Of a stretch of DNA of 42,109 nucleotides, positions 1-42,109 are shown piece after piece. The position numbers were made by a program, and so were the translations under genes. Source of the DNA: a virus; the IMG/VR virus record IMGVR_UViG_3300035670_000482, positions 1-42,109 of that record; one strand, written 5' to 3'. Under the pieces are notes generated by a model, which was given only the letters and a program-made list of their open reading frames with translations, did not search any database and was not told where the DNA came from. Each line of letters starts with the position of its first letter. Positions within the stretch are counted from its first letter, which is position 1.

Positions 1-127
1 CCTACCAACGCCGTTATTATTGTTTTCACTTTTTCCTCCTTATGTGATTAAAAAAATAAATAAAAAAAATCTGCCTAATCACCAGGCATTATATTTGCTA
101 ACTGTATCAATAGCGCTTCCAACTATA
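1..127. repeat. Terminal direct repeat, left copy
   Basis: These 127 bases are identical to the last 127 bases of the window. The tail tube stop and the 5' end of the small membrane-protein gene lie inside, and the genes read through correctly when the ends are joined. The exact length of 127 is a common assembler k-mer, so this is most simply the overlap of a closed circular contig. A true direct terminal repeat or circular permutation cannot be excluded. Confidence 0.95.
60..90 (-). terminator. Putative terminator after tail tube gene
   Basis: On the minus strand a 5-bp stem (TGCCT 84-88 with AGGCA 72-76) overlaps the tail tube stop codon and is followed by a run of T residues and further T-rich sequence. 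T-rich tracts terminate archaeal transcription. The downstream gene has its own Shine-Dalgarno, so some read-through or a tuned expression step is likely. The right end carries the same copy. Confidence 0.45.
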
Positions 128-1089
128 CTCTGAGCCATAATATTAATTGAACTTTCGGTTGGTCCTTCGACTGTGCTTGGATTTTCCATTGAGTTAATCT
201 TACAACCACTCAAAAAGAATATCGTGTGTAAACTACCTGCTGTTCTATCTCCATTAAGGTCAAATGTGGTATTAAATACTGCATTGTTCTTGAACAAATC
301 GTACAATACTCCAGCGTCATTGCTGTTTAAGTCCATTGTAACATCCAAAGTCACATCTCTATTCCCCAGTATTGGAACTCCTATAACTCTTGAACCATTT
401 ACATAATGTGGTCCTTCTATATTGTTATTGATTTCCAAAGTAACTTCTTTTGCTGTCTGAATTACATTACCAGAAGCGGTTAAAGTACAATTGTTCCATA
501 AGTATGGAGTATTTGTATTTGTTGTTACTGATAGTGTTGTTCCAGAAGTCAAAACTACATTTTGAGCAACATAATCAACTTCACACTTAACTTTCTCACC
601 TTGTGAGGCAATAACTCTTGCTGAATTGACTACGCACCCTTTAATAGTTCTTACAAAATTCTTGTTTGTACCCGGTGCTGTTTTGCTGTCCTCAATCGTG
701 AAAGATGAAGGGCAACTAATTTGTCCAGTCCCTGATATAAACGGACTTAACCAATTACCATGATTTATCTGATTAGCATAGTGAATATTGGCTGTGCCTG
801 TTCCAGTTGTTTCGTTTATACTTCCTATTGCCCAGAAGACAAACCTCATATCATTTGGAGCATATGTTAATGTTCCGGTGTATTCAGTTGGTCCGAGTTC
901 AATAGTATCGTAACTTCTTGTTGCTGTACCCATAAAACGCCCAACGATTTTACTTTCGTTTTCGTCAAAGCTGTTATCTTCAACCTGCCCAATCCATTGA
1001 GCCGTTGAGGCAGCACCGCTTGAAACTGCGTATGTTCCACTTTCGTATTGGAATACTACTTTATTTGTATCACCTATATATCTTGTCAT
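79..1089 (-). CDS. Major tail tube protein (putative)
   Basis: 336 residues, rich in Ser, Thr, Gly and Asn with alternating beta-type segments, as in phage tail tube proteins. The opening (MTRYIGDTNKVVFQYESG) and the run of short beta-strand motifs fit the family that polymerises into the tail tube. Position supports this: it follows the gp10-like and tail terminator genes and precedes the chaperone pair and tape measure across the circle junction. The ATG follows a strong AAGGAGG. No catalytic motif. Identity rests on fold impression and synteny, so a related structural role is possible. Confidence 0.7.
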   Translation of the reverse strand: MTRYIGDTNKVVFQYESGTYAVSSGAASTAQWIGQVEDNSFDENESKIVGRFMGTATRSYDTIELGPTEYTGTLTYAPNDMRFVFWAIGSINETTGTGTANIHYANQINHGNWLSPFISGTGQISCPSSFTIEDSKTAPGTNKNFVRTIKGCVVNSARVIASQGEKVKCEVDYVAQNVVLTSGTTLSVTTNTNTPYLWNNCTLTASGNVIQTAKEVTLEINNNIEGPHYVNGSRVIGVPILGNRDVTLDVTMDLNSNDAGVLYDLFKNNAVFNTTFDLNGDRTAGSLHTIFFLSGCKINSMENPSTVEGPTESSINIMAQSIVGSAIDTVSKYNAW

Positions 1090-1098
1090 TTTACCTCC

Positions 1099-1551
1099 TT
1101 ACACGTCATAAAAATTATATTTAATTGTCATTATACGGCTTTTTGGCGAACCTTCTCCGGTTTCGTCTATTTCAGTCGCACTAATGAGTGTGAAATTATA
1201 TAAATAATTTGCTATACTCCCCGTACTTGTGGTAAATTGCAAACCCTTTAAATCATTATAGACTTCGTTGGCTATTTCATCTTTTTCTTTTTGGTTTCTT
1301 GCCCAAACTCTTACTTCAATATTTACAGAAACATCCATTGCGGTTGTTTGCATACCCGCCCTGTTTGCAGTTTGATTTGTTACCTTAATTGTTATAATAG
1401 GATATTCTACTGGTCGTTGTGGATAACTTGTCATAATGAATTTAGAAGAAGAACCTCTTGTTGATGCGATTGGGTCTGTTACATTTGATACTAAACTTGT
1501 CTTAATAAATCCTATTACGTCTTTTATGAATGTCTCGCTTGATACTACCAT
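1099..1551 (-). CDS. Tail terminator / tail completion protein (putative)
   Basis: 150 residues. An N-terminal helix (FIKDVIGFIKTSLV) is followed by beta strands (YPIITIKVTNQ, VSVNIEVRVWARNQKEKDEI) and a helix, the alpha/beta arrangement of tail terminator proteins that cap the tail tube at the neck. It sits between the HK97 gp10-like gene and the tail tube gene, the standard place. It is the first gene after a CTATATAG-type promoter, and its ATG follows GCGAGGA. No motif proves function; the call is by fold and gene order. Confidence 0.55.
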   Translation of the reverse strand: MVVSSETFIKDVIGFIKTSLVSNVTDPIASTRGSSSKFIMTSYPQRPVEYPIITIKVTNQTANRAGMQTTAMDVSVNIEVRVWARNQKEKDEIANEVYNDLKGLQFTTSTGSIANYLYNFTLISATEIDETGEGSPKSRIMTIKYNFYDV

Positions 1552-1589
1552 TTTATCCTCGCTTGGATAAATTATTTAAGAATGTTACG

Positions 1590-1619
1590 TTTATATAATT
1601 TGATTAAATTGCTATATAG
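1590..1619 (-). promoter_or_regulatory. Late-type promoter: CTATATAG + TATA box
   Basis: Minus strand: palindrome CTATATAG (1612-1619), 13 nt, then the TATA-like box TTATATAAA (1590-1598). Transcription should start near 1570, leaving a short leader carrying the GCGAGGA ribosome site before the ATG at 1551. The palindrome directly follows the TAA stop of the preceding gene. Same spacing as the elements at 5547, 8284 and 36900. Confidence 0.7.
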
Positions 1620-1994
1620 TTATTCTACTGCATTTTTAACTTCATTTTTTAGAATTTGCTTTATTCCATCTGCTAATACAAAAGCCGTATTTCTGAAATG
1701 TGGTCTGGCTTCCATTTTACTTGTCCCAAATTCAAGAAACTTAGCATAATCCAAATCTGAGAAAACAACCCCATCGTTTCCGGCTGTATCAAAATCAACT
1801 GAATTAAGAAAACGTCCTGTATCGACTGTGACGGGTGCATTTGTTCCTCTTGATATACTTTCCTTAACTTGCCCATGAACCATGATTGTAGCGTCTCTAA
1901 TGCCTTCTGGGAGGGCATCTTTTAGGGCATCTTGCTTTTCTTTCATTACTTTTTTAAGTTCTTCTATGTTAAGAATTTTAACTTCTACTTTCAT
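1620..1994 (-). CDS. HK97 gp10-like neck protein
   Basis: 124 residues. The C-terminal half carries the hallmark of the HK97 gp10 family: a stretch on the pattern DYAKFLEFGT followed by ARPHFRNTA. An N-terminal helix (EELKKVMKEKQDALKDAL) and a central basic segment fit as well. These proteins act at the head-tail interface. It overlaps the 1991-2401 gene by four bases, and its stop codon abuts the CTATATAG element that drives the next gene. Confidence 0.8.
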   Translation of the reverse strand: MKVEVKILNIEELKKVMKEKQDALKDALPEGIRDATIMVHGQVKESISRGTNAPVTVDTGRFLNSVDFDTAGNDGVVFSDLDYAKFLEFGTSKMEARPHFRNTAFVLADGIKQILKNEVKNAVE

Positions 1995-2401
1995 CCTATG
2001 ATTGGTCCTAAATTCCTTTTTAGATATACTTTTTTATATATCTTTGAATTTTCAACCTCATAAGAAAGTGTACCGTTCGGCATTATTTGACAAGTAAATT
2101 CAGCCGGACTACCTATCCCAATTTTAACTATTGAACCCAATGTTATTGAGCCAGTTATGTAAAGTTTTAAATCGTTTGGGGTTAATTTACCTTGTTCCAT
2201 TAAAACTCCATCTTGTGAACTGCTCGGCTCTAATGGAAATATAATCCCACTTGTGGCTAATACACTTGAACCTGTAAATACAACATCATCATCATAAACC
2301 GAACCTGTACCGATAGAATAATTAAAAGTTGTTATTAAGATGGGTCTGCCTATTAGACTTACTATCTTGTTAAATCCTGCTGTTAGGTTACTTTTAGTCA
2401 T
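1991..2401 (-). CDS. Head closure / connector protein (putative)
   Basis: 136 residues, mostly beta-strand by appearance, with a central Gly/Ser-rich part and a basic C-terminus (KIYKKVYLKRN). I do not recognise a signature. The gene lies between the adaptor-like gene and the gp10-like gene, overlapping both by four bases, where head-closure (stopper) proteins are usually encoded. The function is inferred from that position only. Confidence 0.45.
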   Translation of the reverse strand: MTKSNLTAGFNKIVSLIGRPILITTFNYSIGTGSVYDDDVVFTGSSVLATSGIIFPLEPSSSQDGVLMEQGKLTPNDLKLYITGSITLGSIVKIGIGSPAEFTCQIMPNGTLSYEVENSKIYKKVYLKRNLGPIIG

Positions 2402-2763
2402 GACAATGATTTAGCGAAATTAATTTTTCTGCCGAGTGCTTTCAGTTTTAAATCGCCTAAAATACGATATTCTGATGCACTTAGAAGTTCGCCTTTATCA
2501 TCCATAGAAAATTCTCCGAGTGAAATACTTTCTCCACCTGTCTGAGCATTAATTAAATCTACTACATCTGCCCTTGAAAAATCTAAAATTGCCCCTTGAT
2601 AAGCGTCTGGAATAGAATTAGAAGAAATTGAAACACCACAATAATTAGAAACGAATTGTTTATTTGCTTCAACTAAATCAATCATATTTCCACTTATACC
2701 AGTAGAAACTTGAAAAGTATTGACTATAAAAGTTGCTATACTACCAACTGAATTAAGTGTCAT
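2398..2763 (-). CDS. Head-tail adaptor protein (putative)
   Basis: 121 residues, largely helical, with segments such as MIDLVEANKQFVSNYCG and YQGAILDFSRADVVDLINA and a basic helical C-terminus (DLKLKALGRKINFAKSLS). This matches the size and helix content of gp6-type adaptors that dock on the portal. It follows the capsid gene and two small genes and overlaps the next gene by four bases. Assigned by fold impression and synteny. Confidence 0.5.
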   Translation of the reverse strand: MTLNSVGSIATFIVNTFQVSTGISGNMIDLVEANKQFVSNYCGVSISSNSIPDAYQGAILDFSRADVVDLINAQTGGESISLGEFSMDDKGELLSASEYRILGDLKLKALGRKINFAKSLS

Positions 2764-2960
2764 TATACTACTCCACTAATAGTGAATAATGCTCCACCTG
2801 CATTACATCTAAGAGGGATAATTGTTGATGTTCCGCTTATTATTCCACATAATAGAACTGCTGAGCATACTGCTGAACCTAAACTTATACCGCTAACTAC
2901 TGATGGGAATTTAGCCCACTCTCTATCTCTTAAACCTATATCTGCTATTGTAAATGTCAT
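2763..2960 (-). CDS. Small virion-region protein, unknown
   Basis: 65 residues, Gly/Ser/Ile-rich and largely hydrophobic, for example SAVCSAVLLCGIISG, which may be a membrane segment or a buried strand. The ATG follows AAGGAGGTAAA, a very strong ribosome site, so abundant expression is likely. Located between capsid and connector genes. No family recognised; a minor capsid component is a guess. Confidence 0.55.
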   Translation of the reverse strand: MTFTIADIGLRDREWAKFPSVVSGISLGSAVCSAVLLCGIISGTSTIIPLRCNAGGALFTISGVV

Positions 2961-2991
2961 TTTACCTCCTTATACTTAACTTTGTATTTTA

Positions 2992-3021
2992 TTTGTCGGT
3001 ATCGTATAAACACACGACAAA
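2992..3021 (-). terminator. Intergenic hairpin
   Basis: Inverted repeat of 7 bp (TTTGTCG with CGACAAA, 16-nt loop) between the 3029 and 2763 genes. It may attenuate or protect the transcript between highly and moderately expressed virion genes. Only the symmetry is seen. Confidence 0.35.
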
Positions 3022-3028
3022 AGTAAAT

Positions 3029-3259
3029 TTAAGTTGTTGAACCTAATGAATACCAAGTACTGCCTCCTGCAAATTCAGCCATGTAATACATCTCATTTAG
3101 TGGGTCTACTGCTATATCACTTCCGTTATTAGCTGTTAGAACTCCGTCTGGATTTCCAGCTACATAATAAACAGATGGGAAATTACCGCCATTTTTTAGA
3201 TGCTCGGCTAATCCGTCTGCTGCTCCTTTTACAAGACTTCCTGTTGTTGTTACTGCCAT
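3029..3259 (-). CDS. Small head-region protein, unknown
   Basis: 76 residues. The sequence opens MAVTTTGSLVKGAADGL and has a beta-rich second half ending in GGSTWYSLGSTT. The ATG follows AAAAGGAGGAAC. It sits just downstream of the major capsid gene, where small head proteins are common. No motif recognised. The 118 bases between it and the capsid stop hold a T-rich terminator and no supportable gene. Confidence 0.5.
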   Translation of the reverse strand: MAVTTTGSLVKGAADGLAEHLKNGGNFPSVYYVAGNPDGVLTANNGSDIAVDPLNEMYYMAEFAGGSTWYSLGSTT

Positions 3260-3345
3260 TGTTCCTCCTTTTGATTATGAAATAACTTTGCACGAGTTCA
3301 AAGATTTGTCGCCTCCTCTTTTACCCGCTCCGGTGTTATTAAACC

Positions 3346-3377
3346 TTAAAAAAATAAAAATAAAAAACTCTTCGTTT
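3346..3377 (-). terminator. T-rich terminator after capsid gene
   Basis: Directly after the capsid stop the minus strand has a weak AAAAAC/GTTTTT hairpin and three T tracts of five to seven. This is the usual look of an archaeal or intrinsic terminator after a highly expressed gene. Confidence 0.5.
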
Positions 3378-4229
3378 TTAAGATGTTGTAATCTTTGCTA
3401 CTGCTGCTGCTCTAAGCAATTGGACATCTATTCTCTGGGTTACGCTTGCTCCCTGCATATCATTTAGCGGGGTTACAAAATTCTCCACAGTAATATCTCT
3501 CTTAATTGCAATACCATATGCCTGACTTCTGTCAAAGATATATGCGTATTTTGCATAAGTAGAAGATGGTGCTGCGTTTGTTGAGAATTTAGCTACTCTC
3601 ATTCCAAAGATAGTTCCAACGAACCCTCTGCTCATCAATTCAGTGTTACCTGCCTTGTCTGCTTCTACAAAAGTGTCTATGTTCTGTAAGTCTGACAAAA
3701 CCTCCATACCTATAATTAGGTCTGTTGGCTCATAATCATTGTTATGAAGTCCAAGTATTCCTGCACTGAGATTTGCAATAGTGATACTTGCTCCGCCTGT
3801 AACAGCTGTAGTTGCACCATCAAGTGCTGTTAAGATAAGGTTAGTTTCATTTTCAGCAAATCTTTTACCTACTGTTCGTAGGTTGACTGCCAAAATATCA
3901 AACTGACTATCTTCCATCATCTCTCTGGTTATCTTCAAAGCAACTCCATACTTCTTAGGTGTGAATGTTACTGAAGAGAAATCAACATTATCAAGTGGAA
4001 TTTCAGCTGCCTCTGCAACCTGTTTAACAGCCAAACTATTTGGTGTTACAAGATTTACTGAAACGCTTGAACCCTCAAATCCAGTCTTAACCATTGCTGC
4101 CATTTCTCTTGGCAATAGAGCTTTGTCTACTGCGTCGATAAGTTCTGGCATGATTAACTTAGGAATTAAAAGTGTTCCTGCTGTACCATCGCCAGTGTTT
4201 ATGTATTCACTTATTTTACTGAATGCCAT
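3378..4229 (-). CDS. Major capsid protein, HK97 fold
   Basis: 283 residues. The N-terminal part (AGTLLIPKLIMPELIDAVDKALLPREMA) leads into the E-loop/P-domain pattern; later segments such as GVALKITREMMEDSQFD, the long helix LRTVGKRFAENETNLIL, and the C-terminal DRSQAYGIAIKRDITVE and MQGASVTQRID are typical of HK97-type major capsid proteins. Length is at the short end for the family, consistent with a separate protease gene upstream. Flanked by the decoration gene and by a terminator. The gene follows the 4231-4680 stop almost directly. Confidence 0.85.
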   Translation of the reverse strand: MAFSKISEYINTGDGTAGTLLIPKLIMPELIDAVDKALLPREMAAMVKTGFEGSSVSVNLVTPNSLAVKQVAEAAEIPLDNVDFSSVTFTPKKYGVALKITREMMEDSQFDILAVNLRTVGKRFAENETNLILTALDGATTAVTGGASITIANLSAGILGLHNNDYEPTDLIIGMEVLSDLQNIDTFVEADKAGNTELMSRGFVGTIFGMRVAKFSTNAAPSSTYAKYAYIFDRSQAYGIAIKRDITVENFVTPLNDMQGASVTQRIDVQLLRAAAVAKITTS

Positions 4230-4230
4230 T

Positions 4231-4680
4231 TTAACAATTTAGTGCGACGGCTCCATATAGCCCTTCATCAATAGCGTTGAAACTTCTACCAATTATATTG
4301 ACAGAACCAACTGCTGTTGCTGATGCTACTCCGCCCGATGAATGGAATACGCTACATCCTCCTGAGCAAGGCCCTCCTGCTCTAACAAGGAAAACTCCTT
4401 TCCTTGCAACTGCGACATAATTACTTGTTCCACTTGCTACATTATACAATGCTATTCCATTGCATTCTGTTTCAACAGATGGGCAAACATTTAGGTCTGA
4501 AACTGCGTATGCTGATACTACTGAGCCAAGTGTGTTACCGAGTGTTCCTGAACAGAAGACAAATTGCCCTCCTGAACATGTTTGGATACACCTTGCTGTG
4601 AATATGCACGGGTCCTCATTAGCGAATAGAACAACTGCCCCTGCTGGGTTGTGTGTTGCTGCTCCTGGTGTATAAACCAT
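4231..4680 (-). CDS. Capsid decoration-like protein, Cys-rich
   Basis: 149 residues, Gly/Ala/Ser/Val-rich beta protein lying between the prohead protease and major capsid genes, where head decoration or fibre proteins (for example the DUF2190 type) are encoded. It has nine cysteines (motifs QTCSGGQFVFC, GGPCSGGC), which is many for a capsid decoration protein and suggests disulfides or metal sites stabilising the shell. Its start overlaps the protease stop. Function inferred from context. Confidence 0.5.
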   Translation of the reverse strand: MVYTPGAATHNPAGAVVLFANEDPCIFTARCIQTCSGGQFVFCSGTLGNTLGSVVSAYAVSDLNVCPSVETECNGIALYNVASGTSNYVAVARKGVFLVRAGGPCSGGCSVFHSSGGVASATAVGSVNIIGRSFNAIDEGLYGAVALNC

Positions 4681-5525
4681 TATCTAACTAATGAGAAGGA
4701 CATACCTCTTAGTGAGCCGTAACCTTGAACGATGTTATACTTACTTTCCTTAACATCCTCTTTTGCCTCAATAAGTTCTGCCTTAGCCTTTGCTTCTGCT
4801 TTTGCTTCTTCCTCTGCCTTAGCTTCTTGTTCAGCCTTAGCTTCTTGTTCTGCTTCTGCTTTTGCCTCTTCTTCTGCTTCCTTTATCTTGGTTTTGAGTG
4901 CTTTAAGTTCTTCTTGTAGGTTTTTCATAGCTTCTGCCATTTCTGACATCTGCTTGTTTTCAACAACTTCAATTTTTTCGGCTTTTTCCTCCATCATTTT
5001 TAAACCTCCTTTCAATTCTTCATCATGTGATGATTGTGATATTTCTGCTTTTCTTGTGTTATATGCTTGATTTAATACAAAACCAAATGTTGCGTTTTCA
5101 TCTGCTGGAACTGCAACTAAACTTAGTTCTCTAAATTTAATTCCTCTGGGTGTAAGGGTGCCATCATCTGCTTCATCTACACTCGAAACGCTTGCCCCGA
5201 TAGAAACCGAGTTGATTAATCCCTGCTTAATCATGTCTTTAATTTCGTTGTCAATTACTTTTGCTTCAAATGGGATATTCTGGTTTACCTTGTCAAAAGA
5301 GGAATTAACAACTCTCCCTTTAATCGCACTTACTTCGTTTCGGTGGTCCACAAGAAGTGGCACTCCTTTCAAAGTTGGGGCTGACAATTCTAATTCTTCT
5401 GATAAAAATTTATGGTTATTTGCGGTTGTAGTTGCATTGATTGCTATACCCTTAATTAAAAAATCTTGATTACTTACTAAACTTTCACTTATCGGTACAT
5501 TGTATTTTAATTCTAATTCTTGCAT
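4680..5525 (-). CDS. Prohead protease with C-terminal scaffold-like coiled coil
   Basis: 281 residues. Residues 1-150 resemble HK97-type prohead proteases: His61 in LLVDHRNEV, the Ser-containing motif NSVSIGA (around 106-111) and the strand ELSLVAVPADENA. Residues about 175-260 are a Lys/Glu/Ala repeat coiled coil (EEEAKAEAEQEAKAEQEAK), the typical scaffold part, so protease and scaffold appear fused. The enzyme would digest the scaffold during head maturation. It is the first gene after a CTATATAG promoter and starts about 26 bp after the TATA centre, so it is probably leaderless. Confidence 0.8.
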   Translation of the reverse strand: MQELELKYNVPISESLVSNQDFLIKGIAINATTTANNHKFLSEELELSAPTLKGVPLLVDHRNEVSAIKGRVVNSSFDKVNQNIPFEAKVIDNEIKDMIKQGLINSVSIGASVSSVDEADDGTLTPRGIKFRELSLVAVPADENATFGFVLNQAYNTRKAEISQSSHDEELKGGLKMMEEKAEKIEVVENKQMSEMAEAMKNLQEELKALKTKIKEAEEEAKAEAEQEAKAEQEAKAEEEAKAEAKAKAELIEAKEDVKESKYNIVQGYGSLRGMSFSLVR

Positions 5526-5546
5526 AACAAACTTACATAATTAATC

Positions 5547-5576
5547 TATTTAAAATTTGATTAAAAAACTATATAG
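5547..5576 (-). promoter_or_regulatory. Late-type promoter: CTATATAG + TATA box
   Basis: Minus strand: CTATATAG (5569-5576), 13 nt, then TTTTAAATA (5547-5555). The protease ATG at 5525 lies about 26 bp beyond the box, as in leaderless archaeal mRNAs. The palindrome abuts the TAA of the preceding gene. Confidence 0.75.
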
Positions 5577-5903
5577 TTATTCTATTCTAATTAATGAGTT
5601 AATTAGAGTATCTTTTGGTCCAATAAAGATTAAATTAAGTTTTTCATTAACTAAGAATTTATCAAAAGTAAGTATATCTTCGGCTTTATTTACAGGTGTG
5701 CTTATTCTATTTCTTATTGAAAAACAATGGTTTCCGAACACTTCTTTACGATGAAATATTAAATAACCTAACTCGCTTTGTATTATTACTTCTATTTTAT
5801 TGTCTGTATCTATTATAAATGAGTTTAGATTTCCGTTTATTAAGTCTGTAACGAATAGTGCTTGGTTGCCTTCTAATTTAAGATTTACTGGGATTTCCAA
5901 CAT
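5577..5903 (-). CDS. Hypothetical protein, head module
   Basis: 108 residues, alternating strands and charged segments (LEIPVNLKLEGNQALFVTDL, KIEVIIQSELGYLIFHRKEV). No recognised family. Overlaps the 5878 gene by 26 bases and ends at the protease promoter. Its place between portal and protease suggests a minor virion or assembly protein. Confidence 0.55.
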   Translation of the reverse strand: MLEIPVNLKLEGNQALFVTDLINGNLNSFIIDTDNKIEVIIQSELGYLIFHRKEVFGNHCFSIRNRISTPVNKAEDILTFDKFLVNEKLNLIFIGPKDTLINSLIRIE

Positions 5904-6204
5904 ATTGCTTTATCACCCTTTGTCTATGTGTTTGTAATCTTATTCCCCTTACATTCAGATTTGGAACTTTGGCTTTTCCGTCTACGTCTGCATCGTCTCC
6001 TTGAAGTGTATTTTCCTGAGAAGCAAATAACATTTGAGTATTAGTAGAAACTCCACCTTCGCCAGTCCAATCTTTCCAATTACCAATTAAAGGCAAGTCT
6101 TCGGTAACTACTGCTTCGTCTCCGCTTAAATCAAATTCAATATCGCCACAATTCTTGCTGAAAGGTATTCTCTGTCTTGTAGATGGATGAACATAAACTC
6201 CCAT
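5878..6204 (-). CDS. Hypothetical protein, head module
   Basis: 108 residues, acidic in the middle (DIEFDLSGDEAVVTEDL, GDDADVDGKAK) with a basic C-terminus (RLQTHRQRVIKQYVG). Starts on the TAATG overlap with the small zinc-knuckle gene upstream. No family recognised. Probably a virion-module gene by location. Confidence 0.55.
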   Translation of the reverse strand: MGVYVHPSTRQRIPFSKNCGDIEFDLSGDEAVVTEDLPLIGNWKDWTGEGGVSTNTQMLFASQENTLQGDDADVDGKAKVPNLNVRGIRLQTHRQRVIKQYVGNPSKS

Positions 6205-6356
6205 TATTCGATTAACTCCAAAAGTTCTTTTCTTTTTTGTTCATTTAGTTTGATTGTTAATTTTTCTATGCACCTGCCACATAGCCAAATACCTCTCATT
6301 AATCCTATTGCCATTTCTTCGCACTTTTCACATTTGGGTCTTTCGTATATTTTCAT
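6204..6356 (-). CDS. Small zinc-knuckle protein
   Basis: 50 residues. Two CxxC pairs (KCEKC near residue 9 and LCGRC near residue 28) then a basic helix ending KRKELLELIE. This spacing forms a small zinc ribbon. The gene is coupled on both sides: ATGA overlap with the portal stop and TAATG overlap with the next gene, which supports a real gene despite its size. Role unknown. Confidence 0.65.
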   Translation of the reverse strand: MKIYERPKCEKCEEMAIGLMRGIWLCGRCIEKLTIKLNEQKRKELLELIE

Positions 6357-8263
6357 AGTTCTGCTATTGTAGTACATCTACAATTAACATGCAAAGGTGG
6401 TTGTGTCACATCGCCAACACTACTATTGAAACTTTCATTTATTCCGATTATCTGCCCATTTAATTCATTACAATATGGGCAAGTTCTATCTGACATCGCT
6501 GCTAACCATCTCTTTTTTTGTATTCCATTTTGTTTGTATAAGTCTATTAAACCTGAATTACTTACTCTGATAACTTCTGTTCGACTTATCATTTCTGGCC
6601 TTACACCTGCCGGGATTGTCTTTCCGTCTGAGGTTATTCTATCTCTTAATGTTATTCCATCTCTTATATTTTGTTCAATTTCACGCATGCTTTTATTTTT
6701 CTTAAATCCGTCTTTCAGGATTATTTTTAATTTATTTATATCGCTTTCGCTTAACAATCCATTTAACAATTCTGCATCATTTTTAGCAAGTAAATCCTCA
6801 AACTTATCTATTTTTAATCGTTTAAGTATTGCGATTAGATAATCAGAATAATTAAAACCTGGTATTTCTTTTAAGTCCATAAATTCCTTTACACTCATTT
6901 CTGAAAAGTTTTCTTCTATGTGTATATGAGCTTCTTCTCTTTTTACGCCTGGCACTTCTGGTTGCTTTAAGTCTTTTTCATCTTCTTTTTCTTTATTTGT
7001 TTCTTCCTTTGGCTCTGTTTCTCCGTTTATTACAGCATTACGCATTTCTTCTTTCTCTTTTTCCTTCTTTTCATCAAGTCCGACTTCCGGTTGAATTAAG
7101 AATTTTTCAGCTTCTTCAAAGTCAAGTAGTCTGGCAACTTCTAATTGTAACATTCTTCTCATATTTTCTGTTAGCATTGGATTATTCAATAAGAGTGTAA
7201 CTTTGTCTAATCTTGCGTTTATTTTTTCTTCGCTTGGTAAATTCCATATAAAATCTACTTCGTCTTTTTTACCTTGTTCTTCAAGATAGGGATAAATAAT
7301 CTGGTTTAAAATAATGTTCTCTATTTGGTCTTGATATGCCTGAATTTTCCTTTGAAATCCCTCTACTTGAACTTTGGCTATACCTTCGTTTAGTTGTCCT
7401 GAATTAAGCAATACTTCTGGTATATCTAATCCGCCGACTAAACTTAACATTTCTGAAGTTATTGTTTCTGTTAAACTCTTGCCTAAATCTCCGAAGTCTA
7501 CTACTTTCATATTTACATTTGCATCTGTAACCCATTCTGTTCTGTTTGTTAGATATTGTAAACTTGTCTTGAAGCTGTCTATATCTGCGGTATTAACACT
7601 TTCACCGGGCTGTCCTACTTGAACGTGGAGTGGTGCCCCAGCTTTTCTGCTTATCAACTTGGTTCTGTCTTGTTCGTTTGTGACTATGTTTTCGATTACT
7701 CTTTCATTAGGCATAATCAAACCTAAACCATAAGCGTCGTCTGCTATACCATTACATTTCCAGTGAGCAATTTGTTTAGGCAGAAAATAGTTAGGTTCTC
7801 TTTTGCCTTTTGTTAAAGAAGCATAATCATACCCTATAAATTGAGCATAACCAATCACATCGCCTTTTTTGTTTCTCTTTACGAACATATAATTTGCGTT
7901 TGATACTTTGAGTTTGCCGTTACTTATTTCAATAAATCCGTTTCCTTTAATTAGCCCTTCTCTCACCCATTCTCTTAAAACTACTGGCAAATTATTCTCT
8001 TTAATGAACTGCATTACAAGAGCCTTAACATTTTTATCTTTGCATTTTACAGCAAAATCAGTTATAATATTGTCTGTAATCTTATTTATTGCCCCGTTGA
8101 TTATTCCGACTTTTTTATAAACATTTTCACAATCTTCAAATTTGAATGGGTGTTCTACCCCTAACTCTCTTGGAAATCTTACTAATGGGTCTACTACTTC
8201 GCTTTTGAATTCTTTAATTAAGTCTGTGCCTTTCGTACTTATGTAACCTTTGACTTTTTGCAT
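6353..8263 (-). CDS. Portal protein fused to MuF-type minor head protein
   Basis: 636 residues. The first 400 or so match portal proteins in order and character: RFPRELGVEHPF, KGNGFIEI, the VIGYAQFIGYDYASL strand, FLPKQIAHWK, DAYGLGLIMPNERVIENI and the long helix ending GGLDIPEVLLNSG. An acidic/basic linker with many Glu and Lys follows (about 405-455). The last 120 residues carry the phage Mu gpF-type pattern with RTEVIRVSNSG, MSDRTCPYCNELNG and PPLHVNCRCT. The portal is the DNA gate and the MuF domain a minor head protein. The start follows a late-type promoter and is probably leaderless. Confidence 0.85.
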   Translation of the reverse strand: MQKVKGYISTKGTDLIKEFKSEVVDPLVRFPRELGVEHPFKFEDCENVYKKVGIINGAINKITDNIITDFAVKCKDKNVKALVMQFIKENNLPVVLREWVREGLIKGNGFIEISNGKLKVSNANYMFVKRNKKGDVIGYAQFIGYDYASLTKGKREPNYFLPKQIAHWKCNGIADDAYGLGLIMPNERVIENIVTNEQDRTKLISRKAGAPLHVQVGQPGESVNTADIDSFKTSLQYLTNRTEWVTDANVNMKVVDFGDLGKSLTETITSEMLSLVGGLDIPEVLLNSGQLNEGIAKVQVEGFQRKIQAYQDQIENIILNQIIYPYLEEQGKKDEVDFIWNLPSEEKINARLDKVTLLLNNPMLTENMRRMLQLEVARLLDFEEAEKFLIQPEVGLDEKKEKEKEEMRNAVINGETEPKEETNKEKEDEKDLKQPEVPGVKREEAHIHIEENFSEMSVKEFMDLKEIPGFNYSDYLIAILKRLKIDKFEDLLAKNDAELLNGLLSESDINKLKIILKDGFKKNKSMREIEQNIRDGITLRDRITSDGKTIPAGVRPEMISRTEVIRVSNSGLIDLYKQNGIQKKRWLAAMSDRTCPYCNELNGQIIGINESFNSSVGDVTQPPLHVNCRCTTIAEL

Positions 8264-8283
8264 AAAGTTACATAGTTTAATTG

Positions 8284-8313
8284 CTTAAATAACTTGATTT
8301 TAAAACTATATAG
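8284..8313 (-). promoter_or_regulatory. Late-type promoter: CTATATAG + TATA box
   Basis: Minus strand: CTATATAG (8306-8313), 13 nt, then TTATTTAAG (8284-8292), and the portal ATG at 8263 about 25 bp beyond the box. The palindrome itself encodes the last residue and stop of the terminase gene. Confidence 0.75.
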
Positions 8314-9643
8314 CTATATATGGCTTATACTTTGAGCTTAGCTCATAAAACATACGCATCATTAGAGCATCTCCGAAGTCTGGGCTTCTGCCTAAGTGTT
8401 CTTTTATCTCTTCTTTTGGGGTTATCTGTATTCTCCCGTCTTTGTCTTTGTCTTTCCATTTGATTTGTTCTAAGTCCTCTATAATTAGCTTCTTAACCTC
8501 AATAGAGGCGTCTGGGATAGATATTTTACCATCGTTAATATATTCAGCCAACTTAAAGTAACATTGACTTTTCAGATTAGCGAAATTATATTGAGTATTC
8601 CCGGTTTCTATTTGTTTTGAATTATTTATAAATCTTTTAACGCCTTTTAATTGGTCTACTACACCACCGCCAATTCCATCATCATCTATTACTACGTTGC
8701 TTCTTGGTACGTTATATTGAGCTTGAAGTACTACGATTTGTTTAGCCGTTTCTTCGGTGTCTTTTCCATTGTAACTAATTATCTTTAAAACTTTTAATCC
8801 ATTCCAGACAATTAACACTGTTTTGTCGCTTCCGAAACGGGCAATATCACAAGTTATATAATAAGGCGATTTAGTTACTGGAATTGGATTTGTAAATATA
8901 TCTAATATCTTATCATAATCAAACAATTTACTTGGGTCATCATCGTACTCAAAATTACCATAAAGCAATCTCTCTTTGCTTACTTTATCTAATTTATGCA
9001 AGTTCTCTATGTAATATTTTGAAATATATTGATTATCTCCAACTAAAGCAGGTATAAACTTTCTATAATTAGGTAAAGTATTTGTTGTATAAGGTTTATA
9101 AAATTCTGAATAAAGAAAATTCTTAGTGGGATTTGAGCATACTAATAGTTTTGGCTTTAGGTTATATTCTTTCAATTTATATCTTATTCTGCTCATAAGT
9201 ATATTATATGCCTTGTGAGTTATCTGCGAACCCTCGTCTATAAATGCCCCCGTGAATTCAGTTGAACCCAACTCATCAAATTCCGGGTCTGACGGATACA
9301 TAAATAAATCTTTTAAATAAATTTCAGAACCATTGCTAAATTTTATTGTCCCCTCCATAGAATTATATCTATAATCTATATCTTTTTTTAAGTTATATTT
9401 ACTGAAAATTCCGAATAGTGTCAAAAGGGTACTTTCTTTTAGAGTTTTTAGTACAGCCCTACCAATTAACCATCTTGTTTCGGGATAAGTTAGGCACATA
9501 GATAATACCCAAAAACAACCTAATAAAGATTTTCCTCCTCCCGCTGCCCCGCCAAAAAATATCTCTGTTGTGGTGTCATCAGTTAAACATCTCCATGCTT
9601 CCATCTGTTTGCTCGTGGGTTCCCAGATAATTTTATTTTCCAA
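8306..9643 (-). CDS. terL: Terminase large subunit
   Basis: 445 residues. Walker A GGAAGGGKS at 31-39, Walker B with the catalytic acid AFIDEGSQ around 133-140, and the motif VCSNPTK near 168. The RNase H-like nuclease half shows CDIARFGSDKT (Asp266), VVIDDDGIGGG (about 317-327) and PDFGDALMM near the end. The enzyme pumps DNA into proheads and cuts it. Usual family length. The start overlaps the HNH gene that separates it from the small subunit gene. Confidence 0.95.
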   Translation of the reverse strand: MENKIIWEPTSKQMEAWRCLTDDTTTEIFFGGAAGGGKSLLGCFWVLSMCLTYPETRWLIGRAVLKTLKESTLLTLFGIFSKYNLKKDIDYRYNSMEGTIKFSNGSEIYLKDLFMYPSDPEFDELGSTEFTGAFIDEGSQITHKAYNILMSRIRYKLKEYNLKPKLLVCSNPTKNFLYSEFYKPYTTNTLPNYRKFIPALVGDNQYISKYYIENLHKLDKVSKERLLYGNFEYDDDPSKLFDYDKILDIFTNPIPVTKSPYYITCDIARFGSDKTVLIVWNGLKVLKIISYNGKDTEETAKQIVVLQAQYNVPRSNVVIDDDGIGGGVVDQLKGVKRFINNSKQIETGNTQYNFANLKSQCYFKLAEYINDGKISIPDASIEVKKLIIEDLEQIKWKDKDKDGRIQITPKEEIKEHLGRSPDFGDALMMRMFYELSSKYKPYIAI

Positions 9644-10196
9644 TTTGAACTCCTTTCCTTAGATTTTCTATTGGTTCTACTAATTGAATATTTGATATTG
9701 TATGTTTTCCGCCCTTACTTAAAGGAATTATATGGTCTATATGAAATGATTTTAATATGTCTTTTCCACTAATAGCACATTTATATCCTTGTTTTTCAAG
9801 AAGACATGTTATAGAATTAAAATTTATTGTCCCATCATCACTTTCTTTTACATATTTTCTACGCTTTTCTTCAGATATTCTCCTGAAAAGTCTTCCTCTT
9901 GGAGTTTTGCTCCATCTCCTTGAAATTTTATTTTTAATTTTTATTTTTTGTGGGATATGTTTTATTTTATCATAGTGTTTCTTAATTGATAATTTTCTTT
10001 TTAATGGATTTTTTAGAAGATATCTTTTTGAGGCTAATCTTACTAAATCTATATTTTTAATTCTCCAATAGAATAAATATTTATTTCTACATTTCTTACA
10101 AACTTTTCTATATCCCGTTTTTCTGCTATTATCTTTAACAAAGTGAGATTTCTTCTTTTTCTGTTTGCACTGACTGCATATCTGTATCATTATCAT
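9633..10196 (-). CDS. HNH endonuclease between terminase genes
   Basis: 187 residues. N-terminal CxxC pairs (ICSQCKQ, VCKKCRN) and a very basic middle part, then the HNH nuclease: KCAISGKDILKSFHIDHIIPLSKGGKHTISNIQLV. Key residues are the HIDH pair and the final Asn. Overlaps the small terminase gene by 62 bases and the large terminase by 11. Either a homing endonuclease inserted here or an HNH protein helping packaging; HNH genes beside terminases are well known. Confidence 0.85.
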   Translation of the reverse strand: MIMIQICSQCKQKKKKSHFVKDNSRKTGYRKVCKKCRNKYLFYWRIKNIDLVRLASKRYLLKNPLKRKLSIKKHYDKIKHIPQKIKIKNKISRRWSKTPRGRLFRRISEEKRRKYVKESDDGTINFNSITCLLEKQGYKCAISGKDILKSFHIDHIIPLSKGGKHTISNIQLVEPIENLRKGVQIGK

Positions 10197-10628
10197 ATTT
10201 CGCTTGTATGCTATTTATATCTTCCTTAGGTGCAATTATCTCTATCTTGTAGGCATTATTTGTTTGTTCACTCTTGATAAAATTATACTGATATGATGAT
10301 TTTGGCATTAATATTTCCCATTTAACTCTTTGTAACTGAGCGAATGCTGGACAGCTTTTAGGCATTCCTTCTGAAGTTTTTAGTTCTTCAACATACTTTG
10401 CTTCTGTTGCTCTAATCAATTTTAAACTTCTTTCCTTTTCTTCTATTATACTTATATCGCTTTTTCTTTTTAATTCTTCTATTAGTTTTTCTCTTTCTTC
10501 TTCCCAGTTACCTTCATCAGCCCATATCCAGATTGTTCCTTTTGATAAATTATGTTCTTTGGCAATACGACTAATTGTAACTCCTCGCATAAAGTCTTCA
10601 CGGCATTCAAGTTTTTGTTTATTTTCTG

Positions 10629-10632
<4 letters not shown>
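10135..10632 (-). CDS. terS: Terminase small subunit
   Basis: 165 residues. N-terminal helix-turn-helix of the TerS type: FMRGVTISRIAKEHNLSKGT then IWIWADEGNWEEEREKLIEELK. A central helical oligomerisation part and a C-terminal tail follow. It would bind the packaging site and load the large subunit. Overlaps the methyltransferase gene by four bases. Confidence 0.8.
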
Positions 10633-11829
<1,197 letters not shown>

Positions 11830-11843
<14 letters not shown>

Positions 11844-12297
11844 TTTTCTTTGCCCTTTGTATTGCTGTATTCGGGTCCTCCATTACTGAATAGACGTTGT
11901 TATATCCTTTGAATTTATAGTCTGTTTTCTTGACACTTACGGATATTCCACCTGCTTTCTTTGACAAATCTGCATCTGATATTTCGGTTTCATTTATTAC
12001 TTCAAAGTTCTTCAAGTCGCTAAACTTAGCAAAATCTGTTCTAAATGGCTTAATTTCAGAAGCAATCAAATAGCCGTTCTTTCTGACGTTTGTATCTACT
12101 GCGTTTTTCCAGTAATCATTAAATTCATCTCTGCACGCTTTCTCTGCAAAAGGTAATCCTTTCTTGATTGCGTCTTGCTGAGCTTTACATAGTGCTTCAT
12201 TGAATTTAGATTTAGGGCTATCTCTATCTTTGTAGAATATATCCTCATAATCTTTCTTCTCTTCTGCGGTTGCTTGTCTTACTATTTCCATTATCAC
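11830..12297 (-). CDS. Hypothetical protein upstream of methyltransferase
   Basis: 155 residues, charged and helical in the first half (EEKKDYEDIFYKDRDSP, ALCKAQQDAIKKGLPFAEKAC), with strands in the second half (GGISVSVKKTDYKFKGYNNVYSV). The ATG lies downstream of a GGAGGTG ribosome site. The name of the fold is not recognised. Likely co-transcribed with the methyltransferase and terminase genes. Confidence 0.65.
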
Positions 12298-12308
12298 CTC
12301 CTTTTTGC

Positions 12309-12518
12309 TTATTCAAATTGTTTGTAAAATTTACCAGGTCGTCTAATCGCATCAATCATAGCCCAAACCCATACACCAATCGGTGCAACGAAAGTCCAGC
12401 TAAGAAGTAATGCAATAGCCAATCCAGTCCAGAATTTCCAGTAATCCTTACGCCAGGTGTAAATCCAGGTAAAAATTCCAAGAAAAACTGCTAACATTAT
12501 TGCAGTTGTTTTTCCCAT
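12309..12518 (-). CDS. Small two-helix membrane protein
   Basis: 69 residues with two transmembrane segments (about 5-21 and 30-53) separated by a basic loop (TWRKDYWKFW), and a C-terminal WAMIDAIRRPGKFY that resembles the end of TM2-type small membrane proteins. The basic loop and tail suggest an inside orientation for those parts. Function unknown; membrane association of DNA or a lysis role are both only possibilities. Confidence 0.65.
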   Translation of the reverse strand: MGKTTAIMLAVFLGIFTWIYTWRKDYWKFWTGLAIALLLSWTFVAPIGVWVWAMIDAIRRPGKFYKQFE

Positions 12519-12519
12519 T

Positions 12520-12798
12520 TTATACTCCTATTGGATATTTATTTAATTGTTTTTCAGAGTTAGAAATTGTTTCTTCTCTGATTTTGATTTCGCTTTCTAT
12601 AATCTTTAATACTTTACTATCTTCTTCGTCTTTTTGATTTCTTAAAAATTCTCTCCATTTATCTTCGAACGCTCTCTGGTCTTTCTGTCTGGTGATTAAG
12701 GCAATATTATATTCAAGATTTTTTTTAAGTTGGGCTATTTCTTTTTGGTTTTTCTCTATTCCGTTTTTCTCTAATTTGATTATTTCTTTTTTATTCAT
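12520..12798 (-). CDS. Coiled-coil protein
   Basis: 92 residues, nearly all helical and charged (MNKKEIIKLEKNGIEKNQK and onward), with heptad-like Leu/Ile spacing. Overlaps the RHH-like gene upstream by eight bases. No catalytic motif; a binding or structural role is likely. Confidence 0.6.
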   Translation of the reverse strand: MNKKEIIKLEKNGIEKNQKEIAQLKKNLEYNIALITRQKDQRAFEDKWREFLRNQKDEEDSKVLKIIESEIKIREETISNSEKQLNKYPIGV

Positions 12799-12973
12799 GT
12801 GCTAAGTAAGAAGGGTCTATTTGTTTAATTTGGTTATCTATTAAGTCGATTATTAAAACATTTAAATCGAAGCCAGTATCTTTATACTTCTCAATAAATT
12901 CTATTTGTCTATATGGAATTGTGATTGACTTGTTATATTTTCTGTTTCTGAGTTCCTTTATTTGTTTTGGCAT
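12791..12973 (-). CDS. Ribbon-helix-helix-like regulator (putative)
   Basis: 60 residues: basic N-terminus, a strand (KSITIPYRQ), a helix, a turn and a second helix (FDLNVLIIDLIDNQIKQID). This resembles the RHH (Arc/CopG) DNA-binding fold. It is the first gene after an archaeal-type promoter and begins about 26 bp after the TATA centre, so the mRNA is probably leaderless. It may regulate its own operon, which leads to the methyltransferase and packaging genes. Confidence 0.55.
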   Translation of the reverse strand: MPKQIKELRNRKYNKSITIPYRQIEFIEKYKDTGFDLNVLIIDLIDNQIKQIDPSYLAHE

Positions 12974-12994
12974 GATTTAATTAGGTATAAAGGG

Positions 12995-13003
12995 TTTATA
13001 AAG
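12995..13003 (-). promoter_or_regulatory. Archaeal-type TATA box for 12973 gene
   Basis: CTTTATAAA on the minus strand, centred 26 bp before the ATG at 12973. The 12974-13034 gap is otherwise A+T-rich with no gene. Confidence 0.65.
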
Positions 13004-13034
13004 TTTATTATTTATTAATTTAATAGTTACTTAA

Positions 13035-13232
13035 CTAATACTTCCTATCGTAATCTGGCATAGTTTTTGATATGTCGTAATGTCTTCCAGTCAATTCATG
13101 ATATTGTCTGGCTAATTCGTTTATTCTCTTTAAAGCCATATCTCTTTCTTTTCTATCAAAATTCCATTTATTATCAAGAATTAAAAGAGTTATTCTTTCT
13201 TCTAATTCAGAAGCTTTTTGAGTATCCGCCAT
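13035..13232 (-). CDS. Small helical protein at end of glycan operon
   Basis: 65 residues from the ATG at 13232, charged and helical (SELEERITLLILDNK, ERDMALKRINELARQYHEL). Overlaps the SDR gene 3' end by 26 bases. No family recognised. Last gene before the 12973 promoter. Confidence 0.5.
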   Translation of the reverse strand: MADTQKASELEERITLLILDNKWNFDRKERDMALKRINELARQYHELTGRHYDISKTMPDYDRKY

Positions 13233-13812
13233 CACAAGTTATTACTGCTCCATCAATAAAATTAGCTTTATTACTTATTAAATACTTAACTAAATTAGCC
13301 ACATCTTCTGGTTTGCCTATTGGGGCATTTACTTTATTTGCGTATCTCTTAATCTCTTTTTTTGTGTTAATATAGCCAGGACAAATCGTATTAAATGTTA
13401 TTCCTTTATACTTTCCAGCCAGACTTTTCATAAAAGCTATTTGTGCAGATTTAGATGCTGTGAAGTAAGGATTTGGCCCTTTCTCTTTTCCATATATGCT
13501 ACTTATAGTGATTACTCTACCGAACTTCCTTTTCTTTTTTAGAAATGCTCTGGTTAGTTTCATTGTTATACCATAGTTTTTCTTCATACAATCGTTTGCG
13601 TCTTCTGGTTTACAGGTGCCCATTCCACCTACATTATTAATTAAAATATCATAATTTTTCATACAATCTTCTGCACAAACAATATGCCCTAAATTCATTA
13701 AATCCCAGCCAGTTTCTAAACTCCAATCAGTAACTTTAATCTTTTGTTTTTCTAATTGCTTCTTAATGGCTAAACCAATTCCGTGTGAACCACCAGTAAT
13801 CACTGCACGCAT
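13207..13812 (-). CDS. Short-chain dehydrogenase/reductase, altered active site
   Basis: 201 residues. Classical SDR pattern: cofactor loop TGGSHGIG at 6-13, LINNVGG around 58-63, the SSIYG catalytic Ser strand at 104-108 and CPGYINT later. The usual YxxxK is changed: Lys121 is present in FTASK, but Phe117 occupies the Tyr site and a Tyr sits one residue earlier (116). It would act on a sugar or related intermediate if active. Coupled by overlap to the methyltransferase-like gene upstream. Confidence 0.85.
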   Translation of the reverse strand: MRAVITGGSHGIGLAIKKQLEKQKIKVTDWSLETGWDLMNLGHIVCAEDCMKNYDILINNVGGMGTCKPEDANDCMKKNYGITMKLTRAFLKKKRKFGRVITISSIYGKEKGPNPYFTASKSAQIAFMKSLAGKYKGITFNTICPGYINTKKEIKRYANKVNAPIGKPEDVANLVKYLISNKANFIDGAVITCDGGYSKSF

Positions 13813-14468
13813 CTTAATCCAAGAACCTCCAACTCTTTTTTACTTAGTCGTTTAGGTAAACAATAAAGTATGCCCCTATAAGTTAATCTTGGTTCTGACC
13901 ACGCATAGTTTAGATTATCTTGCATTACTGGGTCGTTTGTTTCTTCTGGCTTCATTATATCACAGCTTTCTAATCTATTTGTATAAAGATAGAATTTTGG
14001 ATTGACTTTTTTAAGTGGATTTTTTAGAATATTCATACCTAACCTAATACCATCATATCTACAATGGCCCAAACCATTATCAAAGTCGTGTATAATTATT
14101 ATTGCGTCTTTTCTACCTTTTAAACTCTTTAGTTCGTCTAATACTACAAACCTTTTGCTCTTTGGTAGTTTAGGATTATAGAAGTGTGCATCTAAGTAAA
14201 ACATTGGATTTTTAACATTCTTAAATCGTTTCAAGAACTCTGGGCTATGTTGTTTAGCTAAAGTTATATTGCCATATTTATATAATCGTTCAATACTCTC
14301 ATTGAAATAATCTTCAACTATCTCGCAAGTATAAACCCAGTTAAATGTCTTTGCGTGAAGTTCGGCATTTATTCCTTTGAATGTACCAGTTTCTATAAGT
14401 ACTACTGACTTTAATTTATCTCTTAAATAGTTAATTACTTCTATGCTTTGTTTGTCTGTCCAACTAAT
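13800..14468 (-). CDS. Class I methyltransferase-like protein with ATT start
   Basis: 222 residues if begun at ATT 14468; the first ATG in frame is at 14234 and would delete the cofactor-binding part. The ATT follows GGAGGT with seven bases between. The frame upstream of that ATG reads VVLIETGTFKG, then VYTCEIVEDYF, YLDAHFYN near residue 95 and a strand IIIIHDFDN, an arrangement resembling SAM methyltransferases of surface-sugar clusters. It overlaps the nucleotidylyltransferase 3' end by 28 bases. Substrate unknown. Confidence 0.65.
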   Translation of the reverse strand: MSWTDKQSIEVINYLRDKLKSVVLIETGTFKGINAELHAKTFNWVYTCEIVEDYFNESIERLYKYGNITLAKQHSPEFLKRFKNVKNPMFYLDAHFYNPKLPKSKRFVVLDELKSLKGRKDAIIIIHDFDNGLGHCRYDGIRLGMNILKNPLKKVNPKFYLYTNRLESCDIMKPEETNDPVMQDNLNYAWSEPRLTYRGILYCLPKRLSKKELEVLGLRCVQ

Positions 14469-14890
14469 GTTTTATACCTCCCGATTAAATCACTGCTTGA
14501 TTGTATTTTTTTGCCTAATCCATCTACTATTTCTATGTTTAATTTTTTACATGTTTGAGCTTCGGGTATTTCTCCTTTGTGTCTATCTCCACCTTTTGCG
14601 AAGAATAATCTATTTTTTGGATATAATTTTCTTATGTATTCTAATGTTTTACATACGCTTTTATCATTGTCTATGCTTAAATATACATTATCTATTAATC
14701 TAATTTCCTTTAAAATGATTAATCTTTCTTGTTCGTTCATGAAAGAATAACCTTTTTTTAGTTTTGCTTGTTGGTCGTTATTTAGAATAGCAATCATAAA
14801 ATCGCCTAATTGACTGGCTTTCTCAAAGTATTCTATATGCCCTGAGTGAATTGGGTCAAAGTATCCGCTTACTATTACAATAGTTGACAT
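14441..14890 (-). CDS. Nucleotidylyltransferase, cytidylyltransferase type
   Basis: 149 residues. The nucleotide-binding signature GYFDPIHSGHIEYFEKA is near the start (HxGH = HSGH), with NEQERLIIL and a C-terminal SSSDLIGRYK. This family activates small sugar or polyol phosphates as CDP or ADP conjugates. A second such enzyme lies at 22636, so two different precursors or two steps are likely. Substrate cannot be told from sequence. Confidence 0.85.
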   Translation of the reverse strand: MSTIVIVSGYFDPIHSGHIEYFEKASQLGDFMIAILNNDQQAKLKKGYSFMNEQERLIILKEIRLIDNVYLSIDNDKSVCKTLEYIRKLYPKNRLFFAKGGDRHKGEIPEAQTCKKLNIEIVDGLGKKIQSSSDLIGRYKTLVGQTNKA

Positions 14891-15924
14891 ATTTTTTTAG
14901 CCGAGTTATCCCATGTAAATTCTTGGGCAGTTTTAATTGCTTTTAAACCCTTTTGTTTGATTAATTGAGGGTTTGAATATATTTCTCGCATTACTTTCCT
15001 TAATTCTATAATACTCGGTGTTAGCCAACTAATTCCTTCATATTCTAATTCGTGCTTTATCTCAGTCATCTGTCCACCTATTAGCCAGCCATTCTCATCA
15101 TTAACAAAATCTGTTTGTCCGCCGAAATTAGTTGTTAAAACTGGTAATCCACAAGCCATCGCTTCTAAACAAGGAATATTAAACGCTTCTGCTCTTGTTG
15201 GGCTTAAAAATACATTTCCTTTATTATAAAATTCTACTAACTTATTTTGTGGTACTAAATCAAAACTGAATGTTAGTTTAGGAACTCCGGATTTTTTGTC
15301 TGTTAGTTCGGTTATTAATTTAGTTATATCTGGAACTCCATAAACCGGATTTACTTTAATAATTAATTCTACATCGTCTTTATCAGTAAACTCTTCAAAG
15401 TATGCCTTAATTGCATATTGTATTCCGCCCCTATCTTCATTATTTCTCCATCCTTTGTTGCATAAGAAAGTAACTTTGCTTGGCTTTTCTTTTGGATAAA
15501 ATAAATTTAAATCTACTCCATGAGGCACTATGATTAATTTTGATAATATACTATTATCCATAATAACACATTTAGCAACAGCATCATAGGTATGCTTACT
15601 TGGTACAATTATTTTCTCTATTTGAGGGTTTAGCATTTCTTCTATCATATAATCCGGCACTTTATCGCCTTCCCATACACAATAAGCCCAGTTTCTTTTA
15701 CCTAAGTTTAATCTCCAAAATAGTGGGTGTGTTACTATTAAATTAATATCACCGCCTTTTCGTTTAAGCATTTCTAACTCTCTATCGTTTAAGAGTTTCT
15801 CTGCACCGGGATTTATTTGGCTTGTTAATTTGATTGGTTCTATTTTATCAAGAGCGTTGGCTAAACCTTTTGTATGGTTTCCGTATCCGTTTGGTGTTAT
15901 TATATCCCCGATTAAGTTTATCAC
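14875..15924 (-). CDS. Glycosyltransferase, GT4 family
   Basis: 349 residues, GT-B fold. The C-terminal half carries the EX7E motif in AEAFNIPCLEAMACGLPVL and the FVNDENGWL segment. The N-terminal domain includes IVPSKHTYDAV and VPHGVDLNLFYP. It would use a nucleotide-sugar donor on a growing glycan. Four-base ATGA overlap with the GT2 gene upstream. Confidence 0.9.
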   Translation of the reverse strand: MINLIGDIITPNGYGNHTKGLANALDKIEPIKLTSQINPGAEKLLNDRELEMLKRKGGDINLIVTHPLFWRLNLGKRNWAYCVWEGDKVPDYMIEEMLNPQIEKIIVPSKHTYDAVAKCVIMDNSILSKLIIVPHGVDLNLFYPKEKPSKVTFLCNKGWRNNEDRGGIQYAIKAYFEEFTDKDDVELIIKVNPVYGVPDITKLITELTDKKSGVPKLTFSFDLVPQNKLVEFYNKGNVFLSPTRAEAFNIPCLEAMACGLPVLTTNFGGQTDFVNDENGWLIGGQMTEIKHELEYEGISWLTPSIIELRKVMREIYSNPQLIKQKGLKAIKTAQEFTWDNSAKKICQLL

Positions 15925-16778
15925 CTCATTATTAAGTTATTAGCCTTTTTAAGTTCTAATTCACTTACCTCCCCTTTGAATATCTCTTTGAGCTTATCTT
16001 TATTTTCTATTGTGAATTCTTCTAAAATCTTTTGATTAAATGGAACCATATTCATAGTATTTCGTTCTCCACCGCTTGGTGTTGCTAAATGATGATTTAC
16101 TGCGAATGTATTTACTCCGATTTTAAAGCCATTTAATAACGCTTTGTAACTGAATATCTGTTCTTCTCTAAATCCATTCATACTCAATCTTGTTGGATAA
16201 TATTTTACTTTTTCGTGTACTTCTTTCTTAATTAAGGCACAACTACGAAAATGATGAGCTGGTAAAATTAGTTTTTGAGTATAAGGCATTCCACAATCAT
16301 CAAAGTTGCACTTATATGAACCATCTTCGTTTAGTATTACTCTATTGACTATTCCGTTTAAGTGAACTGGGTTTCGTTTGAAAGTCGGTCCAAATGGGAT
16401 TGTTACTCCACTCGCAATATCATAACCTTCTTTAATTACTTCAAAAAGCTGTTCTATATAATCTGGTTCTAAAATGCAGTCATCATCAACTCGAATATAA
16501 TAATCATAGTCTTTCGCCCAATCTACAATCTCTTGTCTGGCTCTACTTACGCCTAAACAAAAATCAGTTCTTTTAACAAATACTTTATGGTTTTCAAGCA
16601 TTATTCTAACTAATAAAGAATTAAAGAAATGATAAGAGTTTAAAGGTGTTCCGCCAAAATCATCTAAAATAAATATATCAAAATCCTGATAAGTTTGAGT
16701 TCTAAGACTTTGTAGTAATAAACATAATTCTGTTGGCCTGTCTTTAGTATTAATTAAAACTGCTACTTTATTCCCCAT
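15921..16778 (-). CDS. Glycosyltransferase, GT2 family
   Basis: 285 residues, GT-A fold. Opening VAVLINTKDRPTELCLLLQSL is the family start, then DIFILDDFGG and the metal-binding acidic motif YYIRVDDDCILEPDYI. A later part includes FRSCALIKKEV. It would add a sugar from a nucleotide-sugar donor. Overlaps its neighbours by a few bases, inside one operon. Confidence 0.9.
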   Translation of the reverse strand: MGNKVAVLINTKDRPTELCLLLQSLRTQTYQDFDIFILDDFGGTPLNSYHFFNSLLVRIMLENHKVFVKRTDFCLGVSRARQEIVDWAKDYDYYIRVDDDCILEPDYIEQLFEVIKEGYDIASGVTIPFGPTFKRNPVHLNGIVNRVILNEDGSYKCNFDDCGMPYTQKLILPAHHFRSCALIKKEVHEKVKYYPTRLSMNGFREEQIFSYKALLNGFKIGVNTFAVNHHLATPSGGERNTMNMVPFNQKILEEFTIENKDKLKEIFKGEVSELELKKANNLIMR

Positions 16779-17434
16779 TTGTTTCTGAAATATTTTCCAG
16801 CCTCCTTTTTAGCTTTCTCGTTTTCTTCAAAGTTTTGAGTATCGTGTAGTCTTTCGTTTGACATATGGTGTTCAACCCAGTAATCTAATTTAAATATATG
16901 TAATCCTGCATTTAAAATCGCATAAGTTAAATCTATATCTACGCCCCAACCTTTTGGGTAATTCTCATCAAAGCCACCGACTTTCTGTATTGCTCTATTT
17001 GTTATGTAAGAACACCAACCACCAATCCATTTAAATCCATCTAAATAATCTGGTCCGCTTATTCCTCCGTAGTTAATTGTAACAACCGCACCTATTCGTT
17101 CGTCTTTTGCTATTTCTATCATTTCGTTTAGCCAATCTCTTTTATATAATTTGAAAAAGGTTACATCTGTTTGAATTAATAATAAATCCTCTCCTCTCTC
17201 TTTAGCTATTTGAAATAATTGATTATATGCCTTTAATGGTCCTTCTCGTTTTGTGTGTATTACTTCTATTTTTGGATTTTTGGCTAACTCGTCGCAGTAT
17301 TCTTTTGTTCCATCTGTGCTTTCGCTCTCTATAATCACAATTTTATAATCTGCTTGGGTAGAGTTCATAAAAGTAGAAATAGCATTCCTAAACGCTTCTA
17401 AATCGTTATGAACAGGGCATCCAATTATTACCAT
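16763..17434 (-). CDS. Glycosyltransferase, GT2 family
   Basis: 223 residues. Start VIIGCPVHNDLEAFRNAISTF, then VIIESESTDGTKEYCDELA are typical GT2 signatures. The usual DxD region reads LLIQTDVTFF, so only one of the two Asp is evident. A later GGFDENYPKGWGVDIDLTY gives the acceptor-side acidic residues. Likely a sugar transferase of the same glycan. Confidence 0.85.
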   Translation of the reverse strand: MVIIGCPVHNDLEAFRNAISTFMNSTQADYKIVIIESESTDGTKEYCDELAKNPKIEVIHTKREGPLKAYNQLFQIAKERGEDLLLIQTDVTFFKLYKRDWLNEMIEIAKDERIGAVVTINYGGISGPDYLDGFKWIGGWCSYITNRAIQKVGGFDENYPKGWGVDIDLTYAILNAGLHIFKLDYWVEHHMSNERLHDTQNFEENEKAKKEAGKYFRNKWGIK

Positions 17435-18234
17435 ATCTCTTTTATCCCCTCATTTAGTTCTATCATAGTTAAATAGTTAATTAAATGTAAGTTATTAGGC
17501 ATAAACTTTTTACTTGGTCCTGTTGGTTTAGTTATATCATATTTAATTGGTTTGTTAGATAATTTACTTAAAATATCTGCGACTTCGCTTATCTTGTTTG
17601 TTTTTCCACTTGTGGCGTTTATTGGTTCGTTTGGCATCTGTTTCATAGTTTCAATCATTATTCTGGCTACATCTCTTGCGTGTATAAAATCTCGTTCTTG
17701 TGTTCCATCGCCCCATACTTCTATTTGTTCATCTTCTTTTGCTTTCTTTAATAAATTACTTATAACCATTCTTTCGCCTTCTAAACTTTCTTTTCCATAA
17801 ACATTTGCTGGTCTGACTATACAGAATTTAGTTTCAGTGCCTTGTATTTGAATTGCTTTAATTAAATGTTCGGCTGTTTGTTTAGCCCAAGCAGGATAAA
17901 AATCACTTTCTGGAAATAATACTGCGATGCTACTTGTATAAAGGAATTTCTTTACTTTACATTCTTGACTTGCTCTAATCATATTTGTATCGCCTTGTAG
18001 CATAGGTATCATAAATTCGGCTGGTTTTTCTTTTGTTCGTTTAGGAGAACCTTTAATCCCGAAAACATGGTAAACTTCGTCCATTCCTTGACAATACTTT
18101 AAGCAAGTCTTATAATCTGTTATGTCATCGCCATTCTTTAAATCTAAAATAAATACTTCGTTGTCTTTTTCTAAAAGTTTTACTAACTCTGTCCCGATTA
18201 AGCCCTCTCCACCCGTGACTAAAATTTTAGACAT
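17428..18234 (-). CDS. NAD-dependent epimerase/dehydratase, extended SDR
   Basis: 268 residues. Cofactor loop VTGGEGLIG at 6-14, a YTSSIAV strand near 99-105, VRPANVYG and GDGTQERDFIHARDVA. The expected YxxxK reads PAWAK: Pro114 lies at the Tyr site, with Tyr113 one position earlier and Lys118 present. The family makes or interconverts nucleotide sugars. Coupled by overlap to the dehydratase-like gene upstream. Confidence 0.85.
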   Translation of the reverse strand: MSKILVTGGEGLIGTELVKLLEKDNEVFILDLKNGDDITDYKTCLKYCQGMDEVYHVFGIKGSPKRTKEKPAEFMIPMLQGDTNMIRASQECKVKKFLYTSSIAVLFPESDFYPAWAKQTAEHLIKAIQIQGTETKFCIVRPANVYGKESLEGERMVISNLLKKAKEDEQIEVWGDGTQERDFIHARDVARIMIETMKQMPNEPINATSGKTNKISEVADILSKLSNKPIKYDITKPTGPSKKFMPNNLHLINYLTMIELNEGIKEIW

Positions 18235-19201
18235 TTTCTCTCCAAAAGTTTAATAAATCTGTTAATGTTTTGACTAATGGTATTTCAGGTTTCCAGCCCA
18301 ATTCTTTAAACTTACTACAATCGGGTATTTGTAAGGTTACATCATAAGGTCTCATTAAATTAGGGTCTTGTTGTTTTATTATTTTATCTTTTGTGCTTAA
18401 ACTTATTAAAATATCCAGCATTTCACCTATTGAACAATGATAATCTCCACCTATATTATAGACTTCGCCCGGAATACCTTTCCTTGATAAGATATAATAT
18501 CCTTTTACTGCGTCTCTTACATCTGCAAATGTTCTAACTGAATTAAGATTTCCGTGTTTGACTATTGGCTCTTGTTTTCCTTTTTCTATTAAGGCTATTT
18601 GTCTGGCGAAATTAACTTCTGCACTTAACATTGTTCTCCTTGGTCCTGTATGCGTGAAAAACCTTGTTCTAATTGTTTTAAGTCCGTAGTTAGTATAATA
18701 CATTAAAGCTAACATATCCTCAGCAACTTTACTTACTGCGTATGGGTTAGACGGATTAAATCTACAAGTTTCTTTAATTGGTATTAAATCTTCGGTTACT
18801 AAGCCATAAACTTCACTGCTTGAACATACGTGAATAATTGGGTCATATCCATCTTTCCTATTTATTCGGATTGCTTCTAATAGATTGAGTGTTCCTTCTC
18901 CGTTTGTTCTAAATGTTTCAATAGGATATTCATAACTTGCATTTACATAACTTTGTGCTCCTAAATGAAATATATAATCTGGTTTAATTTTTTCTATTAC
19001 TCTTAAACAAGAAGATAAATCGTTTAAGTCCATTAAAACCCAATTGACTTTATCTTTTATGTGTTTGAAACTATCTTGGTTATCTGTCCATCTATAAGTT
19101 ATATAAACTTCTTCGCCTTTCTCTAATAAATAATCTGCTAAATGAGAAGCTACAAATCCCGGTCCCGTTATTAACGACCTAACCATATTTAATTTCTCCA
19201 T
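18227..19201 (-). CDS. Nucleotide-sugar dehydratase/epimerase, GDP-mannose dehydratase-like
   Basis: 324 residues. The C-terminal two-thirds match the family: FHLGAQSYVNASYEYP, SSSEVYG, the intact catalytic YAVSK, TRFFTHTGPRR and SVRTFADVRDAVKGY. This is the layout of GDP-mannose 4,6-dehydratase-like enzymes. The Gly-rich loop is unusual: TGPGFVASHL is one residue shorter than the common TGxxGFxG form and ends in Ala. An HNH gene overlaps its start; ATG at 19201 or at 19186 are both possible. Confidence 0.85.
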   Translation of the reverse strand: MEKLNMVRSLITGPGFVASHLADYLLEKGEEVYITYRWTDNQDSFKHIKDKVNWVLMDLNDLSSCLRVIEKIKPDYIFHLGAQSYVNASYEYPIETFRTNGEGTLNLLEAIRINRKDGYDPIIHVCSSSEVYGLVTEDLIPIKETCRFNPSNPYAVSKVAEDMLALMYYTNYGLKTIRTRFFTHTGPRRTMLSAEVNFARQIALIEKGKQEPIVKHGNLNSVRTFADVRDAVKGYYILSRKGIPGEVYNIGGDYHCSIGEMLDILISLSTKDKIIKQQDPNLMRPYDVTLQIPDCSKFKELGWKPEIPLVKTLTDLLNFWRENV

Positions 19202-19553
19202 AATGATTTATTGCATGACAATTGGCACATAATAGTTCTACTTTACTTAAATCAAAATCTAATTTAAACCAATCTCTTTTATATAATTTTTCGTCTTTAT
19301 GGTGTATTTGTAATGCTCTTGTATCTGTAAATCCACATCTTGAACATTTATTATTTAATAAATTATATATTTCAATAGTTCTTTTTTCTTGCCATAATCT
19401 GTTTAATTCATTATACCTCAATCTATTATCTTTTTTCCATTTTTTAGAATTATCTTTATATCTTTGTTTATTTTTTTGATAATTCTCTTTATTCTTCTTC
19501 AAAAACTTTTCACGATTTTTAATATAATACTCGTGTTTATTTTTTTTAATCAT
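19179..19553 (-). CDS. HNH homing endonuclease-like protein
   Basis: 124 residues from ATG 19553, which follows GGGAGAA and overlaps the preceding stop as ATGA. A long basic Lys/Asn/Tyr-rich N-terminal part is followed by a zinc/HNH unit: CSRCGF, LQIHHKDEK and LLCANCHAINH. Free-standing homing endonucleases have this look. It and the next HNH gene form a tandem pair inserted between the cupin and the dehydratase gene. Confidence 0.8.
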   Translation of the reverse strand: MIKKNKHEYYIKNREKFLKKNKENYQKNKQRYKDNSKKWKKDNRLRYNELNRLWQEKRTIEIYNLLNNKCSRCGFTDTRALQIHHKDEKLYKRDWFKLDFDLSKVELLCANCHAINHYGEIKYG

Positions 19554-20101
19554 TTTGTATTCTCCCTTGTCAAAATGTTCCATCTTGCTTTATCTACCTT
19601 ACAATGACAATCTAAACATAATGTAATGCCATTATTTATATCAAATCTCAATTCAGGATATTTTGCGAATGGCTTTATATGATGTACTTCTAATTTTCCT
19701 AATGCTCCACATTCTTGACAAGTAAAATCGTCTCTTTCTAAACATCTTTTTCTCCATAAGAAATTCTCTTTACTAACTCTTTGATATTTATTAATTAATG
19801 CAACCCCCCCATGCCAATTAGGATTATTCTTCCCTTGCATTCTAATAGAGTGATTTTTCTTCCATTCTTCAGAGTGTTTAATATTTCTCGGTTTTCTCAT
19901 ACTATTTGAAACTCTTTTCTTATATTCTGGATTACCCCATCTTTGTTTATTATTTTCAGATATTTTTGGAATTATTTTTCCTTTATTCTTTGATGGTCTA
20001 CCTTTTAGTGATTTAGATATATTCATTTTGTGGTTATCACTAAATTTTCTATTTTTTAATGCTTCTGATATTTTTTGTTTATGTTCTTCTGTAAATTTCA
20101 T
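19550..20101 (-). CDS. HNH homing endonuclease with NUMOD-type repeats
   Basis: 183 residues from ATG 20101 (ATGA overlap with the cupin stop). N-terminal NUMOD3-like DNA-binding repeats (FTEEHKQKISEALKNRKF, FSDNHKMNISKSLKGR), a NPNWHGG motif, then the HNH nuclease CQECGALGKLEVHHIKPF with LCLDCHCKV. Cuts DNA to spread its own gene. It interrupts the glycan operon without breaking a glycan gene. Confidence 0.85.
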   Translation of the reverse strand: MKFTEEHKQKISEALKNRKFSDNHKMNISKSLKGRPSKNKGKIIPKISENNKQRWGNPEYKKRVSNSMRKPRNIKHSEEWKKNHSIRMQGKNNPNWHGGVALINKYQRVSKENFLWRKRCLERDDFTCQECGALGKLEVHHIKPFAKYPELRFDINNGITLCLDCHCKVDKARWNILTRENTK

Positions 20102-20490
20102 ATTTTTGTTAATTCGCGAGGGCAATCATTATAATCTCCGCTTAAATAAGTAGCACCAGCTATATCCACTATAATTGAACCTTTACTAAACATTCCCCCG
20201 TGGATTATTCCAGCACTTCTAAACACAATATCTCCTTCGCCTAATTCAAATGTTTCTTTTTCGCCAGTAAAAACATTCTCCATAACATAATCCCAGACTT
20301 TGCCTTTCATTACATACATACATTCTTCGTACAAATGCCAATGCCCACTTTTACCACCTAAATAACTATCCTCTTTGACTTCTAATATCTTAATGTTTTT
20401 GCCATCGAATTGCCCGTTCATTAGTTCTACGAGTTTTCTTCTTTCGTCTTCATTGACTACATTAGCTTTACAAACTTTTACGCCTTTCAT
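20098..20490 (-). CDS. Cupin-fold sugar isomerase/epimerase-like protein
   Basis: 130 residues from ATG 20490, which sits five bases after GGAGG. A cupin signature is clear: GHWHLYEECMYVMKG gives the His/Glu metal ligands and SAGIIHGGMF the second motif. Cupins in sugar clusters are epimerases or isomerases, but this one is short and could also bind a ligand only. Neighbouring SDR and TPP enzymes suggest a role in making an unusual sugar. Confidence 0.75.
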   Translation of the reverse strand: MKGVKVCKANVVNEDERRKLVELMNGQFDGKNIKILEVKEDSYLGGKSGHWHLYEECMYVMKGKVWDYVMENVFTGEKETFELGEGDIVFRSAGIIHGGMFSKGSIIVDIAGATYLSGDYNDCPRELTKI

Positions 20491-20699
20491 ATTAACCTCC
20501 AAATTGCATAAGCTATAAGTCCTGTTATTGCAATAGCAAAAGAGATTACTGGGATTACAAAAGTAAATATTTCTCTCATCAAATCGGCTTGCCCCTCAAC
20601 ATATCCTTCAATATATTCACTGGATGGAAATTTCCAATTAGGGTTATACCATTTTGTTTTAATTATAAATGGTTTAATCTTTTTTTCTTTTGTTTTCAT
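20487..20699 (-). CDS. Small membrane protein
   Basis: 70 residues. Basic N-terminal half (MKTKEKKIKPFIIKTKWYNP) and one C-terminal transmembrane helix (TFVIPVISFAIAITGLIAYAIW). Start taken at ATG 20699 in a TAATG overlap; an ATG two codons upstream is also possible. Function unknown. Confidence 0.6.
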   Translation of the reverse strand: MKTKEKKIKPFIIKTKWYNPNWKFPSSEYIEGYVEGQADLMREIFTFVIPVISFAIAITGLIAYAIWRLI

Positions 20700-20890
20700 T
20701 ACCATGTTTGTTTATATAAATACCTCTTTCTACAATTTTTGCATGTAATTTTCTTTCCTCTCCAATTAGTTTTCTGGATAAGTTGTTCTGTTGATAAATC
20801 CCCAATTGCATGAATACAAGCATAATAAACTCCTTTTGGTGTTGCGTCTGCTTTGTGGACAATATTGGTTTTGAATTTTGTTTTTATCAT
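20699..20890 (-). CDS. Small zinc-knuckle protein
   Basis: 63 residues with ITCKNCRKRYLYKQTW at the end: one CxxC pair and basic residues, suggesting nucleic-acid or metal binding. Another Cys is in YYACIHAIG. No family recognised. Linked by TAATG overlap to the next gene. Confidence 0.55.
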   Translation of the reverse strand: MIKTKFKTNIVHKADATPKGVYYACIHAIGDLSTEQLIQKTNWRGKKITCKNCRKRYLYKQTW

Positions 20891-20895
20891 TTGGT

Positions 20896-21012
20896 TTACT
20901 CCTTAATATCTTGTATTAACCTATTTAATTTTTTTAATTCTACTAAAATAAGGGCAACTAATTCTGCAGTTGTATACTCCCCGCCCGGCAAATCTGGAAT
21001 ATTTATATTCAT
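20896..21012 (-). CDS. Very small protein, helical
   Basis: 38 residues, sequence opening MNINIPDLPGGEYTTAELVA followed by a charged helix. ATGA-type overlap with the stop of the nuclease gene upstream. Too short to assign. Confidence 0.5.
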   Translation of the reverse strand: MNINIPDLPGGEYTTAELVALILVELKKLNRLIQDIKE

Positions 21013-21488
21013 TCAAACTCCTCGAAGATTATTTCTTTGCCTTGTTTTTTTGCTATTAGTATCTTACTAAATATTTTATTTTCTAAAAGCCATTTACATT
21101 TTTCTTTTTCTATTTTGTCTAATCTTCCATTTATCTTACATTCAACCCCAAAAACAATATGTGTTAATTTAAAATGAAACATTTGGGTATAGTCATATCC
21201 ATCTTTTGGTTTTATTAAACTGCCTACATTTCTTGGGAGTATAAACTTATTTGCTTGTTCTAAGTCTTCATTAGCTATTACAATAAAATCTGGAAAACCA
21301 GAACCTTCTCCAACTATTCTCTTAAAGAATGGGTTATATTGTGCTTTTGCAGAAGTTAATTTATTATCTTTTACATTATTACACCATTTACTTACTATCC
21401 AGCCACAATTTTCAAGCATCTTTCTTACTGCTAATTCAAATTTTTTACCATTCGCTCTGTTTTTCTTTCCCTGTGTTTGTTTATTCAT
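21009..21488 (-). CDS. PD-(D/E)xK nuclease, resolvase-like (putative)
   Basis: 159 residues. N-terminal helix GKKFELAVRKMLENCGWIVSKW, then GSGFPDFIVIANED and VFGVECKINGRLDKIEKEK, giving the D...ExK spacing typical of PD-(D/E)xK nucleases such as archaeal Holliday junction resolvases and VRR-type enzymes. It may process replication or recombination intermediates, and is oddly placed inside the glycan operon. Confidence 0.7.
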   Translation of the reverse strand: MNKQTQGKKNRANGKKFELAVRKMLENCGWIVSKWCNNVKDNKLTSAKAQYNPFFKRIVGEGSGFPDFIVIANEDLEQANKFILPRNVGSLIKPKDGYDYTQMFHFKLTHIVFGVECKINGRLDKIEKEKCKWLLENKIFSKILIAKKQGKEIIFEEFE

Positions 21489-22030
21489 TTGAATACCCCT
21501 GTCGGTTTTTCTATTATTAAAGTACTTAATCCGTTTTTGGCTCTTTCAAACGCTTCTAAATAATTTAATTTAACTTCTTCTGGCGTTTTAGGGCTTAATA
21601 CTAAAATATGTTTGAGCATACTTTTCAATCCTCTTGTATAATCTCCGCAATGTTGTGCCCCCGGATATAATGGTTTTTTATTGCCTATTTGAGTTCTAAT
21701 TATTACACCCGGACAGAATTCCCCATTACTCATTTCTTCAACTTTATCTAAATGATTAACTAATTGGTTAGTCGCACAAATCAAAAAGTCAATTCTCGGA
21801 AATATACTCACTGGGATAAATCCGTTTAAAGCTAATCCAATACTCATACCTAATTGTGTATCTTCAAATACAGGCATTTCTTTCTTCTTGTTTGGCTTGA
21901 CTTTCTCTAAACTTTTGAACATTGGGCTACCGGGATATTCTGTTGTTTGCCCTAAAAATATAACTTCTTTGTTTTTACCAAGCATTTCCATACTCTCTTT
22001 AATTGATTTTTGATAATCACTTGAAGACAT
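21485..22030 (-). CDS. TPP enzyme, pyrimidine-binding subunit (E1 beta-like)
   Basis: 181 residues from ATG 22030, preceded by AGGTGAT. The motif FEDTQLGMSIGLALNGFIPVS matches the pyrimidine-binding domain of transketolase/E1 beta proteins, with Glu as the usual cofactor activator. A separate C-terminal transketolase domain is absent, so the protein is shorter than typical subunits. It pairs with the gene just upstream. Together they would move a two-carbon unit between sugars or keto acids. Confidence 0.8.
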   Translation of the reverse strand: MSSSDYQKSIKESMEMLGKNKEVIFLGQTTEYPGSPMFKSLEKVKPNKKKEMPVFEDTQLGMSIGLALNGFIPVSIFPRIDFLICATNQLVNHLDKVEEMSNGEFCPGVIIRTQIGNKKPLYPGAQHCGDYTRGLKSMLKHILVLSPKTPEEVKLNYLEAFERAKNGLSTLIIEKPTGVFK

Positions 22031-22652
22031 TGTAATCACCTTCTGTTTTTAGTTTATTTTGCAATTTGATAAATTCGCCTACCCCATAATGAGGATATTT
22101 TCTAACATATCTGTAATAGATTACTTTATCTGATTTATAATATAACTTATTGCCCCAGACTATTTCTGTTGGTGAATTACAGCCAAGCCCGTTATCTTCT
22201 ATTACAAAAATAATCGGCAAATCAAAGTTAATCGCATATTTTACTGCTTCATTGAAACAGCCCATCTCACTGGCCATATCTCCTACAAAGCAATATACTT
22301 TACTTTTTTGTTTCTTTAATTTGATTGAATAAGCTACTCCTAATGCTATTGGGATTATTCCTCCTACTATTGCACTTGTGAATATTTTATATTTTCTTGA
22401 ATTTATATGGCTTGAATTTGCTTTTTTAATTATTTCATTCATTAACCATTCTTTATCTTTACTTTTTAATAATGCGTGATAATGACTTCTATGTGTAGAG
22501 AATACCCAGTCATTTCTTTTTATGTCTTTGAATATTTTAATTAATTGTTCTTCGTTTCCACCCGATAAATGAACTGGTCCGTAAGTAAACCCTTTCTTAT
22601 ATTCAGTTACTACTTTTTCCTCAAACTTTATTAAATCATCCGCTTTCATCAT
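22017..22652 (-). CDS. TPP enzyme, cofactor-binding subunit (E1 alpha-like)
   Basis: 211 residues from ATG 22652. The TPP motif is GDMASEMGCFNEAV through FVIEDNGLG (GD followed about 27 residues later by an Asn pattern), with YGPVHLSGGNEE and FSTHRSHYHALL near the start, the latter typical of E1 alpha. It partners the next gene as the thiamine-binding half. Overlaps the nucleotidylyltransferase stop. Confidence 0.85.
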   Translation of the reverse strand: MMKADDLIKFEEKVVTEYKKGFTYGPVHLSGGNEEQLIKIFKDIKRNDWVFSTHRSHYHALLKSKDKEWLMNEIIKKANSSHINSRKYKIFTSAIVGGIIPIALGVAYSIKLKKQKSKVYCFVGDMASEMGCFNEAVKYAINFDLPIIFVIEDNGLGCNSPTEIVWGNKLYYKSDKVIYYRYVRKYPHYGVGEFIKLQNKLKTEGDYNVFK

Positions 22653-23142
22653 CAAAACACATCCTATAAACATCTTTATCACTTGCTATTAATCTACTTG
22701 AACTAAACCCTGGTAAATCGTCCATTAAGATTAATTCGCCATTCCATTCTTTTAGTATTTCGCCTTCTATTCCTTTATAACCAGCTTTACTCTTTAAATG
22801 TAAGTTTGGTTTAACTGCTCTTAAAAATTGTTCTGGTGTATCTTGAGTAAATAGAACTACCCCATTGACATCTCTTAATTTTCCGAGATTATATGCTCTT
22901 TGTATTTCATTATGTACTGGTGTTCTTCCTTTGAATTGTTTTATATAATCGTCTGAATTAATTCCAACTAATAGAATATCCGCATTTTGTTTAGCTAACT
23001 CAAAACCTTTTAAATGTCCGTAATGTAAAACATCGAAACAACCATTTGTTGTGGCTACTTTTCTATTTGGATAAGAAGCCCGGTATTTATCCATAAAGTT
23101 CTTTACTTCTTCTAAGTTCATATAACATCTTACTTCGTTCAT
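22636..23142 (-). CDS. Nucleotidylyltransferase, RfaE C-terminal-like
   Basis: 168 residues. TTNGCFDVLHYGHLKGFELAK has the HxGH signature (HYGH), followed by VGINSD and PGFSSSRLI, as in the nucleotidyl domain of heptose cytidylyl/adenylyltransferases. It would activate a sugar or polyol phosphate. ATGA overlap with the upstream gene. Second such enzyme in the cassette. Confidence 0.85.
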   Translation of the reverse strand: MNEVRCYMNLEEVKNFMDKYRASYPNRKVATTNGCFDVLHYGHLKGFELAKQNADILLVGINSDDYIKQFKGRTPVHNEIQRAYNLGKLRDVNGVVLFTQDTPEQFLRAVKPNLHLKSKAGYKGIEGEILKEWNGELILMDDLPGFSSSRLIASDKDVYRMCFDDESG

Positions 23143-23555
23143 AGTATTCCCTCAAAATTATAACCTTTAGTTCTACAAATATCTGCTGCCAAACAATCTG
23201 TTTTCAAGTCTATTCTTTCGCCTAATTCGTTACTTATAACATTCTTAGCTAAGTTTCTTACTCCGTTGACTGAATGCGTGAATTTTAATAAACTATCTTG
23301 TTCTGTTCCGCCTTGTCTTGCTTTAAATTCGTTCTGCCAGATTATCTCATTAGAAATAGCATTTACTTGAACTGCTCTTATAAATTGTCCGAAGTTTTTA
23401 ATTTTCTTTTCTTTTAATATCTCTGAAATATCACTTATTATTTCTTGGGCTTCCTTTTCATAGGCTTCTTTGTTTTCAGAGAGTTTTATTGATTTGAGTG
23501 TAACTATACTTAATCTATCTATTAACTCACTAATCGTCGGCAAGTATTTTCTCAT
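23139..23555 (-). CDS. Conserved hypothetical protein of sugar-cluster type
   Basis: 138 residues from the TAATG-overlap start at 23555 (an upstream start at 23588 is out of step with the neighbouring gene). Helical: LPTISELIDRLSIVTLKSIKL, and a C-terminal GYNFEGIL. Similar sequences appear beside glycosyltransferases in my memory of bacterial and viral sugar clusters, but I do not know a biochemical role. Inference from context only. Confidence 0.6.
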   Translation of the reverse strand: MRKYLPTISELIDRLSIVTLKSIKLSENKEAYEKEAQEIISDISEILKEKKIKNFGQFIRAVQVNAISNEIIWQNEFKARQGGTEQDSLLKFTHSVNGVRNLAKNVISNELGERIDLKTDCLAADICRTKGYNFEGIL

Positions 23556-23716
23556 TAAAATCCACCACTTATCGCAAAATAAATACATACAATTTCTAAA
23601 ACAAAGGCTATAAATGGGGTATAAGCATTATATTCTCTTGTTTCTCCGTGTTTTACAATATTAATTATAACTCCTAAAATTCCTAACATTATAATTGTAA
23701 AAAACCACCAGTTCAT
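23555..23716 (-). CDS. Small membrane protein, two helices
   Basis: 53 residues: helix 1 (FFTIIMLGILGVIINIV), a polar loop (KHGETREYNAYT), helix 2 (PFIAFVLEIVCIYFAI). Overlaps both neighbours by the ATGA/TAATG pattern, which supports it as a real gene. Role unknown. Confidence 0.6.
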   Translation of the reverse strand: MNWWFFTIIMLGILGVIINIVKHGETREYNAYTPFIAFVLEIVCIYFAISGGF

Positions 23717-23850
23717 CTTATTCTCCCGTATATATCTTTTAATCTAAGTAAATCATTTAATTCATCCTTCAAAGTGTTTAAACATTCAAATTCAAATTCT
23801 TCGTTTATTAAAATTCTCCATTTTCCGTCATACATTCTTATTGAAATCAT
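23713..23850 (-). CDS. Small hypothetical protein
   Basis: 45 residues: a strand region (ISIRMYDGKWRILINEEF) and a helix (LNTLKDELNDLLRLKDIYG). ATGA overlaps at both ends. No family recognised. Confidence 0.55.
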   Translation of the reverse strand: MISIRMYDGKWRILINEEFEFECLNTLKDELNDLLRLKDIYGRIR

Positions 23851-25109
23851 TTGCCTACACCTACTATAATTTGATTAGAAAATAGCCAGTTTGGAGTTTG
23901 TTTTATTTCCATTATTTCACCTAATTTTTTAAGCCACCATTCTTTGTTCTTGAAAATCTTATGGGTTTTATCTTTGTATAAGTTTTCATCGCCTTCGAAT
24001 GGAATGCTTACTATATAATAGGTGTTGGGGTTTTTAAAGTTTATTAATACTTTATCTAATTCTTGCTCAGTTAAATGCTCTAATACATCAATCATTAAAA
24101 TAATATCTTCTCCGTTTGCTTCGTGGTCTAAAATATTACCTTGCTGAATATTCATTTGATAAGGGTTTGTTTGACAGGCATATTTGCTTAATTCTATTCC
24201 TTTATAATTGACTTCATCTTTAATCGGAAAGCCATAAACACCGAACCCACACCCTAAATCTAATACTCTTGGCTTGTAATCTCTTGGGCATTCTACATAT
24301 TCATAAAATCCGTTTAGCCATTGTCGGCTCATTATAAAGTGTTTAATCTCTAATTGTCTATTTTGAAAATAAAATAAATCTTTATCTACTCCGAAATGAT
24401 TTAATATCGTTTCAGGAATATCAATAGGATTTACTTGGCTTTTAGGATAAGTTCCGAACAAATGAGAATAATACCAGTTCATTAAATAAGCCGGAGTATG
24501 CATATTAGATTTAGCTAAATGGTTTTCGTATTTCTTTTTAAATTCAAATAGATTAGGTATATAAGATAAGTGCCAGATAGTCGTTGCTTTGGTTTGATAT
24601 TGTTTGTTTAAATCTTTTGGAATTAAAACTGGGTGTTCTACTTCTGGGTATTTGTCTGCTTCGCTTATCTTGAATAATCTATTTAATACATAATGTTCTT
24701 TGTTTGTAGCGTCTTCGTGCCCTAAATCCCCTATAAAATGCCTCATAGAAACGCTATAAACCCCTTCTGGTGCGTTATTTACGAAGTTTCGTAGTTTATC
24801 ATAGTCTTCTACCACCTCATCAGCATCAAGGCATAAAACCCAGTCATTAGGGTAATTTGTTTTTAAATAGTTTAAATAAAAGTTTCTGGTAATACCATTT
24901 TGTCTTTTATCTTCCTTATTATATTTCAAACTAATTAATTCAAATTTATTTGGATATTTTAATTTCCATTCTTTGTATTTTTCCATTGTTTTATTATCTT
25001 CTTCCCCCCAACAAAAAACAATCTTTTCAGAATTTAATACAGAACTAAAACACATATCTAAAAAGTTACTACAATTATCACCCATAACACAAGTAATTAA
25101 TTGTTGCAT
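23847..25109 (-). CDS. Glycosyltransferase GT2-methyltransferase fusion
   Basis: 420 residues. N-terminal GT-A domain with LITCVMGDNCSNFLDMC and the acidic DWVLCLDADEVVEDYD; C-terminal class I SAM methyltransferase from about residue 285 with RVLDLGCGFGVYG (motif I), YKGIELSKYA and MIDVLEHLTEQEL. One chain would transfer a sugar and methylate the product or substrate. It ends at a small-protein gene by ATGA overlap. Confidence 0.85.
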   Translation of the reverse strand: MQQLITCVMGDNCSNFLDMCFSSVLNSEKIVFCWGEEDNKTMEKYKEWKLKYPNKFELISLKYNKEDKRQNGITRNFYLNYLKTNYPNDWVLCLDADEVVEDYDKLRNFVNNAPEGVYSVSMRHFIGDLGHEDATNKEHYVLNRLFKISEADKYPEVEHPVLIPKDLNKQYQTKATTIWHLSYIPNLFEFKKKYENHLAKSNMHTPAYLMNWYYSHLFGTYPKSQVNPIDIPETILNHFGVDKDLFYFQNRQLEIKHFIMSRQWLNGFYEYVECPRDYKPRVLDLGCGFGVYGFPIKDEVNYKGIELSKYACQTNPYQMNIQQGNILDHEANGEDIILMIDVLEHLTEQELDKVLINFKNPNTYYIVSIPFEGDENLYKDKTHKIFKNKEWWLKKLGEIMEIKQTPNWLFSNQIIVGVGK

Positions 25110-25732
25110 ATTGTCTCCTTAATAGTGTTAACGCACTTTACAACATCTGCTTTTATCTCATGCTCCCAAAATCTTAATATCCTCCAACCAGAAACTTTTA
25201 GATAAGTATTTTTCGCTTTATCCTTTTTCTTTATGTCTTCTCTATTGTGCCAATAGTCTCCATCACATTCAACAATTAATTTACATTCTGGGATAGCAAA
25301 ATCACAAACAAATCTTCCAAATGGAAATGGGTGTTTAAATAAAATTCCTTGGGCAATCATTTCCTTTTCCATCATTCTTTCAATTATGGTATTTGTCTGG
25401 GGGAATAATCCATTTAAATGCTGTTTAATAGTGTTTTTTCTAATCTTTTCTTTAGTTTTATCAGATACTATTCTATTCTTTGCAGCCCTACTAAGATTTT
25501 CTCTATGTGTTTTAGTGAATATCTTATTTCTATAATGTTCTTTGCTTATCTCCGAATGTTTAAATCCAATGAGAGGATTATTTTTTCTTCTGTTAGTATG
25601 ATAACAATTCATAGAACAAAACCTTGCCTTGTTTATTCTTTTAAAAGTAACATAGAAACCTTTGCTACATTCCTCACAGAAGTTTTCTCCACCCGTACAT
25701 CTACTTGGTCTTTTTCTTTTCAATTTTTCCAT
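25097..25732 (-). CDS. Homing endonuclease, Vsr/EDxHD-like
   Basis: 211 residues. N-terminal Cys pairs (CEECSKG, FCSMNCYH), NUMOD-like repeats (GFKHSEISKEHYRNKIF, RENLSRAAKNRI) and a C-terminal very-short-patch-like nuclease domain: FVCDFAIPECKLIVECDGDYWHN, then WRILRFWEHEI. Free-standing homing endonucleases of phages use this fold. It overlaps the radical SAM gene by 13 bases at its start and the fusion gene by 13 bases at its end, so it sits cleanly at a gene junction. Confidence 0.8.
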   Translation of the reverse strand: MEKLKRKRPSRCTGGENFCEECSKGFYVTFKRINKARFCSMNCYHTNRRKNNPLIGFKHSEISKEHYRNKIFTKTHRENLSRAAKNRIVSDKTKEKIRKNTIKQHLNGLFPQTNTIIERMMEKEMIAQGILFKHPFPFGRFVCDFAIPECKLIVECDGDYWHNREDIKKKDKAKNTYLKVSGWRILRFWEHEIKADVVKCVNTIKETICNN

Positions 25733-26898
25733 GTTGCCCTCGCTTCTTTTACTAAATCTTCTATTCTTTTAGATGTTAGATGCTCTGTATCTATAACACA
25801 TCTTGCGGTTTTACCTGCTTCTAAATATTTTGTATAATCTTTGTCTTTTATTTTAATACCATATTTATCTGGATTGTTCCAAATCGGTGTTCCCGGAAAT
25901 GGTGTCAAATAATAAAAGTCTGCTTGTTTTAATCCCCACTTGCTTAAATCTTGTGCTAATCTTATCGTTCTTCTGGCGGTTACTTCACTTTCACCCGGCA
26001 AACCAATTATAAAAAATCCTTTTACAGGTATTCCCCAATTATGAGCCATCTCAACTGCATTGATATTATCATAAACATTCATTTTCTTATTGCTTCTGGC
26101 TAATATCTCGTCATCTCCGCTTTCTATACCCATGCTTAAACATTCACATCCGTTATTAGCCAATATATTTATTTTGTCTTTGTCTATTAGATTTGCTCTT
26201 GTTGTGCATCTAAAAGGTAAATCTATTTCCCTACAAAAATCTGTTATTTCTTTCATTCTTTCTCGGTCGAGAGTAAATACATCATCAAGAAAATAAACTG
26301 ATTTGAATTTTCCTTTTAATGTATTTAATTGTTTTTTAACTTCACCCATATCATAATTTCTTACTTTTCTTGATAGATTAAAGCAAAATGCACAATTATA
26401 TGGGCATCCCCTACTTGTTAAGATAGTTCCTTGTTGCCCCGCTATACCATACCTACTTAAATCCAAATCTGTCTTTAAAGTTAATTTATCTAAACTTACT
26501 GGTGGTGCGTGTATTAAACCATTATGGCTTAATGCTATGTTAAATCCTTGTTCGCCTTCTCCACAAACTACACTATCAAAATGGTCTGTTAAACTTAAAG
26601 GCATTGCACTCGCATGATAACCACCTACAATGGTTTTTGTTTTACCTCTAAATGCTTTTCCGTATGCTACTGCTTCTGGATAAATCGCACTCGTATAACA
26701 ACTAACTCCTACTGCGTCTGGTTTGTCTTTATGAAATTGCCTCATTAAGTCTAAATCGCTTTCGTGGTTCATATCCCATATTTTTACTTTATATCCTCTG
26801 TTTTTCATATATTCAGAAATACTACACAATCCAAGAGGTATTCTATCACCTGCGTTGTCTAAAATTCTTCTCTCGTTTGGGTTTATTAAGTAGAGCAT
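25720..26898 (-). CDS. B12-binding radical SAM protein
   Basis: 392 residues. N-terminal Rossmann-like B12 domain (VKIWDMNHESDLDLM, VGVSCYTSAIYPEAV, TIVGGYHASAMP), then the radical SAM core with CxxxCxxC in SRGCPYNCAFCFNLS, the FLDDVFTLD segment and GIESGDDEIL. Members do methylations and other hard radical chemistry on sugars, lipids and cofactors. In this cassette it may modify a glycan carbon. Overlaps its neighbours. Confidence 0.85.
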   Translation of the reverse strand: MLYLINPNERRILDNAGDRIPLGLCSISEYMKNRGYKVKIWDMNHESDLDLMRQFHKDKPDAVGVSCYTSAIYPEAVAYGKAFRGKTKTIVGGYHASAMPLSLTDHFDSVVCGEGEQGFNIALSHNGLIHAPPVSLDKLTLKTDLDLSRYGIAGQQGTILTSRGCPYNCAFCFNLSRKVRNYDMGEVKKQLNTLKGKFKSVYFLDDVFTLDRERMKEITDFCREIDLPFRCTTRANLIDKDKINILANNGCECLSMGIESGDDEILARSNKKMNVYDNINAVEMAHNWGIPVKGFFIIGLPGESEVTARRTIRLAQDLSKWGLKQADFYYLTPFPGTPIWNNPDKYGIKIKDKDYTKYLEAGKTARCVIDTEHLTSKRIEDLVKEARATWKN

Positions 26899-28139
26899 AG
26901 TTCATTAAATAGATTTTCAAATTGCTGTGCTACTTTCTGAAAGTCATATTTTTCTGTTACTGCTTTAATTCCGTTTTCGCCCATTACTTTTCTAATCTCT
27001 GGATTATTAGCCAGAAATACTATCTTATTCGCAGCATCAGTTATTTCACATAAGCCCCTTTCTACTTCCCAACTGCCCATTAAAGTACCATTTATAATCT
27101 TTAAATCGTATTCCTTTGAGTTCATTATGAAAAAGTCTTTATAATTTACTTCTTCGCAACCTGCTAATTTTATACCTAATCCTGCTTGGTTCTCCTCAAC
27201 TAATTCTGGCGTAGTAGTATATTGTGTTGCTAAAACAGGTACTCCACATTTCATTGCCTCTATTATTGGAATACCAAAACCTTCTCCACTTGTAGATAAA
27301 AAGAATATATCCATTAAATTATAAACATCGTTCATTTCTGCTTGTCCGAACCCTTCATGACATCGCATTCCAGAAAAAAATACTCTATTCTCTAAATTAT
27401 ATCTCTGTATCATTTTACCCATATTGAAAGTCTGTCCAGCTGGGTCGTTAGGGTCTAAGTGTAAAAATAAAACTGCGTTTGGTATTTTGTCTTTCATTAA
27501 GGCAAAACTCTTAAAAGTTCTGTCTAACATTTTTCTTGGCTGATTTCGTGCAACTACTCCAACAACAAATTTGTCCGTTAAACCCCATTTGGCTCTTAAT
27601 CTATTTCGTTCTTCTTCGCTTAATTTTCTGAATAGGTTTATGTTTAATCCGTGTGGAATATGCCTTACATTTAAATTGTGATAATCTTTAACTTGTTTCT
27701 GTCCGAATTTAGCCATAGCCACTGGACAATCTACTTTCTTTAATATTTGTTCGCAGTTATTCGGTAACCCGTTTCCTCCGTCTGATGGAAACCAAAACAC
27801 ACTTTTAGCCGGGCTTAAATCTATTTCTAATAATCTTGGATAAAGCATAAAGGTATCTAACAGAATAAATAAAATATCTGTTTTAGTTTTCTTTAAATGT
27901 TCGGACAGAGTATTCATAAAATAAGAGTGTATCATTTCGCCATAGACTTTAAAGTTTATTTTTGTTCCATCAAACAATTCAGCATTTTTTATTGTCATTC
28001 CATTATAAGCATTGCCCAGAAAATGCACCTCGTATCCTCTCTCTGTTAAGTATTGAGCCAACATCAAACTTTGGTTCCTATACCCAGTTGGAATAAAACA
28101 ACTATCAGATAAAATAGTAATAACTTTAGGTGTAGGCAT
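26886..28139 (-). CDS. Glycosyltransferase, GT4 family
   Basis: 417 residues from ATG 28139, downstream of GAGGAGA. GT-B fold with the EX7E motif in GEGFGIPIIEAMKCGVPVLAT, VVGVVARNQPRKMLD in the linker and IPHGLNINLFRKLS. The N-terminal domain opens KVITILSDSCFIPTGY. It is the first large gene of the glycan operon, after the AbrB-like gene, which it overlaps by 14 bases. Confidence 0.9.
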   Translation of the reverse strand: MPTPKVITILSDSCFIPTGYRNQSLMLAQYLTERGYEVHFLGNAYNGMTIKNAELFDGTKINFKVYGEMIHSYFMNTLSEHLKKTKTDILFILLDTFMLYPRLLEIDLSPAKSVFWFPSDGGNGLPNNCEQILKKVDCPVAMAKFGQKQVKDYHNLNVRHIPHGLNINLFRKLSEEERNRLRAKWGLTDKFVVGVVARNQPRKMLDRTFKSFALMKDKIPNAVLFLHLDPNDPAGQTFNMGKMIQRYNLENRVFFSGMRCHEGFGQAEMNDVYNLMDIFFLSTSGEGFGIPIIEAMKCGVPVLATQYTTTPELVEENQAGLGIKLAGCEEVNYKDFFIMNSKEYDLKIINGTLMGSWEVERGLCEITDAANKIVFLANNPEIRKVMGENGIKAVTEKYDFQKVAQQFENLFNELCST

Positions 28140-28332
28140 AATTTTCAATCTCCTCTTTTGTCGGTTTGAATAAACAACCACTCTCGCAAAATATTCCGTA
28201 TCTTGTGCCTATCTTAATGACTTCATATTTAAAAGAAACTTCTGGGAAAAATTCTGCAATATCGTTTGGTATTGCCAATCCTTTTAACTCTTTGCCACTC
28301 TTTTCATAAGCGATTGTTCTTAATTTACCCAT
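28126..28332 (-). CDS. AbrB-like DNA-binding regulator (putative)
   Basis: 68 residues. The centre reads KGLAIPNDIAEFFPEVSFKYEVIKIGTRYG, close in pattern to the swapped-hairpin AbrB fold (basic strand, IPxxI helix start, then two strands). It would bind DNA as a dimer. It is leaderless by position (TATA centre 24 bp upstream) and has the palindrome CTATATAG between TATA box and ATG, the site found in late promoters, so autoregulation plus control of virion genes is a plausible hypothesis. Confidence 0.55.
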   Translation of the reverse strand: MGKLRTIAYEKSGKELKGLAIPNDIAEFFPEVSFKYEVIKIGTRYGIFCESGCLFKPTKEEIENYAYT

Positions 28333-28336
28333 GAAA

Positions 28337-28360
28337 CTATATAGTAACCATCTTTATAAA
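28337..28360 (-). promoter_or_regulatory. Promoter of AbrB-like gene with downstream CTATATAG
   Basis: TATA box TTTATAAAG (28352-28360) followed by CTATATAG (28337-28344) in the space before the ATG at 28332. The palindrome would cover the start of transcription, a place used by repressors. In the late promoters the same palindrome lies upstream of the TATA box. Confidence 0.6.
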
Positions 28361-28361
28361 T

Positions 28362-28640
28362 TTAATTAAATAAACTATTTATTTTTTTAATTGCTTTTTT
28401 GATTGTTCTTTTTGAATTAACTATTAAATCTAAATGGTCCTGCATCTTCTTATTCTTTGGCTGAAAGATTGTTGTGATTAAACCCTTTTCTTTTAACTTT
28501 TTTAAATGATTGACTAATCTTATATAATCGTGTTTGAGCCTTTCCTTTACGAGAATATAATTCCCAGTATTCACAACAAAATTAAACTTTCTAATGTCTT
28601 TAATATCCTTAACATAAACTACTTCTATTAAATGTTCCAT
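28362..28640 (-). CDS. Small basic protein, unknown
   Basis: 92 residues, basic and helical in the second half (LVNHLKKLKEKGLITTIF, KMQDHLDLIVNSKRTIKK). Leaderless by position. The helix LVNHLKKLKEKGLI resembles part of a winged-helix segment, so a regulator is possible but not shown. Confidence 0.5.
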   Translation of the reverse strand: MEHLIEVVYVKDIKDIRKFNFVVNTGNYILVKERLKHDYIRLVNHLKKLKEKGLITTIFQPKNKKMQDHLDLIVNSKRTIKKAIKKINSLFN

Positions 28641-28657
28641 ATAAATACATAACTTAA

Positions 28658-28921
28658 TTATTTATAAAGTTTATTTTTTTCTTTTAATTGATTTAATATC
28701 CTTTCTGGCGTTATTCTGGCGTGATTATTTATATAAAAATTCTCCAAAGTATGAAATTTAGCGTGGTGCTTATTACATAAAACTATTAGATTACTATCTT
28801 CGTTTGTTCCGCCTTTTTTGTATCTTATCTTATGATGTAGATGCAGATTTTCAGCAGTTCCACAAATAAAGCAAGTTTCCTTATGCTTCTCTTTTATCTT
28901 CTTCCATTCTTTTCCATACAT
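28658..28921 (-). CDS. HNH endonuclease, McrA-like small
   Basis: 87 residues. ETCFICGTAENLHLHHKIRYKKGGTNEDSNLIVLCNKHHAKFH holds the Cys pairs and the LHLHHK / NLIVLC HNH core. Short free-standing HNH proteins are common in viruses. It begins right after a G+C-rich hairpin, and its end overlaps the TATA box of the next promoter. Confidence 0.85.
   Translation of the reverse strand: MYGKEWKKIKEKHKETCFICGTAENLHLHHKIRYKKGGTNEDSNLIVLCNKHHAKFHTLENFYINNHARITPERILNQLKEKNKLYK
28661..28669 (-). promoter_or_regulatory. Archaeal-type TATA box for 28640 gene
   Basis: CTTTATAAA on the minus strand, centred 25 bp before the ATG at 28640 and lying within the last codons of the HNH gene. Confidence 0.6.
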
Positions 28922-28925
28922 TATG

Positions 28926-28982
28926 ATTGCGGTTTAAGATTACCGCAAACTCCTTGCCCCGCCGTGCCTTGCCTTGCCCTGA
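28926..28982 (-). other. G+C-rich stretch with hairpin before HNH gene
   Basis: Minus strand: tandem GGCAA-type repeats, then a hairpin with stem TTGCGGT/ACCGCAA and 8-nt loop placed about 5 bases before the HNH ATG. In an A+T-rich genome this is a marked composition change. No gene is seen. It may be a recent insertion junction or a structure limiting HNH translation. Confidence 0.45.
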
Positions 28983-29150
28983 CTATGATTTTTTCCATTC
29001 TTTTATTGCCTCCTTAATATGTTTACAAACATTCTCGCCTTTATTCCATGCGTCTGGGTATAAGCTACCATGCGGACAAGTGCAGATTATTCTTCCGTCT
29101 GAGTAGAGGAACACCTCGTGCTCCCCCACTTTCAGACTTTTACAAATCAT
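28983..29150 (-). CDS. Small SWIM-type zinc protein
   Basis: 55 residues. The pattern CTCPHG ... CKHIKEAI (CxCx~20CxH) is the SWIM zinc finger, used for DNA or protein binding. ATGA overlap with the OB-fold-like gene upstream, with which it may work. A second, longer SWIM protein lies at 29892. Confidence 0.65.
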   Translation of the reverse strand: MICKSLKVGEHEVFLYSDGRIICTCPHGSLYPDAWNKGENVCKHIKEAIKEWKKS

Positions 29151-29572
29151 CTGAATACTTTTTCCTCAAAGTGTGCCGAAATGGTGTCTACCAAGTTCAT
29201 TAGGTTTTCCCCATTTGCTTTGAGTACTTCATTTAATTTGTCGGGAAATTTATTAGCCATGAGAGTAACAAACTCAATGGCTCTTTCGTTGCAGTTTTGC
29301 CTGACAATCCTTCTATCTCTGCCTGTATCCATTTCAGACGCAGAAACAAATGAACCATCTGACTTCTGCATATCTTGTAGTTTATTGTATTTCCCATCCT
29401 TTTCATAAACTACTCTTACCTTATCGCCCTCATTAAAAGTAAACAAATCGGCGTTAAAGGTTGAAAGACCAACTCCATCCACCTTAAAAGACATCATCTT
29501 CCAGTCTTTTCCAGTTTCGGCGTTTGTGCCTTCCTTCATTTTTTTGTCAGATATGTATCCTATTTTTTCCAT
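29147..29572 (-). CDS. OB-fold-like single-strand DNA binding protein (putative)
   Basis: 141 residues. The first 75 residues look like an OB barrel: EKIGYISDKKMKEGTN, WKMMSFKVDGVGLSTF, EGDKVRVVYEKDGKYNKLQDM. Residues 90-141 are helical (ERAIEFVTLMANKFPDKLNEVLKANG). It would bind single-stranded DNA during replication or recombination. Only general resemblance supports this. No replicase was recognised elsewhere in the genome. Confidence 0.5.
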   Translation of the reverse strand: MEKIGYISDKKMKEGTNAETGKDWKMMSFKVDGVGLSTFNADLFTFNEGDKVRVVYEKDGKYNKLQDMQKSDGSFVSASEMDTGRDRRIVRQNCNERAIEFVTLMANKFPDKLNEVLKANGENLMNLVDTISAHFEEKVFR

Positions 29573-29586
29573 ATTTAATTGTGGCT

Positions 29587-29639
29587 GCAGTATAACCTTT
29601 TAGAATATTTGGAGATAAACTATACGGCGATTATACTGC
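29587..29639 (-). promoter_or_regulatory. 9-bp inverted repeat before OB-fold gene
   Basis: GCAGTATAA (29587-29595) and its complement TTATACTGC (29631-29639) with 35 bases between them. It overlaps the stop of the small zinc gene and lies just before the OB-fold ATG. Could be an operator or an RNA structure; only the symmetry is seen. Confidence 0.4.
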
Positions 29640-29795
29640 TTTGCTTTCAAGAACCTTGGGTGCCCTCCCGCAAATTGCCGTATTATGTCTTGTTATATAT
29701 CTTCTATTATATATGCAAATATCACAAAACCTTTGATATTTCGTAGCTGGTAAAAATAATCTTTCACATCCTTTGCAATACCTTTTGAAAGTCAT
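29631..29795 (-). CDS. Small zinc-ribbon protein
   Basis: 54 residues. Two CxxC pairs, YCKGCER near 7 and FCDICIYN near 24, in a basic protein. ATG follows GGGGGAGGTTAAAA, a strong ribosome site. One of several tiny zinc proteins in this block. Function not known. Confidence 0.65.
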   Translation of the reverse strand: MTFKRYCKGCERLFLPATKYQRFCDICIYNRRYITRHNTAICGRAPKVLESKAV

Positions 29796-29841
29796 TTTTA
29801 ACCTCCCCCAAGATTTTTCTGAGTTAGAGGGGGTGAGGGGA

Positions 29842-29880
29842 GTTGGACCCCTATTAGCTTATACCAATCCGTTGGACCCC
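29842..29880. repeat. GGGGTCCAAC direct repeats
   Basis: Two identical 10-bp units (as GTTGGACCCC on the plus strand at 29842-29851 and 29871-29880), spaced 29 bp start to start and next to a G-rich tract. They fill the 96-base gap between the SWIM gene and the zinc-ribbon gene. They could be sites for a dimeric regulator or replication protein. Confidence 0.55.
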
Positions 29881-29891
29881 CGTTTTTTGTT

Positions 29892-30251
29892 TTAATCTTC
29901 ATGTTCTTTAATAAACCTCCATTGTTTAACTGCAATTATATGACTACAATTTGCATATTCTCCGCTTTTTAGTTTTGAATTATAACCTTGACAATTACAA
30001 ATCCATTCGTTATCTTTAAACTCTATTTTGTAAGTTGTTTTGTTATATCCTTTAATCGGTAGACATAAATATTCATTTGGTCCAGACTTCTTGATACACT
30101 CTAATTCTAAAAATAACTGAGCTTTATGCAGTAAAGTGGCAACTTGTTTATCTCCGAGTTTACTTAGTCTGACTAATCTTCTACTCTCTGGTTCCCAGTA
30201 AATTACATTTTTGTAATTAAATTCCTTTGGTGGTTCTTCAATTATGTTCAT
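29892..30251 (-). CDS. SWIM zinc finger protein
   Basis: 119 residues. N-terminal part with a basic patch (SRRLVRLSKLGDKQVATLLHKAQ), a strand region (GPNEYLCLPIKGYNKTTYKIEF) and a SWIM finger WICNCQGYN ... ANCSHIIAVKQW. SWIM fingers occur in SWI2/SNF2, recombination and plant transposase-related proteins. ATG lies five bases after AAGGAG. Likely DNA or protein binding. Confidence 0.75.
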   Translation of the reverse strand: MNIIEEPPKEFNYKNVIYWEPESRRLVRLSKLGDKQVATLLHKAQLFLELECIKKSGPNEYLCLPIKGYNKTTYKIEFKDNEWICNCQGYNSKLKSGEYANCSHIIAVKQWRFIKEHED

Positions 30252-30474
30252 GTTTTCTCCTTGAATTTGGACATTCTTTATTTAAACAAAGGTTTTCAGT
30301 ATTTCTCCATCCACACAACGAACACTCCCAGACGCTTAATTCTTTGTCTTTGTAAGTACTGCCTATACAATACATCTGACCTAAATGCTTTATTTTATAG
30401 ATTTCCCTTAATCTATCGTTGCATTCTTTGATGATTTGTTTAAGCTGTACTTCGTTTAAATTCTCCGTTTTCAT
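30238..30474 (-). CDS. Zinc-ribbon protein
   Basis: 78 residues with CSLCGW and LNKEC type pairs (ECSLCGWRNTENLCLNKEC), preceded by a helix NEVQLKQIIKECNDRLREIY and followed by SRRKHEHN. Overlaps the SWIM gene by 14 bases and the upstream small zinc gene. Metal-binding, role unknown. Confidence 0.6.
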   Translation of the reverse strand: MKTENLNEVQLKQIIKECNDRLREIYKIKHLGQMYCIGSTYKDKELSVWECSLCGWRNTENLCLNKECPNSRRKHEHN

Positions 30475-30577
30475 TTTTCACCTCATTTAAATTTAAATAT
30501 CCGCATACACATGCTATTCCTTTCTCGTTCTTTCTTATCTTCTTTTTACTCGTAGTTCCGCAAACTGGACATTTCAT
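30440..30577 (-). CDS. Tiny zinc-ribbon protein
   Basis: 45 residues. MKCPVCGTTSKKK then GIACVCGYLNLN: two Cys pairs of a rubredoxin/TFIIS-like knuckle. The ATG overlaps the preceding stop and follows AAGGAG. Confidence 0.6.
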   Translation of the reverse strand: MKCPVCGTTSKKKIRKNEKGIACVCGYLNLNEVKNENGEFKRSTA

Positions 30578-30735
30578 TTTAACTCCTTTGGATATAATAT
30601 TTCTAATTTATCCGTAATTTCTTTTAGTCTGATTAAATCTAAATTTAAAACCTTGACTACGTAATTATAACCTTTTGTGTTTCGGGTTATTTCTACGCTT
30701 TCGGATTGCTGAATTATTGGGGTTTCATTCTCCAT
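30574..30735 (-). CDS. Small hypothetical protein
   Basis: 53 residues, with strand-rich middle (SVEITRNTKGYNYVVKVLNL) and helix (DLIRLKEITDKLEILYPKE). ATG follows GGAGGTG; ends by ATGA overlap. No family recognised. Confidence 0.55.
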   Translation of the reverse strand: MENETPIIQQSESVEITRNTKGYNYVVKVLNLDLIRLKEITDKLEILYPKELK

Positions 30736-30859
30736 CGTCCACCTCCCGGTTCATTTCTTCTTGCATATCTCTTACATCAAGTTGCAAGTCATCACATCTT
30801 GGGCAAAGATAGCCCCCAAATTCTTCTGGAAATTCGTGTTTACAAATTTGGCATTTCAT
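30725..30859 (-). CDS. Tiny zinc-ribbon protein
   Basis: 44 residues. MKCQICKHEF and YLCPRCDDLQL give two CxxC pairs; the C-terminus is acidic (DMQEEMNREVDDGE). GAGGAGG lies five bases before the ATG. Part of the same short-gene series. Confidence 0.6.
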   Translation of the reverse strand: MKCQICKHEFPEEFGGYLCPRCDDLQLDVRDMQEEMNREVDDGE

Positions 30860-30959
30860 TGTAAACCTCCTCGCAGTTGTCTACTATTTCTTGGGCTGTT
30901 TCTGGCTCAGAAATTATATTTAATTTAATTAGTTGCTTGTTTAGTTTTTCTAAGTTCAT
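30840..30959 (-). CDS. Very small helical protein
   Basis: 39 residues, opening MNLEKLNKQLIKLNIISEP. ATG follows GGAAGGAG. First gene of this short-gene series after an A+T-rich promoter. Too small to assign. Confidence 0.5.
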   Translation of the reverse strand: MNLEKLNKQLIKLNIISEPETAQEIVDNCEEVYNEMPNL

Positions 30960-30987
30960 TTTGTTTATCTCCTTCCCTTTCGGGATA

Positions 30988-31005
30988 ATATATATAAATA
31001 TAAAG
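30988..31005 (-). promoter_or_regulatory. A+T-rich promoter before 30959 gene
   Basis: Overlapping TATA-like boxes on the minus strand (CTTTATATT and TTTATATAT). The more upstream box would leave a leader long enough to carry the GGAAGGAG site. Confidence 0.45.
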
Positions 31006-31044
31006 GGTATTTAAATCTTTCTATTCTGTAATATTATAATGTTA

Positions 31045-31332
31045 TTATTTATTAGTTAATACATTTAACTTATATATATTATAATAATCTGGATTTTTAC
31101 TTCTCCATATTTTACTGGCTTCAAGCATCTTTTTATATTTTTTAGGGTCTTTTCTGTTTATTCTTGCTTTTTCCCTATTCTTTATTCTCATATATTCTAC
31201 CCATTTGGGCTGTTTGAAATAATTTCTTTGATATTCTTTATAATGATTTTTTCTACATTCTTGACTACAACTTCTTACTCTAAAATTTTCGGTTTCAAAT
31301 TCTTTCTGGCAATATAGACAAATTTGTTTCAT
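31045..31332 (-). CDS. Truncated homing-endonuclease-like protein
   Basis: 95 residues. N-terminal Cys pairs (ICLYCQKEF, SCSQECRKNHYKEYQRN) and a basic KNREKARINRKDPKKYKK stretch, as at the start of the HNH proteins at 9633 and 19179, but no HNH nuclease follows. Likely a decayed or DNA-binding remnant. Its start is within an AACTC(G/A)GAGGCACGAAATG junction. Confidence 0.55.
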   Translation of the reverse strand: MKQICLYCQKEFETENFRVRSCSQECRKNHYKEYQRNYFKQPKWVEYMRIKNREKARINRKDPKKYKKMLEASKIWRSKNPDYYNIYKLNVLTNK

Positions 31333-31346
31333 TTCGTGCCTCTGAG

Positions 31347-31571
31347 TTATTTCTCTCTTATCTGTTTTCTTAATCTGTTGGCAACATTTCTAACATTCCA
31401 ATCATTTCCTTCAAAACATATAACTATTGGTTTAATACATGTTGGTCCAAATAATTTATTTATTGCTATCTTCTGTCCGCCTGTGTGAATGACTACTTCT
31501 TTATTGTCTTTAATGCAAATTTCTCCAAATTGGTCTAAATAACATAAATCTTCAAGTTTTGTTGTTTTCAT
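31347..31571 (-). CDS. Small hypothetical protein
   Basis: 74 residues, strand-rich (EICIKDNKEVVIHTGGQKIAI, TCIKPIVICFEGND) with a basic helical end (WNVRNVANRLRKQIREK). ATG follows AAGGAGC. No family recognised. Confidence 0.55.
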   Translation of the reverse strand: MKTTKLEDLCYLDQFGEICIKDNKEVVIHTGGQKIAINKLFGPTCIKPIVICFEGNDWNVRNVANRLRKQIREK

Positions 31572-31584
31572 TCGCTTTGCTCCT

Positions 31585-31875
31585 TTAAATTTCTCCTTGA
31601 ACTTTCATTATTTTATATTCATCTAAAAACATATTATTAAGAACTTTTCTGGCTTTCTTTTTTGTTTTATCCTTCGGAATTACATTACGACATAAATTCC
31701 AAAAACATAATTTATGAACCCAGTAATTTTGTCTGCCCATTACTTTTAATACTGCTGAGCGTATTCCTCTTTCGTGGTCTTTTAATGGAAAAAACATTCT
31801 ACGGAAAAATCCTTCATTCTTAATTGGATTATTGCATATCTCACATATCCTTCCTCTTTGATTACTTGCTATCAT
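31585..31875 (-). CDS. Small zinc-ribbon protein
   Basis: 96 residues from ATG 31875, which lies seven bases past GGAGGG and overlaps the upstream stop as ATGA. The N-terminus has CEICNNPIKNEGF; later LCFWNLC. Basic overall, no nuclease motif. Function unknown. Confidence 0.55.
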   Translation of the reverse strand: MIASNQRGRICEICNNPIKNEGFFRRMFFPLKDHERGIRSAVLKVMGRQNYWVHKLCFWNLCRNVIPKDKTKKKARKVLNNMFLDEYKIMKVQGEI

Positions 31876-31979
31876 TTTACCCTCCAAGAATAACCAAGAT
31901 TTTCTTTACCACCAGCTAAATAGCCCTCACTAATATTCAAACCAATCTTTTTTAATATTTCTGACATAATTTTATTCAT
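31872..31979 (-). CDS. Very small protein
   Basis: 35 residues (opens MNKIMSEILKKIGLNISEG). ATGA overlap with the next gene and start after CTCGGAGGC. Too small to assign. Confidence 0.45.
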   Translation of the reverse strand: MNKIMSEILKKIGLNISEGYLAGGKENLGYSWRVK

Positions 31980-32308
31980 TTCTTCTCGCCTCCGAGTTCT
32001 TTCATCTTCTCCTCATACTCTTCTTTTGTAACCTTAACATTGCATATCCAATATCCGTTTCTTTTGTCTTTTAGATTTCTACAATAAGAACAATTAGAAC
32101 AATGAGAACAATCAGAACAATCAAAACAATTAGAACAATCAGAACAATCAAAACAATCAGAACAAATAGAACAATTAGAACAATAAGAACAATCAAAACA
32201 ATGAGAACAATTAGAATTCTCTTTTTTACTATCCAAATCATTACTCCATTTATAGTCTAAAAGTTCTGATTTGCTCATCTTCAGTATTTCTTCTTTTGTT
32301 TTTGTCAT
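31976..32308 (-). CDS. Cys-every-third-residue repeat protein
   Basis: 110 residues. A core of about 45 residues has Cys at nearly every third position with Ser, Asp and Asn between (pattern CSxCFDCSxC). The N-terminus is a helix (SKSELLDYKWSNDLDS), and the C-terminus has YWICNVKVTKEEYEEKMKEL. The DNA has a 9-base period (AACAATCAG-like on the plus strand). A metal-binding or redox solenoid is plausible. Not recognised as a named family. Confidence 0.75.
   Translation of the reverse strand: MTKTKEEILKMSKSELLDYKWSNDLDSKKENSNCSHCFDCSYCSNCSICSDCFDCSDCSNCFDCSDCSHCSNCSYCRNLKDKRNGYWICNVKVTKEEYEEKMKELGGEKK
32090..32214. repeat. 9-base tandem repeat array
   Basis: Degenerate 9-nt units on the plus strand (AGAACAATC, AAAACAATT and relatives), encoding the Cys-Ser-x repeat. 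Units vary at codon third positions and at the residue between cysteines, so the array has diverged. Confidence 0.85.
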
Positions 32309-32715
32309 TTCGTGTCTCCGAGTTGTTTAACATCTGTGATTATGTCTCCACCTGAACATAGAGGAAAACCAACAATGGCATAGTTCTCGTATACTATTGT
32401 TACCTGTTGCTTTTTCTCTTGAGCATCTCTTATCTTTTCAAGCAAACTCTCATCAATTAAACAATACCTATCCTCTTGTGAGCTTTGAGCATCTGTCTTG
32501 AAATAGATAGTCCATGTTTTCCAAATTAAACCCTCTTTGTCTGAAGCTGTGATTAATCCTGTGTGTTCTCCGTGATTTGTCTCCCACATCATTACTGGAA
32601 AACAAGAGATTATCAAACTTAAAGCAATAAGGAGAATACACAAGACTACAATTCCCCCTAAGAATATCACTAATCCCAGAGCTATTAATTCAGGAATATC
32701 CCTATCTTCAAACAT
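32305..32715 (-). CDS. Membrane-anchored protein
   Basis: 136 residues from ATG 32715, which follows GGAGGCACTC. One strong N-terminal transmembrane segment (ALGLVIFLGGIVVLCILLIALSL within residues 11-37) then a soluble part with strands (LIWKTWTIYFKTD, QVTIVYENYAIVGFPL). The soluble domain probably lies outside the cell. Function unknown. Confidence 0.6.
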   Translation of the reverse strand: MFEDRDIPELIALGLVIFLGGIVVLCILLIALSLIISCFPVMMWETNHGEHTGLITASDKEGLIWKTWTIYFKTDAQSSQEDRYCLIDESLLEKIRDAQEKKQQVTIVYENYAIVGFPLCSGGDIITDVKQLGDTK

Positions 32716-32998
32716 TTTGAGTGCCTCCGAGTTGTTTCTCAAACTCCTCTGCAAATAATTTCAAACTCTTATAGAATTGGTCTATCCAGTGATGAATAAT
32801 GTTTTCTATGTGTGTTCCACACTTCTCACATCTCTCTCCAAAATAGCTGTCTGATATTTTTATGTTTTCCTCGTCTAAAAACTTCTTGAACTCTTTGAGA
32901 GCTTCGGCTCTGCCTTCTTGTCTCGCCCAATCCATACATCTTAATCTTTCTTCTTCTGTATGAACTTTCTTTCCTTTTGTTAATCTTATTGTTTTCAT
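32708..32998 (-). CDS. Hypothetical protein with CxxC
   Basis: 96 residues. Basic start (KTIRLTKGKKVHTEEERL), a helical middle and a CEKCGT pair near residue 59, then helices. Leaderless by position from the TATA box at 33020. First gene of the run of short genes. No family recognised. Confidence 0.55.
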   Translation of the reverse strand: MKTIRLTKGKKVHTEEERLRCMDWARQEGRAEALKEFKKFLDEENIKISDSYFGERCEKCGTHIENIIHHWIDQFYKSLKLFAEEFEKQLGGTQNV

Positions 32999-33019
32999 AA
33001 TAAATATAGATTATTAGAG

Positions 33020-33028
33020 TTTATAAAT
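33020..33028 (-). promoter_or_regulatory. Archaeal-type TATA box for 32998 gene
   Basis: ATTTATAAA on the minus strand, centred about 26 bp before the ATG at 32998. Confidence 0.6.
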
Positions 33029-33280
33029 TTTATTATTTAGCCAATATCCTTTAGCCAAGCCCACGCTTCGCTTTTCCCCACTTACTCGCAGACCACCCGC
33101 TGAACTTTGTTCCCTTCTGGCGAGTGATTTGGAAAAAACTTTTTTTTGTTTAACCGCTCACGCCTTTTCTGCAAAGTTACAGCAACTGGATAAACCATAC
33201 CGAACTGCCTCAATAAACCCCGATAATAACTTGTCCACCTTGCGTTTCCACTTGGCTTCTATCGCATTAATATCGTTCTT
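33029..33280. other. G+C-richer intergenic stretch, interrupted minus-strand frame
   Basis: No intact gene seen. The minus strand continues the frame of the small gene at 33281-33394 beyond its TAA, with 40 coding-like codons to a TGA, then about 47 more. It also has an inverted CACTCGC/GCGAGT pair near 33080-33130. The base composition is less A+T-rich than its surroundings. It may be a decayed gene, an RNA, or both. Confidence 0.4.
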
Positions 33281-33394
33281 TTATTGATATGTCGTTAAGC
33301 TTGTGGCTATATGTTGTTCACCCGGATTTGCACCTAATCCATTTTTTTTCTTGTTTAGCATTTCAGCATTGAGGTCATTGAGCGCACAGCGCAT
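33281..33394 (-). CDS. Small protein, possibly a truncated gene
   Basis: 37 residues, opening MRCALNDLNAEMLNKKKNG. It follows a TATA box (33436-33444), with transcription start expected near 33414. The frame stays open after the stop but for a TAA and a TGA, so this may be the 5' end of a broken longer gene. Start codon and reality are not certain. Confidence 0.35.
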   Translation of the reverse strand: MRCALNDLNAEMLNKKKNGLGANPGEQHIATSLTTYQ

Positions 33395-33435
33395 CTCTAC
33401 CAACTTAGCAAGTGCTATTTTAATAATATATTAGA

Positions 33436-33444
33436 ATATATAAA
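33436..33444 (-). promoter_or_regulatory. TATA box before 33394 region
   Basis: TTTATATAT on the minus strand, preceded by GAAAC and, a few bases further upstream, an imperfect palindrome GGACGCCCGTC. The expected start of transcription is near 33414. Confidence 0.5.
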
Positions 33445-33504
33445 TGTTTCTGGGATGACGGGCGTCCCCTAAATCCCTTTTAAATTATAAATAAATTAAC
33501 TATT

Positions 33505-33548
33505 TAAACCTATCGAAAATAAAAAAATAAATAAACTATTTATTAGCT
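33505..33548 (-). terminator. T-rich terminator after 33549 gene
   Basis: The minus strand just past the stop of the acidic protein gene has several T tracts with interspersed A/T (TTTATTTATTTTTTTATTTT). Confidence 0.4.
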
Positions 33549-34046
33549 TTAAGCCAATGTATATATAAGTTCTTCTACTTCGTTGTCTTCAATAACAACC
33601 TCTGCGTCTACGTAAACTTTCAAATCGTTTCCGTCTGCATCTTCGTAGTAAACTTTCAACTCATACTCGACATCTGCGTCTTTATCATCAACATCAGAAG
33701 TTACTTCGCTATCTTTTACAATAACAGAACTTATATCTTCCTTGTCAACGATTGATACGTTTTGAGATACAAGATAATCAAACAAATCTTCATATTCGTC
33801 ATCTTTAATCTCTTTCAAAGCTAAATCTTTTGCGTCATTTTCCCAATTATCCTCTTCGGATATTTTATTGGAAATAGCCAAAATATCTGCTTTAATTGCA
33901 GTATCGTTGTATGGTGTTTGTACAATAACTGGCTTTTCTACCTGAACTATTTGTGGCTCACTCTGGTTTAACAAGACATAACCTGTCAAACAAAGTGATA
34001 CAATAGACAATACGAGTATTGTGGCCAGCAATCCTGAATTTTCCAT
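33549..34046 (-). CDS. Acidic membrane-anchored or secreted protein
   Basis: 165 residues from ATG 34046, nine bases past GGAGGG. An N-terminal hydrophobic helix (LLATILVLSIVSLCLTGYVLL) is followed by a very acidic domain rich in Asp and Glu (DSEVTSDVDDKDADVEYEL and similar) with repeated strand patterns. The TATA box at 34100 places the transcript start after the ATG at 34088, so the 34046 start is chosen. It may act on the cell surface or envelope during infection. Confidence 0.6.
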   Translation of the reverse strand: MENSGLLATILVLSIVSLCLTGYVLLNQSEPQIVQVEKPVIVQTPYNDTAIKADILAISNKISEEDNWENDAKDLALKEIKDDEYEDLFDYLVSQNVSIVDKEDISSVIVKDSEVTSDVDDKDADVEYELKVYYEDADGNDLKVYVDAEVVIEDNEVEELIYTLA

Positions 34047-34099
34047 TTTTTTGTGCCCTCCTTTCAATGAATTTGAGTGCTTTTCCATGTTTTTAGTAT

Positions 34100-34109
34100 G
34101 TTTTTAAAC
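34100..34109 (-). promoter_or_regulatory. TATA box for acidic protein gene
   Basis: GTTTAAAAAC on the minus strand. Expected transcription start is near 34080, giving a leader that carries GGAGGG before the ATG at 34046. Confidence 0.5.
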
Positions 34110-34118
34110 CTTTTAAAT

Positions 34119-34316
34119 TTATGTTTTCCATAGTCCAATAAACTTTCTGGGTTTTTCGTTATTATTACAAGCTATCATTTCGTCAAATTCTCCTGAACTA
34201 ATTAACTCTACTTGTTCAAAATCTTCTGGCTTTGCGTTTGTGTTTAAACCATTCTCTTTAATAAATAAAGTATTTATATTAGGTTCGGAGTTTATAAGAT
34301 TAATATAGAGTGTCAT
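34119..34316 (-). CDS. Small protein after tail fibre genes
   Basis: 65 residues, strand start (TLYINLINSEPNINTLFI) and acidic middle (NAKPEDFEQVELISSGEFDEM). Overlaps the fibre-like gene upstream by one base. Possibly a fibre chaperone or small tail protein; no signature. Confidence 0.5.
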   Translation of the reverse strand: MTLYINLINSEPNINTLFIKENGLNTNAKPEDFEQVELISSGEFDEMIACNNNEKPRKFIGLWKT

Positions 34317-34957
34317 TAGAATTGTTTTATCCTATCGGTATGTTCGTACCAATTTCCTTCGTAATCAATTAAATTGAGTGGACTTAAACTGATTATCTCC
34401 CATAAATAAGTTGTTCCGGATTTCAAGATTATTTCGTTTTCTGCTCTGGTTCCACCTTGCCCTCTTAATGGTTGTCCTACTGTTCCTCCACTTACTCCGA
34501 ACCTTGATGAAAAGATTTTAGTTCCACTTGTCGGAGTTCCACCGCTTACTACCGGATTATAAGTTATACTTAATATGCTTATTTTGTTTGCATTTCTATT
34601 TGAATTAATTGGAGTTACACTTATTGCCCCAGAAAGAGTTGCCCCTTCAAAAATATTAAATTCTGTAACTTGTGTAGAATTAACATTAAATAACATATGA
34701 ACCCATTTAGAGCCATTTTGAGTTGTAGTTCCAAAGCAAGTGCAACCGCCTGAATTAACTATTGAAAATCCTTGTATAAAGAAATGGTTTCCATCGTGTA
34801 ATTCGTGATGAGGATAATCTATACTTGGAATTGCTGAACTTGATTTATCTTGATAAACATAACCACCTGAACCTTTAAGAACCGAGTTTATACTTCCGTC
34901 TGGGTTTACTGCCATAAAATATCCGCTTCCATTTCCATCAATTATTTGCTCTGCCAT
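34316..34957 (-). CDS. Tail fibre/spike-like protein
   Basis: 213 residues. Gly/Ser/Asn-rich beta-type sequence (GSGYFMAVNPDGSINSVLKG at the start, then IPSIDYPHHELHDGNHFF), like phage tail tip and receptor-binding proteins. The opening resembles the N-terminal anchoring parts of fibre proteins. Follows the holin-like gene. Function inferred from composition and place. Confidence 0.5.
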   Translation of the reverse strand: MAEQIIDGNGSGYFMAVNPDGSINSVLKGSGGYVYQDKSSSAIPSIDYPHHELHDGNHFFIQGFSIVNSGGCTCFGTTTQNGSKWVHMLFNVNSTQVTEFNIFEGATLSGAISVTPINSNRNANKISILSITYNPVVSGGTPTSGTKIFSSRFGVSGGTVGQPLRGQGGTRAENEIILKSGTTYLWEIISLSPLNLIDYEGNWYEHTDRIKQF

Positions 34958-35145
34958 TATATCATTATTTTAAATAATTCTGTTCCGCCTATTGCCAATG
35001 TTAAAACACCTAACCAGAAGTATTGTAGTTTCTGATTAAACCTATATCCTTCTATACAGACTTTCAAATTGTTTAAATTATTATATAAAACTACGTGTTG
35101 CTGTGAGTTATTCAGTTTCTTAAAATCTTCTATTTGTATGTCCAT
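34957..35145 (-). CDS. Small C-tail-anchored protein, holin-like (putative)
   Basis: 62 residues. A soluble coiled-coil half (DFKKLNNSQQHVVLYNNLNNLKV) and a C-terminal hydrophobic helix (YFWLGVLTLAIGGTELFKIM). Single-helix small membrane proteins beside a peptidase-like gene are often lysis proteins. Overlaps the peptidase gene by 16 bases. Could instead anchor a tail-tip protein. Confidence 0.45.
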   Translation of the reverse strand: MDIQIEDFKKLNNSQQHVVLYNNLNNLKVCIEGYRFNQKLQYFWLGVLTLAIGGTELFKIMI

Positions 35146-35687
35146 TTTAGATATTTACTCCTTGTTAAGTGTGTCGGACTTATTAGGTCAAAAGGTATTT
35201 TAAATTCGCTTTTATCTTTTTCTTCTGGGTTTTCTGGGTTATAACCTAATTGAATATGTTTGTCTGAACACTCATATAAAATTCTACTTACTGCTTCTGA
35301 ACAAATTAGTTTCTTTGCTCCACTTATCTTAGTTACATATCTTCCGAAAACCAATACAGAAGCTATCTTAATCAAATCAAAAAATCCGTATGGTGTACCT
35401 AAGTACTTATCACAAGTTTTCTTAACATTTGTTAATAGTCTTTTGCTTTCGCCTAAACATATTTCGCCTTTTTCTAATCTTTCGTTTAGTTCTTCTGGGT
35501 TATATTCTGACTTTGTAAAGCCGTTTGATATTGCTTCATAGACTAAAACTTTTCTTTCTACTGCTCCTATTATTGCCGAATGTGTCCAGCCTTCTTCTTT
35601 GAACATTAATTTATTATAATAAGTAATCAATTTACCTACTAAACTTCTTTGATTTCTAAAATTTATTACTTGCCCGACTTTAAACAT
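35130..35687 (-). CDS. Permuted NlpC/P60-like cysteine peptidase (putative lysin)
   Basis: 185 residues. Catalytic His motif GWTHSAIIG near residue 35 precedes the Cys motif LICSEAVSRILYE near 127, the order of circularly permuted NlpC/P60 (YiiX-like) peptidases. LGTPYGFFDLIKIA fits the substrate-site helix. It could cut envelope peptides or host proteins during entry or lysis. The archaeal host wall is unknown, so the substrate is open. Confidence 0.65.
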   Translation of the reverse strand: MFKVGQVINFRNQRSLVGKLITYYNKLMFKEEGWTHSAIIGAVERKVLVYEAISNGFTKSEYNPEELNERLEKGEICLGESKRLLTNVKKTCDKYLGTPYGFFDLIKIASVLVFGRYVTKISGAKKLICSEAVSRILYECSDKHIQLGYNPENPEEKDKSEFKIPFDLISPTHLTRSKYLKWTYK

Positions 35688-35877
35688 TCTCTAAAGCCTC
35701 CAAACGATTATTTAAGCCACTCAATACAACTTTGATATTATTTAATTTATTATCAACATTTCTTGAAAAGTTGGCTATTCTTTTCATGTTTTTATAAATT
35801 CTTAATAAATGAAATTGGCTATCTCCAGCTATAATATTGTTTAATTCTGCTTCATCGTTGTCTAATTCTTCTTCCAT
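35680..35877 (-). CDS. Small coiled-coil protein
   Basis: 65 residues, helical and charged (LLRIYKNMKRIANFSRNVDNKLNNIKVVLSGL within residues 24-55) with heptad-like hydrophobic spacing. Between two tail genes. Likely a trimeric or dimeric stalk or assembly helper. Confidence 0.5.
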   Translation of the reverse strand: MEEELDNDEAELNNIIAGDSQFHLLRIYKNMKRIANFSRNVDNKLNNIKVVLSGLNNRLEALENV

Positions 35878-36878
35878 TATAGGTTATATATTGCACCATA
35901 GTTTTTTGTTATAAATTGGGTTGTTGAACCCCCAGATACACAAAACATAAATTTAACAAAACTTCCTCCATTAGTGGATGCAAAACTTAAATCTTTTGTT
36001 TGTGTCCAAGAAGTACCGCTATTTGTGGATATGTAAAAACTTCCATTTTCTCCGTATACATTGGCCAAAGGCATTATATTCGTTGTAGAACCAACCATAG
36101 AACCAGTAACAGGTAAATAAGAACCATTTAAACCTGCTCCAGAAGTTAAATTATAAAAATACAAGCTATCAATATAATAATGTCCTTCGAAGGTATTTCC
36201 ATAGAATTTTATTTTAAAATCGCTTCCTGTTAGAGTATGGTTCCAGGCTCGATATAATCCTCTACCGCCGACTGCCCCCATTCTTGGATTTCCGGATGCC
36301 AATGTTAAAGCATATTCTGGGGTTAATAATATATCATAAACAGCATTACTATCCCATTCTGATTGTGGAAACTCGCTCACCAAAATAGAACCACCTGCTC
36401 CAGTGAACCATATTTGTAAAGTCCCAAAACCTGGGTTTGCTCCTTGAAGAAAATTTACTCTAAGCATTCCTGCTCTAATATTTTTTGTAAATGTACTCTC
36501 TACTCCAGTGCCACTATAAATAGTTAATTTTCCGCTTACTATCGCAGGACTTCCAGTTAGCGTCCACGAACCAGTATTTAATGAAGTAAAATCATCTATA
36601 AGTACCATACTTCCATCTGAAATTAAGTTTGGATTTGGCATTATAACGGAAGGGAAAAAAGCAGTATCTGCACCCGAGGTTATATTAAAAGCATTTGCAC
36701 TACCGCCAGTGGGCATTCCAAAAGTATTAAATATATTTTTTGTTTTATGAGTTGAAGGCAAACCTGAATAAGCATAAAAATTATTTCTAAATGCAACTCC
36801 TTGTAGACTAATTGCTCTGTTTACTTCACTTGCATAGAGTATGTCACCGTCTACTTTTGGAAATTGTCCTTCTGTCAT
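35877..36878 (-). CDS. Tail fibre protein (putative)
   Basis: 333 residues. Starts with a short anchoring-like segment (PKVDGDILYASEVNRAIS) then Gly/Ser/Thr-rich beta sequence (SFYISTNSGTSWTQTKDLSF near the end). This fits tail fibre or receptor-binding proteins. First gene after a CTATATAG promoter, with TATA centre about 26 bp before its ATG, so leaderless. Confidence 0.55.
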   Translation of the reverse strand: MTEGQFPKVDGDILYASEVNRAISLQGVAFRNNFYAYSGLPSTHKTKNIFNTFGMPTGGSANAFNITSGADTAFFPSVIMPNPNLISDGSMVLIDDFTSLNTGSWTLTGSPAIVSGKLTIYSGTGVESTFTKNIRAGMLRVNFLQGANPGFGTLQIWFTGAGGSILVSEFPQSEWDSNAVYDILLTPEYALTLASGNPRMGAVGGRGLYRAWNHTLTGSDFKIKFYGNTFEGHYYIDSLYFYNLTSGAGLNGSYLPVTGSMVGSTTNIMPLANVYGENGSFYISTNSGTSWTQTKDLSFASTNGGSFVKFMFCVSGGSTTQFITKNYGAIYNL

Positions 36879-36899
36879 ATTTATTTTTATTTAACTATA

Positions 36900-36929
36900 C
36901 TTAAATAACTTAACTTATTAGCTATATAG
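36900..36929 (-). promoter_or_regulatory. Late-type promoter: CTATATAG + TATA box
   Basis: Minus strand: CTATATAG (36922-36929), 13 nt, then TTATTTAAG (36900-36908). Matches the 5547 and 8284 elements. The palindrome follows directly after the TAA of the 37289 gene. Confidence 0.75.
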
Positions 36930-37289
36930 TTAAAATACCTCCCAAACTTCTTGTATTCTTAATTCGTTTGTTCCATCGAAAGTTATGGCTGGAAATACTA
37001 CCTTGCTAAGCAAACTTCCTGTTGTTCCTGTTGCACTTCCTATTTGACCAAATTCACTTATGTTTAATCCACTTAATTCTAATGAAGTCCAATCGGTTAT
37101 ATATTGAACTTTTCTTGCTGATGGATAAGTTCTGCTTGTATGGGCTTGTCTATCTTGCGGGGTTGTTAATTCTGTGCTTGATGAAGTGACTGTCGCACTC
37201 CCAGTACCTATTAAAGTATATTGTGGATATTCTACTGTTGAACCGCCCAGAAATAAAGCCAATCTCTCTTTTGTATAGTTATTTATCAT
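36930..37289 (-). CDS. Tail protein, unknown
   Basis: 119 residues from ATG 37289, after AAAGGAGGC. Ser/Thr/Gly-rich, strand-prone (GTGSATVTSSSTEL) with a central TYPSARKVQYITDW. Position after the LamG tail-tip gene suggests a baseplate or tip component. No signature. Confidence 0.5.
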   Translation of the reverse strand: MINNYTKERLALFLGGSTVEYPQYTLIGTGSATVTSSSTELTTPQDRQAHTSRTYPSARKVQYITDWTSLELSGLNISEFGQIGSATGTTGSLLSKVVFPAITFDGTNELRIQEVWEVF

Positions 37290-37300
37290 TTTGCCTCCTT

Positions 37301-40261
37301 TCACTCCGAATAAATCAAAGAGCTACCTGTCCTCCAATCTCCTAAAAAGTGTGGTGTATTTGAATATATGCTAACTGCTCCACTTGAATATTCTCCCGGA
37401 TTTAGATTATTATAAATCTCCATTATTGAGCCAACTGGAAGAGCATATCTATAAATTCTGCATTCGTCTATTCTATAAATTACTTCTGAACCAAACCCGC
37501 CTTCACCAACTGCGGGTCCGCCAATATAGATATTTCCACCAGTATAAACCTCAGAACCGATTGGAAACAAACCACTTTTTATTAAAGAGCCATTTCTGTA
37601 TAACCAAAGAAAACTGCCCCCATCATAAGTTCCGACTAAATTATGCCATACGCCATACTCTAATGGGTCTCCAGCATCGGTTGTAAATCTATTAGCAAAT
37701 CCGCCACTTCTTAATGTGAATTTCGGTCTTAATCCGTCAGTGCCACTGCTTAAATAAAGTGCATAGTTACAAGTAAGCGGTGAACCTATCCCAAATATAC
37801 CTTGACTTTGATTTTCTTGAATAGTACCAGATAAAACATTAACCCATGCAGATACTGAAAAAGGCGAACCTGTTGTAAAGGATAATGCTGTTTGGTTTAC
37901 ATCTCCTTTATAATATGATAATCCGCTTAATTCTATACAACTTCCAGTTTGAGCAAGACCTGAAGAGAATGTGATGCCCCCCGTTAACATTCTAACTCCA
38001 CTTAGCCAAACTCCTGAAATTAAGTCTGTGACTACACTACCACATTCGTTTAACTTGAAATAAGCCGATAATCCTGGGTCATAAAGTCCATTAAAAGTTG
38101 AACCTAATACTCCATTGCCACTTGCCCAATATATTGTACTGCCACCGTCTATATAACTTCCAGTTCCCCAATGTCCTAATATAAATGAACTACCTATACC
38201 TTGTGTCCATACTTCTAAACCACTTGAATAAATTCCTATTGAACCTGTGGCTCTTTGGTATCTTGTAAGTATATCCGTATCAGACATATCGGCGGTTTTA
38301 AGTTTCTTTAAATCGAGCAAAATCTCTTTTAATTTATCATCTAATTTAGGCAAATCCCCATTTAACTTGACTTTCAATATACTATCATTTAATATATTTG
38401 ATTTTGAGAAGTCGTATTTTGTTTCGATTACATCATATTCTTCATTAATTACATTATTATTTGGCAGATTGACTGTTACTGATTTTCCTACATCCAAATT
38501 AACAATTCCTTTTAGTTGTAAATTACCTTCTATTGTTGGTCTTGCAAAATTATTTAATTCAGTCGTCATTATCAATTCTGCGGTGTTTGGGTCTTTGATT
38601 TGCTTATCTTGAATTACTTTTACCCTTGTGCCATATTCTGCCTTGCTTGTTTCATCGTCGCCAACCTTAACAATCGGCAAATCTCTATCATATTGAATTA
38701 CTACCGAGTTGCCAGAAGCTGGAATATTTGCACCCTGACTTGTTCCAGAGGTAAATATTACCTGCCTATCTTCATAAGAAATTAAATATTTAACATTACT
38801 TCCTGCACCTGCTCCACCTACAAGCATATCCAATATTCCACCCGGCTGGATTAATGCCCCGCTGACTGTAACAATCGTATTATGAGGTTTATATAAAAGA
38901 GTAAATACACTTCCACCAACTGGACTTCCTGCTGTTAGAGTTTCCTTAAATCCATCTAAATATCTATCGCCATAAACCCATACTTGATTAAATATAGTAT
39001 CTCTTTGCTCTTTAAAATCTCCATTTAAAACATTTCCAGAATTGAGTGTTACATTATTTGTTAATTCAGAACTATCCTCAAAGTGAAGATATTTATCTTT
39101 ATCAACATAGAATATATAATTTGAATTGTCTGCTAATTGGCTTACTGCATCATAAACTGGAGTATGATTAAATCTTATTCTTTGGATTGTTGTTCCATCT
39201 TGAACTGAACCTGTATTTAATTCGTTGCAGTATTTGTTAATTATGTCTTTAACTATTGAACCTGCTGGGAGATTGTTATAAACCTCTGGCTCGACTGTTC
39301 TGTCCATCATTCTTGCTGAATAATCCCTACCTGTAACATCAATTCTTTCTTTTATTCCTTTCCCTGTAAATTTAACATCTTCTACAATTCCATTAAATAT
39401 TTTATAATCATTTTTAACATCTTCTGTACCTAAGCCACTATTATAAATATCCAACATTTCATCTGTGCTTATTGCTCTGTGATAAAATCTTAAATCGTCT
39501 ATTAAACCACTTTTCCAATAAAGTGACTTCAAATTCGCAGCCATAAAATACCAGTCATTGTTTGTAGGTGTCAAAATACCGCTTATTGTAGTAGTTTGTC
39601 CGGCTTGAGAACCATTATAATAAAGGGTTGCTGTTAAATCATCTCTTATATAACAAACATAGTTCCAGACACCACTTTGAAAATTAAGAATACTTAAATT
39701 TTTAAGAGTTCCACCACCAGTATAATCAAAACTTCTTAATACACTTCCGTTTAATAATCTAAATAAAAACTTATCTTCATTAGTTCTTGAAGCCATTAAA
39801 TCTTCTACCACGTTGTTAGTTTCGTTCTTAGTCCATAGACTTATTGTAAAAGTCTTTGCTGGTAAATTCAATAAATTATTATCTATAAACATATATCCGC
39901 CAGATTTTCCATGTAATGCACTTCCTATTTTGCCATCATCATAATAAACTCCTGAATAACCTATTGCTGTTAAATGCCCAATCTCTGAATTTATACTCAT
40001 CGAATTGGCACCGCTTACACCCTCTCCAGATAAACTAAACTGCCATTGGACATCTGGGTCCATTAGATAATAAGGATTTGTACTTGCATATATTTTTACT
40101 TCATCGCCTACGCTAAAAGTATTCTTATTTCTTCCGTATTCATTATTAACCGAACAGCTAAAATTACTTGAACTACTCGTATCTCCAGTACTATTCGTAA
40201 CATTTAAATTTTCTAAATCTGAAATTCCTGAACAATTTAAAGTAAATAGTGTATAAATCAT
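37301..40261 (-). CDS. Tail-tip/hub protein with two LamG lectin-like domains
   Basis: 986 residues. Residues about 95-280 are a LamG/concanavalin A-like domain (FTISLWTK, SGLIDDLRFYHRAIS), inside a hub-like protein whose later part reads GRDYSARMMDR, IVKDIINKYC, FNQVWVYGDRYL. A second LamG domain lies at about 735-960 (FSVSAWVNVLSG, YRIDECRIYRYAL). Carbohydrate-binding on the tail tip would help the virus recognise a glycosylated host surface. The hub assignment is by resemblance to siphovirus tail proteins. Confidence 0.65.
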   Translation of the reverse strand: MIYTLFTLNCSGISDLENLNVTNSTGDTSSSSNFSCSVNNEYGRNKNTFSVGDEVKIYASTNPYYLMDPDVQWQFSLSGEGVSGANSMSINSEIGHLTAIGYSGVYYDDGKIGSALHGKSGGYMFIDNNLLNLPAKTFTISLWTKNETNNVVEDLMASRTNEDKFLFRLLNGSVLRSFDYTGGGTLKNLSILNFQSGVWNYVCYIRDDLTATLYYNGSQAGQTTTISGILTPTNNDWYFMAANLKSLYWKSGLIDDLRFYHRAISTDEMLDIYNSGLGTEDVKNDYKIFNGIVEDVKFTGKGIKERIDVTGRDYSARMMDRTVEPEVYNNLPAGSIVKDIINKYCNELNTGSVQDGTTIQRIRFNHTPVYDAVSQLADNSNYIFYVDKDKYLHFEDSSELTNNVTLNSGNVLNGDFKEQRDTIFNQVWVYGDRYLDGFKETLTAGSPVGGSVFTLLYKPHNTIVTVSGALIQPGGILDMLVGGAGAGSNVKYLISYEDRQVIFTSGTSQGANIPASGNSVVIQYDRDLPIVKVGDDETSKAEYGTRVKVIQDKQIKDPNTAELIMTTELNNFARPTIEGNLQLKGIVNLDVGKSVTVNLPNNNVINEEYDVIETKYDFSKSNILNDSILKVKLNGDLPKLDDKLKEILLDLKKLKTADMSDTDILTRYQRATGSIGIYSSGLEVWTQGIGSSFILGHWGTGSYIDGGSTIYWASGNGVLGSTFNGLYDPGLSAYFKLNECGSVVTDLISGVWLSGVRMLTGGITFSSGLAQTGSCIELSGLSYYKGDVNQTALSFTTGSPFSVSAWVNVLSGTIQENQSQGIFGIGSPLTCNYALYLSSGTDGLRPKFTLRSGGFANRFTTDAGDPLEYGVWHNLVGTYDGGSFLWLYRNGSLIKSGLFPIGSEVYTGGNIYIGGPAVGEGGFGSEVIYRIDECRIYRYALPVGSIMEIYNNLNPGEYSSGAVSIYSNTPHFLGDWRTGSSLIYSE

Positions 40262-40262
40262 T

Positions 40263-41486
40263 TTAAATTGATATCTTGTGCCTCAATTTAGTCATTATGG
40301 CATCGGCTATTTCGTCCGGGTCTGTTCCATATATATTTCCTGTTATAGTTATACTCGCACCGCCTAAACTTCCTGGATTTTTAACTCCTATTAAAGTATC
40401 GCTTGAACTAAAAGGTACTGCTGGTTGTCCGGGTCGCATTACAAAGTCATTCTTTTTGCCAGTTACAGCTTTAATTGAACCTCCAACTTTACTTGCTATT
40501 CCACTAATACCCCCACTAACTTTATCAAGTAACGCAATAAGATTATCTTTAATCCAGTTATAAATATCTTTGAGAGTTCCCCAAAATGAATTCCAAGTAT
40601 CTTTTAATCTTTGAACATATTCATCCCAATCTTTTATAAGCCCTATAACTGCCATAAGTGGTGGAAAAAATACACTCAAAAGGAATTTAGTAAATCCAGA
40701 CATAGTATCCCAGTTTTTCCATACCCATACAGATAAAGCTACAAGTCCAGCTACAAGCAAAGTAACCCAGCCTACTGGACCAGTTAAAATACCTAATACT
40801 GCCGAAAATCCACCCATTGCTGTTGTGAGTGTTCCTATTGAAGCTACTACGCTTAAAGCCTGAGTTCCCATATTAACAAGTGCCCATCTATTATCACCAA
40901 TAGTCTTTTCAAGAGAACGTTGTGCCCTTTCCTGATTATTTGTTGCAATAGTTACGTCTTCTTCTTTTGATTTTAAGTCCTCATTTATTCTTACTAAATC
41001 ATTCTTACCTTTCGCAATATCAATATCAAGCTGTCTAACCATATCCATAGTTTCTAAGTATCTGTCAGAAGTTGTATCTCCTGCTCTTTTAAGTGCCTCT
41101 AAAACTTTAATAGCCTCTTTCCTTTTTCTGTTGGCAATATCCATGTCTAATTGTATTTGTTTCTGTGAAATTGCTACATCTTCGGTTGCTCTCTTTAAAC
41201 TTAATTTTGCATCTTTTAGTCTTAATGTTGCGTTCTCTAATCTATCTGTGGCGTTCTCTAAGTTTCTTGTTCTTGCTTCTTGTATCTCAAAAATATTATG
41301 TATTCCGTTTGCTACATTTCCTAATGTCTGTAAAGTGCTTATAGTTTTACCCCATGAAGCTACTGCCCCAGCATTTGATTTTTCTATTTTCTTGTTGGCA
41401 CTCTCTACGTTTTTTTGTACTTTGTCTATCTTGGCACTCGCCTCATCAACGGCTTTTATAAGAATTTCTACTTGTGCGTCTGTCAT
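40263..41486 (-). CDS. Tape measure protein
   Basis: 407 residues, short for a tape measure. Long coiled coil from about 25 to 205 (repeated LENATLRLKDAKLSLKRA-like segments), then hydrophobic segments (LSVVASIGTLTTAMGGFSAVLGIL and GWVTLLVAGLVALSVWVW) and a C-terminal Gly/Ser-rich end. It would set tail length and be released into the cell on infection. At roughly 1.5 angstrom per residue the tail would be near 60 nm. Lies directly after the chaperone frames. Confidence 0.75.
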   Translation of the reverse strand: MTDAQVEILIKAVDEASAKIDKVQKNVESANKKIEKSNAGAVASWGKTISTLQTLGNVANGIHNIFEIQEARTRNLENATDRLENATLRLKDAKLSLKRATEDVAISQKQIQLDMDIANRKRKEAIKVLEALKRAGDTTSDRYLETMDMVRQLDIDIAKGKNDLVRINEDLKSKEEDVTIATNNQERAQRSLEKTIGDNRWALVNMGTQALSVVASIGTLTTAMGGFSAVLGILTGPVGWVTLLVAGLVALSVWVWKNWDTMSGFTKFLLSVFFPPLMAVIGLIKDWDEYVQRLKDTWNSFWGTLKDIYNWIKDNLIALLDKVSGGISGIASKVGGSIKAVTGKKNDFVMRPGQPAVPFSSSDTLIGVKNPGSLGGASITITGNIYGTDPDEIADAIMTKLRHKISI

Positions 41487-41655
41487 CTTTTTCTTTTATT
41501 TTCTCTATTTCGTTTGTTCATATATCGTTTTAAACTTTCAAGTTCTGATATACTCATCTTTTTAATATCATTCAAATTCCAGTGAAAAAACTCGGCAATT
41601 CTGAAATATATTTCGTTTCTTATTTCACTGGCTTCTGAAAATCCGTAAGTCCATT
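41483..41655 (-). CDS. Tail chaperone frameshift extension (gpT-like)
   Basis: A -1 frame opening after a TAA near 41656 with no start codon at its head, coding TYGFSEASEIRNEIYFRI through KRNRENKRKR and stopping at 41483, overlapping the tape measure ATG. A slip on the TTTT run at 41638-41641 would join it to the upstream chaperone, giving a 127-residue product. The run and the lack of a start are seen; the slip is inferred from the conserved lambda G/GT design. Confidence 0.65.
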
Positions 41656-41865
41656 AACTTCATTTACAGCATTTATAAGAGCAATCCCATCTCTAAATCC
41701 AATCTTCTTAAATTCTTCAATAGTCATTTTTGGCTCAATACATTTAACTGCAAAGTCAAAAGTTCTATCTTTTTCACTTATTGCTGGGTCCATTCCTAAA
41801 CCTTCTTCAATAGTTAATTCACGGATTTTAAAACTTCCTTTGCTCGTTTCAATGATTTTCTCCAT
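41620..41865 (-). CDS. Tail assembly chaperone (gpG-like)
   Basis: 81 residues (IRELTIEEGLGMDPAISEKDR near the start, MTIEEFKKIGFRDGIALINAV later). Small acidic helical protein between the tail tube and tape measure genes, the place of the gpG chaperone. The ATG lies after AAGGAGG. Normal translation stops at 41620; a -1 shift near codon 76 gives the longer form. Confidence 0.65.
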   Translation of the reverse strand: MEKIIETSKGSFKIRELTIEEGLGMDPAISEKDRTFDFAVKCIEPKMTIEEFKKIGFRDGIALINAVNEVNGLTDFQKPVK

Positions 41866-42011
41866 TGGTTAAACCTCCTTACATTTAATATGAATAAAAC
41901 AAAAGCTGTTAAACAAGATATTACCGCAAGATAAATAAATAAATTAAAGTTAGTCAGCATATACGCACAGCTAAACATAATCCCTACCAACGCCGTTATT
42001 ATTGTTTTCAC
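41814..42011 (-). CDS. Small membrane protein across the circle junction
   Basis: 65 residues from a GTG start at 42011 (position 29 on the circle) after AAGGAGGAAAAA. Two hydrophobic helices (TIITALVGIMFSCAYML, LFIYLAVISCLTAFVLFIL) and a basic tail (NQWRKSLKRAKEVLK) that overlaps the chaperone start by 52 bases. The role is not known; the overlap with the chaperone suggests translational coupling. Confidence 0.6.
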   Translation of the reverse strand: MKTIITALVGIMFSCAYMLTNFNLFIYLAVISCLTAFVLFILNVRRFNQWRKSLKRAKEVLKSVN

Positions 42012-42109
42012 TTTTTCCTCCTTATGTGATTAAAAAAATAAATAAAAAAAATCTGCCTAATCACCAGGCATTATATTTGCTAACTGTATCAATAGCGCTT
42101 CCAACTATA
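41983..42109. repeat. Terminal direct repeat, right copy
   Basis: Second copy of the 127-base end repeat. Joining the two copies gives a 41,982 bp circle in which the tail operon runs continuously from the tail tube gene into the membrane protein, chaperone and tape measure genes. Confidence 0.95.

What the first reader, a model, noticed from the sequence alone, without database searches (positions are those of the whole stretch)
1590..36929. Late promoter family: CTATATAG exactly 13 bp upstream of TATA in four structural-gene promoters
On the minus strand CTATATAG is followed by 13 nt and a TATA-like 9-mer (TTATATAAA, TTTTAAATA, TTATTTAAG, TTATTTAAG) at 1590-1619, 5547-5576, 8284-8313 and 36900-36929. 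Three genes start about 25 bp after the box. All drive virion genes, and each palindrome touches or overlaps the stop of the preceding gene. Fixed spacing argues for a dimeric activator contacting TBP or TFB. A virus-coded late switch of this design would be new to my knowledge.
Basis: partly seen in the sequence, partly recalled or inferred. Interest (0 to 1): 0.85.

Follow-up and report, generated by a model that had tools for sequence, protein, structure and literature searches.

The report
Archaeal virus late-gene switch promoters
A family of uncultured, probably archaeal tailed viruses puts the same short DNA palindrome at a fixed distance in front of four groups of virion genes, and the palindrome also sits on the promoter of one of the virus's own small genes, which points to a virus-made switch that turns late genes on and itself off.

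Summary
CTATATAG occurs five times in this complete 41,982-bp genome (0.7 expected). Four copies lie exactly 13 bp upstream of a TATA box; no palindrome/spacing pair reached four in 200 shuffles. CTATATAG itself is not conserved in relatives. At the matching promoters (portal, protease/capsid, tail-terminator, fibre operons) relatives carry GTATATAC: same TATATA core, same 13-bp spacing, outer base pair swapped. A matrix trained on relatives only ranks the window's four promoters 1, 2, 3 and 5 of about 84,000 positions. In 2.9 million viral contigs the full GTATATAC pattern matched 23 stretches, 20 in this clade. In five related genomes its orthologue's transcript carries GTATATAC at TATA+7. 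In one relative all seven GTATATAC sites are so placed: four upstream of late TATA boxes, three downstream of early ones. Best reading: a small virus-coded dimeric protein, possibly AbrB-like (not proven), activates late promoters from upstream and represses early promoters, including its own, from downstream. A covarying AAGCGA-loop hairpin follows the tail promoter.

The parts
1612..1619 (-). operator CTATATAG of the late promoter of the tail-terminator operon (gene 1099-1551)
   Evidence: matrix from relatives scores 30.2, rank 1
1590..1598 (-). TATA box TTATATAAA, preceded by BRE-like AATCAA
1552..1571 (-). leader hairpin TTTATCC[AAGCGA]GGATAAA abutting the ATG of gene 1099-1551
5569..5576 (-). 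operator CTATATAG of the late promoter of the protease/major capsid operon (gene 4680-5525 first)
   Evidence: rank 2
5547..5555 (-). TATA box TTTTAAATA
8306..8313 (-). operator CTATATAG of the portal promoter (gene 6353-8263), overlapping the terminase stop codon
   Evidence: rank 3
8284..8292 (-). TATA box TTATTTAAG
36922..36929 (-). operator CTATATAG of the promoter of gene 35877-36878 (fibre-position gene)
   Evidence: rank 5
36900..36908 (-). TATA box TTATTTAAG
28337..28344 (-). fifth CTATATAG: putative repressor operator between TATA box and ATG of the candidate regulator gene
   Evidence: GTATATAC at the same place in five related genomes
28353..28360 (-). early-type TATA box TTTATAAA of the regulator gene
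   Evidence: sequence
28126..28332 (-). candidate regulator, 68 aa, conserved in all but one near-complete relative; motif GLxIPNDIAxFF resembles AbrB swapped-hairpin proteins (not proven)
   Evidence: family test inconclusive
12791..12973 (-). rival candidate regulator: 60-aa protein laid out like a ribbon-helix-helix protein, conserved clade-wide; its own early leaders carry TAATTAA instead

Best explanation
These are the late promoters of an uncultured tailed virus, almost certainly of an archaeon. Each has a virus-specific 8-bp palindrome (CTATATAG here, GTATATAC in most relatives) whose centre lies about 22 bp, two helical turns, upstream of the centre of the TATA box, just beyond the BRE. 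A small virus-coded dimeric protein, most likely the 68-aa product of gene 28126-28332, reads the palindrome. Bound upstream it helps TBP/TFB assemble and switches on four virion operons (portal; protease and capsid; tail; fibre). Bound between TATA box and start codon, as at its own gene and in one relative at two further early genes, it blocks initiation. The sign of its effect is thus set by site position, giving an early-to-late switch with negative feedback. Shown: sites, spacing, conservation, gene targets, regulator-promoter site, and the same outer base pair at both kinds of site within a genome. Inferred: that this protein binds the sites, that it activates, that the genes are late.
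For: Spacing: 25 of 41 distinct GTATATAC sites in the clade have the TATA 8-mer exactly 14 nt on (the window's N13 + T), about 1.2 at other spacings; control palindromes with a G/C pair are flat. A matrix from 68 relative sites, window excluded, ranks the window's promoters 1, 2, 3, 5. Promoter scores of 20 bits or more stand before portal 16/30, protease 19/43, tail terminator 16/27 and fibre position 5/8, but 1/254 for the other structural genes tested. 23 matches in 2.9 million contigs, 20 in this clade before those genes. TATA-N7-GTATATAC heads the transcript of the regulator gene in G001, G002, G003, G013 and in G031, a contig found afterwards through the promoter pattern; N8-CTATATAG in the window. 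G031: all seven GTATATAC sites are placed so, four before late TATA boxes and three after early ones. The same TATA-N7-GTATATAC-ATG design precedes genes with AbrB-superfamily-like profile hits in two unrelated contigs (PF04014 E=3e-5, just under its cut-off; DUF2080 E=2e-6). Activators upstream of the BRE and repressors downstream of TATA are the archaeal rule (PMC5512572).
Against: No transcription or binding data. The 68-aa protein matches no family profile; AlphaFold2 is moderate for the window protein (pLDDT 81, pTM 0.54) and poor for an orthologue (54), and Foldseek puts the AbrB-like C56 and C68 on top only at E above 1. G004 has the gene but no clear palindrome at its late promoters. 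Some clade members use other late promoters (L117: TATAAATCTTTATAAAGGCTAAT). The RHH-like protein also differs in the window at strand positions that would touch DNA. The window is the only virus found with the CTATATAG form at all its sites, so operator and protein covary in one lineage only.
Confidence: 0.6

Rival explanations
1. The reader is the RHH-like 60-aa protein of gene 12791-12973; it activates the late operons and represses the 68-aa gene, which is merely one of its early targets.
For: Conserved across the clade near the terminase genes; RHH dimers read about 8-bp palindromes (own knowledge); the window protein has NKSITI where relatives mostly have QRSIGF, i.e. changes at the strand positions that usually touch bases, as its operator changes.
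Against: In 9 of 9 genomes where this gene has its own early promoter, the leader carries TAATTAA or TTAATTA (0.04 expected per leader), not the palindrome, suggesting a different operator. No Pfam or NCBIfam match.
Confidence: 0.17
2. A host-encoded activator reads the palindrome; the virus only borrows it.
For: Host activators with this promoter design are known (TFB-RF1, EarA: PMC5937170, PMC5512572). No host genome is at hand to check.
Against: The site sits on the promoter of a conserved viral gene, and the outer base pair differs between related viruses at all sites together, both more natural for a viral reader.
Confidence: 0.13
3. The palindrome works only as a repressor site everywhere: late genes are kept off early and released later.
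For: At the regulator gene its position, between TATA and ATG, is a repressor position.
Against: At the late promoters it lies beyond the BRE at one exact spacing; the window's late TATA boxes are weak, as expected for activator-dependent promoters.
Confidence: 0.08
4. Chance or AT-rich composition.
For: TATATA words are common in AT-rich DNA.
Against: Shuffles, out-of-sample matrix ranking, gene specificity and the collection-wide scan all reject it.
Confidence: 0.01

Closest known systems
TFB-RF1 promoters of Thermococcales (PMC5937170)
   Same: TATA box, weak BRE, and a palindrome at a conserved distance upstream, bound by an activator that recruits TFB and is encoded next to one of its targets.
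   Different: Host system; 13-nt palindrome TCTGAANTTCAGA; no virus late genes; here the same palindrome is also used downstream of early TATA boxes.
AvtR of Acidianus filamentous virus 6 (PMC5569661)
   Same: Virus-coded small DNA-binding protein that represses its own gene and can activate another; several sites in the viral genome.
   Different: Tandem RHH protein that spreads along DNA and activates or represses by concentration; imperfect 16-nt site; here placement at a fixed position appears to set the sign and the targets are virion operons.
C68 of pSSVx and C56 of pSSVi (AbrB-like)
   Same: Small, possibly swapped-hairpin proteins of archaeal mobile elements; C68 binds by its own gene; both were top structure hits, though at E above 1.
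   Different: C68 recognises TATG(C/GG)TTTTC (PMC5569661); membership of the window protein is not established.
Halovirus HF2 intergenic repeat promoters (PMC8707807)
   Same: Tailed archaeal virus with a repeated, conserved promoter class at late (morphogenesis) genes and a different class at early-middle genes; a virus-coded regulator was proposed there.
   Different: No palindrome at a fixed distance from TATA, no candidate operator on a regulator gene, different sequences.

Membership tests
Archaeal BRE/TATA promoter | TATA box about 25-30 bp before the start with BRE directly upstream | tested here: met
   TATA 9-mer ends 20-21 nt before ATG in three genes, with ATCAA/TTAA just upstream; conserved in relatives
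Archaeal BRE/TATA promoter | Mapped transcription start | not testable with these tools
   no RNA data
TFB-RF1-type activator promoter | Palindrome at a fixed distance upstream of the BRE | tested here: met
   25 of 41 GTATATAC sites at one exact spacing; four of five CTATATAG sites in the window
TFB-RF1-type activator promoter | Palindrome on the promoter of the regulator's own operon | tested here: inconclusive
   present at the candidate regulator gene in six genomes, but downstream of TATA, and that the gene is the regulator is inferred
TFB-RF1-type activator promoter | Recruitment of TFB/TBP | not testable with these tools
   needs biochemistry
AbrB/MazE/SpoVT swapped-hairpin family | Match to the family profile (PF04014) | tested here: not met
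   no match at E up to 10
AbrB/MazE/SpoVT swapped-hairpin family | Swapped-hairpin fold | tested here: inconclusive
   strand order fits by eye; best structure hits C56 and C68 but E above 1; profile alignment in register at P=0.018
   the leading candidate does not look RHH; rival 12791-12973 does by eye but has no Pfam match

The most novel reading that the evidence does not exclude
A virus-coded, probably AbrB-fold protein is a position-coded two-way switch in archaeal tailed viruses: one palindrome two turns upstream of TATA turns on each virion operon, the same palindrome 7-8 bp downstream of TATA turns off early genes and the regulator itself, and the palindrome's outer base pair has been re-coded in concert at all sites in one lineage.
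Probability: 0.45. Interest if true: 0.78.

Novelty: new variant of a known kind. Interest (0 to 1): 0.66.

Why it matters
How archaeal viruses time their late genes is hardly known: they have no RNA polymerase of their own, and few virus-coded activators have been described. Here the full set of sites in several genomes, a candidate regulator and a natural change of operator specificity are laid out, so the switch can be tested with one small protein and a handful of short DNA fragments. It would also give a simple rule for reading early and late genes in uncultured archaeal viruses.

Tried and rejected
Exact CTATATAG in relatives: not conserved, which would have wrongly refuted the finding. 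A first search for GTATATAC with a strict TATA pattern showed no spacing peak because TATTTAAA was excluded; corrected. A collection scan with one base too many in the spacer gave nothing; the corrected pattern gave 23 stretches. Host by provirus: capsid and portal alignments found no relative in 85,000 genomes. AbrB membership by Pfam, NCBIfam, PHROGs, PDB sequence search and profile comparison: no significant support. Foldseek against viral models: nothing. Considered and set aside: the palindrome as target of the virus's own methylase 10629-11843 (does not explain the fixed spacing) and a second TBP box (does not explain the conserved outer G/C pair). The short pattern TATA-N7-GTATATAC alone is too common to be specific; only the subset followed at once by an ATG was informative. 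Rfam: no match in the window.

Full report
What the window is. The window is a virus record of 42,109 bp whose first and last 127 bases are identical, so it is a complete, circularly mapped genome of 41,982 bp. It encodes an HK97-type tailed virus on the minus strand: terminase 8306-9643, portal 6353-8263, protease 4680-5525, major capsid 3378-4229, neck 1620-1994, tail terminator 1099-1551, major tail protein 79-1089, tape measure 40263-41486 and tail protein 37301-40261. Archaeal promoters (TATA boxes about 20 nt before the ATG of first genes) and GGAGG-type ribosome sites before inner genes point to an archaeal host. The only capsid relatives among sequenced phages are a halovirus at 29% and one distant Bacillus phage at 22%; terminase relatives are Bacteroidota phages. 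No provirus was found in 85,000 genomes, so the host is unknown.

The observation. The four CTATATAG-N13-TATA sites are as described. The word occurs five times against 0.7 expected. Testing every 8-bp palindrome at every spacing up to 40, this pair is the strongest in the window and was not reached in 200 dinucleotide shuffles. All four palindromes abut or overlap the stop codon of the preceding gene.

Relatives. CTATATAG itself is rare in 133 related contigs. But upstream of the portal and protease genes of those contigs stands GTATATAC or a near form at the same place, followed by ATCAA/TTAA and TATTTAAA or TATATAAA. Of 41 distinct GTATATAC sites in the clade, 25 have the TATA 8-mer at exactly the window's spacing; other spacings average about 1.2, and control palindromes with a G/C pair show no peak. 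A 43-position matrix built from 68 relative sites, without the window, ranks the window's four sites 1, 2, 3 and 5 of about 84,000 positions. Scored by gene, 20 bits or more are found before portal (16 of 30), protease (19 of 43), tail terminator (16 of 27) and the fibre-position gene (5 of 8), but before only 1 of 254 other structural genes tested. Scanning 2.9 million viral contigs with GTATATAC-N8-TYAA-NN-TATWTAAA gave 23 stretches; 20 are in this clade before the same genes and the other three share one sequence of unrelated contigs with no homologue of the clade's virion genes. These four operon heads are the four in the window.

The fifth site. CTATATAG at 28337-28344 lies between a TATA box (TTTATAAA, 28353-28360) and the ATG of gene 28126-28332. 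The gene, 68 aa, has orthologues in G001, G002, G003, G004, G013, G023, G031 and, more distantly, G022 and G038. In G001, G002, G003 and G013 the transcript carrying it begins with TTTATAWA-N7-GTATATAC. G031 was found afterwards, through the late-promoter pattern, and has the same element at its orthologue: a prediction that held. In G031 all seven GTATATAC sites of the 43-kb genome are of these two kinds: four upstream of late TATA boxes (portal, protease, tail terminator, fibre) and three between an early TATA box and an ATG. So the outer base pair of the palindrome is the same at early and late sites within a genome and differs between genomes, which fits one reader per genome.

Which protein reads it. 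The 68-aa product is the first candidate because its own promoter carries the site. Its motif GLTVPNEIAxFF and strand order recall AbrB swapped-hairpin proteins, but no family profile matches, the fold search gives the AbrB-like C56 and C68 only at E above 1, and profile comparison is weak though in register. Indirect support: of seven open frames in a capped scan (120 stretches) that start right after TTTATAWA-N7-GTATATAC, three are this family and two others have profile hits to AbrB-like families (PF04014 at 3e-5, just under its cut-off; DUF2080 at 2e-6, filed with AbrB-like domains from own knowledge) in unrelated contigs. The rival is a 60-aa RHH-like protein (12791-12973), conserved clade-wide. 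Its own early leaders carry TAATTAA/TTAATTA in 9 of 9 cases and not the palindrome, which suggests another operator, but its putative DNA-contact strand does differ in the window.

Mechanism. In archaea activators bind upstream of the BRE and recruit TBP or TFB, and repressors bind over or downstream of the TATA box (PMC5512572). The late sites are in the first position, two helical turns from TATA; the early sites in the second. The most economical model is one dimer with a position-dependent sign. Activation, binding and timing are inference.

Comparison. The nearest working analogue is TFB-RF1 of Pyrococcus, with a palindrome at a conserved distance upstream of a weak BRE (PMC5937170). The nearest viral one is AvtR, which both represses and activates (PMC5569661). 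HF2 late repeats are the nearest late-promoter class in a tailed archaeal virus (PMC8707807). No paper in the searched library describes this palindrome in archaea. I file it as a new variant of a known kind.

Limits. G004 has the gene without clear late palindromes, and parts of the clade use other promoter sequences, so the switch turns over in evolution. The window is the only genome found with the CTATATAG form at all its sites. Some counts include near-identical contigs, although exact duplicates were removed where counted.

Noticed in passing
1552-1571 (-); L083:12922, L091:9542, L103:12706, L107:14478, L163 near 10370 and others: Conserved leader hairpin before the tail-terminator start codon: loop AAGCGA invariant, 5-bp stem paired in 25 of 25 contigs (24 of them picked for having a stem of at least 4 pairs) with many different compensating sequences and G-U pairs (125 of 125 cells; shifted controls about 30%). 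A second AAGCGA copy often lies over or just before the ATG. Likely an RNA site for translational control; no Rfam match.
   Followed up: partly
1-127 and 41983-42109: Identical 127-bp ends: the contig closes into a circle although the record is classed as linear.
   Followed up: yes
12791-12973 (-) and its leader; L112, L125, L135, L110, L127, L103, L031, L108: RHH-like small protein whose own early leaders carry TAATTAA/TTAATTA, a possible second operator system.
   Followed up: partly
28362-28640 (-): 92-aa protein always next to the 68-aa candidate regulator in the genomes that have it; function unknown.
   Followed up: partly
L117:1365, 4407, 8552, 14410, 15983: A clade member uses another repeated promoter, TATAAATCTTTATAAAGGCTAAT (with small variations), before several operons.
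   Followed up: no
14875-28181 (-): Large block of glycosyltransferases, sugar epimerases/dehydratases and a B12-radical-SAM protein inside a 42-kb virus.
   Followed up: no
L276 minus strand, ORF starting about base 576: A frame that begins with a DUF2080/AbrB-like segment and ends like a phage minor head protein, right after a TATA-N7-GTATATAC element.
   Followed up: no

Follow-up and report, generated by a model that had tools for sequence, protein, structure and literature searches.

The window, the whole stretch of 42,109 nucleotides analysed here, is the 41,982 bp genome of a tailed virus with a 127-nt repeat at its ends, which indicates a complete molecule. Sixteen sugar genes lie at 13207–28181, all on the minus strand (Table 1), and 15 of them are recognisable as genes for sugar synthesis, glycosyltransferases (GTs) or methyltransferases. 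The initial annotation had described a run of overlapping genes on one strand from 13035 to 28139, filling over one-third of the genome. Strand and overlaps were confirmed: all genes in 13035–28181 are on the minus strand and most of them overlap their neighbours by a few bases. The cassette is real, but the small ORF at 13035–13235 is unrelated to the sugar genes. Likewise, the span (14,975 bp) makes up 36% of the genome, but the sugar genes proper amount to only 12,229 bp (29%), as the cassette contains homing-type insertions. It is split by HNH/NUMOD3 homing-type genes, a nuclease-like ORF and two tiny ORFs; the NUMOD3-like gene upstream of the fusion gene was not found at this position in relatives. 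An assembly chimera is ruled out by the end repeats and by the recurrence of this locus in a further 13 viral records, which come from many datasets.

Table 1. Genes of the glycan locus, inserted genes and two virion genes for context.
Feature	Position	Strand	Evidence
HK97-fold major capsid protein (MCP), family-defining (context)	3378..4229	-	PHROG 10, 1.3e-19
Terminase large subunit, TerL (context)	8306..9643	-	PHROG 2, 7.6e-37
SDR1, classical short-chain reductase	13207..13812	-	adh_short 1.4e-22
Class I SAM methyltransferase (predicted fold)	13800..14468	-	AF2 pLDDT 86; Foldseek 1.9e-7 to SAM methyltransferases
CTP1 nucleotidylyltransferase	14441..14890	-	CTP_transf_like 7.3e-14; TIGR02199 1.9e-16, below cut-off
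GT4a, outer glycosyltransferase	14875..15924	-	Glycos_transf_1 2e-13
GT2a glycosyltransferase, conserved core	15921..16778	-	Glycos_transf_2 4.3e-14
GT2b glycosyltransferase	16763..17434	-	Glycos_transf_2 5.7e-13
SDR2, GDP-fucose-synthase-like 4-ketoreductase or epimerase	17428..18234	-	Epimerase 7.9e-36
Nucleotide-sugar 4,6-dehydratase, GDP-heptose type (most likely)	18227..19201	-	PDB 7us5 6.8e-79
Two HNH/NUMOD3 homing-type genes	19179..20125	-	HNH 4.9e-5, 1.4e-8; NUMOD3
Cupin, putative sugar isomerase or epimerase, type-A interior	20098..20502	-	Cupin_2 6e-4
Nuclease-like ORF, outside the pathway	21009..21488	-	No Pfam match
TPP enzyme, Pyr (E1-beta-like) chain	21485..22039	-	Profile match to PDH E1 beta 2.7e-17
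TPP enzyme, PP (E1-alpha-like) chain	22017..22682	-	E1_dh 1.3e-20; PDH E1 alpha in PDB
CTP2 nucleotidylyltransferase, RfaE-domain-II-like	22636..23142	-	TIGR02199 1e-29, below cut-off
c149, all-helical, unknown fold, type-A interior	23139..23588	-	Weak DUF4254 0.0038
GT2-methyltransferase fusion, conserved core	23847..25109	-	Methyltransf_12 3.2e-6, weak GT2
NUMOD3-like homing endonuclease, Vsr/DUF559-like C-terminal end	25097..25732	-	Sequence reading
B12-binding radical SAM enzyme, variable interior	25720..26898	-	Pfam B12-binding 6.5e-16, Radical_SAM 5.1e-23
GT4b, outer GT (GT-B, family 4)	26886..28181	-	Pfam Glycos_transf_1 2.5e-19

Pfam and NCBIfam assignments bore out the parts list of the initial annotation: two GT4s, two GT2s and a fusion of GT2 with a methyltransferase, a pair of CTP_transf_like nucleotidylyltransferases, three enzymes with the SDR fold, a TPP enzyme with separate PP and Pyr chains, one Cupin_2 protein and one B12-radical SAM protein. 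Its separate entry of a methyltransferase corresponds to the ORF at 13800, which has no Pfam match; its AlphaFold model has the fold of a class I SAM methyltransferase. This gene starts at an ATT codon at 14468 with GGGAGG upstream, yielding a protein of 222 instead of 144 residues.

The 4,6-dehydratase has the SDR fold and contains the motifs CSSSEVYG (catalytic Ser/Thr-Glu) and YAVSK (YxxxK). It matched the heptose enzyme (7us5, 6.8e-79) more strongly than the hexose enzyme GMD (1db3, 8.4e-35) and is closest to GDP-heptose 4,6-dehydratases, heptose and hexose donors being inseparable by sequence. The window has no recognisable kinase or isomerase that would provide a heptose precursor, and the host would therefore have to supply the substrate. 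SDR2 gave a match to GDP-fucose synthase (1.7e-25) below the cut-off. The B12-radical SAM protein resembles PhpK, HpnJ and AprD4, with scores below the cut-offs, and is a putative enzyme of the C- or P-methylation or dehydration type. For c149 (54–64% identity in relatives), the AlphaFold model (pLDDT 82) had no fold match in the PDB.

The TPP enzyme consists of an E1-alpha-like PP chain of 221 residues and an E1-beta-like Pyr chain of 184 residues; the TPP motif is present, and the catalytic Glu is conserved on the Pyr chain as revealed by alignment. There is precedent for sugar branching by TPP enzymes (PMC4425429, PMC4753412, PMC12247030). As in AviB1/AviB2 and Pau11/Pau12, two E1-like chains adjoin a 4-keto-sugar pathway (PMC4425429, PMC12247030); unlike Pau11/Pau12 (325 and 345 residues), the window chains are short and without a C-terminal domain. 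Since the transketolase C-terminal domain is missing from the Pyr chain (Pfam matches Transket_pyr only), the pair may work like an alphaKADH2 branching enzyme but is not a member of that group. No cellular copy of the TPP gene was found in 84,980 genomes using a single window protein as query, a search which detects close relatives only.

The virus family is defined by the window-type MCP and has at least 358 relatives in IMG/VR. We compared 14 long records (the window, G001–G005 and G008–G015), which share a common layout: GT4b, the GT2-methyltransferase fusion, variable sugar enzymes together with GT2b, then GT2a and GT4a. This GT bracket measures 9–18 kb in the records permitting measurement, and GT4b opens the locus in every relative with a record long enough to include it. 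Mean pairwise identity is 55% for GT4b (13 viral genomes and one MAG contig), 53% for GT2a and 46% for the fusion (14 viral genomes each), and core GTs and virion proteins are conserved to an equal degree. GT4a was found in nine of nine long MCP-positive records as against none of eight with a related terminase lacking the window-type MCP; a second count, partly overlapping the first, gave 3/3 versus 1/19 loci. Domain assignments and this conservation across the family back the initial proposal of a virus-coded cassette for glycan synthesis.

The interior occurs in at least two chemotypes among the relatives; the cupin, for example, is present in all eight type-A genomes. The combined tree of GT4a and GT4b recovered the virion split {G002,G003,G004} at 100/100, whereas the tree of dehydratase and TPP enzyme rejects it (AU p=1.3e-4). 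For the portal, grouping of chemotype A into one clade is rejected (p=6e-7). A single type-A clade is not rejected by the MCP alone (p=0.10) nor by GT4a or GT4b alone (p ~0.2); the conflict between virion and interior rests on the portal, the concatenated virion tree and the interior genes. According to these trees, the two outer GT4s descend together with the virion genes, whereas distant members of the family have swapped the interior. The GT2b tree separates fully by chemotype (one label change, 100/99; none of 500 shuffles was as low), a sorting so perfect that GT2b probably transfers the sugar made by the interior. The initial annotation had overlooked this main point, the constancy of the outer GTs and the exchange of the sugar genes as a module. 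What is new here is the family-wide comparison, which points to a fixed GT frame with a swapped sugar module.

As judged from gene layout and trees, the locus works like an O-antigen or capsule locus, with constant flanks and an exchangeable interior. It is not a member of that class, which is defined by lipid-linked assembly and export: the hydropathy scan revealed no membrane enzyme in the cassettes, and none was among the Pfam results. Genes in large cyanophage clusters of comparable composition are commonly assigned to the LPS of the host. Those of P-SSM2, S-SM2, P-TIM68 and Bellamy are phage operons of ~15–20 kb with GTs, epimerases and nucleotidylyltransferases, and they share the dehydratase (47% identity) and a TPP enzyme (38–44%) with PP and Pyr chains fused in one protein. 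However, they occupy ~10% of genomes of ~190–205 kb as against 29% of 42 kb here, and the virus family here is unrelated and combines a fixed GT frame with an interior that is swapped. Tetrasphaera phage TJE1 and Pontimonas phage phiPsal1 also carry a GT4 and a methyltransferase (plus epimerase and nucleotidyltransferase) beside terminase or capsid genes, but in cassettes of three to five genes and with GT identities of 25–28%. A related 4,6-dehydratase is found in the 6-deoxy-heptose capsule loci of Campylobacter jejuni, where serotypes arise via mixed epimerases and reductases (PMC10680097); these loci, in contrast, make a cellular capsule, with no TPP branching step noted.

Virion glycosylation by actinobacteriophages generally involves few GTs, and the donor sugars are mostly host-made. 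As cited in two papers, phage GTs and methyltransferases, as found here, act in mycobacteriophages and other actinobacteriophages on capsid and tail-tube proteins (PMC12619734, PMC13313380), the glycans of mycobacteriophages residing at the C-termini (PMC12619734). The present system, with a putative virion acceptor, differs by having a donor-sugar pathway with exchangeable chemotypes. Chloroviruses and mimivirus also make nucleotide sugars and GTs for their own virion glycans (PMC9614988), but these are giant viruses of eukaryotes, likened here by description.

We lean towards a modular viral glycan locus that decorates the virus particle. The 4,6-dehydratase would produce a GDP-(6-deoxy-)4-keto sugar, most likely a heptose, and the two-chain TPP enzyme, like enzymes of the AviB1/AviB2 type, would place a two-carbon branch on the ketone; cupin, SDRs, B12-radical SAM enzyme and methyltransferases would carry out the finishing steps. 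The sugar is thus probably 4,6-dehydrated, probably of the heptose type and possibly C2-branched. GT2b would attach the finished sugar, while GT4a, GT4b, GT2a and the GT2-methyltransferase fusion would assemble the rest of a short oligosaccharide. The enzymes are all soluble-looking, and no flippase, polymerase, initiating transferase, ligase or transmembrane enzyme was found in the cassettes scanned (hydropathy, Pfam); from this we infer a cytoplasmic glycan that is built on a tail or capsid protein as the particle assembles. The benefit would be a virion surface open to change, which affects adsorption or conceals the particle. In 10 of 13 relatives the cassette is on the portal strand, generally 1–5 kb upstream of TerL, and the GT genes lie in or beside the virion module except in G002–G004. 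In these three, the cassette is on the strand opposite to the portal, so a coupling to late transcription does not hold throughout the family. Isolated phages of Pontimonas, Tetrasphaera and Arthrobacter have weak homologues of the outer GTs (~24–28% identity) within or next to their virion modules. Ser/Thr content was uninformative as a pointer to the acceptor.

The initial annotation had named both the virion and the host surface as targets; the former fits better, re-coating of the host less well. In the latter case the enzymes would alter a surface glycan made by the host itself (LPS, capsule, S-layer or teichoic acid), the virus GTs extending lipid-linked intermediates for export by host machinery, and the changed receptor would exclude rival viruses. 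The gene content does recall O-antigen and capsule loci, in which constant outer genes frame a variable middle; TPP and dehydratase genes related to those here are located in cyanophage clusters, and P-SSM2 has 24 presumed LPS genes (PMC2984593). We nevertheless consider this target rather unlikely, because the cassettes scanned contain no membrane-bound enzyme, flippase, polymerase or ligase, the outer GTs follow the virion genes and their weak homologues sit in virion modules. Remodelling would also be most profitable in lysogens, but no integrase was recognised in the window.

DNA-glycosylating phage GTs are well known, and genes for a C5-cytosine methylase and a ParB-methyltransferase occur in some of these genomes. 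A glycan on the virus DNA (hypermodified bases) conferring restriction resistance is nonetheless improbable: TET/JBP dioxygenase (PF12851) was found in none of 14 genomes and no thymidylate-synthase-type enzyme (PF00303) exceeded the family cut-off, leaving no known route to a hydroxylated base, and the gene set is far richer than such systems require. It is even less probable that the product is a free glycoside or a signalling or antibiotic-like small molecule, with no polymer decorated. Two-chain TPP enzymes that branch sugars are typically found in pathways for antibiotic sugars (PMC12247030), but no aglycone-making, resistance or export genes were recognised, and five GTs are conserved to the same degree as virion genes.

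Phage sugar genes are usually interpreted singly, either as host mimicry or as auxiliary metabolism. In the present viruses they make up a modular locus that is vertically anchored and family-wide, which makes the question of phage coat serotypes directly testable. Virion decoration may even amount to a true serotype system of a widespread family of small tailed viruses, possibly of DPANN archaea, in which coats diversify by exchange of sugar modules within a fixed GT frame, some of them for branched heptose-type sugars that no virus is known to make; this wider reading is tentative and on balance doubtful. A changeable virion glycan would bear on adsorption and on particle recognition by hosts and grazers, and the pairing of a two-chain TPP enzyme with a dehydratase of the heptose type suggests branched sugars and enzymes that are new.

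As to the host, the terminase points weakly to Bacteroidota phages (49%) and the MCP weakly to an archaeal virus (29%). MCP alignment matched a single genome, a Ca. Pacearchaeota MAG; no host genes were recognised on its contigs C14 and C11, and searches of its phylum (371 genomes) and its order (200 genomes) yielded only distant MCPs. The tRNA block of the MAG contig had no match elsewhere in the same MAG. Both the MCP and the GT bracket lie on C14 and C11, and an ORF related to the nuclease-like ORF of the window is located outside the cassette on the MAG contig.

A terminal repeat of 127 bases, identical at the two ends, marks the window as a complete molecule and leaves a genome of 41,982 bp. 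It carries the gene set of a tailed virus (HK97-type capsid protein, protease, portal, terminase and tail genes), with the virion genes apparently all on the minus strand. The cassette has the packaging genes on one side and the half of the genome made up of small genes on the other. Pfam and NCBIfam bore out, at family level, the enzymes listed in the initial annotation; its borders (13035–28139) had to be corrected. The 15-kb span does fill over a third of the genome, as first claimed, but the sugar and transfer genes alone amount to 12,229 bp (29%), the remainder going to small ORFs and to inserted genes for homing-type endonucleases. The methyltransferase, whose structural model has a class I SAM methyltransferase fold, starts at an ATT codon preceded by a strong GGGAGG site; its homologues begin with ATG and have MSWTD or MVWID at the corresponding position.

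Coordinates of the features discussed
Feature	Position	Remark
Cassette, corrected borders	13207-28181	minus strand
SDR1	13207-13812	end pair
Methyltransferase	13800-14468	end pair; ATT start at 14468
GT2b	16763-17434	inner glycosyltransferase
c149	23139-23588	all-helical type-A interior protein
Ten consecutive ATG codons (ten Met)	11040-11069	inside ParB-methyltransferase ORF
C-S-x repeat ORF	31976-32308	
9-nt tandem array	32063-32243	within C-S-x repeat ORF
CTATATAG palindrome	1612, 5569, 8306, 28337, 36922	
Split TPP pair in phage LR756501	L116:18388-20606	735-kb uncultured phage

Relatives were gathered from IMG/VR by scans with the terminase, dehydratase, TPP subunit, c149 and a major capsid protein (MCP) alignment, and some whole records were read. 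Virion genes and locus are common to 14 long records including the window, in the order GT4b, GT2-MT, variable enzymes with GT2b, GT2a, GT4a; the bracket from GT4b to GT4a measures about 9–18 kb in records where its length can be taken. GT4a was present in all nine long MCP-positive records; the eight long records whose terminase is related but which have no window-type MCP all lacked it. A second, partly overlapping count found it in 3/3 MCP-positive loci that reach 5 kb or more upstream of the terminase large subunit gene (terL) and in 1/19 loci without MCP; this single locus is short and may belong to the family. Contig ends limit these counts: one record (G014) stops short of GT4b and another (G002) short of the MCP. 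SDR1 and the methyltransferase move separately, as the pair lies about 25 kb from the bracket in G008 and G009 (L203, L206). Replication genes vary: a family B polymerase and ThyX in G002 (L100), a family B-like polymerase, judged by eye, in G003 (L103), and a bacterial Pol III alpha in G004 (L108).

The interior occurs in at least two chemotypes. The TPP pair, cupin and dehydratase mark type A (window, G001–G004, G008, G009, G011); type B (G005, G010, G012–G015) is without them and contains, varying by genome, radical SAM enzymes, a HAD-CTP fusion, an aminotransferase or a UDP-glucose-dehydrogenase-like enzyme. The virion tree, built from MCP, portal and tail tube, requires at least three changes of chemotype on well-supported branches. 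The deep split {G002,G003,G004} has 100/100 support in the virion genes and also in GT4a+GT4b; dehydratase+TPP reject it (AU p=1.3e-4). GT2a and GT2-MT group G008/G009 with G002–G004; the virion genes place G008/G009 with G000/G010, an arrangement that both transferases reject (p=5e-6 and 7e-7). The GT2b tree sorts exactly by chemotype (one change, support 100/99; 500 shuffles never gave so low a count). A single chemotype-A clade is rejected by the portal gene (p=6e-7) but not by MCP, GT4a or GT4b singly (p 0.10–0.20), so that the longer virion genes and the interior carry the conflict. We read this as locus ends inherited with the virus and a middle that is exchanged, GT2b travelling with it. 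The simplest explanation would be that GT2b is specific for the sugar produced there.

In type A that sugar is probably of the heptose type. The dehydratase is nearest to Campylobacter jejuni GDP-heptose 4,6-dehydratase, with which it has the CSSSEVYG motif in common (7us5, E 6.8e-79; the hexose enzyme 1db3 gives 8e-35). For both nucleotidylyltransferases the nearest model is the heptose-1-phosphate adenylyltransferase domain, with scores under the cut-off, and G004 has an additional GHMP kinase adjoining one of them. One TPP chain matches pyruvate dehydrogenase E1 alpha and the other E1 beta, with the catalytic Glu kept. Known two-chain TPP enzymes of antibiotic pathways attach a C2 branch to keto sugars (PMC4425429, PMC4753412, PMC12247030). 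Because the window pair lacks their C-terminal domain, we regard it as working like these enzymes and not as a member of the group; it would add a C2 branch to the sugar. A related split pair also occurs in phage LR756501.

The initial annotation had left open whether the cassette glycosylates the virion or re-coats the host. None of the cassette enzymes has the look of a membrane protein; lipid-linked export is therefore not encoded. A TET/JBP gene was found in 0/14 genomes and no thymidylate-synthase-type gene scored above cut-off, which takes away the step with which DNA glycosylation usually begins. Cassette and portal share a strand in 10/13 relatives, with the cassette generally 1–5 kb upstream of terL. 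Isolated phages have distant glycosyltransferase homologues: in a Pontimonas phage they lie between capsid and neck genes, in an Arthrobacter phage they are flanked by tail terminator and tape measure, and in a Tetrasphaera phage they stand directly ahead of the terminase, accompanied by an epimerase and a nucleotidyltransferase. In mycobacteriophages, according to work cited in PMC12619734 and PMC13313380, phage glycosyltransferases produce virion glycans. On these grounds taken together we somewhat favour virion glycosylation; the virion would be the acceptor, and a changeable virion surface the putative benefit. Modification of the host surface is the main rival and seems rather unlikely.

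Clusters of similar content are known from cyanophages P-SSM2 (24 presumed LPS genes; PMC2984593), S-SM2, P-TIM68 and Bellamy. Those genomes are four to five times larger, and their two TPP chains are fused into one protein whereas the window's are split. Among 50,697 phage records searched, GT2a and c149 had no homologues and GT2-MT had weak, partial matches only. No published description of the locus was found in the open-access literature searched. New are the fixed frame with its exchangeable middle, the enzyme combination, and the presence of the locus in every sufficiently long record examined of a small-genome virus family.

A close MCP was found in only one cellular record, a Ca. Pacearchaeota MAG; MCP and bracket are on its two virus-like contigs, a link that may reflect mis-binning. 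When the search was widened to the phylum and order of this MAG, the MCPs found were all distant. Terminase similarity points weakly to Bacteroidota phages. Of the family contigs binned in the MAG (L224, L228–L231), one has a block of six tRNA genes at its end.

Three further sequence features were noted. A small ORF consists mostly of C-S-x tripeptide repeats encoded by the tandem array, has relatives in G004 and G010, and is possibly a metal-binding or surface protein. The ten-ATG run could be a slippage or phase-variation tract. The CTATATAG palindrome, mostly intergenic and sometimes upstream of genes, is a possible virus regulatory motif.

Follow-up and report, generated by a model that had tools for sequence, protein, structure and literature searches.

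A candidate position-dependent switch protein and its palindromic sites in uncultivated, putatively archaeal tailed viruses

The promoter of a small virus gene, encoding the 68-aa protein P0001, carries between its TATA box and its start codon the same 8-bp palindrome, CTATATAG, that stands upstream of the TATA-like boxes of virion genes. This raises the question of whether a single protein, acting through a single kind of site, could shut off its own promoter while turning on the late genes. We put the probability at roughly 70 % that the 68-aa protein is such a position-dependent autorepressor and late activator. At the level of the DNA, we show the sites and their fixed positions, a wiring kept in relatives and, within one virus, letters that match between the regulator and late promoters.

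The window and its five palindromes

The virus record IMGVR_UViG_3300035670_000482 was analysed over its whole length of 42,109 bases (the window). It ends in a 127-base terminal direct repeat (1–127 = 41983–42109) and therefore probably represents the complete genome, as a circular map or a circularly permuted one; terminal repeats of 119, 121 and 81 bases occur in the relatives G031, G057 and G081, respectively. The ORF list places most of the likely genes on the minus strand, and Pfam and PHROG matches identify it as a head-tailed virus with genes for a large terminase, portal/Mu-F, phage capsid, tape measure and tail. Our assignment of the host domain as archaeal rests on the TATA/BRE-like promoters and on a capsid match to Halogranum tailed virus 1, which had the lowest E-value for the capsid among the matches listed in phage records. 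Searches of genome contigs with portal and capsid alignments returned no relative. By our reading, glycosyltransferase-like and sugar-nucleotide-type genes form a large block at 13207–28181, and a fusion of ParB-N with an N6/N4 DNA methyltransferase is found at 10629–11843.

A preliminary description of this DNA had counted five copies of CTATATAG, four of them upstream of TATA in late promoters and the fifth separating the TATA box from the start codon of the 68-residue gene; all of this is borne out (Table 1). Five copies compare with a mean of 0.70 and a largest value of 3 in 100 dinucleotide shuffles of the window. Read on the minus strand, the regulator promoter consists of the TATA box TTTATAAA, 8 nt, the palindrome, TTTC and the ATG (28332), with the centre of the palindrome 8.5 nt 5′ of the ATG; the spacing from TATA box to ATG suggests a leaderless transcript. 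The other four copies lie 42–60 nt 5′ of the ATGs of same-strand genes, upstream of a TATA-like box, the distance from palindrome centre to ATG being 46.5 to 47.5 nt in three promoters and 64.5 nt in the fourth, whose leader is longer. The genes concerned encode the portal protein, where the palindrome overlaps the terminase stop codon, a protease-type head protein (ATG 5525), a tail-terminator-like protein and a protein of unassigned function (ATG 36878) whose homologues have N-termini of the form ..FPKVDGD. Orthologues of the site before this last gene are present in G031, G070, G094 and G079.

Table 1. Coordinates of the putative regulator, its neighbours and the palindrome-bearing promoters in the window
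Feature	Position	Strand	Basis or remark
68-aa putative regulator P0001	28126..28332	-	ORF; homologues in 10 other viral records
GT4-type glycosyltransferase	26886..28139	-	Pfam Glycos_transf_1; next gene downstream of regulator
Conserved 92-aa neighbour, function unassigned	28362..28640	-	Directly upstream of regulator
CTATATAG in blocking position, regulator TATA box/ATG interval	28337..28344	.	Sequence
Regulator promoter TATA box TTTATAAA	28353..28360	-	Sequence
CTATATAG upstream of TATA box, virion gene 35877-36878 promoter	36922..36929	.	
TATA-like box, promoter of virion gene 35877-36878	36900..36907	-	PWM register
CTATATAG upstream of TATA box, portal (portal/Mu-F, ATG 8263) promoter	8306..8313	.	
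TATA-like box, portal promoter	8284..8291	-	PWM register
CTATATAG upstream of TATA box, protease/head gene 4680-5525 promoter	5569..5576	.	
TATA-like box, promoter of protease/head gene 4680-5525	5547..5554	-	PWM register
CTATATAG upstream of TATA box, tail-terminator-like gene 1099-1551 promoter	1612..1619	.	
TATA-like box, promoter of tail-terminator-like gene 1099-1551	1590..1597	-	PWM register

Under the mechanism we propose, the 68-aa protein, probably a dimer and possibly of AbrB-like swapped-hairpin fold, would recognise the CTATATAG palindrome. Bound downstream of the TATA box of its own promoter, it should block RNA polymerase recruitment, which would shut off the regulator together with the glycan genes behind it, presumably carried on the same transcript. 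At virion promoters, the site precedes the TATA box by about two helical turns and does not overlap the BRE-like element; protein bound there should aid TBP/TFB recruitment and so turn the late genes on. Regulator and glycan genes would accordingly be transcribed early and, as the protein accumulates, its own promoter would close and the virion promoters would open.

The palindrome before portal and regulator genes of relatives

A terminase search among viral contigs provided a first set of 80 related loci, none of which (0/80) has a strict CTATATAG followed by a TATA-like stretch. We rejected the idea that the palindrome is missing from relatives, as this 0/80 is accounted for by a change of class, the relatives using other palindrome classes. 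The portal protein as a single query gave no match among viral contigs; an alignment search with the portal returned 80 loci, 73 of them new. The 83 portal loci were reduced to 78 by removal of five without a start and, after merging of those with identical last 60 nt, to 67, giving 68 distinct upstream regions with the window. A perfect NTATATAN palindrome was detected at −75 to −40 in 40 of the 68, a count lowered by mechanically picked start codons, some of which are apparently wrong (e.g. L050, L144, L149); shuffled upstream regions gave a mean of 3.1 and a maximum of 8 (300 rounds). By class, these palindromes are ATATATAT (19), GTATATAC (18), CTATATAG (2) and TTATATAA (1).

In 37/40 regions, the palindrome starts at −51 or −50 from the portal ATG, and it is this conserved position, beyond the mere number, that led us to reject chance as its source. 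When the promoters are aligned by their palindromes, a BRE-like TCAA appears at +16 to +19 and the TATA box at +22 to +29, the palindrome ending about 8 nt 5′ of the BRE-like element and its centre standing about two helical turns from that of the TATA box. Some of the 28/68 regions without a strict palindrome contain near forms, and others look like cases in which the portal gene is not the first of its operon or its start was mis-chosen. Separately, four loci (L109, L110, L112 and L114) carry a repeated AAATAATAAGTAC-type element before the portal gene, replacing the TATATA palindrome.

Homologues of P0001, which as a single query found none among viral contigs, were recovered later via the terminase and via alignments. 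The first, in the 43-kb relative G031 (E value 8.5e-7, 43 % identity), is located directly behind a homologue of the 92-aa neighbour. CTATATAG is absent from G031, which contains six copies of GTATATAC (0.6 expected): one each before the portal, protease, tail-terminator-region and FPKVDGD genes, one elsewhere and one in the TATA/ATG interval of the regulator. Homologues in ten other records, making 11 with the window, were confirmed by a family profile. Detection was low, at 1/50 in the set that yielded G031, 10/50 in portal-type records (two-sequence profile) and 0/50 in other or shorter records (11-sequence profile), because most relatives are short fragments; the regulator is present in all seven records of at least 40 kb among the 50 portal-type records.

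A strict palindrome occupies the TATA/ATG interval, at −26 to −9, in 8/11 regulator genes. In eight records, 9 of 584 mechanically called ORF starts have a palindrome at this position; four of the nine are regulators, and the count for non-regulator starts is 5/576. This list missed the true start of the G070 regulator, which has the palindrome. The regulator promoter of G081 has GTATAAAA in the blocking position and that of G060 has CTATATAT, not a strict palindrome, while the G057 regulator gene has none itself, the blocking site lying in the promoter of a gene that precedes and overlaps it. The same motif is thus found upstream of BRE/TATA in late genes and downstream of TATA in regulator genes.

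The surroundings of the regulator are also conserved. In the window, the probable ATG of the glycosyltransferase gene (28139) overlaps the end of the regulator gene by 14 nt, and in 8/8 near-complete records a homologue of this GT4-type enzyme is the next major same-strand gene, one to several small ORFs intervening in some. The wiring put forward in the preliminary description, namely a blocking site in the regulator's own promoter, an upstream site in late promoters and same-strand glycan genes downstream, is therefore strongly supported by the relatives; the resemblance to AbrB that it also put forward is not confirmed by sequence (see below). At 1503 and 11137, G070 (L175) has further copies of GTATATAC placed to block non-virion genes, that at 11137 within the glycan region, which suggests that the repressed gene set may be wider than the regulator and the adjoining glycan genes.

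The 92-aa family lies directly upstream of the regulator in 11/11 records (profile search) and is a possible partner. A palindrome of the record's class is missing from its own upstream 80 nt in every case (0/11, script reading), the one TTTTATAC found there in G070 not being of G070's class. With this neighbour lacking such a site and the P0001 family standing alone in the core (see below), autoregulation points to the 68-aa family as the probable binder.

A host factor or another viral protein could bind the palindrome instead, leaving the 68-aa gene as a repressed target only. Our choice of binder is drawn from sequence, the letter classes of the palindrome could track the host, and Sta1 offers a precedent in the part of PMC5569661 that presents it as a host factor acting at viral promoters. 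We nevertheless regard this explanation as unlikely. The core of the eight near-complete records comprises 14 families, of which ten belong to the virion region and three are glycosyltransferase-like (one assigned by Pfam, two by our reading); the P0001 family is the only one that is neither. The blocking site recurs at precisely this gene and is rare at others, and there is no evident reason for such constant targeting without autoregulation.

If, on the other hand, the protein repressed at all its sites, as does the lysogeny-type F55 of SSV1, its loss would free the late genes. Most characterised archaeal-virus regulators are repressors according to the portion of PMC5569661 that covers them, but the same portion has the F55 sites reportedly overlapping the TSS and BRE, whereas the late sites described here end short of the BRE-like element at a constant two or so turns from TATA, which is the geometry of an activator; we consider repression throughout improbable. 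It is less probable still that the 92-aa neighbour binds the DNA, by itself or together with the 68-aa protein: its constant position and a weak, sub-threshold HTH_11 match in the window copy (E value 0.0056) speak for it, and the lack of class palindromes before its gene and of any HTH match in the G031 copy speak against it.

Fold of the 68-aa protein and known counterparts

The reading of the 68-aa protein as position-dependent autorepressor and late activator had come with the claim that it resembles AbrB. Sequence searches did not confirm this. P0001 had no match in Pfam or PHROG at E≤1, and its 11 homologues matched no AbrB-type family in Pfam, NCBIfam or PHROGs; PF04014 found nothing in the window, with control genomes 14/14 positive. 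The G056 copy of the regulator had no match among GenBank phages at E≤1. No TrmB profile matched P0001 (E≤1) or the homologues, and neither did any ribbon-helix-helix (RHH) family; RHH regulators have an N-terminal strand and then two helices, and the low-confidence models are beta-rich. A search of solved-structure sequences with the regulator profile returned two matches (E values 0.49 and 0.78), which we rejected as relatives, and the family has no relatives in the libraries searched (Pfam, NCBIfam, PHROGs and solved-structure sequences). Comparison with the N-terminal domains of AbrB/Abh/SpoVT by hhalign gave a probability of 0.3 % over 7 columns (LAIPNDI/VVIPIEL), with an AbrB profile of only three sequences.

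The family consensus reads K-L-R-x-I, a variable loop and G-L-T-x-P-N-E-I-A-x-F-F, followed in the model by two strands with S-G turns and then a helix. AbrB has the order beta-beta-alpha-beta-beta, and the best model of P0001 (E4-9, E15-19, H23-27, E32-41, E44-53, H59-64) displays the same order at low confidence (mean pLDDT 67, pTM 0.34); that of a second family member (pLDDT 61) is without the helix after strand 2 and is no gain on the first. With the P0001 model, Foldseek placed the AbrB-like C68 and C56 at ranks 2-3 (E values 2.1-2.3), and C56 was the only structure at Z≥2 (Z 2.2, rmsd 6.5, 52 residues aligned), both weak matches. AbrB, MazE and SpoVT chains were absent from the structure-comparison matches, which carries little weight with 139 chains compared. 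A search of BFVD gave nothing significant, the rank 2 hit (E value 1.2) being named as a stationary/sporulation regulator. An AbrB-like fold is thus a plausible lead from the first model, which the second does not reproduce.

The logic of such a switch is already known from cells, in TrmBL1, and from AvtR of a lipothrixvirus with another fold and arrangement, as far as the relevant part of PMC5569661 goes. In Pyrococcus furiosus, the available portion of PMC4706686 has TrmBL1 activating from a site upstream of BRE/TATA and repressing from one downstream of TATA, by blocking RNA polymerase recruitment. As proposed for the 68-aa protein, it is a single factor whose outcome is set by the position of its site; unlike the 68-aa family, it is a cellular, TrmB-type regulator of sugar metabolism, and Pfam links the two in no way. 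AvtR of Acidianus filamentous virus 6 is closer in setting: it comes from an archaeal virus, represses its own gene and is also able to activate, and in 2017 it was the sole such protein by the account in that part of PMC5569661. The same account gives it an RHH fold, tandem motifs, an imperfect inverted repeat and concentration-dependent activation at one promoter, whereas the 68-aa family is predicted to be beta-rich, with sites that keep a fixed place ahead of virion operons.

C68 of pSSVx and C56 of pSSVi are, like P0001, small proteins of archaeal elements. C68 is described as a swapped hairpin on a beta-sheet scaffold that binds its own promoter; its motif is not the TATATA palindrome, and the section concerned mentions no late-gene role for either protein (PMC5569661). 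Apart from the structural similarity of C56 given above, neither has a significant sequence or fold match to the 68-aa protein. F55 of SSV1 is likewise a small viral regulator that acts on its own promoter as well as on further viral ones, but in the same section it is an RHH protein with tandem-repeat sites that represses early genes in lysogeny (PMC5569661).

None of the papers listed in our literature search describes the proposed switch. Late-gene timing in archaeal tailed viruses is poorly known, and few activators have been described from archaeal viruses. If the proposal is true, a single small protein acting through an 8-bp site would explain the change from early to late transcription in a lineage known from metagenomes only, with a testable prediction for each member from sequence alone and a handle for annotating late promoters in these viruses.

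Operator letters within and between viruses

To compare the letters of the regulator and late sites, we scanned the 11 regulator records, at a score cut of 12, with a promoter model derived from the portal promoters. The class test covers nine of these, G099 and G060 being omitted as the model found no convincing late element in them. With classes assigned by us, and that of G057 read in the promoter of the gene before it, the letters agree exactly between regulator and late promoters in 8/9 records, while the classes differ between viruses. As good an agreement arose in 48 of 362,880 permutations (1.3e-4), a figure that serves as a guide and not as a formal probability since the records are related; without G057, 7/8 agree, and 12/40,320 permutations are as good.

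The agreement is clearest in G081, where all five model matches above the cut are GTATAAAA or its reverse complement and where the seven occurrences of GTATAAAA include five in late promoters and one in the blocking position of the regulator. The model matches in G079 are CTATATAA (three) and CCATATAA (one), plus the regulator promoter read backwards, and its regulator site, TTATATAA, is one base off its late sites. The second late site of G056 and the second site of G064 are off-class, only the portal promoter scores in G057, and one of the four late sites of G070 scores 9.3, below the cut.

A portal tree of 41 rows, four of whose class labels were set by hand, needs eight class changes. With moderate confidence, we read these data as a minimal ancient switch of uncultivated archaeal tailed viruses, a self-repressing late activator of about 70 residues whose operator letters may have been rewritten several times, at the regulator and at as many as five late promoters together. 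If so, the lineage would supply regulators with matched operators, a natural series in which to trace the evolution of binding specificity. In G081 (L172, L173), the asymmetric GTATAAAA occurs in both orientations at equal distance from TATA (12848 and 17000 versus 7954, 26589 and 27810).
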